The notes under the pieces are model-generated. The model was not told the origin of the DNA and made no database searches. It was given only the letters and a program-made list of their open reading frames with translations. From assembly GCF_023611925.1 (NCBI RefSeq), contig NZ_CP091456.1, positions 620,001 to 684,000 of the forward strand: a DNA stretch of 64,000 bases, written 5' to 3'. A program made the position numbers and the translations under genes. The DNA is from Avibacterium sp. 20-132. Its GTDB lineage: Bacteria > Pseudomonadota > Gammaproteobacteria > Enterobacterales > Pasteurellaceae. Positions 1-64,000 of the stretch are shown here, in pieces (within the stretch, counting starts at the first letter, position 1; each line of letters begins with the position of its first letter).

Positions 1-144
1 AGGTAGTAAGCTTTCACCAATGACAAAACGGGGAAAATATTGCTTCTCTAATACACATACCGATACCCCTTGTTTTGCTAATAATGCAGCCGCCACGGAA
101 CCTGAAGGGCCTGCACCAATAATCGCAACATCATATTGACTCAT
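1..144 (-). CDS. FAD-dependent oxidoreductase of the pigment cluster (partial, N-terminus)
   Basis: The first 48 residues are present; the rest lies beyond the left edge. The protein opens [16 protein letters not shown], a Rossmann dinucleotide-binding fold with the GxGxxG motif at about residues 10-15, and has a glutamate near residue 36 at the usual ribose-binding position, followed by a RFxIGESLLP stretch typical of tryptophan-halogenase-like and geranylgeranyl-reductase-like flavoproteins. Such a gene is a standard member of aryl-polyene clusters. It lies 27 bp downstream of the MMPL exporter in the same direction, so it is probably in the same operon. The substrate is not known. Confidence 0.8.
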
Positions 145-171
145 TTTTTGCTCCCTAAAAAGTCATTGTTA

Positions 172-2499
172 TTATTTACGATACATCATAAATGCTATAC
201 TCACCGCACAGATCACGCCAATACTCACGCTCAACCCAAACAATGCCACAGCGGGCGTATGGCTTAGGGTGAGCAAGCCGAAAGAAATTAGCGTCGTACT
301 TGCAGCAAGTACAATCGCAAATTGCTTATGGGCATTTAACCCAGAAACACTTTGCAAATATGCAACATAATCCACAGCAATAGCAGAAACCAACAACATT
401 CCAAACATTGCAAACAAGCTGATGGGTAAACCAAGCCAACCGAAAATCCCCAAGGTGGTAAGCACCGCAAAAACGGGGACAAATAACATTTTTCCACTCG
501 CTTTGGCACCGAAATAACGCAACAACAATAAACCTGCTAAGACAAAAGAAAGTAATTTTAGCCACACGGCTTGATTACGAGTTTGCTGGAAAGCTTGGTT
601 TAAGTGGCTACGCTTGTCTTGCCAGAAAATATCGTGATGATTGGCAAGTTGTGATAAGGCTTGGTGGTCGCCTTTATTAACAGGGATAATCGCGGCTTTT
701 TGTCCAGCTATCTGCCCTAAATACAAACTTTGCCACCCCTGTCCTAATGGCGTATTCAATGCCGCTTGCAAAGAAAGTGCTGGCTGATGAACTAATCCTT
801 TCAGTTGTTGTTGCACAATTTCAGCAGGAATACCCATTGCACTGAGTGGTGCATAATCCTGTGATGATAAGTGTTGCAATTGTTGTGCGAAAATACGTTG
901 TTGTTTTTCACTCATTAGCCATTGGCTTAAAGATTGATAACTTTCTAGCTGCTGTTGCTGCTTGGCTTGTTCTAATTGACGATCAAGTGCGGTGATTTTT
1001 TCGAGTAATTTTTCGTCATTTTCCGCTAAAACTAAAAAATATTGCCCACTTAATTGCATTCTTGTTAATTCACCAATTTTTTGTGCTTGGCTAACTAAAT
1101 TCGGTGATAATGCCACCCACTGACGAATATCATCTTGCCACTTAGATTGGACAATTCCTCCCGCAACAAAGAGGGCGAATATGCCTATCAAGGCTTTTCG
1201 ATAAACCAAAAACATTTGAAAAAAGCGCCGCACTTGATAAAACGCATATAACAACCTTGTTGGGCGTTTATTCTGATAATGGCGAAAAAAATCGGGTAAC
1301 AAAAGTTGCGTAAACAGCACCGCTGCCAGTAACGCTGCCGCTGAAAATAAGGCGGTTTGCTGTAATATAGGCAATGAAGTAAAACCAAGCAACGCATAAC
1401 CTAGCAACGTGACCAATAAACTCACACTAAAGGTGAGGTGTAGTTTTTGCATTGCTCGCTTTGCTTGCCAACGGTGAGAAAGCAATGAGCCAGAAAGCCA
1501 ATGCAATGGAAAGTCAATCAATACGCCAATTAAACTTGTGCCAATGACGAGGGTTAAAATATGCACTTGCCCAAACCAAGCAAGGGTTGCGACCACGCCC
1601 ACTAACACACCTGCCACAATAGGTAAAAATAACCATAACACTTGTAGCGAGCGAAATACCACCAGCAACAGCGTTAAGGTTAATCCCACCCCAAAGCCAC
1701 TCATTAATTGGCTTTCTCGCTCTGCACTTTGCTTGGCTTGCAAGGCAAATAGGCTTGCGCCTGTGATATTCATTTCTGCCCCTTGTGAGTGCGCAAGTTG
1801 CTGATTTTGTTCAATCAGTTGTAGCAATGCTAAAGGGGGAGTAAGCCAGTTTTGAGGGGTTAATTCCCCTTGTAATAATATCCAGCTTTTTCCCTGCCCA
1901 TTCACGCTAAGCACACCACTTTCTGATTGCCATTGTACATTACTCTGTGGCTGTGCTTGTGCAAGCGTAAATCGTCCAAAACCGAGCCAATCTTGATCCA
2001 ACGGCAATATACTTTGTGCTGTAAAAGGATTGCTCATTTGCTGCGCATATTGCTGGAAATATTGATGGGGTTGCTGAATTAATTGAGTGCGAATATGGGC
2101 GGGTAAAGTGGCAAAAGCGAGGGTTTTCACTGCTTGGCGAAGTGTATTAAGATCAGGCTGGAACTCACTGTTCACCTGACGAAATAAACCACTCTGACGC
2201 CAACGTTGAGCAATTTCCCGTGAAAGTTGAATCCCATTATCAAGCGAGCTTGCACCAATCAGTGCAATGATTTTCCCATTTAACCGCTGTTCTTGCTGTT
2301 TATCAACTTGCTGTTGTATGGTTTGCCATTGCTGATCTTCTGGCAATAATGCTTGTAAATCAGTTTGTAGCCAATTACCACGCAAAATAAACATCACCAG
2401 TGTAATTGTGCAAAACACCAAGCTCATTACATACGCAATACGCATTGCCATAGAAAAAAGTGCGGTGGAAAATTTTGATGTTTTGACTGGCTGCGACAT
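172..2499 (-). CDS. MMPL/RND-superfamily exporter of the aryl-polyene cluster
   Basis: A 775-residue inner-membrane protein with the MMPL layout: one N-terminal membrane helix (about residues 15-40), a large periplasmic loop, a block of five or six helices (about 265-410), a further helix at about 430-450, a second periplasmic loop, and a last helix block (about 645-770). This family moves lipids or lipid-linked products. In aryl-polyene clusters the equivalent protein is thought to work with the LolA-like protein encoded just upstream to take the polyene lipid towards the outer membrane. It follows the LolA-like gene by 18 bp. Transport of the polyene is an inference from context. Confidence 0.85.
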   Translation of the reverse strand: MSQPVKTSKFSTALFSMAMRIAYVMSLVFCTITLVMFILRGNWLQTDLQALLPEDQQWQTIQQQVDKQQEQRLNGKIIALIGASSLDNGIQLSREIAQRWRQSGLFRQVNSEFQPDLNTLRQAVKTLAFATLPAHIRTQLIQQPHQYFQQYAQQMSNPFTAQSILPLDQDWLGFGRFTLAQAQPQSNVQWQSESGVLSVNGQGKSWILLQGELTPQNWLTPPLALLQLIEQNQQLAHSQGAEMNITGASLFALQAKQSAERESQLMSGFGVGLTLTLLLVVFRSLQVLWLFLPIVAGVLVGVVATLAWFGQVHILTLVIGTSLIGVLIDFPLHWLSGSLLSHRWQAKRAMQKLHLTFSVSLLVTLLGYALLGFTSLPILQQTALFSAAALLAAVLFTQLLLPDFFRHYQNKRPTRLLYAFYQVRRFFQMFLVYRKALIGIFALFVAGGIVQSKWQDDIRQWVALSPNLVSQAQKIGELTRMQLSGQYFLVLAENDEKLLEKITALDRQLEQAKQQQQLESYQSLSQWLMSEKQQRIFAQQLQHLSSQDYAPLSAMGIPAEIVQQQLKGLVHQPALSLQAALNTPLGQGWQSLYLGQIAGQKAAIIPVNKGDHQALSQLANHHDIFWQDKRSHLNQAFQQTRNQAVWLKLLSFVLAGLLLLRYFGAKASGKMLFVPVFAVLTTLGIFGWLGLPISLFAMFGMLLVSAIAVDYVAYLQSVSGLNAHKQFAIVLAASTTLISFGLLTLSHTPAVALFGLSVSIGVICAVSIAFMMYRK

Positions 2500-2517
2500 T
2501 TTTAGGTACTCATTTTT

Positions 2518-3102
2518 CTATTCTAGTGCTTGTTTCACCGCGGATGATAATGGCTGATTAAGCTGAATATGCTGAAAGTAAATTTTTGTGCTATCACCTT
2601 GTACTTCATTCAGTTGCATTGCCGTTACGCTCTGATTTCCCTGTACAATAATTGAAATAAAGATCTGTTTCATTAAGAGCGAATTTGGCGTAAGTTGCAA
2701 TGTCCATTGTTTGGCATTACCACTTAATGCAAAATCAAAATGGCTTTTTAGCCCCGACAAATCCCCCGATAACAAGCCTAAAAACAGACGAATTTGTTGC
2801 GATTGTGCCATATTTCCGTTAGCAACCCAACCTTGCCCATTCCATTGTGCAATACCCTGTGGGGTAATCCGTAATTCTGTGTGAAAAGGCTGTGTCATTT
2901 GCCACAGCAAGCCTTTTTCTGCTACTAATGTAAAGTTTCCTTTCGTTTCAATAGGTTGCGGCAATGCTTTAAGAAAACGCTGCTGTACAAAATCTCCTTG
3001 TACGGTATGACTTTGCTGAAGTTGAGCGATAAGATCTTGCTCAGAAAACGCCCAAAGAGGTAAACTGACTATCCATAATAATAACGCAAAATATTTTTTC
3101 AT
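2518..3102 (-). CDS. LolA-like outer-membrane lipoprotein carrier protein (aryl-polyene cluster)
   Basis: A 194-residue protein with a clear signal peptide (MKKYFALLLWIVSLPLWAFS) and a LolA/LolB-type half-barrel sequence. The stretch around residues 30-45 (TVQGDFVQQRFL) and the later LLWQMTQPFHTEL stretch match the lipid-binding N-terminal part of LolA-like proteins. It is not the housekeeping LolA, because it is embedded in the pigment operon between the thioesterase and the exporter. The likely role is to carry the hydrophobic pigment lipid through the periplasm. This corresponds to the LolA-like gene of the E. coli aryl-polyene cluster. Confidence 0.85.
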   Translation of the reverse strand: MKKYFALLLWIVSLPLWAFSEQDLIAQLQQSHTVQGDFVQQRFLKALPQPIETKGNFTLVAEKGLLWQMTQPFHTELRITPQGIAQWNGQGWVANGNMAQSQQIRLFLGLLSGDLSGLKSHFDFALSGNAKQWTLQLTPNSLLMKQIFISIIVQGNQSVTAMQLNEVQGDSTKIYFQHIQLNQPLSSAVKQALE

Positions 3103-3116
3103 CTTTCCTATTCCAA

Positions 3117-3563
3117 TTAAGCGAGAGGTTGAAAGCCTTTATATGCCTCAAACGCCTTTCGCCAATTTTCCGTTGCTTCTAATTGCATCTCGCCCGTTTT
3201 AGCGTCCACCACCACTTGTGTCGTACTGGCTACGGTGAGTTTTTTGCCTGTTTGTAAATCGCTAATTACATAATCGATGCGTAGGCAAGTATCGTATTCC
3301 AATACCGAAAGGGTAACACGAATTTTTTGGCGAAAAAGTGCCGGACGAACGTATTTCACATTCAGTTGCACAATGGGCCAACCATAGCCGTCAGCACGAA
3401 TATGATCGTAAGTGTAACCAATCTCTTCTAACAATGCACAGCGTGCCATTTCAAAATATTTGATGTAATGCCCGTGCCACATAATATGTGCGGAATCCAC
3501 ATCAAAAAATGGGATCTCGTAATCAGATTGATGTTGGCAATAAATATGTTTTTTTGTTTTCAT
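3117..3563 (-). CDS. Acyl-CoA/ACP thioesterase, 4HBT hot-dog fold
   Basis: A 148-residue single-domain thioesterase. The FFDVDSAHIMWHGHYIKYFE segment (about residues 19-38) is the signature of 4-hydroxybenzoyl-CoA-type thioesterases, with Asp21 or Asp23 as the probable catalytic acid. The start overlaps the end of the upstream acyltransferase by 4 bp (ATGA-type), so translation is probably coupled. In aryl-polyene clusters the equivalent enzyme is thought to release or edit acyl chains on the ACPs. Specificity cannot be read from the sequence. Confidence 0.85.
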   Translation of the reverse strand: MKTKKHIYCQHQSDYEIPFFDVDSAHIMWHGHYIKYFEMARCALLEEIGYTYDHIRADGYGWPIVQLNVKYVRPALFRQKIRVTLSVLEYDTCLRIDYVISDLQTGKKLTVASTTQVVVDAKTGEMQLEATENWRKAFEAYKGFQPLA

Positions 3564-4492
3564 TTTTGTTCGTCATTCCAAAAATCGTAAAAATTGAACC
3601 ATTGCAATGGCTGTTCTCGGCACGCTTGCGCCAAGACATCAGCATATTGTTGCATTGCCTGCTGAATGTGTTGCTGACGGGCAATACCTCGTCCTGAAAT
3701 AGCTGAGCTGAATCGGCGAAGTTTTAATTGATAACGCCCTTGCGACTTCACACAAAACACCGTATTCAGTGGTGCTTTGAGCAATGCCGAAAGCAACCAA
3801 GCCCCCTGCGGAAAATCGGCTGACTTACCAAGAAAATTGACTTTTTCGGTTTTATCACCACGCACCGGAATCCGATCAGCGGCAATGGCAATCCATTCAC
3901 CTCGCTCTAACCGTTGGTGCAATTCAAACATTTTTTGTGCATCTAAATCCATTACCTGAATAACGGGAAGGGCTTTAGCGCCGGCTTTTTCTAAAGCTTG
4001 ATTGAATGCCTCAGCGTGATGACTATGCACTAATACATTCAGCACAAAATTAGGGTGATGTCCACTATCTACTAACGCGCGACAAATTTCAATATTACCA
4101 AAATGGGAACACAATAAAATTTGCCCGCGGTTTTGATGATCAATATCGTGATAAAGATTGTCCGCATCATCAATGTGTAAATCACGATAATGCATTTTAT
4201 TTTGCCACACCGCAAAGCGATCGGTAATCGCGACACCAAAGGTTAAAAACTGGCGAAAAACCGCCCAACGAGGTAACCTCGTGTCAGGAAAAGTTTGGCA
4301 CAAACGTTGCTGATATTCCGCAATATATTGGCGAGCTTTCTTTGATGTAACAAAAAAATAGCTCACCACGACAAAGGTAGCAATGCGGATCGCCCACAAA
4401 GGCAGATATGCCACAATCAAGCGTGTTAAGTTGAGAAAGAAACGCGTTCCACGCTCCTGCTGTTTTGCCCAATGTTTATCTGGTTGGCTCAT
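3560..4492 (-). CDS. LpxL/HtrB-like lysophospholipid acyltransferase (aryl-polyene cluster)
   Basis: About 310 residues from the chosen ATG, whose first bases overlap the stop of the glycosyltransferase gene as ATGA. A longer in-frame start exists at 4564 but would overlap that gene by 76 bp. One membrane helix lies at about residues 22-47. The HX4E catalytic motif (His130 to Glu135, SHFGNIE) marks the lipid A biosynthesis acyltransferase family. In the E. coli aryl-polyene cluster, as I recall it, a similar domain is fused to a glycosyltransferase; here the two are separate, coupled genes. It probably transfers the polyene acyl chain to a lipid or sugar acceptor. Confidence 0.8.
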   Translation of the reverse strand: MSQPDKHWAKQQERGTRFFLNLTRLIVAYLPLWAIRIATFVVVSYFFVTSKKARQYIAEYQQRLCQTFPDTRLPRWAVFRQFLTFGVAITDRFAVWQNKMHYRDLHIDDADNLYHDIDHQNRGQILLCSHFGNIEICRALVDSGHHPNFVLNVLVHSHHAEAFNQALEKAGAKALPVIQVMDLDAQKMFELHQRLERGEWIAIAADRIPVRGDKTEKVNFLGKSADFPQGAWLLSALLKAPLNTVFCVKSQGRYQLKLRRFSSAISGRGIARQQHIQQAMQQYADVLAQACREQPLQWFNFYDFWNDEQK

Positions 4493-5214
4493 AACGGCTT
4501 GCCTTGTATCATTCGCCATACCATCTGCCAAAAAAGTTTGGTGTGCATTTTGCTGATTTTCCAATTATCCGCAAAAGCCCGAAAATGAGATGTGCCATTC
4601 TTATCATAACGAACGGGGGTATCCACCCATACCATTGGGATTTGATACCAGTGCGCTTTGACAATAATTTCAATATCGAAATCCATACGATCGCCAATTT
4701 TTTCGTGCTTCAATAAATTGCTCATTGCTTCCACAGGATAGAGCCGAAAACCACACATTCCATCTAAAATATCGCGTGAATGGGTGTGGATAGCATTCCA
4801 AAAATCAGTAATTTTCCTACCATATAAACGAGCCTTAGGTGCATCCTCACCATAGATTGGACGCCCACAAATAAGTGCGGTGGGATTTTCAGCACTTTTT
4901 TGCAAAAAGATTGCCACATCAGAAAGCTGATGCTGTCCGTCTGCATCGACTTGTACGGCATAGGCAAAACCCTGTTCCCACGCCAATTGAAATCCCACTT
5001 TCATTGCCGCCCCTTTTCCCCCATTTTGTGGGCAAAAATGGACTTGAATACCCTCTTGCTGAGCAAGCGTATGCAGTACGGTTTTATGAGAATCGGTTGA
5101 GCCATCGTCAATAATCAACACGGGCAAATCAAGTTGGCGTAGCTGATTTGCAACAGCGCTAACCGTGGTTGAATGATTGTAATGAGGGATAAGCACAATT
5201 ACCTGTTTATTCAT
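4489..5214 (-). CDS. Family 2 glycosyltransferase (aryl-polyene cluster)
   Basis: A 241-residue GT-A fold enzyme resembling dolichyl-phosphate mannose synthase. Visible motifs are IPHYNH near residues 9-14, the DDGS motif at 36-39 and DADGQH at 90-95, which binds the nucleotide sugar and metal. No membrane anchor is obvious. It is followed directly by the LpxL-like acyltransferase (ATGA overlap) and overlaps the upstream AMP-ligase gene by 8 bp. The likely role is glycosylation of the polyene or its lipid carrier. The sugar and the acceptor are unknown. Confidence 0.82.
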   Translation of the reverse strand: MNKQVIVLIPHYNHSTTVSAVANQLRQLDLPVLIIDDGSTDSHKTVLHTLAQQEGIQVHFCPQNGGKGAAMKVGFQLAWEQGFAYAVQVDADGQHQLSDVAIFLQKSAENPTALICGRPIYGEDAPKARLYGRKITDFWNAIHTHSRDILDGMCGFRLYPVEAMSNLLKHEKIGDRMDFDIEIIVKAHWYQIPMVWVDTPVRYDKNGTSHFRAFADNWKISKMHTKLFWQMVWRMIQGKPL

Positions 5215-6532
5215 TAGCGAATTCCTCTTGCTGGCTAAGAAAAACTTGCTCGAAATCAGCGTTTAAAATTTTTGATTGACTATTGCGTGGCAATTTGTCG
5301 ATAAAACGCCAAAAACGGGGTAAGCCTGCCGCTTCTTGATTTTGGCTCAGGTGTTGGCGCAGTGAATGAATCACCGCGTTACGCCCTTGAGTGCGGTAAA
5401 CTTTCAATCCTTCTTCCGTTAACGCGACCCAAGCCGCAGGACGAGCCTGATTTGGGTGCTTTGCCACAAAGCAATCAATGACCCAAGAATGCTGCTGCAA
5501 GGCTTGTTCTATATTGACCAGAGAAATACGTTTGTCCCCCAGTTTTACAATGCGGTCCGCGCGTCCTAACAGTAAAAAGCGCTCGCCGTGCATTTGTACC
5601 ATATCTGCCATAATTTCTGGTTCATCAAGCCAAGGTGAATTAACCCAAAGCGTTTCATTTTCTGTTAATCCCACCTCTGTTACCACTGTCGGTGTCCATA
5701 ACGTCTCTTGTTCTCGAAACGCGATTGCACCAGTTTCAGTACTACCGTAACATTCGATCATTCGGCAACCTAGCATATCGTGGATACGTTGTGCGGTCTC
5801 TGAAGGCAAAGGAGAACCTGCTGAAATGACAGCACGAATACCGCAACGAGCCAGTTTGGAATCTTTTAAATTAAGGTGAGTAAGCAATGCTGGGCTACTC
5901 ACCCACAATACATTCTCTGCTTGTAAACTTTCGCTCATCAAATATTCGGGATAATGGTATTGCAAACGAGCGATAGACCAACCAAGATAGAGCGGTAAGA
6001 AAATACGGTAGGATAAACCATAATGATGTTGCGCGGAGACACTTGATACCACATAAAGTGGCCTATCCGCTGAAAACTTGATAGTGTCAGCAATAGCTTG
6101 TGCTTCCTGCCACATTTTTTTTGCTGTTTTGATCAAAACTTTTGGTTCGCCACTACTGCCTGAGGTTTTAAGCCAAATTTCGCTTTGACAATCAGGATCA
6201 ATTAACGGTTGCGCGAGGGTTTCTGCTTCTACCTGTTGTTCTAAACCGAAGGTCGCAACACGCTCATTATCCATCAGCATTGCATTTTCTTGTGCAAGCC
6301 ATTGTTGGTTTTCTGCTAATAAATTAGGTGGCAATAACACGCGCACTTTTGCCTGAAAACACGCCAACAACACGCACGCCATCTGTGCGGCATCATCAAG
6401 CCATAAGCCTAAGCTATGCACCTGTTGCTGTTGTAATTGCTGACTAATTTGCCAAGCTCGTAAGGTAAACTCTTGCTTTGACCAAGGCGGATTTAAGGTA
6501 ATATCCTTGATTGCTGAAAAATTAATTTGCAT
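5207..6532 (-). CDS. AMP-dependent acyl ligase, ApeH-like (stand-alone paralogue)
   Basis: A 441-residue member of the adenylate-forming (AMP-binding) family. The P-loop-like motif is at 122-131 (KTSGSSGEPK), the YGSTETG motif is near residue 263, and the late lysine motif is PRNSQSK near the C-terminus. It should activate an aryl or acyl acid for loading onto an ACP. It is clearly paralogous to the 553-residue ligase encoded at 7090-8751, including the shared EIWLKTSGS and DKLPRNSQSKI stretches, but it ends straight after the ligase domain and lacks the hot-dog extension. It overlaps the membrane-protein gene upstream by 11 bp and the glycosyltransferase downstream by 8 bp. Confidence 0.85.
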   Translation of the reverse strand: MQINFSAIKDITLNPPWSKQEFTLRAWQISQQLQQQQVHSLGLWLDDAAQMACVLLACFQAKVRVLLPPNLLAENQQWLAQENAMLMDNERVATFGLEQQVEAETLAQPLIDPDCQSEIWLKTSGSSGEPKVLIKTAKKMWQEAQAIADTIKFSADRPLYVVSSVSAQHHYGLSYRIFLPLYLGWSIARLQYHYPEYLMSESLQAENVLWVSSPALLTHLNLKDSKLARCGIRAVISAGSPLPSETAQRIHDMLGCRMIECYGSTETGAIAFREQETLWTPTVVTEVGLTENETLWVNSPWLDEPEIMADMVQMHGERFLLLGRADRIVKLGDKRISLVNIEQALQQHSWVIDCFVAKHPNQARPAAWVALTEEGLKVYRTQGRNAVIHSLRQHLSQNQEAAGLPRFWRFIDKLPRNSQSKILNADFEQVFLSQQEEFANE

Positions 6533-7085
6533 GATATTTTTTTACTCGTTGTCGAATGATCCATTCAATGCCCATAATCAAGCCAATGAACACATAGGAA
6601 ATCACCCCTGAATATAATGCCCAATAATCATAATATTGTCCCAATATGAGTGCAGTCGTCACCACAATATTAATAATAAAAACAATGCACCACACTTGGG
6701 TTACGGTTCGGGTGTAACGCACACCTTTATCGGTTAAATTTGGCTCTTGTAAGCGCGCTAAACGTTCTACAAAAGTCTGCGATTGCCATAAACTGCTTGC
6801 AAACAATAGCAACATTAATCCATTAATAATCACTGGATACCAAAACATTCCCACTAAAGCACGCGTGCCAGCAATCACTGCTAAAATTAACGCTAAGCAA
6901 AAGGAAAAATAACGCTGCGTTGATGGGGGTTGTTGCCATCCTTTCACCGCCCATAAGAGTGCCATTACCCACGGTAGATAATATAAAATGGGGCTATCTG
7001 CCCCTTGCCACCAAAAAAAAATGGGAAAAGCCACCGCACTTATTGCAAGGAATAAGGTGATAAGAACGGAAGTGAAAGCTTTCAT
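6522..7085 (-). CDS. COG4648-like membrane protein of the aryl-polyene cluster
   Basis: A 187-residue integral membrane protein with about five or six hydrophobic helices and a basic C-terminus (about residues 175-187). It resembles the COG4648 family regularly found in aryl-polyene clusters. Its function is not established. It lies between the two AMP-ligase paralogues, overlapping one by 11 bp and separated from the other by 4 bp, so all three are almost certainly cotranscribed. A role in membrane assembly of the synthase or in passing on the product would fit, but this is inference. Confidence 0.75.
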   Translation of the reverse strand: MKAFTSVLITLFLAISAVAFPIFFWWQGADSPILYYLPWVMALLWAVKGWQQPPSTQRYFSFCLALILAVIAGTRALVGMFWYPVIINGLMLLLFASSLWQSQTFVERLARLQEPNLTDKGVRYTRTVTQVWCIVFIINIVVTTALILGQYYDYWALYSGVISYVFIGLIMGIEWIIRQRVKKYHAN

Positions 7086-7089
7086 TATA

Positions 7090-8751
7090 TTATTCCGTTA
7101 AAATTGCTACACCACTACAGCAAGTTTCTTCTGCTACCTTGAGTTGGAAAGCCATTCGTCGCTTTTCAGGTTGCCAAGTAAGCGAAAGTTCAAACTCATC
7201 ATTTGGACGTAAAAAATGCTGGAACTTCAAACGATCAATGCTCGAAAACGTTGGGGAATACCCTAAAAAATCCTGCATTTTTTCGCTGATCCATTGTAAT
7301 TCGATCACCCCCGGCACTAAGGGAAATTCAGCAAAATGATCTTTTAAGAAACGCAATTCCAACGGCACTTTGCCTTTTATTACATATTGATTCTGATCAC
7401 ACGCTGGCGCTGACCAAATGGGATCAAGCACAGTTTCCACACAAACCTGATTAAACGCTAATTTATTAATTTTCGATTGACTATTGCGGGGTAATTTATC
7501 AGTAAAACGCCAAAAACGTGGAATAGCTGACTTATCTTGATTTGCTGCTACGGCTTGTTTCAGTTGTGCAATGACTGCACGACGACCTTGTTCACGAAAG
7601 GCGTTAATACCCACTTCCGTCAATCCTACCCAAGCGGCTAAACGATTTTGTTCTGGATGACGTGCAATATAACAATCCTCTACAAAAGGATGCTGCAATA
7701 ACTGACGTTCAATACTCACTAAAGATGTGCGTTTATCGCCGATTTTTACAATGCGATCACAGCGTCCGAGTAAACGAAAACCCGAGCCATCAAATTCTAC
7801 GACATCTGCCGTTTGCTCACGCCCAGAAATCCAATCGGCTTCAATCCACAAGGCATCTTGTTCATCTTGTCCGAGCTGGCTCTTTGGCAACCGTTGCCAA
7901 AGATGAATATCATCACGGATAGCAATAGGCCCTGTTTCCGTACTACCATAAATTTCCACCACAGGGGCGTGAATTGCCGTACGAATTTGCGTTGATACGT
8001 CATCAGCCAATGCACCGCCTGAAGAAACCACACCTTGCAAACTTGCTGGCATAGCCATTTTATCCCAAGCAATACTTGATAACATCGCAGGACTGCTCAC
8101 TAACACCGCATTTTCTGATTGGTTAAGTGCCGACTTAATACATTCAGGATAAAACAGTTGCTTACGCCCTATTTGCCACCCTAACACTAAAGCCATCATA
8201 ATATGCACGGTTAACCCATAAACGTGCTGAATGCTTACGGTGCTAATTGCACACCACTGATTATCTGCAGGAAACGGTAAAGCATCGGCTAACACTTGCG
8301 CACTTCGCCACATTTGTTGAGCCGTTTTGACAATGGTCTTTGCTTCTCCTGTACTGCCAGAGGTTTTCAGCCAAATTTCCGTTTGTGCATTACGATCAAA
8401 GTGCGGTGCAAATTTTTCTTCTTTTGGAATAACCCTATCCTGACCAAACGCATCAAAGGATACTTTTGAAGGCAGTGTTGCCTCGTTATCACATAACCAA
8501 AACTGCGCGTGCTGAGCAACCCATTCAAGGCTTTCTTCAGTTAAATTAGGCGGAAAAAGTACGCGTACATCAGCCTGCCACGCGGCAAGTAAGGTACAGG
8601 CAAGATTGGCACCGTCTTCTAGCCAAACAGCGATAGATTTCACTTTTTGCTGTTTGAAAGCTTGTGCCATTTGTAACGCTTTATAAGCAAAGTCGCCATA
8701 ACGCCAATCAGGTTGTGTAGCGATAAGGCTGTGTTCCGTATAATTAGGCAT
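7090..8751 (-). CDS. AMP-dependent ligase fused to an ApeI-like hot-dog dehydratase domain
   Basis: A 553-residue two-domain protein. Residues 1 to about 440 form an adenylate-forming ligase with KTSGSTGEAK at 129-138, a YGSTETG motif near residue 270 and DKLPRNSQSKI near 425. Residues from about 455 to 553 form a FabZ/FabA-like hot-dog domain with DHFAEFPLVPGVIEL (His472), matching the dehydratase catalytic loop. In the E. coli aryl-polyene pathway the ligase and this small dehydratase are, to my knowledge, separate proteins. The fusion could pass substrate from activation to dehydration. The start overlaps the upstream ACP gene by 8 bp. Confidence 0.85.
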   Translation of the reverse strand: MPNYTEHSLIATQPDWRYGDFAYKALQMAQAFKQQKVKSIAVWLEDGANLACTLLAAWQADVRVLFPPNLTEESLEWVAQHAQFWLCDNEATLPSKVSFDAFGQDRVIPKEEKFAPHFDRNAQTEIWLKTSGSTGEAKTIVKTAQQMWRSAQVLADALPFPADNQWCAISTVSIQHVYGLTVHIMMALVLGWQIGRKQLFYPECIKSALNQSENAVLVSSPAMLSSIAWDKMAMPASLQGVVSSGGALADDVSTQIRTAIHAPVVEIYGSTETGPIAIRDDIHLWQRLPKSQLGQDEQDALWIEADWISGREQTADVVEFDGSGFRLLGRCDRIVKIGDKRTSLVSIERQLLQHPFVEDCYIARHPEQNRLAAWVGLTEVGINAFREQGRRAVIAQLKQAVAANQDKSAIPRFWRFTDKLPRNSQSKINKLAFNQVCVETVLDPIWSAPACDQNQYVIKGKVPLELRFLKDHFAEFPLVPGVIELQWISEKMQDFLGYSPTFSSIDRLKFQHFLRPNDEFELSLTWQPEKRRMAFQLKVAEETCCSGVAILTE

Positions 8752-9025
8752 TCTGTGAATCGTCAGTGGCTTGTTGGGTTTGTTGGCTCATTTTTAACAC
8801 GGCTTGCACCACATCATTTACGGTACGCACATTGCGAAAATCTTCAGGTTTCACTTTGTATCCCGTGTTACGTTTGATGTAATCAATTAAATCAATGGCA
8901 TCAATGCTATCAATTTCCAGATCTTCATAAAGATGAGTTTCTGGTGTGATCTTATTTGGATCAATTTCAAAGAGAGAAACCAAAGCCTCAGAGAGTAAGC
9001 CCTGAATTTGTTGTTCTGTCATCAT
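8744..9025 (-). CDS. Acyl carrier protein (aryl-polyene cluster), second in operon
   Basis: A 93-residue ACP with the phosphopantetheine attachment serine at Ser40 in LEIDSIDAIDL. The helical ACP core spans about residues 3-80, and a low-complexity Gln/Thr/Asp-rich tail follows. It lies 5 bp downstream of another ACP gene. Aryl-polyene systems usually have two ACPs, one preferring the aryl starter and the other the growing chain; which of these this is cannot be told from the sequence. Confidence 0.92.
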   Translation of the reverse strand: MMTEQQIQGLLSEALVSLFEIDPNKITPETHLYEDLEIDSIDAIDLIDYIKRNTGYKVKPEDFRNVRTVNDVVQAVLKMSQQTQQATDDSQNA

Positions 9026-9030
9026 CGTTA

Positions 9031-9288
9031 TTAACCTTGTTGTGAACGAATAAAGGCGGCTAAAGTATTAACATTCGTGAAGTGATCGCGTAACGCGTGC
9101 TGTTCACTATCTAATTGTAAATTAAAGGCTTTTTGTACAGCTAAACCGAGTTCAAGTGCATCAACGGAATCTAAACCTAAGCCCTCATCACTGAAAAGCA
9201 ATGTTTCATTTTCAATATCTTCTGGGCTGATGTCTTCTAATGCTAAACTTTCGATAATGATATTTTTAAGTTGTTGCTCTAATTCCAT
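9031..9288 (-). CDS. Acyl carrier protein (aryl-polyene cluster), first in operon
   Basis: An 85-residue ACP with the attachment serine at Ser41 in LGLDSVDALEL. It is acidic and single-domain. It sits 13 bp after the PlsC-like acyltransferase gene and 5 bp before the second ACP gene. Its N-terminal sequence (ELEQQLKNIIIES) closely resembles the third ACP of the cluster encoded at 20346-20630 (ELEQQLKNLIVQES), which suggests those two are paralogues serving the two arms of the cluster. Confidence 0.92.
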   Translation of the reverse strand: MELEQQLKNIIIESLALEDISPEDIENETLLFSDEGLGLDSVDALELGLAVQKAFNLQLDSEQHALRDHFTNVNTLAAFIRSQQG

Positions 9289-9301
9289 TTTATTTATCCT
9301 T

Positions 9302-10054
9302 TTATTGAGTTTGAGAATTAAAATAATCGTTTAAATATTGTGTTAGGCGACGTGCCGCCAAAGGTAAAGGCTTTTCAGCAAGCCAAATTTGTGGATCGAT
9401 ATCATCGCCCACAGAAAGCGTATAAGTAATGCGCGTTTTAGGAAGTTGATACCAAGGTTGCCCTTTCTTGAAATTCAGTGGACGCATTTTTATCACCACC
9501 GGCGTAATAATTTTCGCACTGCGTAAACCAATCGATACCGCACCTCGGTTCAGTTTTACCACGCCATCCCAACCGGTTCTTGTTCCTTCAGGGAAAAGCA
9601 AAATTGCTTGTTCTTTCAGCACGTTATCACATTGTTCTAACAGCTCAAGAGATTCCGTATTCGGCAAAAATCCACAAGCCAGAATTTGATTTCGCATTGT
9701 GGGGTTGTGTAATAAATCTTGTTTTACAATGCAATTTAACTCCGGCGTTTTCGCTAAAGTAAGCACGACATCAAGTAAAGAAGGATGATTAGCGATCACT
9801 AATTGTCCCGCGCGTCCTAATTTTTCAAACCCCTGATAGGTTACTTCTAGCACACCACTCCAAACGCAAAAGCGAACAAAATAATACCAAATTTTCCCAA
9901 CAAAACGACGCACTTTTAATTGTGTGGCTAAATTTTGTGGGCGACGTGCATAAGGGTATAGAATCAACTGCAATAATGTTCCTGCTATGCCCCAAAAAGC
10001 GAAACCTATGGCGGTAGCAAGAAAACGGCGTAACCAATCTACTTTTTCTGCCAT
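9302..10054 (-). CDS. PlsC-type 1-acylglycerol-3-phosphate-like acyltransferase (aryl-polyene cluster)
   Basis: About 250 residues from the chosen ATG. A longer in-frame start at 10123 would overlap the upstream gene by 85 bp, whereas this one overlaps it by 16 bp. One N-terminal membrane helix lies at about residues 10-33. The PlsC motifs are NHPSLLD (His90 and Asp95) and FPEGTR at 154-159. It is the ApeD-like acyltransferase of aryl-polyene clusters and probably moves the finished chain onto a lipid acceptor. It is distinct from the LpxL-like enzyme at 3560-4492, so the cluster has two acyltransferases. Confidence 0.85.
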   Translation of the reverse strand: MAEKVDWLRRFLATAIGFAFWGIAGTLLQLILYPYARRPQNLATQLKVRRFVGKIWYYFVRFCVWSGVLEVTYQGFEKLGRAGQLVIANHPSLLDVVLTLAKTPELNCIVKQDLLHNPTMRNQILACGFLPNTESLELLEQCDNVLKEQAILLFPEGTRTGWDGVVKLNRGAVSIGLRSAKIITPVVIKMRPLNFKKGQPWYQLPKTRITYTLSVGDDIDPQIWLAEKPLPLAARRLTQYLNDYFNSQTQ

Positions 10055-10791
10055 AACCAAACCTCTCCACGGGAGCTTAACGTTTGCCACTGAGATTGGT
10101 CTAAATATTGTTGCTGCCCCCAAAATAACGCATTGTCACCACACTTTTGTGCGGGTTCAACGCCTTCCTCAGCACGATGTAAGCTAAGTTGGTATTGATC
10201 GCCTTTTTCTACGACTAAGGCTAACGCATAACCAAAAGGCTGACGAACCACAGGTTGTGCATTATATTGTTCCGCCAATGGCGATTCTGCGACGACGACA
10301 AGCACTCGTTGTTGTCCTTCTTGCAACAATAAGTAAGCTTCAAGTAATGCGACTTCTAAATTATCTTGTTGTGCCATAATTGCCGTGGTTTCTGCTTTTA
10401 CTTGGCGCATTTCTGACCATTGCCCAACCAACGCATTATGCACAGATAAATTAAAGGATGTGGGTGAAATATCACCTTCGCTTAAAAGACTATGCCAGAG
10501 AGCAAAATTGCGATTGATTTCACTATTCGCAGAAGCATAAACCACGGGGATATTAGGCTGTTCTTCCATAAGATCCCACGCTGCTTCAAAAAATAAGCGC
10601 GCCAATTCACTTAAACGTCGCCGTTTTAATGGGGGTAAAAAGGCTAACTTAGGAGCAAAAGGTTGCCATAAGTGGCTATTTTGCCTCCAATGTTGTTCGC
10701 CTAATTGCCAATCTTGGGGGGAAAGCTCACGGTTAGTCACCACTTTCCATCCTCTTAGCGAAAAATTAAACTGACAAATTGCGGTGTTCAT
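10039..10791 (-). CDS. Chain-length-factor-like ketosynthase N-terminal domain protein (ApeC-like)
   Basis: A 250-residue protein of the short ketosynthase-like family (PF13723 type) found in aryl-polyene clusters. It corresponds to only the N-terminal half of a ketosynthase. The region around residues 80-185 follows the thiolase fold (VVYASANSEINRN, then LLLQEGQQRVLVVVAE), but there is no cysteine in the normal active-site position. It is probably a chain-length factor pairing with an active ketosynthase encoded outside the window. It precedes the PlsC-like gene and follows a lipoprotein gene by 6 bp. Confidence 0.8.
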   Translation of the reverse strand: MNTAICQFNFSLRGWKVVTNRELSPQDWQLGEQHWRQNSHLWQPFAPKLAFLPPLKRRRLSELARLFFEAAWDLMEEQPNIPVVYASANSEINRNFALWHSLLSEGDISPTSFNLSVHNALVGQWSEMRQVKAETTAIMAQQDNLEVALLEAYLLLQEGQQRVLVVVAESPLAEQYNAQPVVRQPFGYALALVVEKGDQYQLSLHRAEEGVEPAQKCGDNALFWGQQQYLDQSQWQTLSSRGEVWLWQKK

Positions 10792-10797
10792 TGATTA

Positions 10798-11211
10798 TTA
10801 TTGAAATAATTCGTTAATCATTAAATCGGTTTGACCTTGTAAACCCACTTCTTTTACACGCTCCGCTTCATCACCGCCTCTTCTATAAGTAACAAAGCCA
10901 AGCACTTGCTTATCTTGTTGAACTTTTAAACTCCCACGGGCAATAATGGCACGGTTACCACGAACATTCGCTTTTAAAATAGATTCACAACTTGCTAACT
11001 CATTGAATTTAACAAAGCGTGCTTTAATACCACGTTTTTTTAAGCTCGCTAAAATTGCGTCAGAAAAATCTTCAGGTGCTTTTCGCAAATCTGCGGTAAC
11101 GCATAATGGCTGTTTAAGACTCGCTAATTGCACAGGTTGCGAATCCTTAATCCCTGCTGCACACCCTACTAAAGTGACGGCACAGAAACAAATTGAGAAT
11201 AATTTTTTCAT
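10798..11211 (-). CDS. Predicted lipoprotein opening the leftward pigment operon
   Basis: A 137-residue protein with a lipoprotein signal: basic start MKKLF, a hydrophobic stretch and a VGCAA lipobox with Cys17. The mature part is a small alpha/beta domain with one more cysteine pair candidate (LCVTADLR and ASCESI). It resembles the Sbal_3080-type small lipoproteins by general pattern only; I do not firmly recognise it. Its position as the first gene of the leftward operon, 6 bp before the chain-length-factor gene, suggests a structural role in localising the pigment to the envelope. Confidence 0.7.
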   Translation of the reverse strand: MKKLFSICFCAVTLVGCAAGIKDSQPVQLASLKQPLCVTADLRKAPEDFSDAILASLKKRGIKARFVKFNELASCESILKANVRGNRAIIARGSLKVQQDKQVLGFVTYRRGGDEAERVKEVGLQGQTDLMINELFQ

Positions 11212-11351
11212 TATAAAAACCTAACCATTTATTAATAAAAAATATTGTGGAAGTTTACCTTAATTTACGCTAAATTACCAAACACAAAGCAACCGTTTAC
11301 ATAAGATCAAATTAAGGTATTTAATCTATCTAATAAAAACAAGGAAAAATT
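11212..11351. promoter_or_regulatory. Divergent promoter region of the pigment cluster with palindromic operator candidates
   Basis: This 140-bp AT-rich spacer separates the two divergent pigment operons, so both promoters must lie here. A perfect palindrome, TAATTTA-CGC-TAAATTA, sits at 11261-11277. A separate 11-bp inverted pair, TACCTTAATTT at 11256-11266 and AAATTAAGGTA at 11309-11319, has arm centres 53 bp apart, close to five helical turns. Both are the kind of arrangement used by dimeric or looping regulators. No regulator has been matched to the site. An AAGGAAAAA ribosome-binding stretch precedes the rightward ATG. Confidence 0.55.
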
Positions 11352-11777
11352 ATGAAACATTCAGTAAAATTTGCTATTGCTTTCACCACACTCTTACTTG
11401 CTGCTTGCGCACCAAGAGATACCACCCATTATTACTCCATTCAGGAAGCGTTGAATTCCCCTGAAGCGAAAGAGGTATTAGATCCCAAAATTAAACTCTA
11501 TTTCGGCAGACCAGCACCGGGTTCGACCGTAAAAGCAGGTATGGTCAGTAATCGTAAAACAAATGCAGCAAATAAAAGTGATGAGAAATCTTGCCAATGG
11601 GCGTTCCTCACAGTCGTGAAACAATTCCAAGATACGGCGAAAAAACATCGTGCCACGAAAGTGGGCAATATCATCAGCTTCTATAAGAAAAACCCTTATC
11701 GCAGTACAACACAATATGAATGTCACGCAGGAAATCTAATGAGCGGTGTTGCCTTGAAAGGCGATATTGTTCGCTAA
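11352..11777 (+). CDS. Small periplasmic lipoprotein opening the rightward pigment operon
   Basis: A 141-residue predicted lipoprotein: MKHSVKFAIAFTTLLLAACAP with lipobox LAAC (Cys19). The mature domain contains SDEKSCQWAFLTVVKQFQ and a C-terminal YECHAGNLMSGVALKGDIVR stretch. This resembles a small conserved family often labelled excinuclease ATPase subunit in databases, a label that has no support here because there is no ATPase motif. It is followed by a USS hairpin that could end some transcripts before darA. Its function is unknown. Confidence 0.75.
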   Translation: MKHSVKFAIAFTTLLLAACAPRDTTHYYSIQEALNSPEAKEVLDPKIKLYFGRPAPGSTVKAGMVSNRKTNAANKSDEKSCQWAFLTVVKQFQDTAKKHRATKVGNIISFYKKNPYRSTTQYECHAGNLMSGVALKGDIVR

Positions 11778-11788
11778 TTCATTTCATT

Positions 11789-11826
11789 AAGTGCGGTCAA
11801 AAATTGGGAAATTTTACACCGCACTT
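11789..11826 (+). terminator. Inverted USS pair forming a terminator-like hairpin
   Basis: AAGTGCGGT at 11789-11797 and its complement ACCGCACTT at 11818-11826 form a hairpin with a 20-nt AT-rich loop, 12 bp after the lipoprotein stop codon. No long T-run follows, so termination may be partial. Paired uptake signals used as terminators are well known in Pasteurellaceae. Confidence 0.55.
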
Positions 11827-11914
11827 GATATTTTATCTGGCTTGACAAGCACATTATCAAATTTATAATTTTGCGCCGAATTTTATCGGTGTACGCTTTG
11901 TAGTACTTAACTTT

Positions 11915-12841
11915 ATGGTCACGCATTCATCTAAACATATTCTTGTCGTTTCTTATTCGCAAACAGGGCAACTTTCTCACTTAGTGGAAAGTTTTCTACA
12001 ACCACTACGCACTCAACAAGACATTTCAATTGAAGAATATCAGGTGAAACCGCAACAGGATTATATTTTTCCGTGGAAATTTACCCCATTTTTTAATACC
12101 TTTCCTGAAAGTGTTCACTTACAACCTGCGCCCATTGAAACACCAGCACTGCAACGTAGGCAATATGATTTAATCATTATTGCATATAGTGTTTGGTTTC
12201 TTTCTCCATCTCAACCGATTACCGCGTTCTTACAAAGTGAACAAGCTAGAGACGTCTTGAATAACACGCCTGTCGTTACCTTAATCGGCTGCCGTAATAT
12301 GTGGTTAATGGCGCAAGAAAAAGTCAAAGCATTATTAAATCAAGCTGGCGCAATACTGGTTGGTAATATCGTTAAAACGGATCAATCTAACGCGTGGGCA
12401 AGTTTTATCACCACGCCATTATGGCTGTTTACAGGTAAAAAGCGTCCTTATGAGTGGTTACCTAGCGCAGGCATTAGTGAAGAAAATATTGCCGATATGC
12501 AGCGATTTGGTGGCAAACTTGCAGAAAAATTAGCGGAAAATGCCTCGCTCAATCAACCCCTATTTCAACATATGGGCGCAGTGCAAATTGATGAGAAACT
12601 GATGATGAGTGAAAAAGTCGGACACCGTAGCTTTTATTTATGGGGTAAGCTATTACTTAAGTGCGGTCAAATTTCACCACGTTTGCGCCAAGCTGTGTTA
12701 TATGTTTATATTGCTTTTTTAGTCTTATTAATTATTACCGTCGTGCCAATTTCCGCTCTCATTAAGCGTTTGCTAAAACCTTTATTAAAAGAAAAACTTG
12801 AGCGCCAAAAACGCTATTTTGCTGCCCCATCTGGAGAATAA
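11915..12841 (+). CDS. darA: Dialkylresorcinol condensing enzyme, DarA-like
   Basis: A 308-residue protein. The N-terminal half is flavodoxin-like, opening HILVVSYSQTGQLSHLV at about residues 8-24, then DYIFPWKFTPFFNTFPESV near 49-67, as in DarA proteins. A hydrophobic helix near the C-terminus (about residues 260-285) is followed by a basic tail, suggesting membrane association. DarA with DarB makes 2,5-dialkylresorcinols by joining two acyl-derived chains. The stop codon overlaps the DarB start by 1 bp. Assignment rests on the N-terminal motif and the neighbouring darB. A USS lies inside the gene at about 12659. Confidence 0.75.
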   Translation: MVTHSSKHILVVSYSQTGQLSHLVESFLQPLRTQQDISIEEYQVKPQQDYIFPWKFTPFFNTFPESVHLQPAPIETPALQRRQYDLIIIAYSVWFLSPSQPITAFLQSEQARDVLNNTPVVTLIGCRNMWLMAQEKVKALLNQAGAILVGNIVKTDQSNAWASFITTPLWLFTGKKRPYEWLPSAGISEENIADMQRFGGKLAEKLAENASLNQPLFQHMGAVQIDEKLMMSEKVGHRSFYLWGKLLLKCGQISPRLRQAVLYVYIAFLVLLIITVVPISALIKRLLKPLLKEKLERQKRYFAAPSGE

Positions 12842-14007
12842 TGATGTCGCAACTTTCTGAGGTTTATATTAATTCAGTGGCAAGTTTTTTGCCAAATAAT
12901 CCTGTTACCAATCATCAAATGGAAGCCGTATTGGGAATGGTCGGTGATGTTCCTTCCCGTGTTCGCAATATGATTTTACGCTCAAATGCGATTCGCACGC
13001 GTTATTACGCCATTGACCCACAAACACGGCAAGCCACGCACAGCAGCACAGAACTTGCAGTCTGTGCTATTGAAAAATTAGTGGCGCAAGGCGTGGATAT
13101 AAATCAGCTTGACTGTTTAGCCTGTGGCACCTCTTATCCTGATCAAATTATGCCGGGACAAGGGGTAATGGTTCACGGCTTAATTCCCAATGCGCCAGCT
13201 TGCGAAGTGCTAACTACCGCAGGCGTTTGCGTGGCGGGAATGGCAGCGATGAAACACGCCTATAATGGGATTCGCACAGGGGAACATCAAAATGCGATTG
13301 CGGTGGCATCTGAAGCCGCCTCAGCAGTAATGCGCAGCGAAAATTTCCGTCCTGAGATTAATCAAAAACAACTTGATAATGCAAAACCTGAAATTGGTTT
13401 TGAAAAAGATTTTTTACGCTGGATGCTTTCAGACGGCGCAGGAGCAGCACAATTAAGCCATCGCCCAAATCCAACAGGCATTAGTTTTAAAATTCATTGG
13501 ATTGATCTCGTCTCTTACGCCAATGAAATGCCTGTGTGTATGTACGCAGGCGCAGAAATCGACAATGGCAAGTTTGTTAGCTGGAAGACGGTAGATAGCC
13601 AATATCGCGACAAACACAGCCTAATGGCAATTAAACAAGATGTAAAATTGCTCAACGAAAATATTGTGAAATATACCGTCGAAAAAGCCTTAATTCGCTT
13701 AATCGACAAATATCAACTCCGTGCTGAAAATATTGATTATTTCTTACCGCACTATTCTTCGGGCTTTTTTCGTAACAAATTATCGGAAGGTTTACAACAT
13801 ATTCAGTTTGATATTCCACAAGAAAAATGGTTTACCAACCTTGCCGAAAAAGGAAACACAGGATCGGCGTCTATTTACATTATTTTAGAAGAATTTATGC
13901 GCACTTTCCCACTCAAAAATGGTCAGAAAGTGTTATGTTATATCCCCGAGAGCGGTCGTTTTTCCTCTTGTTTTATGTTGCTTGAGGTGGTGAATGGAGC
14001 TGAATGA
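12841..14007 (+). CDS. darB: Ketoacyl-ACP synthase III family enzyme, DarB-like
   Basis: A 388-residue FabH-fold synthase. The catalytic triad is complete: Cys130 in TTAGVCVAGM, His304 in FLPHYSSGFF and Asn339 in EKGNTGSAS. It is longer than FabH (about 320 residues), as DarB-type enzymes are. DarB condenses an acyl thioester with a second chain to give a cyclohexanedione that is then aromatised to a dialkylresorcinol. The start is directly coupled to darA and the 3' end overlaps the next gene by 14 bp. Confidence 0.8.
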   Translation: MMSQLSEVYINSVASFLPNNPVTNHQMEAVLGMVGDVPSRVRNMILRSNAIRTRYYAIDPQTRQATHSSTELAVCAIEKLVAQGVDINQLDCLACGTSYPDQIMPGQGVMVHGLIPNAPACEVLTTAGVCVAGMAAMKHAYNGIRTGEHQNAIAVASEAASAVMRSENFRPEINQKQLDNAKPEIGFEKDFLRWMLSDGAGAAQLSHRPNPTGISFKIHWIDLVSYANEMPVCMYAGAEIDNGKFVSWKTVDSQYRDKHSLMAIKQDVKLLNENIVKYTVEKALIRLIDKYQLRAENIDYFLPHYSSGFFRNKLSEGLQHIQFDIPQEKWFTNLAEKGNTGSASIYIILEEFMRTFPLKNGQKVLCYIPESGRFSSCFMLLEVVNGAE

Positions 14008-14404
14008 CATTCCACAAGATGATAGCCGCATTTTCCGTGGACAGAAAAAGATCATCTACGCCACCCAAAATGGGCATTATCAAGCTAGCACAAGTACAGG
14101 CTGGCAAACGGAAGAATTTGCCACTCAGCAAGCCGTGGAAGCCCTTAAGCAACAAACAGAACAAGCCTTACAGGCGGTTAAAAATGGGCAAAAATCAGTG
14201 TTGTACTATTTAATGTATAAATATCGTTTTGATGAACAATCCCTCGCCCAAGCCACCGGCTTTTGGCAATGGCAAATAAAGCGACATTTTAGGCCTGAGG
14301 TTTGGGAAACACTTTCTCAGAAGAAGCTAGAGAAATATGCAGATGTGTTTGGTGTTGAGATGGAATATTTCAAAAATTTTGTATCACATTCTTCTTTAGC
14401 GTAA
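13994..14404 (+). CDS. Uncharacterised small protein coupled to darB, possible helix-turn-helix
   Basis: A 136-residue soluble protein overlapping the darB 3' end by 14 bp. I do not recognise its family with confidence. The middle is Gln/Ala-rich and helical (about residues 45-75). Residues from about 80 to 130 (SLAQATGFWQWQIKRHFRPEVW, then EKYADVFGVEMEYF) look like a helix-turn-helix followed by short helices. It could be a pathway-specific DNA-binding protein or a small scaffold. No catalytic motif is visible. Confidence 0.6.
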   Translation: MELNDIPQDDSRIFRGQKKIIYATQNGHYQASTSTGWQTEEFATQQAVEALKQQTEQALQAVKNGQKSVLYYLMYKYRFDEQSLAQATGFWQWQIKRHFRPEVWETLSQKKLEKYADVFGVEMEYFKNFVSHSSLA

Positions 14405-14508
14405 TCTTTGGCTTATTTAACTATTTGATTGGTATAGATTTTAACTAGAATTAAGAAATAACGATATAGCAAAGCGTAGATTGATATTCATTAAGAGTAC
14501 CGCTAAAT
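14405..14508 (+). promoter_or_regulatory. AT-rich spacer before the rhuM-like gene, possible internal promoter
   Basis: This 104-bp gap is the only sizeable spacer inside the rightward operon after darA. It is strongly AT-rich and could carry its own promoter for the RhuM-family gene. No clear -35/-10 pair or ribosome-binding site could be assigned. The gap marks the left edge of the inserted, non-biosynthetic genes. Confidence 0.3.
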
Positions 14509-15510
14509 ATGAAAGAAAACAGTATTATAATCTATACGACCGAAGACGGTTTATCTCAATTCACCTTACGCGAATTAGGTTCTCAACTTTGGTTAAATCA
14601 GTTGGAAATTGCAGAGCTTTATCAAACTACAAAGCAGAATATCAGTAAACATATTAAAGCTATTTTTGATGAAAGTGAATTTGATGAAAATTCAACCGTC
14701 AACTTTCAGTTGACAGTTCAAAATGAAGGCAGGAGAGAGATTAAACGCCAAATCGCTTACTATCCTTTACCTTTAATTATTGCCATTGGTTATCGTGTCC
14801 GGTCAACGCGTGGTACTCAATTTCGCCAATGGGCAACTCGCACGTTGGGCGAATATATAGAAAAAGGGTTTGTGTTAGATGAAGTACGATTAAAAAATCC
14901 ACCTATTGGTGCTAATCAAGCCAATGACTATTTTGATCTGCTCTTAGAAAAAATCCGAGATATTCGAGCAAGTGAACGCCGAATGTATTTACGAGTGCGT
15001 GAAATTTTCACTTTAGCGGCAGATTATCAACCCTCTTTTAAAGAAACAACGCAATTTTTCCAAAAAATTCAAAACAAACTTCATTTTGCTTGTACTAATA
15101 AAACAGCAGCAGAAATCATTTTTCAACGAGCAAATGCAGAATTACCTAATATGGGATTGACAAATTTTAGTGGTATCGGTGTAGTAAAAAAAGATATTAC
15201 AGTAGCTAAAAATTATCTTAATGAACAAGAAATTACAGCATTAAATCGGATTGTTTCAATGTGGCTAGATTTTGCAGAAGATCAAGCAAACCGAAAAAAA
15301 CAGTTTTTCTTAAAAGATTGGGAAGAACAATTAGATCGTTTTCTTGAATTTAACGATAGAAATGTATTGAGAGATCAAGGTTCAATCAGTAAAAAACAAG
15401 CAGAGGAAAAAGCACTTCTTGAATATGACAAATATGCACAAAAACGCTGTTTAGAAAAAGAAAAATTAGGTGAAATTTATATCAAAGAACTTTTAAATAT
15501 TAAAAAATGA
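14509..15510 (+). CDS. RhuM-family protein inserted in the pigment operon
   Basis: A 333-residue protein of the RhuM family, named after a gene of Salmonella pathogenicity island 3. The N-terminal region (about residues 25-60, LNQLEIAELYQTTKQNISKH) is a helix-turn-helix, followed by the conserved YYPLPLIIAIGYRVRS segment near 83-98, and a helical C-terminus with Lys/Glu-rich repeats. Biochemical function is unknown. Family members are often found in genomic islands and near defence genes. The gene is AT-rich compared with its neighbours and I see no USS in it. Its stop codon overlaps the BtrH start as ATGA, so it is translationally integrated in the operon. Confidence 0.85.
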   Translation: MKENSIIIYTTEDGLSQFTLRELGSQLWLNQLEIAELYQTTKQNISKHIKAIFDESEFDENSTVNFQLTVQNEGRREIKRQIAYYPLPLIIAIGYRVRSTRGTQFRQWATRTLGEYIEKGFVLDEVRLKNPPIGANQANDYFDLLLEKIRDIRASERRMYLRVREIFTLAADYQPSFKETTQFFQKIQNKLHFACTNKTAAEIIFQRANAELPNMGLTNFSGIGVVKKDITVAKNYLNEQEITALNRIVSMWLDFAEDQANRKKQFFLKDWEEQLDRFLEFNDRNVLRDQGSISKKQAEEKALLEYDKYAQKRCLEKEKLGEIYIKELLNIKK

Positions 15511-16502
15511 ACAATAACTTTTCCCACCAACACACTGCCCATTGCGAAAGTGGCGTGATGTCCACCTTACTCAAATCGCAAGGGGTTAATTTCAATGAAG
15601 CGATGGTATTTGGCTTGGCATCGGCATTGACCTTTGTTTATATTCCACTCATCAAAATTAGCGGAATGCCGTTAATTTCTTATCGAATGCCACCGGGGGC
15701 AATGCTTAAAAAAGTGTCAAAAGTATTAAAAGGAAAACTTGCGTTAAAACGATTTCGTTCACCACAACAAGGGCAACAAGCCTTGGATAAGGCTTTAGCG
15801 CAAGGAAAACTGGTGGGACTGCAAACTTCAGTGTTTTGGCTGCCTTATTTTCCGCCCGAAATGCGTTTTCATTTTAATGCACATAATTTGTTAGTTTATG
15901 GCAAACAGGAGAACGAATATTTAATTAGCGATCCTGTCTTTGAGCAAGTACAGCGCTGTGCGGTACAAGATTTACAACGCGCACGTTTCGCAAAAGGCGC
16001 ATTAGCGGCAAAAGGGTTAATGTATTATTGGAAAACTTCGCCAAATTTGACCGCACTTGATTTACCCACCATATTGAGAAAAGCGATTCGCAAAAATGCC
16101 AAACAAATGCTCGCACCGTTTTGGTTTGTTGGCGTGCGCGGAATGTTTTCTCTTGCAAAACAAATCGAAAAATTTGCTCACAGTAAACAAAGTGAAAAAT
16201 ACAAAAAACTCTTCCTTGGTCACATCGTGCGAATGCAAGAAGAAATTGGCACAGGTGGCGCGGGCTTTCGCTATATTTATGCCTATTTCCTAGAGCAAGC
16301 GGCAGAAATCTGCCAAGAGCCAAACTTTAAACAAGCTTCACAACAAATGACAGAAATTGGTGATCAATGGCGACAATTTGCCAGCCTTTGCGTGAAGCAA
16401 TGCCGGCAGCCGAGTGTTGAAGGTTATCAAGAAATTGCCAAGTTTTTGAACGCTGTTGCCGAAAAAGAAGCCACGTTATGGCGTATGTTAAAAAATCAAT
16501 AG
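15507..16502 (+). CDS. BtrH N-terminal-domain protein of the pigment cluster
   Basis: A 331-residue protein with a butirosin-biosynthesis-H-like N-terminal domain: QHTAHCESGVMSTLLKS at about residues 8-24, with Cys13 as the probable nucleophile, and HFNAHNLLVYG at about 112-122 supplying a histidine. BtrH-type proteins are papain-like acyltransferases that move an acyl group from an ACP to an amine or another acceptor. Here it may transfer an ACP-bound chain to a lipid or resorcinol acceptor. The C-terminal half is helical. A USS lies inside the gene at about 16049. It is coupled to the rhuM-like gene by ATGA. Confidence 0.75.
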   Translation: MNNNFSHQHTAHCESGVMSTLLKSQGVNFNEAMVFGLASALTFVYIPLIKISGMPLISYRMPPGAMLKKVSKVLKGKLALKRFRSPQQGQQALDKALAQGKLVGLQTSVFWLPYFPPEMRFHFNAHNLLVYGKQENEYLISDPVFEQVQRCAVQDLQRARFAKGALAAKGLMYYWKTSPNLTALDLPTILRKAIRKNAKQMLAPFWFVGVRGMFSLAKQIEKFAHSKQSEKYKKLFLGHIVRMQEEIGTGGAGFRYIYAYFLEQAAEICQEPNFKQASQQMTEIGDQWRQFASLCVKQCRQPSVEGYQEIAKFLNAVAEKEATLWRMLKNQ

Positions 16503-16512
16503 CAGGAACAAG

Positions 16513-18378
16513 ATGCTAAATTGGATTGATATTGAAGAGATGCTTACCTCTGGTAATTTATATACTGAGCGAGAATGGCTGGAATATAAAGAGGCTAAAA
16601 ATGATATTCCCAAAACAATCTGGGAAACCTATTCAGCTTTTGCAAACCAATCTGGTGGTTTTATCATACTCGGTGTATCAGAAAAAGAGGGACTGCATAT
16701 CTCAGGTGTTACAAATGCTGAAAAAATCCAAGACCTTATTTTTACGCAATCTCGTAGTAAAGAAAAAGTAAGCACTGCTTTATTATCTAATGAGAATGTG
16801 CGTTGCTTTACGATTAAAGGTAAACAAGTCATCGTAATTTATGTACCAAAAGCAGAAGAAGCGGATCGCCCAATTCATTTGAATCAAGATCTTCGTCGTT
16901 CTTATATTCGTCTAAAAGCAGGCGATCATAAATTAAATGATGAACAATTACGTTCAATGATTGCAAATTCTACTAGTAAGAATCGTGACGGAAAAATTAT
17001 TCCTCATAGTAACTTAGATTATCTAAACATAAATACCTTAAATAAATATCGTAATTTACTTAAAGCACAAAAAGATTCTGAACCACTACTCTTACGATCT
17101 GATGAGGAGCTATTCGAACGCATTGGTGCAATAGCAATAGATCCTGAAACAGGGCAAAGCGGCGTTACTTTTGCCGGTTTACTGTTGTTTGGTAAAGGGC
17201 ATATTATCAAAAATTACCTTAAACACTTTTTCTTTGAATATTACGAAACCAGTGAGCAAAATAGCCGCTATGATTTACGCATTACGGATTTCGATATAGA
17301 AGAAGGAAATCTACTTGAATTCTATTGGAAGATTGCCCCTCTTTTGACCTCTTTAGGCAAAGATACCCATTTTAAACTTGATAACCTTACTCGAACTGAA
17401 GAAAATGAAATCACTAAATCATTACGCGAAGCCTTGGTCAATGCTATTGCTCATGCAGATTATTTTAATGACAGCCGACATTTAAAGATTGTAAAAACAC
17501 AAAATCAAATTAGTTTTGAAAATGCAGGAACTATGCTAGTTGATATTCAACACGCTATTGTGGGCAATCGTTCAGAATGTAGGAATGGCACAATTCATAA
17601 TATCTTACGTCGTGTGGGTTTATGTGAGCGCCAAGGACAGGGAGTGAAAGATATCTTTCAAAATTGGCAAAATTACTATTTCACCACCCCTAAATTAGAA
17701 AGCCAAATTGATTACACAAGATTAACCTTAACATTTCAAGATGGTGAAATTATAAAATGGGAAGAAACGTTAGCAGATCACTTTGGCGCTCGCTTTACAC
17801 AATTAAAGCAAAAAGTGAAAGACTGTTTGTTATATATTGCTATCAATGGACAGCAAGCAAATCATAAACAAATTGTTGAAGCCATTCCTCAATATACAGG
17901 ACGTGAAATTACCCTTGCTTTATCTCAGCTTAAAAATAAAGGGTTCTTGGTTGTTGAGGGTGTAAAACGTAATGAGTTAATTTATCGACTTGTTAATTTT
18001 AATGAAGTCAAAACTCAATCAAAATCTGATTACACGATGATTTCAACTAAGCAAGAAAATCTTGGATCCTTATTAAACAAGGCTTCAGAAGATATAAAAG
18101 TAGTACAGCCAAGCATAAATCATAAAGAAAGTGATAAAGAAAGTGATAAAGAAAGTGATAAAGAAAGTGATAAAGAAAGTGATAAAGTAAAACAATTACT
18201 CGCTGTACTAGGGAACGAATATCAAAGTGCAAAACAATTGATGGAAATACTTGGTATCTCCCACAGAGTGAATTTTGGCAAACGCTATTTAAACCCTGCA
18301 CTATATCTTGGTTTAATCGAAATGAAATACCCTGATAACCCTAAACATCGTAATCAAAAATACCGAAAAAGAAAGTAA
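16513..18378 (+). CDS. AlbA_2/Schlafen-type DNA-binding ATPase with a C-terminal ESDK repeat
   Basis: A 621-residue protein. The N-terminal domain (about residues 15-130) is an AlbA_2 (Schlafen AlbA) domain with EWLEYKEAKNDIPKTIWET and ANQSGGFIILGV. A GHKL-like ATPase region follows (about 290-390, with LREALVNAIAHADYF). A winged-helix region lies at about 440-500. Then comes a run of five ESDK units (about 539-558) before a final helix-turn-helix-like region. Such proteins are often called ATP-dependent helicases or regulators without proof, and occur in defence islands. It has no evident pigment role and sits 10 bp after the BtrH gene. Confidence 0.8.
   Translation: MLNWIDIEEMLTSGNLYTEREWLEYKEAKNDIPKTIWETYSAFANQSGGFIILGVSEKEGLHISGVTNAEKIQDLIFTQSRSKEKVSTALLSNENVRCFTIKGKQVIVIYVPKAEEADRPIHLNQDLRRSYIRLKAGDHKLNDEQLRSMIANSTSKNRDGKIIPHSNLDYLNINTLNKYRNLLKAQKDSEPLLLRSDEELFERIGAIAIDPETGQSGVTFAGLLLFGKGHIIKNYLKHFFFEYYETSEQNSRYDLRITDFDIEEGNLLEFYWKIAPLLTSLGKDTHFKLDNLTRTEENEITKSLREALVNAIAHADYFNDSRHLKIVKTQNQISFENAGTMLVDIQHAIVGNRSECRNGTIHNILRRVGLCERQGQGVKDIFQNWQNYYFTTPKLESQIDYTRLTLTFQDGEIIKWEETLADHFGARFTQLKQKVKDCLLYIAINGQQANHKQIVEAIPQYTGREITLALSQLKNKGFLVVEGVKRNELIYRLVNFNEVKTQSKSDYTMISTKQENLGSLLNKASEDIKVVQPSINHKESDKESDKESDKESDKESDKVKQLLAVLGNEYQSAKQLMEILGISHRVNFGKRYLNPALYLGLIEMKYPDNPKHRNQKYRKRK
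18126..18185 (+). repeat. Five tandem 12-bp repeats inside the AlbA_2 gene
   Basis: The unit GAAAGTGATAAA occurs five times without interruption. Each unit is four codons (Glu-Ser-Asp-Lys), so gain or loss of units keeps the frame and would change a charged linker length rather than switch the gene off. Confidence 0.95.
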
Positions 18379-18385
18379 GAAAAGT

Positions 18386-19108
18386 ATGATTGATATTGAT
18401 AAACTCAGCCATCAATACGCTGATGGCTCAAATTTCGCTTTAAATAACATAAATCTTCACATTACACACGGCTCAGCAATCGGTTTGCTTGGTCCTAACG
18501 GCGCTGGGAAGACAACACTGATGTCTTTACTTTGTGGGTTGCAAGCGGTGCAGCAAGGGCAGATTTATTTTGAGGGTGTGCCATTTCACAAATTGAGCAA
18601 ACAACAGCGCCATCAACTTTCTTTAGTGCCACAGGATTTTGCATTTTATCCTTTATTAACGGTATGGGAAAATTTAAAATTTTTCGCCGCACTTTATCAT
18701 ATCAATGATAAAAACTGGCTCACTGAATTATTAGAAAAAGTCGGGCTAACTTCTTATAAATCTAAATTAGCAAAACATTTATCAGGCGGATTAAAACGCC
18801 GCTTAAATTTTGCTATTGGTCTAATTAATCGTCCAAAAGTGATTTTTTTAGATGAAATCACCGTAGGTATTGATCCTCAATCCCGCCAATTTATTTTAAA
18901 TTCCGTAGCAGAATTAACTCAGCAAGGCATCACGGTAATTTATACTTCGCATTATCTGCAAGAAATTGAACAATTATGCGATCAATTAGTTTTACTCAAT
19001 GAAGGTAAACTCATTTATCAAGGAGAAATAAAGGGAATGCTTGCTGAAGGGCAAAGTCTTGAGCATTTTTATTTGGATTTTTTACAACAAGCGGGGAACA
19101 AATGCTAA
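18386..19108 (+). CDS. ABC transporter ATP-binding protein of the pigment cluster
   Basis: A 240-residue ABC ATPase of the drug/lipid export type. Walker A is GPNGAGKT at 36-43, the signature is LSGGLKRRL near 133, and Walker B is VIFLDEITVGID near 151, with Ile in place of the usual Pro after the catalytic Glu. It overlaps the permease gene by 7 bp. Together they should form an ABC-2 exporter, probably moving the resorcinol- or acyl-derived product across the inner membrane. Substrate assignment is inference from the cluster. Confidence 0.88.
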   Translation: MIDIDKLSHQYADGSNFALNNINLHITHGSAIGLLGPNGAGKTTLMSLLCGLQAVQQGQIYFEGVPFHKLSKQQRHQLSLVPQDFAFYPLLTVWENLKFFAALYHINDKNWLTELLEKVGLTSYKSKLAKHLSGGLKRRLNFAIGLINRPKVIFLDEITVGIDPQSRQFILNSVAELTQQGITVIYTSHYLQEIEQLCDQLVLLNEGKLIYQGEIKGMLAEGQSLEHFYLDFLQQAGNKC

Positions 19109-20346
19109 TTGCTGCAATGTTCAAAGAATTACGCCTATTAAGCCGCGATCTGCACGGTGTAGCAGTGTTATTTATTATGCCGATTTTATTTATGTTGATT
19201 ATGTCAGCCGCACTCAGCAGTGAAAATGAACTAGGTAATCGTGGCGAAATTTTGCTGCTTGGTACGCCAAATGATCCCCTAAATGATGGATTTTTTACCG
19301 CACTACAACAAGAGGAACTGCTCGTAAAACAAGGAAATATCGCTCAATTAGAGATATATCAACAAGATTTACTACAAGAAAAATTTGCGTTGATTGTAGT
19401 AAATCCCAATCAAGATAAAAATGTGCTAAAAGAAGAACAGCCTTTACAACTTTGGCTTAATCCCTGTGTGGATCGGGCGTGGTTGCTTGGCGTTAAAGGC
19501 ATCCTGCAAAAGCATTACAGCCAGCAACGACTTGAGCGTTATTCCAAAGATAATCACATTGTATTGAAACACAATCAACGCAATCCAGTAAAACGCATTC
19601 AGCAAGAAGTCAATCAAGCATTAGATAAAAAATTCGATGAAATTAATACTTATTTAGCACAAGAGCGCTGGCAGGAAATTTATCTTAATCGCCAAGGGAA
19701 AACGGTCAATCAGCCCAATGCCGTGCAACATAGCGTACCTGCGTGGTTAATTTTTGGGATGTTTTTTATTATGATCCCCCTTTCCAACGTAATGGCGATG
19801 GAGCGACAGACCAACACGCTCACACGTTTACGTTTAGCAAGAGCCTCAAGTCTGAGGCTGATTTTAGCAAAATTAGTGCCGTATTTTTTGATCAATCAAT
19901 GCCAATTTATTGGAATGATCGCCTTAGGCTATTGGGTGCTACCAATGCTTGCTATGCCTGCGTTTAGCTTAAATGGTGAATGGTGGTATTATGCGGTGCT
20001 GTCGGCTGCGGTAAGCCTTTCTGCGCTAGGCTATGGTTTATTAATTAGTGTGATTGCGCGCACAACTGAACAGGCTGTGGTGCTAGGAGGCGGTGGCATT
20101 ATCATTATGGCTGCCATTGGTGGCATTATGGTGCCAACTTATGTAATGCCTGATATGATGCAAGAAATCGCCCAATTTTCACCAATGGGTTGGGCATTAA
20201 CGGCATTTCAGCAACTATTATTAAATCAGGCTACGTTAATGCAAATTCAGCCTGAACTTTGGCTTTTAACGGGTTTTGGTGCTGTGATGCTCTTCATCGC
20301 CGTGCTGATTTACGCCCATCAACTCAAAACACAAGCGAGATTTTAA
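19102..20346 (+). CDS. ABC-2 type permease of the pigment cluster
   Basis: A 414-residue permease with the ABC-2 layout: one N-terminal helix (about residues 20-36), a long extracytoplasmic domain (about 40-210), then five helices (about 217-405), including the VVLGGGGIIIMAAIGGIMVP stretch. This is the YhhJ/YbhR type. It ends on the ATG of the ACP gene (TAATG overlap), so the exporter and the ACP are translated from a continuous message. Confidence 0.85.
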   Translation: MLIAAMFKELRLLSRDLHGVAVLFIMPILFMLIMSAALSSENELGNRGEILLLGTPNDPLNDGFFTALQQEELLVKQGNIAQLEIYQQDLLQEKFALIVVNPNQDKNVLKEEQPLQLWLNPCVDRAWLLGVKGILQKHYSQQRLERYSKDNHIVLKHNQRNPVKRIQQEVNQALDKKFDEINTYLAQERWQEIYLNRQGKTVNQPNAVQHSVPAWLIFGMFFIMIPLSNVMAMERQTNTLTRLRLARASSLRLILAKLVPYFLINQCQFIGMIALGYWVLPMLAMPAFSLNGEWWYYAVLSAAVSLSALGYGLLISVIARTTEQAVVLGGGGIIIMAAIGGIMVPTYVMPDMMQEIAQFSPMGWALTAFQQLLLNQATLMQIQPELWLLTGFGAVMLFIAVLIYAHQLKTQARF

Positions 20347-20630
20347 TGAGCTATATTTTTACTCTCAGCCAACCTGAACTAGAACAACAACTGAAAAACT
20401 TGATCGTGCAAGAAAGCGATAAAATGGACATCGATCCCAGCGCGATCAGCGATGATGAGCCATTATTTGGTGAACAAAGCCGTATCCAGTTAGATTCTCT
20501 AGATGCGCTACAAATTGCGGTGGCACTACAAGCTCACTTTAAAGTGAGGTTAAATGGCGACCGAATGGTGCGTAAACATATGATGAATATTCGTGATTTA
20601 GCCCAATTTATCCGTCACCAGCATTCTTAA
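20346..20630 (+). CDS. Acyl carrier protein, rightward pigment operon
   Basis: A 94-residue ACP. The start chosen is the ATG that overlaps the permease stop; a longer frame upstream is only a shadow of the permease. The phosphopantetheine serine is Ser51 in QLDSLDALQI. It resembles the first ACP of the leftward operon. It lies 2 bp before the ketosynthase gene, a typical ACP-KS-partner triplet, so it probably carries the chain used on the resorcinol arm. Confidence 0.9.
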   Translation: MSYIFTLSQPELEQQLKNLIVQESDKMDIDPSAISDDEPLFGEQSRIQLDSLDALQIAVALQAHFKVRLNGDRMVRKHMMNIRDLAQFIRHQHS

Positions 20631-20632
20631 CA

Positions 20633-21691
20633 ATGCCGAAAGTTTATCTCACCGCAGCGAGCCAACAAAATGCACAAACTGCTAAGCTTAATCCTTGGCA
20701 GCAATCTTCAATGCTTGGGCAAAACCAGCATTTGCCTTATTTTCGTGCTTTTGAGCAACCTTTGCTGAATTTCAATCAACTCTGCACTTATTTAGAACAG
20801 CATATTGACAAGGTATTAACGCAACGCGGTTGGCAAGCCGATACACTGCAAAATACCCCCATTCTTTTAGGCTCAACGGCGTATTTAATGAGTGATTGCG
20901 AATTTCGTTGGCATAATAATCAGCCTTTGCCGCAAGAATACAGCCTAGCGCTTATCGCAGAACGTTTAAAAACACGCTATCAAACGTCTGTTTTCAGCGT
21001 TGCGACCTCTTGCACTTCCTCTGCACAAGCAATCGGCTATGCTTATCAAATGATTGAGCAAGGGCAATGTGAGCGTGCTTTGGTGGTTGGTTTTGAAATG
21101 TTTAACCGCTTAACCTTTGAACATTTCAATGCAATGCACTTATTGGCAGACGATTTGCCCTATCAACCTTTTGAACAACATAACGGTATTATTTTAGGGG
21201 AAGGAATCGCTTGCGTGGCATTGGAAAATCAACCAAATCCAGAGAAAAAACTAGAAATTTCTGCCATCACTACGATTACGGATCACCATAATCTAACCAA
21301 TAGCTCCGCAGAGGCATTGACTCAACTGATTGAAAATTGTTTGCATAAAGCAGGATTACAATCTCATCAACTAGCTGGCATTAAAGTTCACGCTGTGGGC
21401 GGAAACAGCGATGAAATGGAAATCGCGTTTTTGCAACAACAGTTTCCGAGCATTCCTTGCTTATTAGCCAAACCGTACCTGGGACATAGTTTAGGCGCAA
21501 GTGGTGCAATGGAAACTGCGTGGCTTTGGCAACAATTACAGCAAGATAAAACAAATTACTTAACCATCACCCCACAAGGGGCAATAGAAAAGCAAACGCA
21601 ACCGCTTTCTACCGGCTATTATTTGAACTACTTTTTAGGCTTTGGTGGCAGTAATATTGCTTGGATTCTTCACTGGCAAGGAAAAGAGTAA
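20633..21691 (+). CDS. Beta-ketoacyl-ACP synthase, catalytically complete
   Basis: A 352-residue ketosynthase of the FabF/type II PKS kind. The active-site cysteine is Cys127 in ATSCTSSA, with His253 in VHAVGGNSDE, Lys280 and His285 in AKPYLGHSLGASGA. The HAVGGN motif differs from the common HGTGT, as in other aryl-polyene-type synthases. It is shorter than FabF (about 412 residues). Followed 5 bp later by a degenerate ketosynthase-like gene, it looks like the active half of a KS/chain-length-factor pair. Confidence 0.88.
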   Translation: MPKVYLTAASQQNAQTAKLNPWQQSSMLGQNQHLPYFRAFEQPLLNFNQLCTYLEQHIDKVLTQRGWQADTLQNTPILLGSTAYLMSDCEFRWHNNQPLPQEYSLALIAERLKTRYQTSVFSVATSCTSSAQAIGYAYQMIEQGQCERALVVGFEMFNRLTFEHFNAMHLLADDLPYQPFEQHNGIILGEGIACVALENQPNPEKKLEISAITTITDHHNLTNSSAEALTQLIENCLHKAGLQSHQLAGIKVHAVGGNSDEMEIAFLQQQFPSIPCLLAKPYLGHSLGASGAMETAWLWQQLQQDKTNYLTITPQGAIEKQTQPLSTGYYLNYFLGFGGSNIAWILHWQGKE

Positions 21692-21696
21692 GTAAA

Positions 21697-22326
21697 ATGA
21701 AATCAAATCGTTATTTAAAACAACAAAGCCAGTTTATTACACAAGGGCAAAGTGAGGCAGAACTCCGCCAGCAGCTCAAAGCCTTTGGTGTAGATGCACG
21801 TCGTTTAAGCAAATTTACCCAACTTTGTTTACTCGGGGCATTACCACTGAAGCCTTATATCACGCCAAATACCGCAATTTATTTGGCTTCGCCTTTTAAT
21901 TCACCAAGCAAATTTAACAAATTATTCCACCAGCTTATGGAACAAGACTTGCCTAGCCCACTGGATTTTATGGCAAATCTCAATAACGCGACGGTTTTTC
22001 AGCTTTCACAACATTTTCAAACAACGGGCAATAGCCTTTTCTTAATTACCTCGCAAGAGGATGTGGATCATCCATTACAGCTTGCACAATTAGCATTAAG
22101 AAGCGATTCCGTCGATCAGGTGTTAGTCGGTTGGGCGATTGAATCACCAACAATGGAATGGGAAGGAAGCTGTTGGTGGTTACTCAGTAATATCGCAGGG
22201 GAAAATGCCTTATCATCAAGTGCGGTGCAAAATTCGCCAAATTTTTCTACTTCACACCATTCTCTACCAGAAAATCATTATTTGCATTTTGCATTGAATG
22301 GGCAGAATTTCGATCTAGATACATAA
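21697..22326 (+). CDS. Degenerate ketosynthase-like protein, possible chain-length-factor partner
   Basis: A 209-residue protein from the ATG at 21697; an upstream TTG-start reading overlaps the ketosynthase and is less likely. The sequence follows a ketosynthase N-terminal half: RRLSKFTQLCLLGA near residues 30-43, TAIYLASPFNSPSKFN near 54-69, then a TTGNSLF segment near residue 109 where the active cysteine would be expected, and QVLVGWAIES near 140. No cysteine is present there. By analogy with KS/CLF pairs it would form a heterodimer with the preceding synthase. Family assignment is mine, from pattern only. It carries a USS near its 3' end. Confidence 0.6.
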   Translation: MKSNRYLKQQSQFITQGQSEAELRQQLKAFGVDARRLSKFTQLCLLGALPLKPYITPNTAIYLASPFNSPSKFNKLFHQLMEQDLPSPLDFMANLNNATVFQLSQHFQTTGNSLFLITSQEDVDHPLQLAQLALRSDSVDQVLVGWAIESPTMEWEGSCWWLLSNIAGENALSSSAVQNSPNFSTSHHSLPENHYLHFALNGQNFDLDT

Positions 22327-22340
22327 AAGCACAATATCAA

Positions 22341-22381
22341 AAAGTGCGGAGGAAAATTCACAAAAATCCTACCGCACTTTT
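22341..22381. terminator. Inverted USS terminator at the end of the pigment operon
   Basis: AAAAGTGCGG and CCGCACTTTT face each other, extended by AGGA/TCCT, 15 bp after the last gene of the rightward operon. A T-rich stretch follows on the plus strand. It lies between convergent genes and could serve both. Confidence 0.75.
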
Positions 22382-22432
22382 ATTTTGCTCTCTCAAGTCT
22401 CAACATCAGCAAGTGGTGATCTCGTATTAACA

Positions 22433-23827
22433 TTATTTTTTTCTTATCTGCAAATTCTCGCCATCTTGTTTTCTTAAGCCAGAAAGAATGAGTACGAGAA
22501 TGAAACCAAATAAACTGGACGTTAAGAAAGTGAAGCTAAAGGCTTGTTGCAACTGTTCGGCACTTTCACCCAGTACATTGCGATACACATTTAACATTAC
22601 CGAAGAAACGGCAATGCCAATGCCAATCCCGACTTGCTGAATCACACTAAGCATTGTTGAACCTGCACTGGCATTACTGTCCGATAAGTCGCCAATGGTT
22701 AAGGTATTAATCGCAGTAAAACTGACCGACATACATCCGCCGTATGCCAATAAAATCAACACCATTTGCCAAATTGGGGTATGCCGTTGTAATAAGCTCA
22801 TTACGGCAATCACCAAAGTCATCACAATGGCGGTGCTGATTAGGGTTTTCTTATAACCAAAACGAGAAAGAATACCACGAATAAGCGGTTTAAACGCCAT
22901 TGAGCTAACCGCAATAGGCACCATTAACCAGCCTGCGGCTTCCGCACTATAATGGAATACCACTTGTAGCATAAGAGGTAATAAAAACGGCACGCCCGAA
23001 CCACAAAGGCGGATAAATAAATTCGCAATAAAACCTAAACGGAAGGTGCGAATGTGGAATAAGGAAAGCGGCATTAATGGGTTGTGAACCCGTTTGGCAT
23101 AAAGATAATAACTGGCGAGAAATAATATCCCCACAATCAATACCAAAAAAGCAATCCAAGTTGCGGTGAAATGCTCTGCCACTAAATCTAGCCCTAAGGT
23201 CAAGCCTACAAGTCCACCGGCAAACAGCATAAATCCCGCTTTATCTAAACGCCCCACTTGCCCTTTCATATTTGGCATATAACTGCCTGCAAGGAAAATC
23301 CCAGCTAGCCCGATAGGAATATTAATTAAGAAAATCCAATGCCACGTCATATAGGTAACGATTAAACCACCTAACACGGGACCAAGAATTGGTCCAATTA
23401 GCCCTGCCATCGCCATAATATTCCACGCATTTAATAGCTGATTTTTCGGTACAGAACGGATGATCGCCAAGCGAGCAACAGGCATCATTAACGCGCCACC
23501 CGCCCCTTGTAAAATACGGGCAAAAATCAATTGTGGCAGAGAGTGCGATAAGGCACACACCACCGATCCCAATACAAAAATACCAATGGCAGAACGAAAA
23601 ACCTTCCGCGTACCAAATTTATCCGCCGCCCAACCACTTAATGGAATAAACAAGGCGACAGTTAAGGCATAACTAATGATTGCCAACTGCATATTCAGTG
23701 GCGATTCATTTAGACTGCGAGAAATCGTCGGTAACGCTGTATTCAAAATCGTCGCATCAAGGGTTTGCATAAAAAAGGCGACAGCGGCAATCCACGCCAA
23801 GCCCGTATAATTTTTCGTTTCTGTCAT
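22433..23827 (-). CDS. mdtD: MFS multidrug efflux transporter, MdtD-like (DHA2 family)
   Basis: About 464 residues from the ATG at 23827; a GTG 21 bp upstream, inside a USS, is also in frame but less likely. The protein has about 13-14 membrane helices. The opening GLAWIAAVAFFMQTLDATILNTALPTI is typical of DHA2 drug:proton antiporters and follows E. coli MdtD closely. Motif A is GWAADKFGTRKVF and motif C-like GPILGPVLGG is present. Whether it exports pigment intermediates is unknown; it is convergent with the pigment operon and followed by mobB upstream. Confidence 0.85.
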   Translation of the reverse strand: MTETKNYTGLAWIAAVAFFMQTLDATILNTALPTISRSLNESPLNMQLAIISYALTVALFIPLSGWAADKFGTRKVFRSAIGIFVLGSVVCALSHSLPQLIFARILQGAGGALMMPVARLAIIRSVPKNQLLNAWNIMAMAGLIGPILGPVLGGLIVTYMTWHWIFLINIPIGLAGIFLAGSYMPNMKGQVGRLDKAGFMLFAGGLVGLTLGLDLVAEHFTATWIAFLVLIVGILFLASYYLYAKRVHNPLMPLSLFHIRTFRLGFIANLFIRLCGSGVPFLLPLMLQVVFHYSAEAAGWLMVPIAVSSMAFKPLIRGILSRFGYKKTLISTAIVMTLVIAVMSLLQRHTPIWQMVLILLAYGGCMSVSFTAINTLTIGDLSDSNASAGSTMLSVIQQVGIGIGIAVSSVMLNVYRNVLGESAEQLQQAFSFTFLTSSLFGFILVLILSGLRKQDGENLQIRKK

Positions 23828-23854
23828 AAAAATTCTGCGATTTTGCACCGCACT

Positions 23855-24355
23855 TTATTTTATTTGTTGTTGATACCAATGAAAAATAAATGCAGCAATG
23901 TGATCAATCTGATTAATATCCAAACGTGGCACAGCACAGCTTAAAGGGTAATCCGTTGCAAGCGCAATGACTTTCTCATCAATCTCTGGCAAGGCTTGCT
24001 CCATGGCTTGACGATGCAATAAAATCTTTGCAATCGGTTCGTGCTTAAAGCCTTCCACCAAAATGAGATCCGTCAATTGCGGATCAAATTGCCCTGCCAA
24101 ATAAGCTAAATTCACTGGCTGTGGTGTTTCCGTCATCAACGCCCACCGCCTATCACAAGCCATTATCACTTGGCTTGCGCCCGCCTCTTTCATTCGCCAG
24201 CTATCCTTGCCTTCCTTGTCCACTTGTGCATTATGATGACTGTGCTTAATCACTGCCACGCGCAGCCCAAGCTCGGCAAGCCGAGGCAAAAGTTTTTCTA
24301 ATAAAGTGGTTTTTCCACTACCGCTGTATCCGGTTATGCCAAGCATTGAACGCAT
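23855..24355 (-). CDS. mobB: Molybdopterin-guanine dinucleotide biosynthesis adaptor MobB
   Basis: A 166-residue P-loop GTPase-like protein. Walker A is GYSGSGKT at 9-16, followed by KHSHHNAQVDKEGKDS near 37-52, conserved in MobB. MobB assists MobA in attaching GMP to molybdopterin. Here it is not next to mobA, which is 10 kb away at 34164-34769; in E. coli the two are adjacent. It is 27 bp upstream of the mdtD-like start and may be cotranscribed with it. Confidence 0.92.
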   Translation of the reverse strand: MRSMLGITGYSGSGKTTLLEKLLPRLAELGLRVAVIKHSHHNAQVDKEGKDSWRMKEAGASQVIMACDRRWALMTETPQPVNLAYLAGQFDPQLTDLILVEGFKHEPIAKILLHRQAMEQALPEIDEKVIALATDYPLSCAVPRLDINQIDHIAAFIFHWYQQQIK

Positions 24356-24408
24356 TTTGTCCTCTATTCGAGAGTTAATTCAACAATTAAATTTAATAAT
24401 GAACTTTT

Positions 24409-24424
24409 TGTGAAGAATATCACA
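24409..24424 (+). promoter_or_regulatory. Predicted CRP-cAMP site upstream of glpT
   Basis: TGTGA-AGAATA-TCACA matches both half-sites of the CRP consensus exactly, with the canonical 6-bp spacer. A -10-like TTAATAAT lies about 30 bp downstream (around 24444-24451), which would place the site near -41, a class II activator position. cAMP control of glpT is established in enterics. Confidence 0.75.
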
Positions 24425-24481
24425 GATTAATTTATTCAAATACTTAATAATACGCTCAATTTCACAAAATTGGAGGATCTT

Positions 24482-25807
24482 ATGTTTGGATTTTTAAAAG
24501 CCTCACCCCCTACTACGCGTATCACGGATAAAGCTATCATTGATCGGGATTATCGTCGATTACGTTGGCAAGTCTTTTTTGGAGTGTTTATTGGCTATGC
24601 TGCCTATTATTTAATTCGTAAGAATTTCTCTCTTGCCATTCCGCACTTAATTGAAGAATATGGTTATACCAAAGCTCAGCTGGGTACAGTTTCTTTTGCA
24701 CTTGCTGTGGCTTATGGTTTTAGTAAATTTATTATGGGTAATGTGTCAGATCGCAGTAACCCAAAATATTTTATTACTATTGGTTTAGTTGCTTCTGCGA
24801 TGATGAGTATGATCTTCGGTTTAGTGCCGGGGGTACTTTCTTCACTTTCTGCAATGATTGTACTTAGTGCTTTAAATGGTTGGTTTCAAGGTATGGGTTA
24901 TCCACCCGGTGCAAAAACAATGACCAACTGGTTTTCTACTTCTGAACGCGGAAGTTGGTGGAGTTGGTGGAATGTTTCTCATAACATTGGTGGTGGTTTA
25001 ATTGGTCCACTGGCGATTTTAGGTTTATACCTTTTTGGTGCGTGGCAAGCGCTCTTTTATCTTCCTGCAACCATTGCGATCTTGCTTAGTGTTGTAATGT
25101 TTTTCTTAATGCGTGATACGCCTGAATCACAAGGATTACCACCCATTGAAGAATACAAAGGGGGAAAAGCGCAACAAGTTGAATCAGCCCATACTTTAAC
25201 TGGTAAGGAAATTTTCTTTAAATATATCATTAATAACAAATTCTTATGGGCAATTACGATTGCTAATGTATTTGTTTATTTTATTCGTTACGGGATTATT
25301 GACTGGGCGCCAACGTACTTGAAAGAAGTCAAACACTTCACGTTTGATAAACAAAGCTGGGCATACTTCCTTTATGAATATGCGGGTATTCCTGGAATGT
25401 TAGTAAGTGGTTATTTAAGTGATAAAGTCTTTAAAGGACATCGCGCTCCGCCGATGTTAATGTTTTTAGCAGGGGTATTAATTGCGATTTTCGTCTATTG
25501 GAAAAATCCAGCAGGCAACCCAATGATAGATAATATCTGTTTAATCGCGATTGGCTTCCTCATTTATGGTCCTGTTATGATGATTGGCTTACAAGCGGCT
25601 GATTTAGTTCCTCGTGTGGCAACAGGTACAGCGACAGGGCTTACTGGATTATTTGGTTATCTACTTGGTTCTGCCAGTGCAGGAACAGTATTAGGTGCCG
25701 TAGTGGATAACTTTGGCTGGGACGGCGGGTTCTATATACTTATCGCCTCAAGTATTCTTGCCTTTATTTTTATCTCGTTCACTTTATTTAGAAAAGTAGA
25801 AAGTTAA
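24482..25807 (+). CDS. glpT: Glycerol-3-phosphate:phosphate antiporter GlpT
   Basis: About 441 residues with 12 membrane helices, close to the 452 of E. coli GlpT. The start is the ATG preceded by GGAGG at 24472-24476; an in-frame ATG 12 bp upstream is ignored. DYRRLRWQVFFGVFIGYAAYY near the N-terminus and GWFQGMGYPPGAKTMTNWF in the centre are organophosphate:phosphate antiporter signatures. It imports glycerol-3-phosphate in exchange for phosphate. It stands alone, with a CRP site ahead and a strong terminator behind. Confidence 0.95.
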   Translation: MFGFLKASPPTTRITDKAIIDRDYRRLRWQVFFGVFIGYAAYYLIRKNFSLAIPHLIEEYGYTKAQLGTVSFALAVAYGFSKFIMGNVSDRSNPKYFITIGLVASAMMSMIFGLVPGVLSSLSAMIVLSALNGWFQGMGYPPGAKTMTNWFSTSERGSWWSWWNVSHNIGGGLIGPLAILGLYLFGAWQALFYLPATIAILLSVVMFFLMRDTPESQGLPPIEEYKGGKAQQVESAHTLTGKEIFFKYIINNKFLWAITIANVFVYFIRYGIIDWAPTYLKEVKHFTFDKQSWAYFLYEYAGIPGMLVSGYLSDKVFKGHRAPPMLMFLAGVLIAIFVYWKNPAGNPMIDNICLIAIGFLIYGPVMMIGLQAADLVPRVATGTATGLTGLFGYLLGSASAGTVLGAVVDNFGWDGGFYILIASSILAFIFISFTLFRKVES

Positions 25808-25820
25808 GCGGTCTTCTGTA

Positions 25821-25854
25821 AAAACGCCTTATATCGCAAAATATAAGGCGTTTT
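25821..25854 (+). terminator. Intrinsic terminator of glpT
   Basis: A 14-bp perfect stem (AAAACGCCTTATAT / ATATAAGGCGTTTT) with a 6-nt loop, ending in TTTTGTTTGT, 13 bp after the glpT stop. Confidence 0.9.
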
Positions 25855-25943
25855 GTTTGTCTTAATGAAATAAAGTGCGGTTAAAAATATTGATCTTTTT
25901 ATCGCATAACGCGACTTGCTAATTCTATTTCCTTACAAAAATA

Positions 25944-26378
25944 CTACTTAATTACACGCAAAAAGATCGGGCGGTAGCTAGTTTTTTTTTGCCAAGATTT
26001 TGACACAAGATGAACAATAATAAAGGCAAGTGCGGTGCAAAAAATAATAAAAATGCCTTGTGGCAGTTCGGTTCGCCAAAGGGTATCTGCAATCAAGGCG
26101 GAAAGCACTAAGATGATGAGTGGAAAAAAATAGACAAGCAAGCTTGAGTGTATTAAGGAACGTTCACTTAACCCAATTTCTATAATTTGTCCGATATTGA
26201 GGGGGGTGATGGTTTCTACTTCAAAAATATGCGCTGTACCTACGCCATTTAACTCTGCGAGCGCTGCCGAGCCACAGGCTGATTTAGCCGCACAACTTCC
26301 ACAAGCGCTTTGAGATTGGCATTTCACTTGTGCAATACCTGATTGGTAAGAGATCACCACCGCACGTTCTGTTAGCAT
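25944..26378 (-). CDS. rseC: Sigma-E regulatory protein RseC
   Basis: A 144-residue inner-membrane protein with a four-cysteine cluster at Cys20, 26, 29 and 35, followed by two membrane helices (about residues 75-95 and 102-125). This is the RseC/RsxC-associated layout; the cysteines may hold an iron-sulfur centre. RseC is thought to modulate SoxR reduction and sigma-E activity. It starts directly after the rseB stop with no gap. Confidence 0.92.
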   Translation of the reverse strand: MLTERAVVISYQSGIAQVKCQSQSACGSCAAKSACGSAALAELNGVGTAHIFEVETITPLNIGQIIEIGLSERSLIHSSLLVYFFPLIILVLSALIADTLWRTELPQGIFIIFCTALAFIIVHLVSKSWQKKTSYRPIFLRVIK

Positions 26379-27338
26379 TTATTTCACCTTAATATCTTGT
26401 ACGATACGTTTTGCGGTAGAAATTGGTAGCTGTCCAACTAAGGTAAATTCGTTATCGCCAAAGGTTTCGCTATAAAACGTTCTTGTGCCATTCCACCAGC
26501 CGTTTTTTTCTTCATTTGGCAAAATAGAGGCTGAACGGTAAAGGGTAAAGGAAAACAATCCATCGCTATAAAGCTGTGCTTCAATGCGTTCTTCACCATT
26601 CATTTCCACGCTGCGATTAATCAGCTTAAACCCATTTGGCAACCAACTTGGCTGCCAGTTAAATGCGTCGTTGCTTGGTTGGAAAGTGGTTTTGTCATTA
26701 AGCAGTGCAGGAAAGCCCATATGATTGATCACATTGAGCAAATCATCAAATTGTTCGCTTTGATACAAATTCACTACGCGGAATTGCTCTAACAGGTTAT
26801 TTTCTCGATCAAGCACATCACTGCGTAACAACAGATGGCTTTGTTCGTCAATAAACACCACATATTGATAACGAAAATCATCTTTTGGCACGATACGAAT
26901 CGTTTTTACCACGCGATCTGCCACGCGGTTACGTCCAATATAGATGAAATCATAATGTTGCTTCAACGCATCAAGATTACTCCACAGAATCGCAGGTAAA
27001 CTGTCCACAATATGATTCGCGTTAATTGAGAACGGCGAATAATTTGGTTGGAAATAGCTCACCACATTATCACGTTGCACAATTTGCTGAGGCATTCCAT
27101 CTAAGGTCAGTAATTGAGCATAGGTTTTGCCATTATAATGAATATGGCTATAACGCAAGGAGGCCATATTCGGTGTGGTTTGCACAAAGGCCATTTCATA
27201 ACTCAGGCGACTGCCTGCCTGTTGCATTTCGTCTAACAATTGGCTGGGCTGTACCGTATCGGTTTCAGAAGCTGATACGAGATTTGCAGAAAATAGCACT
27301 AAGGAAAGTGCGGTAAGTTTTTTGATCGTTTTTAACAT
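26379..27338 (-). CDS. rseB: Periplasmic sigma-E regulator RseB
   Basis: A 319-residue protein with a signal peptide (about residues 1-23) and the two-domain RseB fold: an N-terminal LolA/LppX-like domain and a smaller C-terminal domain starting near residue 220. RseB binds RseA in the periplasm and shields it from DegS; lipopolysaccharide intermediates displace it. A hairpin between rseA and rseB may lower its expression relative to rseA. Confidence 0.92.
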   Translation of the reverse strand: MLKTIKKLTALSLVLFSANLVSASETDTVQPSQLLDEMQQAGSRLSYEMAFVQTTPNMASLRYSHIHYNGKTYAQLLTLDGMPQQIVQRDNVVSYFQPNYSPFSINANHIVDSLPAILWSNLDALKQHYDFIYIGRNRVADRVVKTIRIVPKDDFRYQYVVFIDEQSHLLLRSDVLDRENNLLEQFRVVNLYQSEQFDDLLNVINHMGFPALLNDKTTFQPSNDAFNWQPSWLPNGFKLINRSVEMNGEERIEAQLYSDGLFSFTLYRSASILPNEEKNGWWNGTRTFYSETFGDNEFTLVGQLPISTAKRIVQDIKVK

Positions 27339-27367
27339 CGTTATTCACACATAGGATACAAACAAAT

Positions 27368-27390
27368 TCACCACCAAAAATGGTGGTGAA
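27368..27390 (-). terminator. Hairpin between rseA and rseB, possible partial terminator
   Basis: A 10-bp stem (TTCACCACCA / TGGTGGTGAA) with a short A/T loop lies in the 73-bp gap between rseA and rseB. On the minus strand it is followed by TTTGTTTG, so it may stop part of the transcription from rseA. Confidence 0.55.
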
Positions 27391-27411
27391 CAACCTAAAC
27401 TTCATTCATTA

Positions 27412-27990
27412 TTATTTCTGATTTTGCAAATTTAATCTATCTGCATAAATACGTTTTTGCAATTCATAACTTTGTAGCATTGAATCAATGCGTTTATTTT
27501 TTTGTTCAATCTGTTCTGGTGTAATCACCGATTGGGCTGGGGCAGTATAACTCACTTCTTGCACCGAATTATTAAATGGTAAGGTTTGTAACACAGGGGT
27601 ATCCTGACCTTCTTTCGCATTGTTTGCCATAAAACTCTGCACCCCCATTACTGCCACCAAACATACCCCCGCTGCCACAGCGAATTGTGTCATCGGCATA
27701 AACCACGCTTTCAGTTTTTGGCTAAATGGAGATTGCTTAATTTCTTCTGGCATTGGTTGTGAAATTTTAGGTTCTGCCACAATCATTTCTTCTTGCTCGA
27801 TTAGTTCGGCCATTTTGTTGGTAAAATCTTGCCCGAGCAATACGTCGCTTTCTTGGCGTATGACGGAACGAATCAGATGAAAGTTGCCCCAAGATTTTTG
27901 TAAATCTTGATCTTGACAAAGTGCCTCGGTAAATTCCGCGCTTAATTGTTCTCCGTCAATATAGGCTGAAAGTTGTTCTTTTTGCATCAT
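27412..27990 (-). CDS. rseA: Anti-sigma-E factor RseA
   Basis: About 192 residues starting at the first of two adjacent ATGs behind TTGGAG. The cytoplasmic N-terminal part (LSAYIDGEQLSAEF and later WGNFHLIRSVIR) is the zinc-less anti-sigma domain that holds RpoE. A membrane helix lies at about residues 98-118, and a periplasmic C-terminal part follows. Envelope stress triggers cleavage by DegS and RseP. It lies 29 bp after rpoE. Confidence 0.92.
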   Translation of the reverse strand: MMQKEQLSAYIDGEQLSAEFTEALCQDQDLQKSWGNFHLIRSVIRQESDVLLGQDFTNKMAELIEQEEMIVAEPKISQPMPEEIKQSPFSQKLKAWFMPMTQFAVAAGVCLVAVMGVQSFMANNAKEGQDTPVLQTLPFNNSVQEVSYTAPAQSVITPEQIEQKNKRIDSMLQSYELQKRIYADRLNLQNQK

Positions 27991-28019
27991 AAACTCCAAG
28001 ATTAATTAATTTACTTTAG

Positions 28020-28595
28020 TTAGTGCTGAAGTAAAGGTTGAATTTTATTTTCGATAATTTCCCTTGCTCGAAAAATTCGTGAGCGTACCGTTCCTACTGG
28101 GCAATTCATAATATCGGCAATTTCTTCATAACTTAATCCTTCTAACTCACGCAAGGTGATGGCGGTTTTTAAGTCTTCCTGCATACTATGAATGGTATCA
28201 AAAATAATCTTCTTCAATTCACCAGATAACATCTGATTTTCGGGGGTATCTACGTCCCGTAAATTCGTTCCCACATCATAGGATTCTGCTTCATCTGCCA
28301 AAATATCTTCATTTGGCGGGCGACGCCCTTGTGCGGTTAAATAATTTTTTGCCGTATTTACGGCGATACGATATAGCCAAGTGTAGAAAGCACTATCACC
28401 ACGGAATAATTCAATTGAGCGGTATGCTTTAATGAATGATTCTTGTACAACATCAGGAATATCATTCGGCGATACATAACGGGTTAATAACCCTGCTACC
28501 TTATTCTGATAACGCGATACCAACAAATTGAATGCTTTCTTATCTCCCTGCTGTACCCTTTCTACCAAAGCCTGATCTGTTAGCTGTTCAGCCAT
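28020..28595 (-). CDS. rpoE: RNA polymerase sigma-E factor RpoE
   Basis: A 191-residue ECF sigma factor. Region 2 (about residues 10-85, with the DVVQESFIKAYRSI helix) binds the -10 element and region 4 (about 130-185, with LSYEEIADIMNCPVGTVRSRI) binds the -35. It controls the outer-membrane stress response. Its own upstream region carries a good sigma-E promoter, so it is likely autoregulated. It is first in an rpoE-rseA-rseB-rseC operon. Confidence 0.97.
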   Translation of the reverse strand: MAEQLTDQALVERVQQGDKKAFNLLVSRYQNKVAGLLTRYVSPNDIPDVVQESFIKAYRSIELFRGDSAFYTWLYRIAVNTAKNYLTAQGRRPPNEDILADEAESYDVGTNLRDVDTPENQMLSGELKKIIFDTIHSMQEDLKTAITLRELEGLSYEEIADIMNCPVGTVRSRIFRAREIIENKIQPLLQH

Positions 28596-28654
28596 ATAAC
28601 CTCTTATATACCTCTAACAAGCCTTGATATACAAGACAGCAAGCTCGTGTTCTC

Positions 28655-28681
28655 TTAGAGGCGTAAAAATTGTAAAAGTTC
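28655..28681 (-). promoter_or_regulatory. Predicted sigma-E promoter of rpoE
   Basis: Read on the minus strand: GAACTT (28676-28681), a 16-bp spacer, then TCTAA (28655-28659). This matches the sigma-E consensus GAACTT-N16-TCTGA with one difference in the -10. It lies about 60 bp upstream of the rpoE start. Confidence 0.75.
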
Positions 28682-28695
28682 AAAATATTTATAAA

Positions 28696-28944
28696 TTAAT
28701 GTGATAATTTTTCTTGTATATAGGAAACCATTTGCTGTAATTCAAGATCTGGCGCAGGTTTTCGATTAAAAAACCACGAAAAAAGTTGCAAATCTGTTGC
28801 TGAAAGTAAACGAACAAAGGTGGCTTTTTGTTGCTCATCAAGGTCATCAAAATGCTGTTGGAAAAACGGCATTATGACCTTATCTAATTCAAGCATTCCA
28901 CGCCGACAATCCCATTCAAGGCGAAATTTATTATATTTTTCCAT
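28696..28944 (-). CDS. sdhE: FAD assembly factor SdhE (YgfY)
   Basis: An 82-residue protein from the ATG preceded by AAGAAGGA; a longer start at 29049 is not supported. The RRGMLELD motif at residues 14-21, including the RGxxE element needed for covalent FAD attachment, and LFSWF near residue 55 are typical. It helps attach FAD to SdhA and FrdA. It stands alone, about 100 bp upstream of the rpoE promoter region and not beside the fumarate reductase genes. Confidence 0.9.
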   Translation of the reverse strand: MEKYNKFRLEWDCRRGMLELDKVIMPFFQQHFDDLDEQQKATFVRLLSATDLQLFSWFFNRKPAPDLELQQMVSYIQEKLSH

Positions 28945-29137
28945 ATTTGTTTCCTTCTTGAACCGAATAATGGGGGGATTATAGCGGAATTTGATTAGCG
29001 ATGTGGGAATAATTTTGTTTTTTCTTAAGTGTGTTGCTCTGTTTTGCAATAAGCTGACATCGGCTTGATTTGTTGTATTCTTCGTATTCTTGCCTCAAAT
29101 GACTTTGTTTTATTTAATGCTTAAATCGCGATAAAAA

Positions 29138-29161
29138 AACCCGACATTTACGTCGGGTTTT
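29138..29161 (-). terminator. Terminator of the fru operon
   Basis: On the minus strand a GC-rich stem (ACCCGAC / GTCGGGT) is followed by TTTTTTTAT, 20 bp downstream of fruA. Confidence 0.9.
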
Positions 29162-29180
29162 GCTGATTAACAAAGTGCGG

Positions 29181-30869
29181 TTATTTTTCCGCAAGTTTTG
29201 GTTTAATCACCGAATAAATGCCCCCTGTTACAATAGCGCCAATTGCGATAGCAGCAAGATACATTAATGGTTGCGTAACAAATGGGATCACAAATAATCC
29301 ACCGTGCGGTGCTTGTAAGCCAATTGATAAACCTAAAGACATCGCGCCTGCCACAGCCCCCCCAATAATACTTGATACAATCACACGTACAGGATCGGCG
29401 GCAACGAATGGCAATGCCCCTTCAGAGATAAAACAAAGCCCTAATACAAAAGAGGCTTTACCAGCATCACGTTGATTAGCGGTGAATTTTTTGCGTGCGA
29501 GTAACGTGGCAATCGCCATTCCAATTGGGGGTACCATACCCGCAGCCATCACTGCTGCCATTGGGGTGTAAACGCCAGAGGCGATTAAACCTGTACCAAA
29601 AGTATAAGCTGCTTTGTTCACTGGGCCACCCATATCCACGCACATCATCGCACCAAGTACCGCACCTAAAAGCAACGCATTGCTTTGTCCCATTGTGTTG
29701 AGCCATTCTACCAAGGCATCCATTAAGCCTTTAACCGGTGGGTTGATAAGATAAATCATCACTAAGCCCACAATGGCAGAGCCAAGCAATGGTAAAATTA
29801 AAATCGGCTTTAATGAACTTAAACTGGCTGGTAATTGAATCGCGGAATTTAAGCCTTTCACCACATAACCTGCGAGTAAGCCAGCAATGATTCCGCCTAA
29901 AATCCCTGCGCCTGCTGTGGTGGCGAGCATACCGCCAATTAAGCCGACAGCTAACCCCGGACGATCGGCAATAGAAAACGCCACATAACCAGCAAATACG
30001 GCAATCATCAGATGGAATGCAGCGCCACCGCCAATATCCATTAAGGCTTTTGGTAAGCCTCCTGCAATATTTGGATCTTTAAATGCCTCAATCCCAAACA
30101 TAAAGGAAATAGCGATCAGCAAACCACCGGCCACCACTAATGGCAACATATGGGAAACCCCAGTCATCAAGTGTTTATACAACCCTTTGCGTTCGCCACG
30201 GCTTTCTTCGCTGCTTTGTACTTTCGCTGTACTTGCACCAGTATAAATTTTTGCCTCTTTAAACGCTTTTTCAAATTCTTGTGCGGTTTTCTTTAATGCA
30301 AGTCCAGTGGAAGTCCGGTACATCGGCTTGCCTTCAAATTTGCTTAAATCCACATCAATATCAGCCGCGATAAAAACTAAATCGGCATTTTCCACATCTT
30401 CAGGAGAGATAATATTACTTGAACCCACCTGTCCACGGGTTTCCACCTTCACATTCCAGCCTTGCTTTTTAGCATATTCAGCAATGGCTTCCGCAGACAT
30501 AAAGGTATGCGCCACACCTGTTGGGCAAGCGGTTACCGCCACAATATTTTTGGTTTTATTGGAAAAATCTGGCGAAATTTGCACCGCACTTTGTGTTTCG
30601 TGTGGGGTATAGTCTACTGCTTCAGCCATCGCTTGAGTTAAGATGGTTTCAGGGGCATTAAAGGCATTTTCCGCGTCTGCCACAAAAACCTTTTTACCTT
30701 GTAAGCGATTGTCATTCGGCATTCCACCTAACGCAATCACTAAATCTGCTTGATTGGCATCTGCCACCACTTCATTGCTTTGTTGTTTTGCTGCTACGGT
30801 AAGCACCTGTTTAATCAAAAAGGCTTTGGCATTGCCTAATTGTGTTGAGTTAGTTAAAAATATCTTCAT
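29181..30869 (-). CDS. fruA: PTS fructose-specific transporter, EIIBC component
   Basis: A 562-residue EIIB'-EIIB-EIIC protein. An N-terminal degenerate B' domain (about residues 1-90) precedes the B domain with the phosphorylated Cys115 in VTACPTGVAHTFMSAEAI. The C domain (about 230-560) has about nine or ten membrane helices, with the GGPVNKAAYTFG motif. It imports fructose as fructose-1-phosphate. It follows fruK by 4 bp. Confidence 0.96.
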   Translation of the reverse strand: MKIFLTNSTQLGNAKAFLIKQVLTVAAKQQSNEVVADANQADLVIALGGMPNDNRLQGKKVFVADAENAFNAPETILTQAMAEAVDYTPHETQSAVQISPDFSNKTKNIVAVTACPTGVAHTFMSAEAIAEYAKKQGWNVKVETRGQVGSSNIISPEDVENADLVFIAADIDVDLSKFEGKPMYRTSTGLALKKTAQEFEKAFKEAKIYTGASTAKVQSSEESRGERKGLYKHLMTGVSHMLPLVVAGGLLIAISFMFGIEAFKDPNIAGGLPKALMDIGGGAAFHLMIAVFAGYVAFSIADRPGLAVGLIGGMLATTAGAGILGGIIAGLLAGYVVKGLNSAIQLPASLSSLKPILILPLLGSAIVGLVMIYLINPPVKGLMDALVEWLNTMGQSNALLLGAVLGAMMCVDMGGPVNKAAYTFGTGLIASGVYTPMAAVMAAGMVPPIGMAIATLLARKKFTANQRDAGKASFVLGLCFISEGALPFVAADPVRVIVSSIIGGAVAGAMSLGLSIGLQAPHGGLFVIPFVTQPLMYLAAIAIGAIVTGGIYSVIKPKLAEK

Positions 30870-30873
30870 CGTT

Positions 30874-31815
30874 TTATCCTTTAATCACTGAAATTTGTAC
30901 TTTCTCTAAGATTGGTGTTAATAATGTAGGATCGCTCACGCCAACATTGCTTTGCGATACCGCAAAAGCTGACACGGCACTAGCAAAGGCGAGGGTGTCT
31001 TGCTGTGAAAGGGATTTAGTCAAGCCATAAATCAATCCCGCTACCATTGAATCGCCTGCCCCTACGGTGCTAACCACCTGTTCGCATTTCGGTGGTTTCG
31101 CTTGGATTACACCTTGTTCACTCAGCCACAGCGCGCCTTCTGCGCCCATTGAAATAATTACATTGGCAATGCCTTGTGCGCGCAATTTTTCTGCTGCACT
31201 GATAATTTCTTCAAGATTTGACAAAGAATGCCCCACCCACGCTTCAAGCTCACGATGATTTGGTTTGACCAGCCAAGGATTGGCAGATAAGCCCGCAGTG
31301 AGTGCCGCATTACTGCTGTCTAAGACCACTTTTATGCCCGCTTGTTGTAGCTGTTTGAGCCACTGGGCAAAATCCGTTGGACTGACACCGCGCGGCAAAC
31401 TGCCACACACGGCAACAATGTCAAAATCTTTGCATAACAATAAGGATTGTTGGACAAAATCTTGCCAATCTTGTGGTGAAATTTCATAACCGAGGAAATT
31501 CAGATCGGTAACATCGGCTTCGGTTTCGGTGATTTTCACGTTAATACGGGTTTTGCCCGCCACACGCTGAAAGCGATCTTCTAAGCCAAGTTCTGCAAAC
31601 ATTGTGTTGAAATCGCCTTGATTATCACGACCAAGGAAACCACTCACCGCCACGTCAATACCTAAATCTTTCAGCACTTTGGCGACATTGATGCCTTTAC
31701 CAGCAGGAAATAAGCCTAAGGTTTCCACTGTATTGACTTCGCCAAGCTCAATACGTTTTAGCCTTCCCACTAAATCATAAGCAGTATTTAATGTAATTGT
31801 TGCCACTTTTGCCAT
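30874..31815 (-). CDS. fruK: 1-Phosphofructokinase
   Basis: A 313-residue PfkB-family kinase that converts fructose-1-phosphate to fructose-1,6-bisphosphate. The substrate motif GLFPAGKGINVA lies near residues 34-45 and the catalytic GAGDSMVAG motif at 252-260, with Asp255 as the base. It lies 11 bp after fruB and 4 bp before fruA. Confidence 0.96.
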   Translation of the reverse strand: MAKVATITLNTAYDLVGRLKRIELGEVNTVETLGLFPAGKGINVAKVLKDLGIDVAVSGFLGRDNQGDFNTMFAELGLEDRFQRVAGKTRINVKITETEADVTDLNFLGYEISPQDWQDFVQQSLLLCKDFDIVAVCGSLPRGVSPTDFAQWLKQLQQAGIKVVLDSSNAALTAGLSANPWLVKPNHRELEAWVGHSLSNLEEIISAAEKLRAQGIANVIISMGAEGALWLSEQGVIQAKPPKCEQVVSTVGAGDSMVAGLIYGLTKSLSQQDTLAFASAVSAFAVSQSNVGVSDPTLLTPILEKVQISVIKG

Positions 31816-31826
31816 TACGAATACCT

Positions 31827-33359
31827 CTACTCACCTAAACCCGCTTCAATTGCCGCGCCAATGCCAGCAAGGGCTTGTTGTGCTTCTTCACCCGTTGCCA
31901 CAAAACGTAAACGATGCCCTTTCACCACGCCAAGTGCCACCACTTTCATTAAGCTTTTGGCACTCACTAATTGGCTATCACGATCGACATTTTGCACCGC
32001 CACCGACGCGTTATATTTTTTCACTTCATTGACTAACACCGCAGCAGGACGTGCGTGCAAACCGTGTTCGTTGCGTACCACAAAAATCGCTTCAACACTT
32101 TCATTCGGATCGTGATTTTCAAGTGCGGTGCTTTTTTCTGGCATTTTTTCGTTAGTCGTGGTGCTTTCACCTACCACTTCAATCTGATCAGGCTCTTTTG
32201 GTGATAAAGAAGACACTTCTTCGCCTAATCCCTCTGCGATCGCTTTTCCAATGGATTCAATGGCGTGTTTAGCATCTTCGCCTACCGCACGGAAACGCAA
32301 ACGATGCCCAAAGGTTGCGCCCAGTGCAACAATTTTCATCAAACTTTTTGCACTAATTGCCTCACCGCCTCGGGTAAGATTTTCTACTGTAATTTTTGAG
32401 GCGAATTTTTTCACTTCATTCACTAATACCGCCGAAGGGCGTGCGTGCAAGCCGTGTTCATTACGCACGGTAAATGTACCAATCACTGTACCCGCATTTT
32501 CGCTATTTGTATTAGTAGGGGCTGGGCTTGCAACGCTGACTTCACCGCCATTAAGTGCGGTCAAAATTTGGTTAGCATTTCCGTTTAATAACATTTGTTG
32601 TACGGAATTTTCTAGCAAGCGTGCAAGTAGCTCATCAATTTGTTCATTCACACAAGCCACGGTTAGCACCCCTTTCACCTCTTTATGATTATGCTGAAAG
32701 GCTTGCTTTGCACGACTGAACGTCAGGGCGTTTTTCTCGTTACCTTGCACTGAGTCGGTGAGCCATAAACCGCCCCCTAATGGCAATGCAGGGGAAGCGA
32801 TGACTTCTGCCACAAACTGATTATTCACCGCCCCTTGTTGTTGCAATTTACCTGCGTTCATCGCAATTAAGGTAAGCAAGCTTTCTGTCTCCACCTCAAG
32901 ACTGACATCTTCACTTTTCACTTGCAAAGTTTCTTCACCCATTAAAATGGCACGGAATTTTTCCACTTCTTGCAATGTAGCTAATTTTGCTGCTTTTTCT
33001 TCATCACCTAACACTTGGGTAAGCTGATGGAGTAGCGTTAAATGTTCATCGGAACATGCGGCAATCCCGATCACAACATAAGCCTTGTTGCCTTCTTCCC
33101 ATTCAATGCCTTGTGGAAATTGGAACACTTGCACGCCTGTTTGTTTCACCATTGGGCGCGTTTCTAGCGTGCCGTGCGGAATGGCAATACCATTGCCCAA
33201 AAAAGTGGACGTTTGTGTTTCACGCGCTAGCATTCCCGCTAAATATCCCGCTTCCACATTGCCCGCTTGCTCTAACGCTTGCGCGACTAATTCAATGGCT
33301 TGCTGTTTATTTTCGGCTTGTGCCGATAAATGAATATTGTTTTCTGATAAGTTAAGCAT
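31827..33359 (-). CDS. fruB: PTS fructose-specific EIIA/FPr with two HPr domains
   Basis: A 510-residue diphosphoryl transfer protein. EIIA domain at about residues 1-145, with phospho-accepting His62 (AIPHGT). A central M domain runs to about 280. Two HPr domains follow, with active histidines His305 and His435, each in NEHGLHARP. A 35-45 residue linker separates them. E. coli FruB has a single HPr domain, while I recall a doubled HPr in the H. influenzae protein, so this is probably ancestral in the family. It passes phosphate from EI to FruA. Confidence 0.95.
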   Translation of the reverse strand: MLNLSENNIHLSAQAENKQQAIELVAQALEQAGNVEAGYLAGMLARETQTSTFLGNGIAIPHGTLETRPMVKQTGVQVFQFPQGIEWEEGNKAYVVIGIAACSDEHLTLLHQLTQVLGDEEKAAKLATLQEVEKFRAILMGEETLQVKSEDVSLEVETESLLTLIAMNAGKLQQQGAVNNQFVAEVIASPALPLGGGLWLTDSVQGNEKNALTFSRAKQAFQHNHKEVKGVLTVACVNEQIDELLARLLENSVQQMLLNGNANQILTALNGGEVSVASPAPTNTNSENAGTVIGTFTVRNEHGLHARPSAVLVNEVKKFASKITVENLTRGGEAISAKSLMKIVALGATFGHRLRFRAVGEDAKHAIESIGKAIAEGLGEEVSSLSPKEPDQIEVVGESTTTNEKMPEKSTALENHDPNESVEAIFVVRNEHGLHARPAAVLVNEVKKYNASVAVQNVDRDSQLVSAKSLMKVVALGVVKGHRLRFVATGEEAQQALAGIGAAIEAGLGE

Positions 33360-33480
33360 TTTCCCTCCAGAATATGAGATTTAAAGACCAAATGGGGGTT
33401 GTAATATGGCTGACTTCTTCACACCCCAATTTGGCAATCATTTTTTATTAATAACTTGCTGAACACTTGCTAAATATGTT

Positions 33481-33494
33481 GCTGAATATTCAGC
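33481..33494. promoter_or_regulatory. Palindromic operator candidate upstream of fruB
   Basis: GCTGAATATTCAGC is a perfect 14-bp palindrome, about 120 bp upstream of fruB. Further GCTGAA-type half-sites lie close by at about 33461 and 33502. The arrangement suggests a dimeric regulator of the LacI/FruR type, though the sequence is not the enteric Cra consensus. Confidence 0.5.
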
Positions 33495-33515
33495 AAAAAC
33501 CTTTCAGCTTACATC

Positions 33516-33553
33516 AAAAAAGAAAAGGTTACTGATGAATTATCAGTAACCTT
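33516..33553 (-). terminator. Terminator downstream of the 33559 lipoprotein gene
   Basis: A 12-bp stem (AAGGTTACTGAT / ATCAGTAACCTT) with a 5-nt loop; on the minus strand it is followed by TTCTTTTTT. It lies right after the stop of the lipoprotein gene. Confidence 0.9.
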
Positions 33554-33558
33554 ACAGA

Positions 33559-34083
33559 TTATTTTACTGTACAAACTTTCAACACTTGATCGCTGCCTTC
33601 CGCGATATAGCCTTCATCTAAGGAACGTGTTTGTCCTTTTTGTAAATCCAGCATCGCATCATAAATACCTTGTGTTGCACTTGGTTTATTAATGTGTGCC
33701 CAACAGTCTTTACTTAAACGATTAAAATTATTCTGTAATTCAGAGGCAAACACCACGCCACTATAATAAGCATAAATTTGGCTATCCACGCCATTGCCTT
33801 GATATAATTTTGCTTTAATTTGATCAATCGGAATTAAAATACGGTTTAAATACCAATCGTTCGCACCACTCGCGAAAGAATTCACATCATAATCTTTATT
33901 TACGCGCCCTGAATAGGTTTGTACCGTTGCCGCATAAGCCGCTGCATAGGATTTTTGATCGATTTTCTCTTTATCTAAATCAATCACCTTTTTCTCGTTA
34001 TCCATAAAAGGGATGTAAGAAGTCATTGATGAACAAGCAACTAAAAAAGCACTTAGTAGAGAAATTGAAATAATTTTAAACAT
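33559..34083 (-). CDS. Uncharacterised lipoprotein
   Basis: A 174-residue predicted lipoprotein: hydrophobic signal then LVACSS, with Cys17 as the lipid anchor. The mature protein is mixed helical, with three more cysteines (in SKDCWAHI and VLKVCTVK among others). I do not recognise the family. It is a single gene with its own terminator, between the fru operon and mobA. It may be limited to Pasteurellaceae, but that is a guess. Confidence 0.75.
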   Translation of the reverse strand: MFKIISISLLSAFLVACSSMTSYIPFMDNEKKVIDLDKEKIDQKSYAAAYAATVQTYSGRVNKDYDVNSFASGANDWYLNRILIPIDQIKAKLYQGNGVDSQIYAYYSGVVFASELQNNFNRLSKDCWAHINKPSATQGIYDAMLDLQKGQTRSLDEGYIAEGSDQVLKVCTVK

Positions 34084-34163
34084 AATAAATCCACCTTAAG
34101 TAAACATAATATTGTTATTATACTGATTATAATGTGAATAAAAAGCCAAATTTCGGTGATTTT

Positions 34164-34769
34164 TTACCGCACTTTGCTTTCTAAATCTGCCAAGGTATTA
34201 AAGTTTTGGAATGCCGCTTTTTGTTCACTGAAATCAACAGCAATCGCCCCATTTTGTCGCATAAACTGCAACATTTGTCGTTCACCTTTTTGCAAATAGT
34301 CCGCAAGTTTCTCAGCAAGTGTTGTCGAAACCAAGCAAAAGGTAGGGTGTTCTCGTTCACCGTCAGTGGCATAAGTGAGCAAAACGGGGGAATTTTCTCC
34401 CGCACTTCGAGAATGGGGTAATGAGCGCAAAATAGGTTGCTGTAATTTTTCTAGTAAATTCAAAGGTAAAAACGGACAATCGCAAGGCACAAACAGCACA
34501 AAATCTGAATGGGATAACCTTAAGCTGGTTAAAATGCCACTCAAAGGTCCTTGAAAATCTGCCAATTCATCAGCAAACACAGGCAAACCACTTTGACGAT
34601 ACAGGGCTTGATTACGGTTTGCGTTAATCGCAATCTCATTCAGTTGGGGCTTTAAACGTTGATAGCAATGCCAAAATAGGGGCTGACCTTGTAGCAACTG
34701 CAAGCCTTTATCTGCCCCTCCCATACGTCTTGCCAGCCCACCAGCAAGAATTACTGCACTGATTTTCAT
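34164..34769 (-). CDS. mobA: Molybdenum cofactor guanylyltransferase MobA
   Basis: A 201-residue nucleotidyltransferase. The GTP-binding motif LAGGLARRMGGADKG lies at 9-23, and FVPCDCPFLP near 92-101 supplies the metal-binding aspartate. It joins GMP to molybdopterin to form the MGD cofactor. It is separate from mobB in this genome segment. A USS covers its stop-codon region. Confidence 0.94.
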   Translation of the reverse strand: MKISAVILAGGLARRMGGADKGLQLLQGQPLFWHCYQRLKPQLNEIAINANRNQALYRQSGLPVFADELADFQGPLSGILTSLRLSHSDFVLFVPCDCPFLPLNLLEKLQQPILRSLPHSRSAGENSPVLLTYATDGEREHPTFCLVSTTLAEKLADYLQKGERQMLQFMRQNGAIAVDFSEQKAAFQNFNTLADLESKVR

Positions 34770-34832
34770 TTCCCCTCACTTTTGTTTTCCACCTTATCAA
34801 ACACCCTCATTCTACTTGATAACCCCGCAAAT

Positions 34833-34876
34833 AAAAAAGTGCGGTGGAAAAAAGTGTGAATTTTTCTACCGCACTT
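34833..34876. terminator. Inverted USS hairpin between mobA and yihD
   Basis: AAGTGCGGT (34837-34845) and ACCGCACTT (34868-34876) face each other with extended complementarity (TGGAAAAA / TTTTTCTA). It lies between divergent genes, so its use as a terminator is unclear; it may simply be an uptake site. Confidence 0.5.
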
Positions 34877-34966
34877 GTAGGATCGGCTTTTTTACGCCAA
34901 CTTATTCCTTTCTCCCGATAATTACAGTATTATTTAGCCCTTTCTAACTCAAGGTGAGGAACTGTT

Positions 34967-35233
34967 ATGAAATGTCATCGTCTAAATGAAGTGTTGGAAT
35001 TATTGCAACCTTATTGGTCGCAAGATCCTGATTTGAGCTTAACCCAGATTTTGCAGAAAATCGCTGATGAAGCGGGGTTTGATAAACCTGTGGCAGAATT
35101 AACGGACGAAGTGATTATCTATCATTTAAAAATGTATGGCACAGATAAACACGAGCCAATCCCGGGGATCAAAAAAGATTACGAAGAAGATTTTAAAACC
35201 GCATTATTAAAAGCACGCGGAATTATTAAATAA
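34967..35233 (+). CDS. yihD: YihD-family protein (DUF1040)
   Basis: An 88-residue acidic protein matching the YihD family through its whole length ([16 protein letters not shown] at the start). Its function is not established. As in enterics, it directly precedes dsbA, here by 11 bp, so the two are probably cotranscribed. Confidence 0.9.
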
Positions 35234-35244
35234 GGAAAGTTAGA

Positions 35245-35877
35245 ATGAAAAAATTTCTTATTGCGTTAGCATCACTGTTTTTTGTGGCAAATGTTCACGC
35301 CGTTAATTTAACAGAGGGAAAACAATATATTGCGTTAAATACAGAACGCGCGGTTCAGCCTGAAGTGATTGAATTTTTCTCTTTTTATTGCCCTCATTGT
35401 TATGCCTTTGAAATGGATTACCACATTCCTGAAAAAGTCAAAGCTGCACTCCCTGAAGGCACTAAATTTAAACAATATCACGTGAATTTTTTAGGGCTTC
35501 AATCAGAAAATCTCACTCGCGCGTGGGCTTTAGCAATGGCACTCGGCGTAGAAGATAAAGTAAAAGCCCCATTATTTGAAGCCGCACAAGCTGCGGTAAA
35601 AAGTCGAGATCAAGGCGCGCCAAGTTTAAATGCGATCCGCCAAATTTTTATTAATAATGGCGTCACGGCGGAACAATTTGATGGTGGCATTAACAGCTTT
35701 GCCGTCACCGGATTATACAATCAGCAAGTGCAAGCTGCTGAGCGTTTTGATGTACACGGTGTGCCAGATTTTTATGTAAACGGCAAATATCGCGTGAACC
35801 CTGAAGGGTTATCACATAGTCAAGAAGGTTTCATTCAAGACTATGTCGAAACGGTTAAAGCCTTACTACAAAAGTAA
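35245..35877 (+). CDS. dsbA: Periplasmic thiol:disulfide oxidoreductase DsbA
   Basis: A 210-residue protein with a signal peptide (about residues 1-19) and a thioredoxin fold with a helical insert. The redox motif is CPHC at 49-52, and the cis-proline loop is GVPDF near 172. It introduces disulfides into secreted proteins and is reoxidised by DsbB. In E. coli dsbA is under Cpx control; cpxRA lies elsewhere in this window. Confidence 0.96.
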   Translation: MKKFLIALASLFFVANVHAVNLTEGKQYIALNTERAVQPEVIEFFSFYCPHCYAFEMDYHIPEKVKAALPEGTKFKQYHVNFLGLQSENLTRAWALAMALGVEDKVKAPLFEAAQAAVKSRDQGAPSLNAIRQIFINNGVTAEQFDGGINSFAVTGLYNQQVQAAERFDVHGVPDFYVNGKYRVNPEGLSHSQEGFIQDYVETVKALLQK

Positions 35878-35950
35878 CAAATCCATTGCAAAAATAACCA
35901 AAAATTGGTTTAATGCGTGCCGATTTTGAATTCGCAATATTGAGGATATT

Positions 35951-36280
35951 ATGGCAGAAAGTTTTAGCGTAACACGTCGTTTTTTTGACGATAAAAACTA
36001 TCCCCGCGGTTTTGCTCGCCACGGTGATTATACAATCAAAGAATCTCAAGCTTTAGAGCAATATGGTCAAGCCTTTAAAGCCTTAGATACTGGTGAACGT
36101 GCGCCAATCACAGAAGAAGAAAAAGCCTTTGTGGCATTTTGTCAAGGTGAGCGTCAAGCAGAAACTTTTTTTGAAAAAACGTGGAATAAATACCGCACAT
36201 TAACCAGCACCACAAAACGTGTTTATACCTTATCTGGCGTAGTCGCCGATAACTTAGAAGATATGAGCAACGCGGATTAA
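35951..36280 (+). CDS. maoP: Macrodomain Ori protein MaoP (YifE, DUF413)
   Basis: A 109-residue protein with the DUF413 pattern through its whole length, beginning RRFFDDKNYPRGFARHGDYTI. In E. coli MaoP acts with the maoS site to organise the Ori macrodomain. No maoS-like site has been looked for here. It is a single gene with a strong terminator behind it. Confidence 0.88.
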   Translation: MAESFSVTRRFFDDKNYPRGFARHGDYTIKESQALEQYGQAFKALDTGERAPITEEEKAFVAFCQGERQAETFFEKTWNKYRTLTSTTKRVYTLSGVVADNLEDMSNAD

Positions 36281-36298
36281 TCTGCCTAGTAAGATCAT

Positions 36299-36328
36299 AA
36301 GGCTTGAGCAATCAAGCCTTTTCTTTTT
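36299..36328 (+). terminator. Terminator downstream of maoP
   Basis: A 9-bp stem (AAGGCTTGA / TCAAGCCTT) with a GCAA loop, followed by TTCTTTTT. Confidence 0.9.
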
Positions 36329-36355
36329 GCTCGCAATAAATAATGAGAAGGATCA

Positions 36356-37450
36356 ATGCAAGTTTTACCTATCGAAAAATATGATGAATTATTGGCAGAA
36401 AAACGCCAAAAATTAACCGCACTTTTCGCCCCGTTTAATGCACCAGAATTAGCTGTGTTTGACTCGCCAAAGCAACATTATCGTATGCGAGCCGAATTTC
36501 GCCTGTGGCATCAACAGGACGATTTTTATCATATTATGTTCGACAAGCAAACGCGTAAACCTTATCGCATTGACTGCTTTCCAATTGCCAGCCAGCTTAT
36601 CAATGAAATGATGCAAGCCTTGCTGCCCCTGCTCAAACAGCACGCCATTCTCAACCATCGTTTATTTCAAATTGATTATCTCAGCACCCTGAGCAATAAG
36701 ATCATTGTGAGCCTGCTTTATCACAAAGTCTTAGATGAACAATGGCAACAGGCAGCACTCACATTACGCCAAACCTTGCAACAGCAAGGTTTTGACGTGC
36801 AGATCATCGGACGCGCGTCTAAACAAAAAATTTGTTTAGATCAGGATTATGTGGATGAAATTCTGCCCGTAAACGGCAAAGATTATATTTATCGCCAAGT
36901 GGAAAACAGTTTCACGCAACCCAATGCGGTAGTAAATAGCAAAATGTTGCAATGGGCAATTGATTGCACCAAAAACAGCCAAGGCGATTTACTTGAACTA
37001 TATTGTGGAAACGGCAATTTTTCTATCGCACTGGCACAAAATTTCCGTAAGGTTCTCGCCACAGAAATCGCCAAACCCTCTGTGGCAGCGGCACAATTTA
37101 ACATCGCCGCAAACCGAATTGAGAATGTGCAAATCATCAGAATGTCGGCAGAAGAATTTACCCAAGCGATGAACGGCGTGCGTGCTTTTAACCGCTTGAA
37201 AGGCATTGATTTGCAAGCTTATGATTGCAACACAATTTTTGTTGATCCGCCAAGGGCTGGGCTAGATCCTGAGACAGTGAAATTGGTGCAACACTATGAT
37301 CGCATTTTATATATTTCCTGCAACCCGCACACGCTGTGCGATAACCTGCAAACACTGTGTCAAACGCACCGCATTGAGCGTGCCGCCTTATTTGATCAGT
37401 TCCCTTATACTGAACATATGGAATCAGGCGTATGGTTGATCCGAAAATAG
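36356..37450 (+). CDS. trmA: tRNA (uracil-5-)-methyltransferase TrmA
   Basis: A 364-residue SAM-dependent enzyme that makes m5U54 in tRNA. The SAM motif [12 protein letters not shown] lies near 212-223, the DPPR motif near 297, and the nucleophile is Cys322 in ISCNPHTL; the closing Glu is in EHMESG. The 3' end overlaps rsmJ by 19 bp. The AT-rich leader is short, starting 28 bp after the maoP terminator. Confidence 0.96.
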
Positions 37451-38202
37451 CCGTGCAACTCATTTGCGAAACAAAAAATTCGCAAAATTTCACCGCACTT
37501 TGTGAACAACAAGGATTAATCCACCACTCCAACAGCTCACTTGCCTTGGTGCAAACTGAACAAAATGGCGTTGCGCGCTTGGAATTACGCAAATTAGACG
37601 AACCCAAATTAGGTGCGGTATATGTGGATTTTGTCAATGGCACAATGGCACATCGCCGCAAATTTGGCGGCGGTCGAGGTGAAGCCATTGCCAAAGCGGT
37701 GGGAATTAAAAAAGATTATCTGCCAACCCTCATTGATGCAACAGCAGGCTTGGGAAGAGATGCCTTTGTACTCGCTGCCATTGGTTGCCAAGTGCGTTTA
37801 GTCGAACGCCACCCTGTGGTCTATTTATTATTACAAGACGGCTTACAACGTGCTTATCAAGATGCAGAAATCGGCGCAATGATGCAACAAAATATGCAAT
37901 TATTACCCGTAAAACAGATTGGCGATCTGGCTCAACAAGGCATTCAAGCTGATGTGGTTTATCTCGACCCGATGTATCCCCACAAAACGAAAAGTGCATT
38001 GGTGAAAAAAGAAATGCGCGTTTTTCAGCATTTAGTCGGTGCGGATGAAGACGCCGATGCCCTACTCACCCCTGCCTTACAAATTGCACAAAAGCGCGTT
38101 GTAGTAAAACGCCCTGACTACGCCGAATTCCTCGCCCAAAAAACACCGCACTTTAGCCGCGAAACCAAAAATCATCGCTTTGATATTTATACGGTGGTTT
38201 AG
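37432..38202 (+). CDS. rsmJ: 16S rRNA (guanine-1516-N2)-methyltransferase RsmJ
   Basis: A 256-residue methyltransferase. Motif I is [14 protein letters not shown] near 102-115, followed by LVERHP near 123 and the DPMYPHK motif near 183, all typical of RsmJ (YhiQ). It modifies G1516 of 16S rRNA. The start lies inside trmA, a 19-bp overlap. Two RNA methyltransferases are thus made from one message. Confidence 0.94.
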
Positions 38203-38222
38203 TAAGGCGATTTAATAAAATC

Positions 38223-38249
38223 AAAAAAGCCATCATTCACTGATGGCTC
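38223..38249 (-). terminator. Terminator of the envelope-protein operon
   Basis: A 7-bp stem (GCCATCA / TGATGGC); on the minus strand it ends in CTTTTTTGA. It lies 13 bp beyond the last gene of the leftward operon, and could also act weakly on rsmJ. Confidence 0.8.
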
Positions 38250-38262
38250 TGAGATAAGTGCT

Positions 38263-38718
38263 TTATTGTGGCGAACGAGCAAGTTTTAACTTTTTGATCG
38301 CTGCTTTTGCTTTTTCTTCATCAATTTGTTTGAGATTTGCTCCGCCAACAAATAAACCGGGACGAATGTATTGTTCAATAAAATAATTCTTTCCACCTTC
38401 TGTCGTAATATGTAAGTCATTATTACTAAATTCTGATTCGGTAGAAATTTTATGCGCCCCCGGAATTACTTGCTGATAAAAATAAACATTTCGTGCGGAT
38501 TCACCAATAAATTTACCATCAATATAAAGACTCTTCTTAAGTGCTGATCCAAAAATTGAACCATCACGATAAATATATATCCCTGATTTATTATTTGGTG
38601 GTGCATCAAACTGTTTAGCTTGTATATTTTCAGCTTCAGAGGCAACGGGTACTTTTGCACAGCCCGTTAAAATTAACGTGCCAACAAGCATTAAAACGGA
38701 GAGGATCTTTTTCATCAT
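38263..38718 (-). CDS. DUF2846-type lipoprotein
   Basis: About 151 residues from the first of two adjacent ATGs behind GGTGA; a start 9 bp further upstream is also in frame. Lipobox LTGCAK. The mature region matches the DUF2846 pattern (SGIYIYRDGSIFGSALK, LYIDGKFIGE). It is a predicted envelope lipoprotein of unknown function. It is the last gene of a three-gene operon beside an XRE regulator. Confidence 0.8.
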   Translation of the reverse strand: MMKKILSVLMLVGTLILTGCAKVPVASEAENIQAKQFDAPPNNKSGIYIYRDGSIFGSALKKSLYIDGKFIGESARNVYFYQQVIPGAHKISTESEFSNNDLHITTEGGKNYFIEQYIRPGLFVGGANLKQIDEEKAKAAIKKLKLARSPQ

Positions 38719-38737
38719 ATTCACCATTTAACTTTAA

Positions 38738-39346
38738 TTAGAATAAATAGCTAATATTTAAACCGATCGTATTGCTTTTAAATTCAATACTATTTTTCGC
38801 TTCTAACGTGACTCTGCTATAATCAAGCCCTGCAACTAAATTATCCGTAATTTTTGTTTTCACACCAAAACCGTAACTAAATCCAAACGCGCCACTATTT
38901 TCAAAATCAACATTTCTAAACGCTGGATTATCTTCATTCATCGTGAAACTGCCTGCTTCTACACCGATTTTGACATAAGGCAAGAAACGATCAAGTTGAT
39001 AGCCTTGCAAATAATGTACGCCTACGCGGAAATTCTCTTTAGCGATTTCATTGCCCAAATCATCTTCTGTTTTATTATTCGGAAGGCTAATTTTTCCCTC
39101 AATAATACCAACAAAATTGTTGCCATAATCAAACATATAGCCACCAACAATACCCACGCCAACAGAACGAGAGCTAGACCCCGTATAATTACCATCATCA
39201 TAGTGATAACCAAGTTCTTGTACTGGCACGGAAAAAGACTGTTTATTCAAATCAAGTGCGCCACCAATATAGAAGCCAGAAAAATTTTCCGCTTGTGCAA
39301 ATAATGCTGTACTAGAAAGTAGTGTCGCCATCAAATATTTTTTCAT
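38738..39346 (-). CDS. Outer-membrane beta-barrel protein
   Basis: A 202-residue protein with a signal peptide (cleavage near residue 20) and alternating beta-strand patterns of an eight-stranded barrel, starting FSGFYIGGALDLNKQSF. It ends in a C-terminal phenylalanine (ISYLF), the sorting signal for barrel assembly. It resembles OmpW/OmpX-like or opacity-type small porins. It lies 19 bp before the DUF2846 gene and 20 bp after a lipoprotein gene. Confidence 0.82.
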   Translation of the reverse strand: MKKYLMATLLSSTALFAQAENFSGFYIGGALDLNKQSFSVPVQELGYHYDDGNYTGSSSRSVGVGIVGGYMFDYGNNFVGIIEGKISLPNNKTEDDLGNEIAKENFRVGVHYLQGYQLDRFLPYVKIGVEAGSFTMNEDNPAFRNVDFENSGAFGFSYGFGVKTKITDNLVAGLDYSRVTLEAKNSIEFKSNTIGLNISYLF

Positions 39347-39366
39347 AATATTTCTCCTATTTAGAT

Positions 39367-39849
39367 TTATAAGTTAATTTTTTGAAGTTTTCTATGCTGT
39401 TCTTTCGGCAATGTATTAATATCAATCACAGTTAATGCGCGCTCTTTGCCATTACTTAAAGTAGCCATTACTTCCTCTGGTAAACGATACATAGCCCCTG
39501 TTAAAGGATCAATAACAAGGTGTCCTAATGGTCCACCTATGACAAAATTGCCCCAATACCAACCATCTAATTTTGCTTGAATTTCGATTGTTTCTTTTGT
39601 GAAACCTTTTTTATCAAAAGTAATGAGATATTTTTCAGGTTTGAAGTAGCTAGAACCAGATTTTAATTTAACTACCTGTGGGGTAATTCCTTGGCTGACG
39701 ATTTTCCCTTCTCTATTTGTAATCGTAAAATTTGCGCCCTCAGGGACTGATTGGATAGAAACAGGATAAGTGCTTTTACTAACAATCGTAGCACAACCAG
39801 TTAACCCTACAGTTGCGACAAATAACGCAACTTTTAATAAATTTTTCAT
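39367..39849 (-). CDS. PEGA-like domain lipoprotein
   Basis: A 160-residue predicted lipoprotein (VGLTGCAT lipobox, Cys19). The segment VSIQSVPEGANFTITNREGK (about residues 30-49) is a PEGA-like beta-domain, followed by YLITFDKKGFTKETIEI. A GNFVIGGPLGHLVIDPLTGAMY stretch near residue 100 is common in such bacterial envelope proteins. Function is unknown. It is the first gene of the operon read away from the XRE regulator. Confidence 0.8.
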   Translation of the reverse strand: MKNLLKVALFVATVGLTGCATIVSKSTYPVSIQSVPEGANFTITNREGKIVSQGITPQVVKLKSGSSYFKPEKYLITFDKKGFTKETIEIQAKLDGWYWGNFVIGGPLGHLVIDPLTGAMYRLPEEVMATLSNGKERALTVIDINTLPKEQHRKLQKINL

Positions 39850-39876
39850 AGATAAACCTTATTAAAGATGTAAAAT

Positions 39877-39895
39877 GTCTGTTTTTGAAACAGAC
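39877..39895. promoter_or_regulatory. Operator candidate between the envelope operon and the XRE regulator
   Basis: GTCTGTTT-TTG-AAACAGAC is a perfect 8-3-8 inverted repeat in the 140-bp spacer between the divergent genes, 28 bp from the lipoprotein start and about 95 bp from the regulator start. This is the typical size for an XRE-type dimer. Confidence 0.65.
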
Positions 39896-39988
39896 GAAAT
39901 TCTATAACACTCCCCTGATAATAAACCATAGATGAGGAAGACAGTTTTCTACTCATTTTGAGCAGGAATTGAACAAATGGAGCAGGTA

Positions 39989-40387
39989 ATGGCGATACAC
40001 GAAAAAATTCGATTGATACGGGAAATGAATCACTGGTCCCAAGAAGAAATGGCGGAGAAAATGAATTTATCGCCAAGTGGTTATGCAAAAATTGAACGCG
40101 GTGAAACACAATTACATTACGAAAAATTAAAGAAAATTGCACAGATTTTTGATATGGATATTTCTGAATTAGTAAGAGATGATCGCCATATTTGCTTTTT
40201 AATTAATGAAAATAGTCATCTTAGCTCGAATTATTATGCAACAAATGAAGCGGTTACCATTGAAAATGAAAAACTCAAATTAGCATTAAGCTATAAAGAT
40301 CAGTTATTAGCACAAAAAGATAAAGAGATCGCCTCGTTAAAAGAAATTATTGCATTATTGAAAGCACAACAGACTACGCAAAACTAA
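39989..40387 (+). CDS. XRE-family transcriptional regulator with a C-terminal coiled coil
   Basis: About 132 residues from the second ATG, which has GGAG six bases ahead; an ATG 12 bp earlier is in frame. A Cro/CI-type HTH spans about residues 2-58 (WSQEEMAEKMNLSPSGYAKIERGE). The C-terminal half (about 85-130) is a heptad-like coiled coil (IENEKLKLALSYKDQLL...). No ligand or protease domain is seen. It is divergent from the envelope operon and probably controls it and itself through the palindrome between them. Confidence 0.85.
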   Translation: MAIHEKIRLIREMNHWSQEEMAEKMNLSPSGYAKIERGETQLHYEKLKKIAQIFDMDISELVRDDRHICFLINENSHLSSNYYATNEAVTIENEKLKLALSYKDQLLAQKDKEIASLKEIIALLKAQQTTQN

Positions 40388-40401
40388 GTGCGGTGGTTTT
40401 T

Positions 40402-41004
40402 TCACAATTTTTTCTTAAATTTATTCCAGACTTTGTCTTCTTGACCGCGCCATAGGCGTTGGATATTGTCGTGGTGGCGGTAAACGAGCAGGCAGCAGAC
40501 CAGTGCGACAGGAAAAGTGAATTCGGGTTTATACCACCATACATAAAAAGGAATGGTGATGGCAGCGATAACCGCGCTTAAGGATGAATATCCCGTGAGT
40601 AAAAAGACGGCAAGCCACGTGCCAAGCATCCAAAGATCCACGCCCCAACCAATAGGGGCAATGGCGCCAAATGCGGTGGCGACGCCTTTCCCACCTTTAA
40701 ATTTAAAGAATAAGGGGAAGATATGCCCTAAACAGGCAGCCAATGCAACCATACCTAATTGGAATTGGGTTAAACTGAGATAATAACCTGCCCATACAGG
40801 AAGCATTCCTTTTAGAATGTCAAAAATAAGTACCGCTAAGGCGGCCCAACGTCCGCCGATGCGTAGCACGTTGGTTGCACCGGGATTGTGTGAGCCTGTG
40901 GTGCGAGGATCAGGTAAGCCGGCAAGGCGACAAAATAAAATGGCGCTCGAAATTGAACCGAGCAAATACGCACAAAATATATAAAAAAGGGCGAAAAGGC
41001 TCAT
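40402..41004 (-). CDS. plsY: Glycerol-3-phosphate acyltransferase PlsY
   Basis: About 200 residues from the ATG behind GGGAGGT; a longer start at 41067 lacks support. Five membrane helices. The conserved loop GSHNPGATN near residues 37-45 and the later [10 protein letters not shown] loop bind acyl-phosphate and glycerol-3-phosphate. It makes lysophosphatidic acid for membrane lipids. It is divergent from folB, as in other Gammaproteobacteria. Confidence 0.95.
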
Positions 41005-41102
41005 TTTACCTCCCTGAACTGTCAAGTGAAAAATTTGTTCGTCTATTGTACATAAACTTGATAGCATACGCCTAATAGTATTTCAGGAGATTGAAGGATT
41101 TT

Positions 41103-41459
41103 ATGATAGATCGCATTTTTATTGAAGAATTGGTTGTTTTCGCTCAAATTGGCGTTTATGACTGGGAACAACAAATCAAACAAACGTTGATTTTTGATGT
41201 GGAAATGGCGTGGGATTGTCGTCAGGCAGCGGAGACCGATGATGTTGCCTATTGCCTAAATTATGCCGAAGTCAGCGAATTTATTATCAATTATGTACAA
41301 TCTAAACCTTTTTTCTTAATTGAACGCGTCGCTTATGAAGTAGCGCAGCAGCTTGAACAAAAATACGGATTAAGCTGGTTAAAAATTAAATTAAGTAAGC
41401 CCAAAGCAGTGGCACAAGCACGCAATGTTGGCGTTATAGTGGAACGTGGAACAAGATGA
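41103..41459 (+). CDS. folB: Dihydroneopterin aldolase FolB
   Basis: About 118 residues from the ATG preceded by GAAGGA; the TTG start 12 bp upstream overlaps that ribosome-binding site and is rejected. LVVFAQIGVYDWEQ near residue 9 holds the conserved Glu, and KIKLSKPKAV near residue 94 the active-site lysine. It converts dihydroneopterin to the folate precursor hydroxymethyl-dihydropterin. The stop overlaps the next start by 4 bp. Confidence 0.94.
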   Translation: MIDRIFIEELVVFAQIGVYDWEQQIKQTLIFDVEMAWDCRQAAETDDVAYCLNYAEVSEFIINYVQSKPFFLIERVAYEVAQQLEQKYGLSWLKIKLSKPKAVAQARNVGVIVERGTR

Positions 41460-42349
41460 ATAAACCGTATTATGGCTATCTTTGCTTAATTTTAGCCACG
41501 TTATTTTGGGGCGGAAATTATATCTTCGGCAAAATACTAAGCCGTGACGTTGATCCCATCGTACTGACTTATCTCCGTTGGTTTCCCGCCGCTGTGCTGT
41601 TATTATTGCTGTTTGTTAAACCTGTCATTGCTTTCGTTCCCTCAATTCAAAAAACGTGGAAAATTTTGACCGCACTTTCGTTACTCGGCATTGTGATCTT
41701 CCCTTTATTTCTTTATCAAGGCTTACAAACCACCACGGCACTTAACGCGAGTATTTATCTTGCCGTAGTCCCTATTGCGGTGCTATTGCTCAATCGCCTT
41801 ATTTTTGGGGATAGAATTCGTCCTTTAATGCTTGCGGGGGCAATGGTAAGTTTCTTCGGTGTATTCTGTTTATTAAGCCAAGGCGATCCACAAACCTTAG
41901 TACAATTCAATGTGAATAAAGGGGATCTATGGGCGATTGGGTCGGCATTGAGCTGGGCTGTTTATTGTTGCATTATCCGCCTACGCCCAGCAGAGTTACC
42001 CAACGCGGTGATGCTTACCTTACTTGTTGCCATTGCAATGTTGTGCTTTACCCCTGTATTTCTATGGAAAGCCTTGACTGCCAGCGAACCGATTATCAGC
42101 CAAATTTCTCCAAACCATTGGGCAATGATCGGCTATTTAGTTGTCGGCCCTTCTATTTTGTCTTACGCCTTTTGGAACTACGGCATTAATCTCGTCGGAG
42201 GTGCGAAAGGCGCAGTGTTTACCAATGTTACCCCTTTATTCGCTGCTCTGCTTGGCATTAGCGTTTTGGGTGAAAAGCTCTATTGGTATCATTTCATCAG
42301 TGGAGCATTGATTGTGCTAGGGTTACTGATGTGTAATCGAAAGGGATAA
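41456..42349 (+). CDS. DMT-superfamily (EamA) transporter
   Basis: A 297-residue membrane protein with ten helices in two EamA repeats, starting LILATLFWGGNYIFGKIL. The second repeat begins near residue 155 (GDLWAIGSALSWAVYCCI). Such proteins export amino acids or metabolites; the substrate is not known. It overlaps folB as ATGA and is closed by a perfect USS terminator. Confidence 0.85.
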   Translation: MNKPYYGYLCLILATLFWGGNYIFGKILSRDVDPIVLTYLRWFPAAVLLLLLFVKPVIAFVPSIQKTWKILTALSLLGIVIFPLFLYQGLQTTTALNASIYLAVVPIAVLLLNRLIFGDRIRPLMLAGAMVSFFGVFCLLSQGDPQTLVQFNVNKGDLWAIGSALSWAVYCCIIRLRPAELPNAVMLTLLVAIAMLCFTPVFLWKALTASEPIISQISPNHWAMIGYLVVGPSILSYAFWNYGINLVGGAKGAVFTNVTPLFAALLGISVLGEKLYWYHFISGALIVLGLLMCNRKG

Positions 42350-42361
42350 AAACACAAAAAC

Positions 42362-42392
42362 AAAAAGTGCGGTATTTTTTACCGCACTTTTT
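42362..42392. terminator. Perfect inverted USS terminator between the EamA gene and ddc
   Basis: AAAAAGTGCGGTA and TACCGCACTTTTT form a 13-bp perfect stem with a 5-nt T loop. It lies between two convergent genes and works in both directions. Confidence 0.92.
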
Positions 42393-42409
42393 ATTATCGC
42401 TCAGAAAGA

Positions 42410-43942
42410 TTAATCAATCGCTGGCACGTAATTACCTGCAACGATGGCCTCTTTGATGTTATCAGCGGTTTCAAGCACCTGATCAAGTAAGGCTTGTACG
42501 TTTTCCAAGGTGGCGATGGGACTAAGCGTAGTCATTTTTAAGGCTTGTACGCCATTAACTTTGGTTACCCCAATATTGGCTTCGCCACGAGCGAATAATT
42601 CGTCGGCAATATTTTGATTGAGATTATCAATAAATTCCGTAGGGTAGTTCGCTGGATTTACGCGGAATAACACGGATGCGAATTGCGGTTCAACTAATAA
42701 TTCTAGCCCTTTTGTTGCCTTAATGTAGTCCGCCACTTCACGAGTAAGTTTCACGCCGTGGTCAATCATTGAGCCATAAAGTTCTTCCCCTAAGGCTTCT
42801 ACGGTAAACCATAATTTTAATGCATCAAAACGGCGTGTTGTTTGCAAGGATTTTGCTACCAAGTTAGGGACACCGTGTTCTTCATCGTATTCTGAATTCA
42901 GGTAGTCTGCTTTGTAATCAATGAAGCGGTAGTTTTGTGGCTCTTTAAGTAAGAATGCCCCACAAGAAATACTTTGGAAAAAGTGTTTGTGGAAATCAAG
43001 GGTAACGGAATCCGCCAATTCTAAGCCGTTTAGCCAATGACGATAGTCATTAGAAAGCAATAATGCACCGCCCCACGCCGCATCAACGTGTAGCCACGCT
43101 CCATACTGATCTGCAAGCTGACGAATGTCTTGCAATGGGTCAATCGCCCCTGCATCCGTTGTTCCAGCGGTTGCCACGATACAGGCAACTAATTGCCCTT
43201 CTGCGTTGAGCTTACTGAGGATATTGGCTAATGCCGTTGTATCCATTTGTGCATTTTCATTACAAGGTACACTGATTACAGATTGAAAGCCCATTCCCAT
43301 CATTGCCATATTTTTTTGCACAGAGAAGTGGGCATTTTCTGAACATAACACTTTTACACGTTGTAATGCTTCTGCGGGTAAGCCATCTTGCTGTACAGAC
43401 CATTCCTTCCCTTCAGCATTTTTCCAATGTTTAGCAATACAAGCATCGCGTGCTAATAACACGCCCATTAAATTCGATTGCGTGCCACCAGAAGTGAACA
43501 CACCGGCATCACCTGCGGCATACCCCACTTTTTCGCGTAACCATTCGATTAATTGCACTTCCATTAATGACCCTGCTGGGCTTTGATCCCAAGAGTCCAT
43601 AGATTGGTTAGTGGCATTAATAAACACTTCAGCGACTTGGCTAGCCACCATCGTCGGGCAATGTAAATGCGCCAAAGAATGTGGATGATGCACTTTTAGG
43701 CTTTTGTTTAAGAATAATTCAGTGAGGCGTGCTAAGGATTTTTCTAATCCGAAACCTTGTTGCGACGGCTGAAAAGCAATTTCTTCACGGAGCTGTTTAA
43801 TACTTCCCCCCGTGTACATTTTATTATTTTTGAGCCAATTTCCTACCGCACTTATTGCCGTTGCCATATTTTTTTCATAATCGGCGATAGATTGTGGATC
43901 ATTGCAAAGAAGGGATTGTTTGTGTTTTGCGAAATCGACCAT
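42410..43942 (-). CDS. ddc: L-2,4-diaminobutyrate decarboxylase
   Basis: A 510-residue group II PLP decarboxylase. The PLP lysine is in [10 protein letters not shown] near residue 310, and the [11 protein letters not shown] motif is near 274. It converts diaminobutyrate to 1,3-diaminopropane. It lies 78 bp after dat, as in H. influenzae. Diaminopropane is a polyamine that Pasteurellaceae make in place of putrescine-derived polyamines. Confidence 0.94.
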
Positions 43943-44020
43943 TGAGAATTTCCTGAAAGATGGTTGAAATAAAAATAGCTAAATGGGACGTTGTGCTATC
44001 CCATTTAGCTAGATTAATAA

Positions 44021-45385
44021 TTAGCCACGCACGGCTTTTAAGGCATCTGCTACGGATTGAGCAAAGCGTTTGATTAATTCTTCACTTTCCGCTTGCGTGA
44101 TGATAAGTGGGCAAAGAATACGCACGACATTACCACCACGACCACCACGCTCTAGCAATAACTTATTGTTAAAGCAGGCTTTTTGAATTGCGGCAGCCAG
44201 TTCACCATCTGCTGGATATGCCCCAATGCGATCTTGCGCTTGACGTTCATCAACGATCTCAATCCCGATCATTAAACCACGTCCGCGCACGTTACCGATA
44301 CAAGGGAATTGTTGTGCTAATTTTTTCAATTCAGTTTGTAAGAAATCACCACGTTCTAAGGCATTTTGCGCTAAGTTTTGCTCACGCATAATTTTTAATG
44401 ACGCATACCCCGTCGCCATTGCCATTTGGTTACCGCGGAATGTGCCTGTATGTCCTGCTGGTTGCCACGCATCAAATTCTTTACGAATGGCAAGCACTGC
44501 CAATGGCAAACTGCCCCCTACGGCTTTTGACATTACCACGATATCAGGTTCAATACCGGCATATTCAAAGGCAAACATTTTTCCTGAACGGCAGAAACCC
44601 GCTTGCACTTCATCAAGGATTAACACAATACCGTGTTTTTTCGTTACTTCACGGATTTTTTGTAACCATTTCACAGGCGCCGTTACCACACCGCCTTCCC
44701 CTTGAATCGCTTCAAGGATCACTGCCGCAGGTTTTACCACACCGCTTTCTACATCTTCAATAAAGTTTTCAAAATAATAGGTTAGTGCTTCTACACCCGC
44801 TTCACCACCTAGACCCAATGGACAACGGTATTCGTGCGGATAAGGCATAAATTGCACGCCAGCCATTAAGTTTTGTACAGCGTTTTTCGCATTTAAGTTC
44901 CCTGTCATAGAAAGTGAACCGTGGGTCATTCCGTGGTAACCACCAGAAAATGCGATAACATTACCACGTCCAGTGTAGGTTTTGGCAAGTTTTACTGCTG
45001 CCTCTGTGCCATCTGCGCCAGAAGGGCCACAGAATTGCAGACGATACTGATCTTTCGGGAAGAAAGAAAGCAGTTCTTCAGTAAAAGCGTCTTTTAATGG
45101 CGTGGTTAAATCTAATGTGTGAAGCGGTAAACCGCTACTTAATACATCTTGAATCGCTTGGATCACCGCAGGGTGATTATGCCCAAGCGCTAATGTTCCT
45201 GCACCAGCTAAGCAATCAAGATATTCATTACCTTCAACATCCGTTACCCAACAACCTTGTGCTTTGGCAATGGCTAATGGCAATTTGCGTGGATAGCTAC
45301 GCACATTCGATTCCATTGCATTTTGGCGGTTGAGATAATATTCATTGGTTGCGTTGTTGATTGGATTTACAGGCGTGTTTGTCAT
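44021..45385 (-). CDS. dat: Diaminobutyrate-2-oxoglutarate aminotransferase
   Basis: A 454-residue class III aminotransferase. The PLP lysine is in [14 protein letters not shown] near residue 289, and the [12 protein letters not shown] motif precedes it. It makes L-2,4-diaminobutyrate from aspartate semialdehyde, feeding the decarboxylase encoded just downstream. A long structured leader lies upstream. Confidence 0.94.
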
Positions 45386-45718
45386 GCTAATCTATACCTT
45401 CAATAAGAGGTTAAAAAAATAAGTCGGGTGCCTTGCGGGATAACGCGATTTCTGTTGTCCTCATTCTGCGTTATTTCGCCTTGCCTGAGAACAAAATAAA
45501 TACGCGTTATAAGCCTAAGCTTTCTTATTCTTAAAAATAAGATGCCATGGGGCATTTTGACTCGCTACTTATTAAAAAAAGCGTTTCAGCTTTTTTATTT
45601 TTCCTAATTGGAAAGTTGGAAGTTTGTAAAGCGGAAGCCTTACAAAAGACGGCATATAGTACCCTTTTTTGCTAGAAAGAAAAGTGATTTTTATTGATTT
45701 AGGCAAAATAATCAAAAA
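45386..45718 (-). promoter_or_regulatory. Structured leader region upstream of dat
   Basis: A 333-bp gap between dat and yhbP. On the plus strand it contains ATAACGCG at 45440-45447, with complementary GCGTTAT at 45478-45484 and CGCGTTAT at 45503-45510, so alternative pairings are possible. Further hairpins are CTTATT/AATAAG near 45522-45542, ATGCC/GGCAT near 45542-45555, and AAAAAAGC/GCTTTTTT at 45575-45596. The last has a T-run on either strand. It may be an attenuator or a leader RNA for dat; no known riboswitch class was matched. Confidence 0.4.
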
Positions 45719-46159
45719 TTACACCGCACTTGTTCTTTTCCAGTAAGTTTTCTGAGCAAAAACACATTTATTCGAGGTGTGTTTGATTTCATCAAGTTCA
45801 ATTTTCCATAAGTCAGTATTCATCAAACGGGCAAAGGGATAACGCGCGTAATAGCGCTTAAGAGCAGATTGGCGGGCATTTCCATCAAGCAATATGGCAC
45901 GACCTTTAAACTGCACGCCTTCAATCTCGCTCACTTGATCGGTTTGTGTGGCAATCGTACCAACGACCTGCTCACTTTGTTGCATTATTTGTGCGTGCTG
46001 CGTATTAAGAGAAGAAAAGAAAATCAGGCTGACATTCTCATTATCAAGCACATAAAAGCAGTTTGCTGCCCAAAAATCCTGTGTGTTATGAACAGCAAGG
46101 CTCATCACCGTTTGCTGTTGTAGAAATTGTGCAATCTTATGAGGAAGAGTTATCATCAT
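45719..46159 (-). CDS. yhbP: YhbP-family (UPF0306) pyridoxamine-oxidase-like protein
   Basis: A 146-residue protein of the PNPOx-like split-barrel flavin-binding fold. The sequence follows E. coli YhbP: FWAANCFYVLD near residue 30, VQFKGRAILLDG near 83 and WKIELDEIKHT near 119. Its biochemical function is not known. It follows hemY by a terminator and is probably transcribed alone. Confidence 0.85.
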   Translation of the reverse strand: MMITLPHKIAQFLQQQTVMSLAVHNTQDFWAANCFYVLDNENVSLIFFSSLNTQHAQIMQQSEQVVGTIATQTDQVSEIEGVQFKGRAILLDGNARQSALKRYYARYPFARLMNTDLWKIELDEIKHTSNKCVFAQKTYWKRTSAV

Positions 46160-46160
46160 A

Positions 46161-46188
46161 TAAAAGAATGCCCTGAAAACAGGGCATT
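46161..46188 (-). terminator. Terminator downstream of hemY
   Basis: A 9-bp stem (AATGCCCTG / CAGGGCATT) followed on the minus strand by CTTTTATATG; it ends the hemCDXY operon just upstream of yhbP. Confidence 0.85.
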
Positions 46189-46197
46189 ATGCTTAGC

Positions 46198-47490
46198 TTA
46201 AAGGTTTTTTGTTTCTGCCGTTTCAACAAGTGCGGTAGGATTTTCTGGCGTTTTTTCATCTTCTTCAGAGGCTAAGTTTTGCACCGACATCGCGGATTTC
46301 AAACTTTCTTGCTGAAGTTGTTTAGCCAGTTCATTTTCACCGTTTTGCTCAAAGGCATAGGTTGCCATTGTAATATCATTCGGCTGAAGCTGGGTTTTAT
46401 CTGCGATCACTTTCTTAAATGCTTCGCTTGCCTTAGCAAAATCGCCATTACGCACATATAAGTAACCTAAGGCACGGTTTGTGCAACAACAAGATTGCTC
46501 CTTACTTTGTTTTGCCCGTTTTTCCATAATTTTCAGCAATTTGCTGTTATCTACGGGTTGAACACGGGTAATTTGCGAGCAAAGTTGTTGTGCCAGTGGG
46601 TTGTTGTCATCCACTTTTTTCAAGGCTTCTAAGATCAATTTGTAGGCGGTTTCGTGATCATCACTATCAATCAAACGACGAATAAGTCCAATTTTGACAT
46701 ACAGATCATTTTGTCGTTTACGTGGTTGATCGTCCCACCATTTAAGCAAGCCATCGACGCCTTCTTCATTCATTTTTTCGTCAAGTAAGCCATCTTCTAC
46801 GCGATGTTGCAAGGTCGTAAATTCTTTATCTGAATAAATCCCTGAATTTTCCACTTGATCCAAAATTTTATCCAACGCTTCAAAGGCGTGCGATTTTAAG
46901 TAGATCTCAACTGCCAGTTTTAACACTTCTTTATTGCGGTGGGTCATTACTAACAAGCTATCAATGGCACTGCGTGCGGCAGGCAATTTATTTTGCTGTA
47001 ACAAAATTCGCGTACGCGCAATCTCAACAAGTAGGTTATCTGTACCAGCCAATTCGGTAGCTTTAATTAAGTAACGATTAGCGCCAAACTCATCGCCACG
47101 TTGCTGTGCTGCTTCTGCTGCTTTAATAAAGTTTAGGATTGGCTCATCAGAATGTTTGGCATTTTTACCAATTAATTTTTCAGCTTTAGAATATTGCCCT
47201 TCGTCCATTAACATTAACCCTTCAAGCGTTTGTTTTTGTGCTTTAAGGCGTTTACGACGAGAGAACCAGCCATAGGTGCTGTTACTTAAACGACAGAATT
47301 TTGTGATGATCCACTCAATACCATATACCACCGCCATTGCAATCACGAAGAAAATCACAAGGGTGGTGATTGACATTTCAATGCTGTATGTGCTGGTTTC
47401 AATTAACACATAGCCTTGTTTGCCCGATAGATAAGGGCCTGCGATTAAGCCGGCAAGTAACACCAGCATTAAAAATAGGGTTCTAAACAT
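46198..47490 (-). CDS. hemY: Heme-operon membrane protein HemY
   Basis: A 430-residue protein. Two membrane helices near the N-terminus (about residues 3-20 and 38-62) are followed by a TPR-rich cytoplasmic region (about 95-400). The name HemY is historic; it is not a protoporphyrinogen oxidase in this group. It lies 11 bp after hemX. It probably helps organise late heme or envelope assembly. Confidence 0.92.
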
Positions 47491-47501
47491 TGCTATTTCC
47501 T

Positions 47502-49034
47502 CTACTGTTGTTGTGCTTGGTTTTGCTCAGATTTGTCTGCATTTTCCACCGCACTTTGGTTTTCCACGGCAGTTTGGTTTTCACTCGGCTTTTCACTTCG
47601 ATTTTCATCGTTTTGCGTCGCATTGCTTTCTGCATTCACCGCTGAAGCCTGTTGTGCTGGCGCTGCATTTTCTGTTGTGTTGCTACCTTGTGCGCTTTCC
47701 CCTTTGGCATTTTGCGCATTTTCTTGCGCCACCTCTTTATCTACGGAAAGCTCAATTTTTTGCACCTCTTGCGAAGGCTTATTAAGCAACTTATCTAATA
47801 AATTTAAACTAGTTAACTGCGTTGGCACATCAACATAAATAGACTGTTCCGCTAACTCATCCACTTCTTTAAGAAAAGTTTGTACCACTTCAGTATTGGT
47901 ATCAAAATAACTTCTCACCCAAGAGGCGACGGTTTCTAAAGATTGTTTATATAAATCATTTTGCTGACGCGGTACCGCCATAATCGCTAACTGTAAACGC
48001 AAACGGATATTTTCACGCAGGTAAATATCTTGATTAGGTGCTAACAATGCTTTGTTATCCGCATTTTTTGGCGTAATGCGAATAAAATGATTTAAAAAAG
48101 AAGTGGCACTTTTTTCTGCATTTTCTTTCCAATCGTCCCAAGAGCCACTCAATTTATCATTATTTTCATTGGATTCATCAAAATTCACATTGAGTACACT
48201 CAGTTCATCAACATTATTCGCAAGCTGAGACAGGTGCTGCATAATGGCATTTTGATCAATGTTATTGACTGAAAGCAACTGTTTTAAATCGCTATTAATT
48301 GCGCTACGAACATTGATCACGCGTGGGTCAGAGACTTTACTTAAGGTTTCATCCGCTACTTTTAATAAAGAAATTGCGGTATCCACATCATTATCTAATA
48401 CTAATTTGCGTAATGCGTTGTTTAATAAGAAATCAGCTTCGGACAGCAACCAATCATTTGGCTGCGCCGCTTTTTTCGCATTACTTAATGTATTTACTTG
48501 ATTTTGTAAGGCGGAGATTTGCTGTTCCTTAATTTCTACCATTTTTTCTAATGCGATTAATTTTTCATTGGTAGATTGGCTTGTTTGTGCAAGCTGAGCG
48601 ATTTTGCTTTGATCTTGTTTTAATGCACTTAAATCAGCGTCAGTGAAAGTTTGGCTATGGGTTGAGAGTGGTTTTTGCGCTTCCAACGCCGTTAATCTTG
48701 CTTGTACACTGGTTAGATGTTGCTCTGCAAAATAATAACCAGCGCCCCCTAAACCCAATGCAACTAATAACGCTAAAATCGCCACACCTGTACCGCCTTT
48801 TTTAACAATCACGGTTTCTGGCTTAGCAGGTTCATTGTCCGTTGTAACTTTTTCTGGTGATGGTTGCATAGGTTCTTCCTTTGTCGGTTCAGGGGGGGCT
48901 TGCTCGTTTTTCACCACTTCATTTTCTTGTTCAGAATTTTCAATTTGAAGGGAATTTTCCACAGGTTCGACAGATTGTGCTGTGTTTTCCACAGCAAGGG
49001 TTTTATCTGTTTTTTTTGCGTGATGTTTAGCCAT
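47502..49034 (-). CDS. hemX: HemX, uroporphyrinogen-III C-methyltransferase-like membrane protein
   Basis: A 510-residue protein. An acidic, Pro-rich cytoplasmic N-terminus (residues 1 to about 78) precedes one membrane helix (about 84-105), then a long helical, partly coiled-coil periplasmic domain. The C-terminal tail is low-complexity (Ala, Gln, Asn, Ser). HemX is often annotated as a methyltransferase without the needed motif; none is seen here. It is third in hemCDXY. Confidence 0.9.
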
Positions 49035-49053
49035 AATTTATTCCTTATGATTA

Positions 49054-49806
49054 TTAAAACTCGTTAAATTGCAATAAAGTATCGCACAAGGTTGCATTAT
49101 CTGCTCGTGGTGAAAGACTCACCTTTTCCCAGCCCATTTCAAAGGCAACGCGTTGAATTCGTTCACTTACCGTTATTAAGTGGCAAGACTTTAGCCAATT
49201 ATGTTCATTTTTGGGGACAAAATCTAGCAATAAACGCAAAATTTCTTTGCTGGTCGCAATGATTGTCGTAATGCCAGCTCGCTTAAACATACTGATTTGT
49301 TCTAAAGGGTCATAAACTAAGGGCTGTCGCTGATAACATTCCAGAGTTTTAATTTTAGCCCCTCGCACGCTGGCTTGCTCTGCAAAAAAAGCTCGCCCAC
49401 CATTACCCCGTAAAATCAAAATGGTTTTATCTTGCACGTTTTTCATTGCTGATAAAGAAAGCAGACCTTCACTTGTTTCTTGCTGAAAAGGATAATGAAT
49501 ACACTGTTCTGTTTGACTACAAAATGCCTGTGCGGTTCGCTGTCCAACGGTAAAATACTGTAAATCTGCCCGCCATTGAAAGCCAGCTTGTTTAAGGCTT
49601 TCGGCGCTGTAAGTTACCGCATTTTGCGATACCACGAAAACATAATCCCCCGCATTGAGTTGATTGAGCTGAGAGGGCAAATCATTAAGCTCACGTCCGG
49701 CTTGAATAGAAAAGAGCGGAAAATGAATGGCCGCGATGCCTGCCTTTGCCAGCATTTCCACCAGTTGTTTGCCCTTTTCATCAGGGCGCGTAACCAACAC
49801 TGCCAT
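49054..49806 (-). CDS. hemD: Uroporphyrinogen-III synthase HemD
   Basis: A 250-residue two-domain HemD protein. MAVLVTRPDEKGKQLVEML and ILILRGNGGRAFFAE (near residue 129) are family landmarks. It cyclises hydroxymethylbilane into uroporphyrinogen III. It lies 32 bp after hemC and 19 bp before hemX. Confidence 0.93.
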   Translation of the reverse strand: MAVLVTRPDEKGKQLVEMLAKAGIAAIHFPLFSIQAGRELNDLPSQLNQLNAGDYVFVVSQNAVTYSAESLKQAGFQWRADLQYFTVGQRTAQAFCSQTEQCIHYPFQQETSEGLLSLSAMKNVQDKTILILRGNGGRAFFAEQASVRGAKIKTLECYQRQPLVYDPLEQISMFKRAGITTIIATSKEILRLLLDFVPKNEHNWLKSCHLITVSERIQRVAFEMGWEKVSLSPRADNATLCDTLLQFNEF

Positions 49807-49838
49807 TGGGTTTTCCTTATCGTTGTAAAGGTGAACAA

Positions 49839-50768
49839 TTACACACCAAGGGCTTGTAAAATGTTATCTGCCCCTTGTTTTAATAAGCTTTCTGCAACTT
49901 GAATACCTAATTCTTGCGCATTTTCCACCGCACTTTTACCTTCTGCACGAATAATTTCACTCCCATCTGTTTTCCCCACTAACGCTTTAAGATAAAGCTG
50001 ATTATCAGAAATCACCGCATACCCCCCGATTGGCACTTGACAACCACCTTGTAGGTGATTATTCATCGCACGCTCAGCTAACACACAGGCAGTGGTTTCT
50101 GGATCGGCAAGTGGCGCTAACAGGGTTTGCACTTCTACATCATCAACACGGCATTCAATGCCAACTGCTCCTTGCCCTGCTGCGGGTAAGGAAATTTCCG
50201 TATCAATGAAAGAGGCAATGCGCTCTGCCATTCCTAAACGAATTAATCCCGCTGAAGCAAGAATAATCGCATCATAATCACCATTGTCTAATTTACTTAA
50301 TCGCGTCCCCACATTTCCTCGTAAAGATTGAATGGTCAAATCAGGCCGTAACGCGTTAAGCTGACATTGACGGCGTAAACTTGATGTCCCCACCACAGCA
50401 CCCACAGGTAATTCCTCTAAAGTGCGGTAAGAATTTGACACAAAGGCATCACGGGGATCTTCACGTTGGCAAATAACACTTAGCCCTAAGCCTTGTGGGA
50501 ATTGCATTGGCACATCTTTCATTGAATGCACGGCAATATCGGCTTCGCCCTTTAATAGGGCATTTTCTAATTCTTTGACGAATAAGCCTTTTCCGCCAAT
50601 TTTCGCCAGTGGCGTATCTAAAATTACATCGCCTTTAGTTACCATTGGCACAAGCTCAACACAAAGTGCTGGATATAATTGCGTTAAACGATCTTTAATA
50701 TAATTCGCTTGCCATAATGCTAAAGGACTACGGCGGGTTGCGATTTTGATTAGTTTTTTTGTCATCAT
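49839..50768 (-). CDS. hemC: Porphobilinogen deaminase HemC
   Basis: A 309-residue enzyme. The dipyrromethane cofactor cysteine is Cys243 in [13 protein letters not shown]. The catalytic aspartate is Asp85 in HSMKDVP, and the conserved [10 protein letters not shown] is near residue 128. It polymerises four porphobilinogens into hydroxymethylbilane. Divergent from cyaA, the same arrangement as in E. coli. Confidence 0.96.
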
Positions 50769-50948
50769 TATGCAAAAAATAAGCGTAGAAACATTAAGGC
50801 TTATCCTATCATTGTTGCCTCAAAATGTCAGTTTTCATTTAATTTTTTTGCTTTCCGATAAGGCAAATGATAGAGTAATACTTCAATTTCTTTGTATGAA
50901 ATTCGAGGAAATTGTTCATTTATCACTCCCTCTTTCCTAGGATATAAA

Positions 50949-53441
50949 TTGAATTACGATATTAATAGTGCGAAACAACAAGTGGAATATCTCGACAAAT
51001 TACGTTTTGAACGCGCAATTTCAGGCAGTTCAGCTCAATTTAGTCAAGTTTTTCAAACGATTACCTTGTTATTGCACCTCAATCATCACACGCTGCCGGG
51101 CTATATCAAAAATGCCCCAGCAGGGATTGTTGATTTTGTTTTATCGGATTATCAACAAGCCTATCTTTCCGCACATTTTGAGTTAAGTGAGCAAGAAATC
51201 GAAAATTCGCCATTTTCTCACCGCACTTTCTTCCCCGTGCTTGGCGTGTATGTAATGGGCAGCATCGCTTCAATTAGCCAAACATCGGCTTCAGACTTGG
51301 ATATTTGGGTTTGTCACCACCCGCAAATTAGCCCAGAAGATCGCCATTTATTAAGCCAAAAAATGGATGCCTTACAGCAATGGGCATTAACCTTAGGGGT
51401 GGAAATTAACTTATATTTAATGGATCAAAACCGCTTCCGCTGTTTTCGTTACGCGGATCCGTTAACGGCAGAAAATTGTGGTTCGGCACAATATATGCTA
51501 TTGCTAGATGAATTTTACCGCTCCGCCATTCGCCTTGCCGGGAAACCCTTATTATGGCTACATCTGCCCGTAGAAAATGAAAAAGACTATGAACAAGAAG
51601 TGGCACGTTTAATCAAAGAAAAACGTATTGATCCTAATGATTGGGTGGATTTTGGTGGCTTAGGGGCATTTTCTGCCAATGAATATTTTGGTGCGAGTTT
51701 GTGGCAACTCTACAAAGGGATTGATTCACCTTACAAATCCGTGTTAAAAATTTTGTTGCTAGAAACCTATTCTGCGGATTACCCAGACACTTACCTGATC
51801 GCCCAAGAATTTAAAGCACGCTTACTGAATGGCGATAAAAAACATCACTTTGATCCTTATCTTACAATGCTTGAGCGAGTAACCAATTATTTAATCGGAC
51901 TCAACGATTTACGTCGCTTAGAATTTGTTCGCCGTTGCTTTTATATTAAAGCCAATGAATACAGTCATAATGTTCCCAAACACAGTTGGCGTTTAGCCCA
52001 ATTACAGAACCTAGCCAAAACGTGGGGCTGGTCAAAAGAATTGGTACAAGAGCTAAATCAGCGCGCCTGTTGGAAAATAAAACGCGTAAAAGAAAGCCAT
52101 AATAACTTAATTAAATTCTTAATGTTTAGTTATCGGCATTTAGTACAATTTGCCCGCAAATATAAGGTAAATTCCAGCATAATGCCGCAAGATATTAGCA
52201 TTTTAACCCGTAAACTTTATACGGCATTTGAAGAATTACCGGGTAAAATCACTTTACTCAATGCAATGATTTCTTCTGATTTATCGGAAAAAAACATTAC
52301 CTTTATTGAAGTCAAAAACAACCGTCATTTCAAAGCAGGTTGGTACTTAGTAAACCAAACGCCTGATGTCCAAGGATTTGAACAACCACGCTACATAGAA
52401 TATAGCGAAAATCTCAATAAATTGGTTTCTTGGGCATATTTCAACCGTTTACTGACCCCAAAAACAGAATTACACATCTTTAGCCCAAATGTAACGCTTG
52501 CAAAATTAAGGCAATTCGTTACCGATTTACGTTTATCTCTGCCCACAGTGGTGGCCGCGGCAAGTAATGAGGAATTAAATCATAACTGCGAAATAAAAAG
52601 CTTAGTCGTTTCCATTAATCTCACCAAAGACCCAACGGCACATTTATCTGAGGCAAAAACCACCATCGTCGCCAATGATTTATTTAGTTTTGGGCCTGAT
52701 GAAGAAAGCCTAGTAGGAAGTATTGATTTAACTTATCGCAATTTATGGAATGAAATTCGTACCCTGCATTTTGAAGGGCCAAATGCCATTTTATTGGCAT
52801 TAAAAGTGCTTTCTAACAAAATTTATCGTGGTTCCACCTCACCACAAAGCGTAAATGTATTCTGTTATAGCAAATATTATCAAAAAACCTTACGAAATAT
52901 TGTTACCGCATTAATCAACAAATGTATCAATATTCAAGTAGGCGTCAGTGATGTGCCACAAAATAATTTATTGCGTGTTGCGGGGAAAAACTGGCAATTT
53001 TTCTTTGAAGAACGCGGCATTAGCTTGCAAGAAATCCACACCCCACCTTTGATTAGTAACGAGGATTTCAATGTAGAGGTACAAGAAGTCATCGACAATA
53101 AAGAGGAAAACCACAAGCACAAAACATACCCCTATGAAATTGACGCCTTTGCCAGCGAAGGTTTTTTACAATTTTTCTTTGAAAATAACTTGGATAAGAC
53201 ATTTAATGTCTATATTTTAGACGAAGCTAACCGAATTGAGATTTATCGTAACTGTGAAGGTGAAAAAGAACAGAAAATTCATGAGATAAATCATATTTAT
53301 CAATCGGCAGGCTTGGAGGGAAATAATAATCCGTATAAAATTGTGCAACGAAATTTTAACTATCCACAATTTTATCAATTATTACCAAGCGAAAGTGGCG
53401 TCAAGATTGTCCCATTTTATAGTCGTTTGGTGTCATCATAA
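50949..53441 (+). CDS. cyaA: Class I adenylate cyclase CyaA, probable UUG start
   Basis: About 830 residues from the TTG at 50949; the frame is open from an ATG at 50892, but homology to other CyaA proteins starts at this point (NYDINSAKQQVEYLDK) and CTAGGA lies just ahead. The nucleotidyltransferase core is YVMGSIASISQTSASDLDIWV near residues 101-121, with metal-binding Asp116 and Asp118. The C-terminal half is the regulatory domain. It makes cAMP for CRP, which probably acts at glpT. E. coli cyaA also uses UUG, which keeps expression low. Confidence 0.93.
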   Translation: MNYDINSAKQQVEYLDKLRFERAISGSSAQFSQVFQTITLLLHLNHHTLPGYIKNAPAGIVDFVLSDYQQAYLSAHFELSEQEIENSPFSHRTFFPVLGVYVMGSIASISQTSASDLDIWVCHHPQISPEDRHLLSQKMDALQQWALTLGVEINLYLMDQNRFRCFRYADPLTAENCGSAQYMLLLDEFYRSAIRLAGKPLLWLHLPVENEKDYEQEVARLIKEKRIDPNDWVDFGGLGAFSANEYFGASLWQLYKGIDSPYKSVLKILLLETYSADYPDTYLIAQEFKARLLNGDKKHHFDPYLTMLERVTNYLIGLNDLRRLEFVRRCFYIKANEYSHNVPKHSWRLAQLQNLAKTWGWSKELVQELNQRACWKIKRVKESHNNLIKFLMFSYRHLVQFARKYKVNSSIMPQDISILTRKLYTAFEELPGKITLLNAMISSDLSEKNITFIEVKNNRHFKAGWYLVNQTPDVQGFEQPRYIEYSENLNKLVSWAYFNRLLTPKTELHIFSPNVTLAKLRQFVTDLRLSLPTVVAAASNEELNHNCEIKSLVVSINLTKDPTAHLSEAKTTIVANDLFSFGPDEESLVGSIDLTYRNLWNEIRTLHFEGPNAILLALKVLSNKIYRGSTSPQSVNVFCYSKYYQKTLRNIVTALINKCINIQVGVSDVPQNNLLRVAGKNWQFFFEERGISLQEIHTPPLISNEDFNVEVQEVIDNKEENHKHKTYPYEIDAFASEGFLQFFFENNLDKTFNVYILDEANRIEIYRNCEGEKEQKIHEINHIYQSAGLEGNNNPYKIVQRNFNYPQFYQLLPSESGVKIVPFYSRLVSS

Positions 53442-53454
53442 CTAGGGGAAACTT

Positions 53455-54084
53455 ATGTTGGATACAATGAAAGTGTTGCTGATTGACGATCACCCACTGA
53501 TGCGTCGTGGCATAAAACAATTATTGGAATTAGATGAAACATTTGAAATCGTTGGTGATGCCGGCAGTGGTGCAGAAGGAATTAACCTTGCCTTACAAAC
53601 CTCACCAGATTTAATTGTGCTTGATTTGAATATGAAAGGGCTATCAGGGTTAGACACGCTCAAGGCATTACGTGAAGAAAATGTCGATGCTCGCATTGTT
53701 ATTCTTACCGTTTCCGATGCCAAAAATGATGTTTTCACGTTGATTGACGCGGGCGCAGACGGCTATTTATTAAAAGATACCGAACCCGATCTGTTACTTG
53801 GACAAATTAAACGTATTGCTCAAGGAGAAGTGATTTTAAGCGATTCAATTAAAGATTTACTACTAGAGCAACGCCCCGAACAAGATCCGATTTACACCCT
53901 TACGGACCGAGAAATGGATGTGCTACGCCTGATTGCAACGGGCTTATCCAATAAACAGATTGCCGCACAACTCTTTATTTCAGAAGAAACCGTAAAAGTG
54001 CATATCCGCAACTTATTACGTAAACTCAATGTTCACTCTCGTGTGGCAGCCACCGTGCTGTATTTTCAGCATAAAGGGGCATAA
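53455..54084 (+). CDS. narP: Nitrate/nitrite response regulator NarP
   Basis: A 209-residue NarL/FixJ-type regulator. Receiver domain with phospho-acceptor Asp57 (VLDLNM) and conserved Lys107; LuxR-type HTH from about residue 145 (LTDREMDVLRLIATGLSN). NarP as sole nitrate regulator is typical of Haemophilus, where its sensor is NarQ. It lies 13 bp after cyaA and may be cotranscribed with it. Confidence 0.92.
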   Translation: MLDTMKVLLIDDHPLMRRGIKQLLELDETFEIVGDAGSGAEGINLALQTSPDLIVLDLNMKGLSGLDTLKALREENVDARIVILTVSDAKNDVFTLIDAGADGYLLKDTEPDLLLGQIKRIAQGEVILSDSIKDLLLEQRPEQDPIYTLTDREMDVLRLIATGLSNKQIAAQLFISEETVKVHIRNLLRKLNVHSRVAATVLYFQHKGA

Positions 54085-54097
54085 AACCACGCAACAA

Positions 54098-54125
54098 AGA
54101 GCGGTAAAAGATCCGCTCTCTTTCT
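54098..54125 (+). terminator. Terminator downstream of narP
   Basis: A 7-bp GC-rich stem (AGAGCGG / CCGCTCT) with an 8-nt loop, then CTTTCTTC, 14 bp after narP. Confidence 0.75.
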
Positions 54126-54259
54126 TCAATACTTTACAAAAAAGTACCGCACTTACTTTTCTTACGATAAATCAAAATTATGCAAACTAATTAGTGCGGT
54201 TGAAAATTTTAGAATTTTTATTTCTGAAATTTATGGCATACAAAAGTGCTAAAGAACAT

Positions 54260-55645
54260 TTATTGAGAAATCCATAACGGCAGTTTGATCACCACACGCA
54301 AGCCACCAAGGTGGCTTGGTTCCGCCCATACTTTTCCTTGATGTTCACGGATAACATTAGCGACAATCGCAAGCCCCAGCCCTGTTCCCCCGGTTTCGCG
54401 GGTTCTGGCTTCATCAATGCGATAAAATGGCTTGAAAATATTTTCATATTCATTGGCTGGAATACCCGCGCCGTTATCATCAATGGCAATCACCATTGCA
54501 TTCTCTTCAATAAAGATTGTTGCTTCAATTTTAGCCTGCGTATATTTCAACGCATTGCGTAAGATATTTTCAATGGCACTGCAAATTAACCCTTTATTTC
54601 CATTGAGGTAATATTGGCTCGGTTTATGAATCAGTTGTTTGACTTTGAAGGATAATTTTTTCTGTTCCGCTTCAAAACGGCTATCTTTAATAATATCGTG
54701 CCAAATTTCAGTGATGGGGAAAATTTCTCGTAGAATATGGCTATTTAGCTGCTGACGTGAAAGTAACAGCAGATCATTAATCATTTCATCAAGACGTACC
54801 GCTTCTTTTTCGATGCGGGCGATTTCTGCGCTGCTATTGATTCGGCGACGTAATAAGGCTAGCGCCAGTTGCAAGCGGGTAAGCGGTGTTCTTAGTTCGT
54901 GTGAAATAGAGGAAAGTAGGGTTTGTTGATTAGAAAGTTGATCGTCTAAGGCAATCGTCATTCGATTGAAACTTTGCCCCACTTGACGTAACTCAATAGT
55001 GCCTTGCGTTTCAAGGGATTTATCCACTTTAAAATTGCCTAAAGCAACGGCATTTGCCGCTTGCTGTAAATGTCTCAACGGTCGCCCAATACTTCGTGAA
55101 AGCCACCAAAGTAACGGGGTGGAAATTAACATAATAAATAAAATGAGGATATAAGGGCGGTCAAAAATATAAGACAGAACTTCTTTTTGCGGATTAACAC
55201 GGCTGACAAAATAGAGGGTGTAAGGCACATCGTTGTCTAAATTGAGGTGTACGGTAAAAGGCCCGGCAATCTGAATGTCATAAAAGTTTTTTTTCAGCGG
55301 TTTTAATGTGCTTACGGTGTGGTACATAAATTGCTGAATAGAGGCAATTTCTTCCTTTCTTGCGCCAAGAATATTGCCATTTTTATCTGCCAAAACAGGG
55401 TGAATGTCGTCAAATTTGTCCATAGGGATAACTGGCACGCCAGAAATAATATGCGCTAGTTGTTTATTCCGAATGGCGGTGGCGATTTCACCGTAATAAC
55501 CCGAAACTTCTTCATTGCCCAGTTCCGTGTAAATACGCGCATCAAAATAAGGCAGTAAAAAAATCAATGCGAGGAGAAGCGCAAAGGCAAGCCAGAATAA
55601 GGCAAAAATTCGCATTGATAAGGTATTGAGAAACGTTAATTTCAT
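54260..55645 (-). CDS. cpxA: Envelope-stress sensor histidine kinase CpxA
   Basis: About 461 residues from the ATG at 55645 (E. coli CpxA: 457); a longer start at 55708 would overlap cpxR by 52 bp. Two membrane helices (about residues 12-32 and 165-188) flank a periplasmic sensor region, followed by HAMP. The H-box is SSISHELRTPLTRLQ, and the ATP-binding region shows DNGAGIP and GGTGLGLAI. It phosphorylates CpxR when envelope proteins misfold. It lies 11 bp after cpxR. Confidence 0.94.
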   Translation of the reverse strand: MKLTFLNTLSMRIFALFWLAFALLLALIFLLPYFDARIYTELGNEEVSGYYGEIATAIRNKQLAHIISGVPVIPMDKFDDIHPVLADKNGNILGARKEEIASIQQFMYHTVSTLKPLKKNFYDIQIAGPFTVHLNLDNDVPYTLYFVSRVNPQKEVLSYIFDRPYILILFIMLISTPLLWWLSRSIGRPLRHLQQAANAVALGNFKVDKSLETQGTIELRQVGQSFNRMTIALDDQLSNQQTLLSSISHELRTPLTRLQLALALLRRRINSSAEIARIEKEAVRLDEMINDLLLLSRQQLNSHILREIFPITEIWHDIIKDSRFEAEQKKLSFKVKQLIHKPSQYYLNGNKGLICSAIENILRNALKYTQAKIEATIFIEENAMVIAIDDNGAGIPANEYENIFKPFYRIDEARTRETGGTGLGLAIVANVIREHQGKVWAEPSHLGGLRVVIKLPLWISQ

Positions 55646-55656
55646 TTTGCTTGAAG

Positions 55657-56358
55657 TTATTTCGAGGCAACAAGAAGATAGCCTTTGCCTCGCAAGGTTT
55701 TGAACCAAGGCGAATCGTCATTTCGTGGTGGGAGTTTTTTCCTTAGATTTGACATATGCATATCAATAGCACGATCAAACGGTGTCAGCGGTTTACCTAG
55801 GATTTCCATACTCAAATGCTCACGAGAAAGAATTTGCCCCGGATTTGCGATAAGGGTTTGTAATAAGGCAAATTCTGTGCCGGTAAGTTCGAGATTTTTA
55901 TCCTCATAAAGCACTTGCTGACGTCCGGGATAAAGCGTGAGACCACAAAATTCAATTTGTTGATTTTCTTCTGATTTGCTTTCATTCACGGAATTTGCCA
56001 GTTCAGTACGGCGTAAAATGGCTTTAATTCTTGCCACTAATTCACGATCATTGAACGGCTTTGGTAAATAATCATCTGCACCTAACTCTAAGCCGATAAC
56101 GCGATCAATTTCATCGCCTCGTGCTGTGAGCATCATTACGGGGGTAGTGAAATGCTGCCTAATTTGTTTTAGGGTTTCAATGCCGTTTAACACGGGCATC
56201 ATTATATCCAATAAAACAAGGTGATAGCTGTTATCCAATTTGTCTAAGGCTTCTTTACCATTGTTTGCGGTATCTACTTCAAAGCCTTCTAGCTGAAGTA
56301 ATTCCGCCAGAAGTTCTACAAGTTCAATATCATCGTCCACTAATAATAATTTAGCCAT
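55657..56358 (-). CDS. cpxR: Response regulator CpxR
   Basis: A 233-residue OmpR/PhoB-type regulator. The acidic pocket is DDD at 8-10 and the phospho-acceptor Asp51 is in LLDIMMPVLNG; the C-terminal winged helix begins near residue 133. It activates periplasmic folding genes. It is first in cpxRA. No cpxP gene is visible next to it in this window. Confidence 0.95.
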   Translation of the reverse strand: MAKLLLVDDDIELVELLAELLQLEGFEVDTANNGKEALDKLDNSYHLVLLDIMMPVLNGIETLKQIRQHFTTPVMMLTARGDEIDRVIGLELGADDYLPKPFNDRELVARIKAILRRTELANSVNESKSEENQQIEFCGLTLYPGRQQVLYEDKNLELTGTEFALLQTLIANPGQILSREHLSMEILGKPLTPFDRAIDMHMSNLRKKLPPRNDDSPWFKTLRGKGYLLVASK

Positions 56359-56404
56359 TGCGTTTGGTCCTTATAATGAAGTGCGGTGTTATTTTGCCGA
56401 GTTT

Positions 56405-56818
56405 TTATTTCCAGAACTGCCACCAGTGTTTGTTTTGGCTTTCTGGCGCGTCAATCACCACGTTATTGATTTCTTTTTCTCCCGCTGTTGGCAACGGTTT
56501 ATCTAAATCAAGGTGAGTGACCACACCTTGTTTATCGAAGTTTACGATAAAGGTATGTTGTTCCGGTGCTTGGTAAGCCTTTTGGATAAGGAAAACATAA
56601 TACCAAGTATTATTGCTAAATGGATCGATTAACACCGGCGTCCCTAATAAGTATTGTACTTGTTGCTTATTCATTCCCACTTTGACTTGATCCACCGTGG
56701 CCGCCTCAAGGTAATTTCCTTGTGGCACATCAATACGATAGACCACTTTGCTTACGGTGGAACAGGCCGTTACGCTGAATGCTAACATTGCCGCGGTAAT
56801 AAGAGTTTTTAACTGCAT
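56405..56818 (-). CDS. bamE: Outer-membrane assembly lipoprotein BamE
   Basis: A 137-residue lipoprotein with lipobox SVTACST (Cys19). The central motif VGMNKQQVQYLLGTPVLIDPF (about residues 47-67) is the BamE/SmpA signature. BamE stabilises the BAM complex that inserts beta-barrels. It lies between cpxR and ndpA and is probably transcribed alone. Confidence 0.93.
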   Translation of the reverse strand: MQLKTLITAAMLAFSVTACSTVSKVVYRIDVPQGNYLEAATVDQVKVGMNKQQVQYLLGTPVLIDPFSNNTWYYVFLIQKAYQAPEQHTFIVNFDKQGVVTHLDLDKPLPTAGEKEINNVVIDAPESQNKHWWQFWK

Positions 56819-56881
56819 ATTGGTTACCTTTTATTCTTTAATAATTGGGGGATAATACCTAAACTTCGTCCTATTGCCAAA

Positions 56882-57898
56882 TTAATTCGCGCCTTTTAGC
56901 CAACGTTGTAGTTGATCACGCAAATTCGGTGGCAGCCCTTTAATGGTGAGCGTATCACCCATTTCATCCCAGATGACACGTTGGTTAATCAGCTCTGCGT
57001 CAAAGCTAATGGTTACCCCTTTGCCTGAGCCAGAAAACTTGGTTAAGCCTTTCAAGGCAGAACGGACTGGGGGAATATGTTCCTCCAAGCCATAATCTTG
57101 CATTTGCGTAAAATCCACAAAAGACTGTTCATTTAGAGTAGGCAGACTATCGGAAAGTTCCCGCAATTCAATTTCTTCACCCGCACTCATTTGCCCTTTG
57201 CAATACTCAAATACTTGCTTTTTCACTGCTTGGGATTGCTCATTATTTAACTCACCTTGCTCGCAATAATCGTTCACTGCTTGTAATAAACATTGATTTT
57301 GCAGTTGTGGATTTAGCCCTTCTTCTGCCTGTAAGAAATCCATAAAAAAGTCGGCAATTTTCCGCCCGACTTTGCCTTTAATAAAGGTGAGATAGCGGTT
57401 AGAACTGGCATCAATATGCAAATCCGTCAGGTTAATGCGTGCGGCAATATCAAATTGAGTGAGATCCAAATATTGCGTACGATGAATTTCTAGGTTTTCG
57501 TCCACCAACATACTGGCGCGGCTGTCTAGCAAGGCGATAAACAAATAATCCGTCGCTAAAAAATTGTATTGGCACAACACGAATGTGCCACTATCTGCAA
57601 AGTTATATTTCCCTAATTCCTGTGCAAGCTTTTGTGCAGATTGGTGACTAAAAGGCAGAAAATCTAAGTCATTTTCGAGAAAACGATTAAGATTTTGCGC
57701 AAATTCTGAAGCTTCTTCAAATACACCATAGGCTTTTGCTTTATTTTGATAACCTTGATGCAAATGCAGCATCATTTGTTCTACTTCAGGGCTAATTGGC
57801 AACCGCTCATTACGCAGTTGCACATCAAGTTGAATGGCGTCTTCTTGCTGGTGTTTTACCAATTGGTGCAACACAATTTGCTTAACCGTAATACTCAT
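56882..57898 (-). CDS. ndpA: Nucleoid-associated protein NdpA (YejK)
   Basis: A 338-residue protein of the YejK/NdpA family along its whole length ([17 protein letters not shown] at the start, [11 protein letters not shown] near residue 294). It binds the nucleoid; its exact function is unclear. Divergent from yejL-yejM, as in E. coli. Confidence 0.93.
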
Positions 57899-58016
57899 TT
57901 TTTAATCCATATTTATAAAAATAAATTTGTGCGATATTATAACCGCACTTTCGGCGAAAATATGCTAGCATACGCAAAATTATTCTCAGCCTTCAAATTT
58001 AACAACAATATTCATT

Positions 58017-58238
58017 ATGGCGAAACAATCAAAATTCCAAGATAAACACGTTGATACCTTATTAAATGAACTGATTGCCGTGTTTGAAAAATATCAAACG
58101 CCGGTAGATTTATCCTTGGTTGTACTGGGTAATATGGTGACCAATGTACTTACCCATAATATGGGGCAACAGCAACGTATCGCGCTAGCGCAGGCCTTTT
58201 CTGATGCGTTAATGCGTTCTATCAAAGAGCAAAAATAA
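58017..58238 (+). CDS. yejL: YejL-family protein (DUF1414)
   Basis: A 73-residue helical protein matching YejL along its length (KHVDTLLNELIAVFEKYQTP). Its function is unknown. It is followed 4 bp later by yejM and should be cotranscribed with it. Confidence 0.9.
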   Translation: MAKQSKFQDKHVDTLLNELIAVFEKYQTPVDLSLVVLGNMVTNVLTHNMGQQQRIALAQAFSDALMRSIKEQK

Positions 58239-58242
58239 TACG

Positions 58243-59988
58243 ATGTTTGGCATTAAAACAAGCAAACAATATCGTGAAAACACCTCGCGAAAAATCGCTT
58301 GGGGGCATTGGTTTGCTTTTTTTAATATCCTTTGGGCAATTGTGATTGGCGCACGTTATGCCTTTTTGATCGATTGGCCAGACACGCTTTTTGGCAAACT
58401 GTATTTTTTCATCAGTTTATTAGGGCATTTTAGTTTTATTGTGTTTGCCTTGTATTTGCTGATTATTTTTCCGCTCAGTTTTATGGTAAAAAACAACCGC
58501 ACTTTCCGTGGGCTAAGTGTGATTCTCACCACCATTGGGGCAACCCTATTATTAGTGGATACAGAAGTTTTTGCGCGCTTTAATTTTCACCTTTCTTCAC
58601 TCGTATGGAATTTATTGGTAAACCCAGACAATGGTGAGCTTTCCCGCAACTGGCAACTGTTTTTCGTGCCAATGCCAATTATCTTATTGATTCAAATGCT
58701 GTTTTCTCGCTGGTCGTGGGAAAAATTGCGTAGCCTTGAACGGCAAAAATGGCTTAAAGGTGTGGGGGTATTCTTTGTTTGTACCTTTATTGCCACCCAC
58801 TTAATTTATGCTTGGGCAGATGCGTTTATCTATCGTCCGATCACGATGCAAAAATCTAATTTTCCGCTTTCTTACCCGATGACTGCACGCTCTTTCTTAG
58901 AAAAGCACGGTTTCTTAGATAAAAATCAATATAGTCAAACCTTAGAACAAGAGGGACGACCTGAAGCCTTAAAGATCGATTATCCTAAATCGCCATTGCG
59001 CTTTGCCCCAGTTAATCCAAGCAATATTCTGATCATTACCGTATCTGGACTACGTTATGATGCAATTAGTGCTGAAAAAATGCCACAGCTCAACGCCTTT
59101 GCTGAGCAAGCAACGCAATATCTCAATCATTACAGCACGGGCAATAACAATAACACCGCCTTAACGGGCTTGTTCTACGGATTGACGGCGAATTATACCG
59201 ATAGCTTATTAAGCAACAAAACGCCATCCGTGCTAATTAGCACGCTCAAGCAAGAAAAATTTGCTTATCAACTGGGATTATTTTCCAGCGATGGCTTTCA
59301 CGCCAGCTTGTTAAGCCAGAATTTGTTTAATCAACAAAAATTAGATCACAACGTCCATAGCAACCGAACAAGCGTGCAACAATGGCATAATTGGTATGCA
59401 AAACACAATACAGAAAAACCTTATTTCAGCTATTTGAGCCTAACCATTCCGCAAGGGTTAAATGAGACAGCCTATGCGCTTCAACTGAATGAATTAGATG
59501 GCTTGCTAGATGGCGTATTACGCGAAGTCAATCGCCACGACACCCTTATTTTAATTACCGCCGAAGAAGGCTATCATTTCACCCCATTAAGTGAAAAGCA
59601 GGAAAGTAATTATTTCGCACCAGAAGAAATTCACGTCCCGCTGATTATTGCGTGGCAAGGGTTAGAACAAGGGCAGGTAAAAAAACTCACTAGCCACACA
59701 GATATTTTGCCTACATTAATGACACATTTATTTGGCGTGCAAAATCCTGCCTCTGATTATGCACAGGGAATGGATTTGTTTAACCCCGCATTACGCCGCA
59801 GTTGGGTACAGGCAGGAAATTATCGTTGGAATGTGATTGTTACCGCTGATGGCACACAATATCATCTTGATCGTCGTGGAAACTACCAAGAATACGACCG
59901 CACTTACCAAAAAACCACCTCACGCACGCCACCGCTTGGTTTGTTCTTAGAGGTATTTAATCAAGATAATGCTTTTTTTGAAAAATAA
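58243..59988 (+). CDS. yejM: Inner-membrane metalloprotein PbgA/LapC (YejM)
   Basis: A 581-residue protein with five membrane helices in the first 200 residues and a sulfatase-like periplasmic domain (about 260-540) starting SNILIITVSGLRYDA. In E. coli YejM (PbgA, LapC) controls lipopolysaccharide synthesis through LapB and FtsH. The length matches the E. coli protein (586). It follows yejL by 4 bp. Confidence 0.94.
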   Translation: MFGIKTSKQYRENTSRKIAWGHWFAFFNILWAIVIGARYAFLIDWPDTLFGKLYFFISLLGHFSFIVFALYLLIIFPLSFMVKNNRTFRGLSVILTTIGATLLLVDTEVFARFNFHLSSLVWNLLVNPDNGELSRNWQLFFVPMPIILLIQMLFSRWSWEKLRSLERQKWLKGVGVFFVCTFIATHLIYAWADAFIYRPITMQKSNFPLSYPMTARSFLEKHGFLDKNQYSQTLEQEGRPEALKIDYPKSPLRFAPVNPSNILIITVSGLRYDAISAEKMPQLNAFAEQATQYLNHYSTGNNNNTALTGLFYGLTANYTDSLLSNKTPSVLISTLKQEKFAYQLGLFSSDGFHASLLSQNLFNQQKLDHNVHSNRTSVQQWHNWYAKHNTEKPYFSYLSLTIPQGLNETAYALQLNELDGLLDGVLREVNRHDTLILITAEEGYHFTPLSEKQESNYFAPEEIHVPLIIAWQGLEQGQVKKLTSHTDILPTLMTHLFGVQNPASDYAQGMDLFNPALRRSWVQAGNYRWNVIVTADGTQYHLDRRGNYQEYDRTYQKTTSRTPPLGLFLEVFNQDNAFFEK

Positions 59989-60066
59989 AAGGAAGACAAA
60001 TTAAGCAACCAATAGTTAAAACCAATTATATTTTTACTATTGAAACGCTTATACTATCGCCCCAGC

Positions 60067-60090
60067 AAAGGTACTTCGCCTTTTTTATTA
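60067..60090 (+). terminator. Terminator downstream of yejM
   Basis: A stem of AAAGGT/GCCTTT with one G-U pair and a 5-nt loop, then TTTATTATT, about 80 bp after yejM. Confidence 0.65.
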
Positions 60091-60220
60091 TTCAAATTCA
60101 TCTGGACAAAATAGAATGTTATTAAGTAAAAATCTGCGAATTTTTCATAACATTACACCACACACCACAAATCAAGAGGCTCACCACTTGAGCGCAAAGC
60201 AATTTTCTCTTAATAACACG

Positions 60221-60243
60221 ATCCCACTGTATTGGGATTTTTT
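60221..60243 (+). terminator. Intrinsic terminator inside the amidohydrolase leader
   Basis: ATCCCA and TGGGAT form a 6-bp stem with a 6-nt loop, ending in six Ts. It is 48 bp upstream of the amidohydrolase ATG and in the same direction, so it may act as an attenuator. Confidence 0.65.
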
Positions 60244-60291
60244 CATCTCTAGCCTATTGTCCGCCTCGCTTTCATTATTACGGAGAAAATT

Positions 60292-61284
60292 ATGCGTAAT
60301 CACGTTCGTAGCTTTAAAACCTATATTCGAGACGAAATTATCAAAAAAGGCGGCTGGGTCAATTCACACGCTCACGCTGACCGTGCGTTCACAATGACGC
60401 CAGAAAAAATCGGTATTTACCATAGCAGTAATTTGCAACAAAAATGGGATTTAGTGGACGAAGTAAAACGCACCTCCACCGTAGATGATTATTACGCCCG
60501 CTTTTGCCAAGCCATTGAATTAATGATCTCACAAGGGGTAACCGCGTTTGGTACCTTTGTGGATATTGATCCCATTTGTGAAGATCGTGCCATCATCGCC
60601 GCGCATAAAGCGCGTGATGTGTATAAACACGACATCACTTTAAAATTCGCTAATCAAACCCTAAAAGGCGTGATCGAACCCACCGCCAAAAAATGGTTTG
60701 ATATTGGTGCAGAAATGGTCGATATGATTGGTGGCTTGCCTTATCGCGATGAACTAGATTACGGACGCGGTCTTGAGGCGATGGATATTTTGCTTGATAA
60801 AGCCAAATCACTCGGCATTATGTGCCACGTCCACGTTGATCAATTTAACACCCCGAAAGAAAAAGAAACAGAGCAACTCTGTGATAAAACCATTGAACAC
60901 GGTATGGAAGGGCGCGTGGTTGCCATTCACGGTATTTCCATTGGCGCACATTCACGCGAATATCGCTACAAACTTTACGAGAAAATGCGCCAAGCCCAAA
61001 TGATGATGATCGCCTGCCCAATGGCGTGGATTGACAGTAATCGTAAAGAAGATTTAATGCCCTTCCACAATGCCCTCACCCCCGTTGATGAGATGATCCC
61101 AGAAAACATCACCGTTGCCATTGGTACGGATAACATTTGCGATTATATGGTGCCACTATGTGAGGGCGATATGTGGCAGGAACTTAGCCTACTTGCCGCA
61201 GGTTGCCGTTTCCCTGATTTAGAGGCGATGGTAAACATTGCCAGTATCAATGGACGAAAAGTGTTGGGCTTAGATGCGGCTTAG
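60292..61284 (+). CDS. Metal-dependent amidohydrolase (cytosine-deaminase-like)
   Basis: A 330-residue TIM-barrel amidohydrolase. Metal ligands are His26 and His28 (SHAHAD), the HVHVDQF motif near residue 182, AIHGIS near 222 and the catalytic Asp in GTDNICDY near 280. This is the cytosine-deaminase/isopropylammelide-hydrolase branch. The N-terminal barrel-capping domain is short. The substrate is not known; a ring deamination or hydrolysis is likely. GGAG stands 9 bp before the ATG. It is a single gene with a strong terminator. Confidence 0.8.
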   Translation: MRNHVRSFKTYIRDEIIKKGGWVNSHAHADRAFTMTPEKIGIYHSSNLQQKWDLVDEVKRTSTVDDYYARFCQAIELMISQGVTAFGTFVDIDPICEDRAIIAAHKARDVYKHDITLKFANQTLKGVIEPTAKKWFDIGAEMVDMIGGLPYRDELDYGRGLEAMDILLDKAKSLGIMCHVHVDQFNTPKEKETEQLCDKTIEHGMEGRVVAIHGISIGAHSREYRYKLYEKMRQAQMMMIACPMAWIDSNRKEDLMPFHNALTPVDEMIPENITVAIGTDNICDYMVPLCEGDMWQELSLLAAGCRFPDLEAMVNIASINGRKVLGLDAA

Positions 61285-61308
61285 ACGTGACTTAGACGTT
61301 TACGAATA

Positions 61309-61335
61309 AAAATCCTCCCAAGCACGGAGGATTTT
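61309..61335 (+). terminator. Terminator of the amidohydrolase gene
   Basis: A 10-bp stem (AAAATCCTCC / GGAGGATTTT), 25 bp after the stop codon. Confidence 0.9.
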
Positions 61336-61810
61336 GGCTTTATTAGCCTTGTCTATTTTTAATAGTGCGGTGGGATTTTCAAGCATTTTTACCCCGCAAC
61401 GTAAATTTTTCTAGGGTGGATCCCGAAATAATGGGGTTAAAAATAGACAAAGTTGCCTACAATATAAGGAAAATTACTTGACAATAAGTAAAATATTCCT
61501 AAACCATTTAACCAAGTTTTGCCCGATTTTGGGATTGTTAGACTATTAAGTCGTTAGCGTACCAAATAGTGATATCCCCAAATATCGTAAGTGATTGACA
61601 CAATAAAAACCTTATTCAATGACAAAGACACCGCGCCAATTTTAGAATGCACTTCTAATAATATGATCGTTTAAAATGAAAATAAGACAATACGACAACA
61701 ACCGTGGTGTACAGGTAGTAAATAAGAGAGCGGGTAACGCCGTATTCTTTTTTATTTGAAATGACGATAAATGGGATAACGTTGGTGATGTAACACAAAG
61801 TACAAACGAC
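61336..61810. other. Unassigned spacer with several inverted repeats
   Basis: About 475 bp without a recognisable gene. TTGTCTATTTTTAA at 61349-61362 is exactly complementary to 61437-61450, enclosing a USS variant and ACCCC/GGGG-type pairs. A second imperfect palindrome, AGGAAAATTACTT-gaca-ATAAGTAAAATATTCCT, lies near 61467-61503 with TTACTT/AAGTAA at its core. A short open frame of 27 codons starts at 61676 but has no coding support. It could be a decayed element, a small RNA locus or a regulatory region for dusC. Confidence 0.4.
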
Positions 61811-62749
61811 TTACTTTATTTGCTCTAACCTTTCACGTAATGCTTCTGCCGTTTGACAGGTTTTAATATACTCAAACAGCACACTGGCTTGTGGATAAGA
61901 TTTTTTCAGATATTGCAGCCATTGTTTGGTGCGGGCAATATGATAAAAGCCGGTATCTTGTAGGTTTTCAATATGAGCATAACGGTGTAGCAAAGGCATA
62001 ACACCTGTTTCCCAATCTAATTTAGCGTGATTAAACTTCACCACTCGGCTTAAATTTGGAATGGTTAATGCGCCACGTCCTATCATCACATCTTGGCAAC
62101 CTGTTACAGCAAGGCAGTCCTGTGCATCTTGCCAGTCCCAAATTTCACCATTTGCGATCACTGGAATGGTTAAACACTGGCGAATTTCAGCAATCTTCTG
62201 CCAGTTGATTTTTTCCGCACGGTAACCATCGGTTTTGGTGCGTCCGTGAATGGTGATTTCTGTGCCACCGCCTTGTTGTACCGCATCAGCAATGTCAAAG
62301 GCGTGCGCATCGCTATCCCACCCCAAGCGTACTTTAACGCTCACCATTTGTTCTTTCGGTAATGCTTCGCGTAAGGCTTTAGTGGCTTGGTAAATCAATT
62401 CAGGTTGTTTCAGCAATGCCGCTCCGCCGTGGCTGCCATTAACGGTTTTAGAAGGGCAACCACAGTTAAAATCAATGCCGTGCGATCCTAATTCTGTTGC
62501 CAATATGGCATTTTCTGCGAGCCATTGAGGATGTTGCCCGAGTAATTGCACTCGGACAGGTGTCCCCGCTGAAGTTCGTCCACCTTGCTTTAATTCTGGG
62601 CAAAGGCGATAGAATGTTTTTTCAGGTAAACGTTGATCCACCACACGCACAAATTCTGATACGCAGAGATCATAGTCATTAATTTCAGTCAGAAGTTGCC
62701 GCACAAGCGGATCAAGCACGCCCTGCATTGGCGCTAAAAAAACTCGCAT
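61811..62749 (-). CDS. dusC: tRNA-dihydrouridine(16) synthase DusC
   Basis: A 312-residue FMN-dependent TIM-barrel enzyme. The start [14 protein letters not shown] is the FMN phosphate-binding opening. The catalytic cysteine is Cys98 in [12 protein letters not shown], and [10 protein letters not shown] is near residue 187. It reduces U16 in tRNA. It precedes the IS element, with a USS remnant in between. Confidence 0.94.
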
Positions 62750-62817
62750 TTTTATTCGTTATTAGGCTATTGGTTTGATGAAAAATAAAAAAATGCTGAA
62801 TTTTCCACCGCACTCTT

Positions 62818-63800
62818 ATCTGCTCCCCAAAAGTTGGACAGGTTGTTAAACTATAAATACTGAGTTCTGTATTGAACAGGACTCAGTCCTTTTAAAACCA
62901 TTTTAATACGTTTTGGTTGTAATACACCACATATTCCTCAAGTTCAGCTTGCAATTCCGCTATTGACGTATAGCTACGCGCATAAAAACACTCGGATTTT
63001 AAAATCGCAAAGAAACGCTCAATCACCGCATTATCATAGCAATTCCCGCGTCGGCTCATACTCGGTATCGCGCGCCCTTCCAGCATTTTTCGCCAAGCGT
63101 TTGTACTATAAAGAACGCCTTGGTCGCTGTGAATAATAGGGCAATCCGTCGCACTTAATTGGCTTAACCCTTGTTCCAGCATTTTTGTTACCAAGGGAAA
63201 GTTGGGGCGTCTTGCAAACTGATAGGCGATAATTTCTTGATTCGCCAAATCCATTAGCGCGGAAAAATACAGCTTCTCCCGCCCAATATGAAATTCGGTC
63301 ACATCCGTCACCCATTTCTGATTCAGTTTTGTCGCAGTAAAATCACGATTCAGCACATTTGGCGCAATCAAAGCGGTCTTACCTCGCTTTCCGTGCCTTT
63401 TCTTGCGAACAATCGACTGAATTTGCAATGCCCTCATTAATTTCAGTACGGTTTTATGATTCAACGTAAACCCCGTTTGACGTAATTTGAACGCTAAAGG
63501 GTGGTAGCCATCTCGCTGTTTACTCGCTTGATACAGCGAGAATATTGCCGCTTTTTCCGCCGTGTAATCGCGCTTAACTTCTTGATAATAAAAGGTAGAA
63601 TGCACCATTTTCGCTGCGTTCAGTAAATCATTTAACGCATACTTTTGCTTTAAATCGTGAATGGCGGCTCTTTTTTCTGCCGTCGTTTTTGCCGGTCTAA
63701 TTCCTCCAACTTTTTTAGATAAGCAATCTCTGCACGGACGAGAGCCAGCTCACGCTACAATTTTTTAACAGCTTTAGGGAATAACTCTGTGGGGGCAGAT
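62818..63800 (-). mobile_element. Decayed IS3-family (IS150-group) insertion sequence
   Basis: The ends are related inverted repeats: ATCTGCTCCCCA at 62818-62829 and, read from the other side, ATCTGCCCCCAC at 63789-63800. About 980 bp lie between them, shorter than the usual 1.2-1.5 kb for this group. The transposase runs leftwards. Most of the first ORF is missing, so the element is internally deleted. It is inserted between dusC and dgkA, next to a USS whose last base is altered. Exact ends and target duplication are not certain. Confidence 0.8.
62851..63787 (-). pseudogene. IS3-family transposase, truncated orfA and frameshifted orfB
   Basis: orfB is readable from 63608 to 62892 as 238 residues with the DDE catalytic domain: VTDVTEF (first Asp), HSDQGVLY (second Asp) and the late Glu in NAVIERFFAILK. 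After YYNQ the frame shifts, giving NVLKWF and a stop; adding one base would restore KRIKMVLKGLSPVQYRTQYL, the normal end of the family, with a stop at 62851. Upstream, an A6G slippery site at 63710-63716 (minus strand) matches the programmed -1 frameshift of IS3 elements. Only the last part of orfA remains, and it has an in-frame TAG. Confidence 0.85.
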
Positions 63801-63811
63801 CACTTCTTTTG

Positions 63812-64000
63812 TCAGAAAAAGAGAATCCCTCCCCAAGTAATCACAACAAGGATCAGTGTCACAAATACCGCGGCGGAGCCTTGATCTTTCGCGCGCCCTG
63901 AAAGCTCGTGATATTCTTTACCAATGCGATCCACCACGGCTTCCACTGCACTGTTGAGCAATTCTACTGCTAGCACTAATAACACGGAGCCAACCAGCAA
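63812..64000 (-). CDS. dgkA: Diacylglycerol kinase DgkA (partial, C-terminal part)
   Basis: The last 62 residues; the start lies beyond the right edge. ELLNSAVEAVVDRIGKEYHE is the DgkA signature, with the catalytic Glu and metal-binding Glu. A further helix follows (AAVFVTLILVVITWGGILFF). It phosphorylates diacylglycerol to phosphatidic acid, recycling lipid from envelope sugar transfer. The IS element lies only 11 bp after its stop. Confidence 0.93.
   Translation of the reverse strand: MLVGSVLLVLAVELLNSAVEAVVDRIGKEYHELSGRAKDQGSAAVFVTLILVVITWGGILFF

Follow-up and report, generated by a model that had tools for sequence, protein, structure and literature searches.

A predicted aryl polyene-dialkylresorcinol hybrid pigment locus in Avibacterium and the defence-type genes that often occupy darH-flanking gaps in Pasteurellaceae

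Avibacterium is a bird-associated genus of the Pasteurellaceae. The stretch of DNA analysed here (the window, 64,000 nucleotides from Avibacterium sp. 20-132) begins with two divergent operons at positions 1-22326, which carry Escherichia coli-type aryl polyene (APE) genes on the left and dialkylresorcinol (DAR) genes on the right. All of the genes named in an earlier note on this DNA are present as open reading frames (ORFs), the core frames in the window are open with their catalytic motifs present, and most of the cluster proteins share 85-99% identity with their counterparts in other Avibacterium species. Within the window, the left operon is encoded on the minus strand. It starts with the 5' end (1-144) of a gene for a FAD-dependent, halogenase-like protein that matched Trp_halogenase and FAD_binding_3 in Pfam and has a WLWLIP motif, which we take to be the WxWxIP motif of halogenases; the whole gene (L005:13907-15145) lies mostly to the left of the window. 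Next is apeM (172-2499), an RND/MMPL-type exporter that had no Pfam match and only weak RND-family matches in NCBIfam (HAE3/HpnN), but occupies the same position as in the E. coli APE cluster. It is accompanied by apeL (2518-3102, LolA-like, PF03548), apeK (3117-3563, a 4HBT-type thioesterase, PF13279), an LpxL-like (lipid A-type) acyltransferase gene (3560-4564, PF03279, HFGN motif), an apeJ-type glycosyltransferase family 2 gene (4489-5214, PF00535), and a second AMP-ligase gene (5207-6532, PF00501). The latter contains all four of the motifs that we take to be those of AMP-ligases and shares 45% identity with the ligase portion of an ApeH-ApeI fusion (7090-8751), which joins an AMP-ligase (PF00501) to an ApeI dehydratase (PF22818, ApeI-like, over the cut-off). 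Between the two ligase genes is an apeG-position membrane protein (6522-7085) that matched no Pfam or NCBIfam model and is of the COG4648 type by position alone. The remaining ORFs encode two acyl carrier proteins (ACPs; both PF00550) at the apeF (8744-9025) and apeE (9031-9288) positions, the acyltransferase ApeD (9302-10123, PF01553, NHPSLLD motif), the chain-length-factor-like ketosynthase ApeC (10039-10791, PF13723, Ketoacyl-synt_2), from which the active-site Cys motif is missing, and a lipoprotein at the apeA position relative to E. coli (10798-11211, weak Sbal_3080 lipoprotein match). In the ORF list of this locus, the apeA-position gene directly adjoins apeC, and the usual site of the ApeB methyltransferase gene is vacant.

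The earlier note had proposed a composite APE and DAR cluster in a member of the Pasteurellaceae, a proposal that was to fall if no APE core genes lay upstream of position 1. That region (L005, G000:C1:605000-621500) was found to encode apeR, apeQ, apeP, apeO, a protein in the place of apeN, and the halogenase-like FAD protein, with the core genes intact. Therefore, the APE genes start 5.4 kb to the left of the window and the cluster does not end at position 1. Pfam identified ApeP (PF22817) and ApeI (PF22818) as well as the ketoreductase (adh_short) and ApeR (ketoacyl-synt), while the apeN-place gene (ApeN being DUF3261) fits by position and had no NCBIfam match. Family, PDB and motif checks all recovered the ketosynthase-chain length factor pair ApeO/ApeC, whose best PDB matches are the two chains of a single structure, 6qsp, with ApeC matching chain B. 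With the left-flanking genes included, family matches indicate a complete APE core. The APE set that had been read in the left operon was likewise borne out, as the LolA, 4HBT thioesterase, AMP-ligases, ApeI domain, two ACPs and chain-length-factor-like ketosynthase of the E. coli-type set all matched in Pfam, and the exporter matched weakly in NCBIfam.

The right operon is encoded on the plus strand. On the same strand, ahead of darA, is lipoX (11352-11777), a small lipoprotein-like gene of no matched family that stays within or next to the cluster in relatives. The DAR aromatase gene darA (11915-12841) matched no Pfam or NCBIfam model and was assigned from its 34-37% identity to the darA genes adjoining darB in Flavobacteriaceae DAR loci, with which its order also agrees. 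The DAR cyclase/ketosynthase DarB (12841-14007) scored over the cut-off of NF005293 (StlD/DarB subfamily) but below that of the stricter NF053539 (458.6 vs 550), and its alignment with StlD (PDB 5gk0, E 1.8e-123) shows that the Cys-His-Asn positions of StlD are kept. Similarly, DarG (13994-14404) exceeds the NF053536 cut-off and falls below that of the flexirubin DarG equivalog NF053545 (127.2 vs 170 bits). The BtrH-related acyltransferase DarH (15507-16502) contains a BtrH_N domain and scored 499.6 bits against the NF053550 equivalog cut-off of 300, with Cys13, His126 and Asp142 invariant in all 21 aligned sequences (L067 was left out due to an in-frame stop). BtrH-type proteins are associated with acyl-transfer chemistry. 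The earlier note had named this gene correctly as BtrH-like, but it is more precisely a recognised DAR gene and is not to be equated with the LpxL-like gene in the left operon. Downstream are the ATPase (18386-19108, PF00005) and permease (19102-20346, PF12698) of an ABC-2 exporter, the dar ACP (20346-20630, PF00550), the dar ketosynthase (20633-21691, PF00109/PF02801, active-site Cys motif TSCTS), and a last dar gene (21661-22326) with no family matched in Pfam or NCBIfam, which occupies the place of darK in Azoarcus. While these assignments uphold the biosynthetic content claimed for the right operon, the operon is not wholly biosynthetic. Two genes were overlooked: a RhuM-family gene (14509-15510, PF13310, PADLOC PDC-S05) between darG and darH, the last bases of which overlap the start of darH, and a SLFN_AlbA_2/HATPase_c_4/Fic-like_C gene (16513-18378; PF04326, PF13749, PF21247) between darH and the ABC exporter genes. 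Both are probably cotranscribed with the pigment genes because they are tightly packed in the dar operon.

DarH was detected in 35 of 140 Pasteurellaceae genomes, representing 15 of the 43 genera sampled, and ApeP in 51 of the 140. All 35 DarH+ genomes are also ApeP+ (hypergeometric 6e-21, related genomes not being independent), and the same holds by genus, with 15/15 DarH+ genera falling within the 25 ApeP+ of 43 (p 2e-5, with the same non-independence). In 30/35 DarH+ genomes, apeP lies ≤30 kb from darH on the same contig, whereas dar and ape are far apart in G079 and G138. Together with the APE core upstream and the Azoarcus-like dar gene order, this distribution supports a composite cluster. 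The converse association is looser, as 16 of the 51 ApeP+ genomes have no DarH; therefore, APE in Pasteurellaceae may also be made alone.

The gaps on either side of darH are frequently enlarged in these genomes. The darG-darH gap exceeds 300 bp in 24/33 Pasteurellaceae loci and the darH-ABC gap does so in 19/34, so that 29/35 loci have at least one such gap, versus none for darB-darG (0/32), ACP-KS (0/30) or KS-darK (0/21) in the same operons. Outside of the family, the darG-darH gap was empty in 23/23 other proteobacterial loci measured. (The gap counts leave out L061-L068, L084 and L085 as copies of genomes already counted, as well as the non-Pasteurellaceae DarH places L104-L106 and L115-L117, which are below the cut-off, and L114, which has no darG; L065, on the same contig as L046, was left out of the locus gene-order comparison.) Almost all of the slot ORFs of ≥90 aa (51/52, both slots) are co-directional with the operon. 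Their identity differs among species and is unrelated from one to the next, including homologues of Shedu, Drt8, ThsB-TIR and HEC-01. The cargo comprises 88 ORFs in 42 clusters, from which 30 proteins were scanned in Pfam and 30 in PADLOC, hand-chosen rather than random; 10/30 of these matched PADLOC at E≤1e-20, compared with 0/38 other window ORFs, and the other 20/30 had no match at that threshold.

In the window itself, the RhuM protein matched PADLOC PDC-S05 over residues 3-332 of 333 (E 6.9e-145), while the AlbA_2 protein gave a weak PADLOC match (2.8e-7). The genomic neighbourhood was inspected in G014, in 6 of the 20 other RhuM loci retrieved and in 3 of the 7 AlbA_2 matches from outside Avibacterium. 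The nearest non-dar homologues examined of both genes lie in type I restriction-like (hsd-like) operons, including the closest non-dar RhuM (74% identity), although 3 of the 6 other RhuM loci have different surroundings. This, the weak AlbA_2 match, the unmatched and hand-chosen cargo, and the wide occurrence of the RhuM family in Pasteurellaceae (103/140 genomes) count against the defence reading. The dar-slot RhuM forms a separate lineage, with 79-99% identity among 10 dar loci and ≤52% to 20 sampled others. Its protein identity exceeds that of darH in 38/45 pairs, which at first suggested a recent sideways spread. This idea was subsequently rejected, as RhuM distances follow those of the dar genes (Mantel r 0.69, p 0.0014) and fourfold sites proved no different, with RhuM divergence below that of the concatenated dar genes in 14/45 pairs (values near saturation). 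The separate lineage, its tracking of the dar genes and the lack of any sign of recent transfer would all suit a regulatory or accessory role for RhuM and AlbA_2 in pigment production rather than one in defence. However, this seems unlikely given that 25/35 dar loci have no intact RhuM, that other species carry homologues of Shedu, Drt8, TIR and HEC-01 in these slots, that the closest RhuM outside of dar loci belongs to a restriction-like operon, and that L041 retains an open Drt8-like reverse transcriptase gene beside a broken darH. From the recurrent cargo-filled darH gaps and the restriction-like context of the homologues, the pigment operon seems to act additionally as a site for defence-type genes, with a hypothetical role in phage protection. 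A bolder reading, upon which we are evenly divided, is that the dar operon of Pasteurellaceae, although biosynthetic, is a genuine hotspot for defence genes. In that case, anti-phage genes of the sort housed elsewhere by type I restriction operons would insert preferentially into the darH-flanking gaps, the inserted genes would be expressed from the pigment promoter and retainable despite pigment-gene decay, and the unnamed cargo ORFs, the two-gene cargo of L036/L039 among them, would be undescribed defence systems.

As for the product of the locus, the earlier note had suggested a flexirubin-like pigment. The polyene and DAR gene sets agree with this suggestion, but a tyrosine-derived starter does not. 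A profile search found no aromatic ammonia-lyase anywhere in the source genome (5/14 control genomes matched), nor was one found in any of the 35 DarH+ Pasteurellaceae genomes, and such a starter was rejected. UbiC is present in the source genome and is the likely starter source, while the XanB2-type chorismatase (PF21168) had no match in this genome, with the control genomes equally silent. With UbiC and no ammonia-lyase, the locus resembles that of arcuflavin, a proteobacterial hybrid described in PMC3949708, more than that of flexirubin. The chemical steps, ester included, can be predicted from the genes, motifs and co-occurrence as follows. UbiC would make 4-hydroxybenzoate for ApeH to load onto an ACP, and ApeR and ApeO-ApeC, with ApeQ and ApeP/ApeI, would build the aryl polyene. 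Separately from this route, the dar ACP and ketosynthase would supply acyl chains, to be condensed by DarB and aromatised by DarA into a dialkylresorcinol. DarH, an acyltransferase whose Cys, His and Asp are invariant, would transfer the carrier-bound polyene onto a phenolic hydroxyl of the resorcinol, and export of the resulting ester would fall to LolA and the RND and ABC exporters. The polyene phenol may stay free, unlike that of the methylated arcuflavin, because ApeB is absent from its usual place, and the halogenase-like protein may add a halogen to the product. In general, a colour change in alkali is a sign of a free phenol.

We infer that DarH is the favoured ester maker and that the locus is best read as making APE and DAR joined in one ester. 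For flexirubin, PMC3992019 suggests a ligase-like protein, FlxW, as the joining enzyme rather than a BtrH protein; the second AMP-ligase of the Avibacterium cluster could play the FlxW part. As a counterpoint, the APE lipid anchor (apeD, the LpxL-like gene), instead of DAR, could receive the completed polyene. A rival reading, in which the locus makes two separate products, an aryl polyene lipid of E. coli type in the outer membrane and a dialkylresorcinol exported in free form, leaves DarH with no obvious use and would have to explain why DarH never occurs without ApeP in the family (0/35), even though genes of lipid-anchoring type (apeD, the LpxL-like gene and the glycosyltransferase) are present as in E. 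coli, the E. coli APE gene table of PMC8253772 contains no DAR genes, an ABC exporter is encoded within the dar operon itself, and some ApeP+ genomes do without DarH. Azoarcus has the same dar gene set, and there free DAR was undetectable while the hybrid was found, according to PMC3949708; we consider separate products distinctly unlikely. A decaying relic that makes nothing is very unlikely, since the broken darH of 2/35 genomes (G031 and G017) and the operon insertions in most relatives are outweighed by the open core frames, kept catalytic motifs and high identity among Avibacterium species noted above. Overall, we assign a probability of about 0.78 to an APE-DAR hybrid pigment locus with a predicted ester product and darH-flanking gaps frequently occupied, in Pasteurellaceae, by defence-type genes whose kinds are also known from type I restriction-like operons.

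In Azoarcus sp. BH72, the arcuflavin loci likewise combine polyene and DAR genes, and share with the window the order darA-darB-hypothetical-BtrH-ABC ATPase-ABC permease-ACP-KS-hypothetical (PMC3949708). Azoarcus, too, has genes lodged in this order, a Phd/PilT pair between the two dar ABC genes. The inserted genes in Avibacterium are others; Azoarcus has two unlinked polyene loci with dar ~19 genes from one, whereas ape and dar are adjacent in Avibacterium; and XanB2 chorismatase plus a methyltransferase stand where UbiC is the likely starter source here. The Avibacterium polyene operon is E. coli-like, unlike that of Azoarcus. Flexirubin clusters of Bacteroidota also have polyene and DAR genes in one genome together with LolA, glycosyltransferase, acyltransferase and exporter genes (PMC3992019), but their pathway starts with a tyrosine ammonia-lyase. 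Flavobacteriaceae loci share the darA-darB-darG-darH-ABC order, and the Avibacterium darA, darB, darG and darH are 34-46% identical to their counterparts there, with DarG below the flexirubin DarG cut-off; constant ORFs occur between darB and darG in those loci, and none between darG, darH and ABC. Judged by family and position, the APE order of E. coli CFT073 (A, C-F, H-I, J-R) is largely kept, except that ApeB is not in place and the fused ApeH-ApeI is ahead of ApeG; relative to the cluster as given in PMC8253772, the second AMP-ligase, the separate LpxL-like acyltransferase, the halogenase-like gene and the linked DAR operon are extras. Among the loci examined, type I restriction operons with embedded defence-type genes (PADLOC PDC-S05 and others) exhibit the same families and tight co-directional packing, but there the host operon is a restriction operon rather than a pigment operon. 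Phage-defence genes also occur near lanthipeptide clusters, although within a 40 kb span (PMC12715929) instead of in recurring slots between genes of one operon. The single literature match joining Pasteurellaceae with aryl polyene or flexirubin was a Flavobacterium taxonomy paper, the main text of PMC3949708 contains none of five Pasteurellaceae name stems sought, and no title or abstract start among the literature matches listed reports an APE or DAR operon with defence genes within it. A yellow pigment is reported for Pasteurella felis, not for Avibacterium, in the passages of PMC13076348 consulted.

These results extend flexirubin/arcuflavin-type hybrid pigment loci to the Pasteurellaceae, in 15 of 43 genera sampled, and predict an E. 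coli-type, 4-hydroxybenzoate-started polyene-resorcinol ester with DarH as its joining enzyme. More surprisingly, defence-type genes known from restriction loci seem to occupy slots in a pigment operon again and again. If true, this would offer a new place to seek defence systems, and defence-type genes would serve not restriction enzymes alone.

The source genome is a single contig of 2,585,160 bases, and two divergent operons meet at ~11.2-11.9 kb of the window. By family matches and position, the left operon is of the aryl polyene (APE) type, and its part within the window comprises, 3' end first, apeM, apeL, apeK, an LpxL-like gene, apeJ, AMP-ligase 2, and apeG, and onward an apeH-apeI fusion, two ACP genes, apeD, apeC, and a lipoprotein gene in the apeA position. 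Left of position 1, where the earlier note advised looking for further APE core genes, the operon indeed continues on the same strand with genes for a halogenase-like FAD protein and an apeN-position protein, followed by apeO, apeP, apeQ, and apeR, all with open reading frames. Judged by family and position rather than by direct protein alignment, the operon matches the A-R set of E. coli CFT073 minus ApeB; as ApeB is absent from its usual place, the polyene head may be unmethylated. ApeC and ApeO have their best PDB matches in one structure (6qsp chains B and A, respectively), and a motif search located the active Cys motif in ApeO, ApeR, and the dar ketosynthase (KS) and found it absent from ApeC. 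The two AMP-ligases (5207-6532 and 7090-8751) are paralogues of 45% identity that both retain all four motifs sought, and AMP-ligase 2 (5207-6532) might turn free polyene back into an activated form from which the ester is made. The ApeI domain is carried by the first-transcribed ligase in the window and seemingly by the second in another fetched locus (L155:2405-5908). A small lipoprotein-like gene without a family match (11352-11777) varies in position among relatives, yet remains with the cluster.

The right operon holds darA, darB, darG, darH, ABC ATPase and permease genes, ACP, KS, and darK, and, extras aside, this is the Azoarcus dar order as printed in PMC3949708. The dar genes of the earlier reading were borne out, but two extra genes, encoding RhuM and AlbA_2 proteins, had been overlooked. 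DarB, DarG, and DarH (a BtrH-related acyltransferase) pass NCBIfam cut-offs, while the window proteins miss those of a narrower DarB model and of a flexirubin-DarG model. DarB aligns with StlD over nearly its full length, with the Cys, His, and Asn conserved, and DarH Cys13, His126, and Asp142 (window protein numbering) are invariant in 21/21 sequences. At one locus (L065:7980-8930), darG has no stop and runs on for ~190 residues, possibly as a natural fusion with the next ORF.

DarH matches were present in 35 of the 140 sampled Pasteurellaceae genomes and ApeP matches in 51. All 35 DarH-positive genomes were ApeP-positive (hypergeometric P = 6e-21), and all 15 DarH-positive genera fell within the 25 ApeP-positive of 43 genera (P = 2e-5), both values ignoring shared descent. 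The two genes share a contig and are no more than 30 kb apart in 30 of the 35 genomes; apeP is far from darH in G079 and G138 and on a different contig in G024, G083, and G126. The remaining 16 ApeP-positive genomes are without DarH. On these counts, dialkylresorcinol (DAR) is an add-on to APE, which is the pattern expected for a joined product, and APE can occur alone in Pasteurellaceae. Arcuflavin is a known joined polyene-DAR product of a proteobacterium, with an ester predicted from MS fragments, and the same source lists 39 polyene genomes, of which 16 carry DAR genes, in nine cases within or adjacent (PMC3949708). From the co-occurrence and this characterised hybrid pigment, we hold that the product is probably an APE-DAR ester, in which DarH would join the polyene to the dialkylresorcinol. 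DarH is our choice of joining enzyme rather than a settled one, because the ligase-like FlxW was proposed for flexirubin (PMC3992019).

The flexirubin-like start fared less well, as the aromatic ammonia-lyase that the earlier note had proposed to look for was not found in the source genome (5/14 control genomes were positive). Among the 140 genomes, the enzyme occurs in just two, both without DarH and ApeP (G091 and G092). UbiC is present in the source genome, and the predicted start of the E. coli APE pathway is UbiC-made 4-hydroxybenzoate (PMC8253772), which together with the missing ammonia-lyase points to an E. coli-like rather than a tyrosine-derived polyene head. A chorismatase search of the source genome, run without a working control, gave no match.

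The two extra genes, both identified by family match, flank darH, with RhuM (14509-15510) in a first slot between darG and darH and the SLFN_AlbA_2 protein (16513-18378) in a second slot before the ABC ATPase gene. We took a census of gene-to-gene distances in the dar loci of the window and the other 34 DarH-positive genomes, where n varies by gene pair because some genes are missing or beyond the fetched stretch, and where gap and cargo counts ignore shared ancestry. Gaps >300 bp occurred in the first slot at 24/33 loci and in the second at 19/34, with at least one of the two in 29/35; elsewhere the counts were 5/32 for ABC-ABC, 4/31 for darA-darB, 2/30 for ABC-ACP, 4/12 for apeP-apeQ, and zero for darB-darG (0/32), ACP-KS (0/30), KS-darK (0/21), and apeN-O, apeO-P, and apeQ-R (0/12 each). 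ORFs of at least 90 aa in the two slots follow the operon direction in 51 of 52 cases, whereas 9 of 13 in the ABC-ABC gap oppose it. Where slots are unfilled, the neighbouring genes touch, and at 8 loci the end of darH and the beginning of the ABC gene share 4 bases. Outside the family, 23 proteobacterial loci with darG, among 24 above the DarH cut-off, have darG-darH gaps of -28 to 68 bases (0/23 versus 24/33 in Pasteurellaceae; Fisher 9e-9, ignoring shared descent). The second slot is hardly comparable there: within the ~1.5 kb examined after darH, no ABC ATPase was found in 20/24 loci, and the other four have gaps of 2-97 bases. In 15 Bacteroidota loci (L070-L083 and L086), darG adjoins darH and one or two recurring ORFs lie between darB and darG; one of them, MAG L071, has a 215-aa ORF between darH and ABC.

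Cargo at one slot is unrelated between loci, so repeated gain or replacement is required. The 88 ORFs of at least 90 aa in Pasteurellaceae dar loci formed 42 clusters, some not cargo, from which 30 proteins were searched against Pfam and 30, picked by hand, against PADLOC. Identified cargo comprised RhuM (PDC-S05), HEC-01A with HEC-01B, SduA (Shedu), Drt8, a ThsB-type TIR protein with a PDC-M50A neighbour, YhcG (PDC-S02), a PtuA-like ATPase, AlbA_2 proteins (one matching a pAgo model), Phd and PIN genes, HEPN_Swt1 slightly below cut-off, Y1 transposase, DUF1643, and ankyrin repeats, while nine proteins matched neither database. PADLOC matches at E≤1e-20 were obtained for 10/30 hand-picked cargo proteins versus 0/38 mechanically chosen other window ORFs (Fisher 1e-4); the window AlbA_2 protein is outside those ten (best E 2.8e-7). 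The same two-gene cargo (~300 + 150 aa) occupies the first slot in L036 (11623-12958), L038 (11644-12961), L039 (12432-13758), and L059, where its first gene is split in two pieces; its representatives had no Pfam or PADLOC match, and it is a candidate new defence pair. A Y1 (IS200-like) transposase gene in the second slot of L027 (14960-15487) and seven further loci resembles a settled REP/RAYT element; at several of these loci, GGGCGGGTCCTGTGCCCGCCC-type palindromes flank the gene. Cargo also enters the APE operon, as an AlbA_2-like gene lies between apeL and apeK (L033:665-2593) and other genes between apeP and apeQ (L035, L041, L045, and L057). In the ABC-ABC insertions of L032, L053, L056, and L058 (1.6-2.1 kb), genes of the OmpA-like barrel and DUF2846 types lie antisense, together with an HTH gene. 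Terminator-like hairpins mark the border of some of these insertions, which should interrupt the operon.

RhuM-family genes occur in 103/140 Pasteurellaceae genomes. Among matches at E≤1e-100, the sole non-dar RhuM at least 60% identical to that of the window (74%, G014) is flanked by hsdS-like and hsdR-like genes; of six further RhuM loci, three are hsdM/hsdS-like and three lie elsewhere. One of the former, L129 (G000:C1:703500-710500, ~22 kb past the right end of the window), holds the second RhuM of the source genome in a type I restriction-like locus, plus a gene that looks by eye like AlbA_2. Neighbours, identified from motifs and protein starts rather than models, were read for the best three of seven non-Avibacterium AlbA_2 matches: one lies between hsdR-like and hsdM-like genes (G002, 62%), one between hsdS-like and hsdM-like genes (G021, 53%), and the one of G093 (56% over 507 residues), close to the end of a contig, immediately follows a methylase-like gene. 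Given these hsd-like neighbours, the dar slots appear to share a gene pool with type I restriction operons. The ten dar-slot RhuM copies are 79-99% identical to each other and ≤52% to 20 sampled others, their distances follow dar gene distances in a Mantel test (r 0.69, p 0.0014), and their silent-site divergence is about that of the dar genes; by these measures, dar-slot RhuM is best described as an old resident. Slot filling varies within Avibacterium: the window has RhuM and AlbA_2, L040 and L042 retain AlbA_2 with a differently filled first slot, and L039 and L059 have RhuM remnants with another gene pair, L059 also holding a Shedu-cluster member in its second slot. In L041, darH is broken beside an open gene for a 525-aa Drt8-like reverse transcriptase (14999-16576), and no darA, darB, or dar KS was detected within the fetched stretch, which we read as cargo that may have outlasted the pigment genes.

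Pigment hybrids themselves are known, but for an APE-DAR hybrid locus with an E. coli-type polyene half, the literature searched gave no description in Pasteurellaceae. More surprising is the slot, whose closest precedents found are lanthipeptide clusters with defence genes no more than 40 kb away (PMC12715929) and a Phd/PilT pair inside the Azoarcus dar operon (PMC3949708). From the gene families and their packing, we hold that the slots carry putative defence genes, which would be transcribed along with the pigment operon and so ride on pigment transcription.
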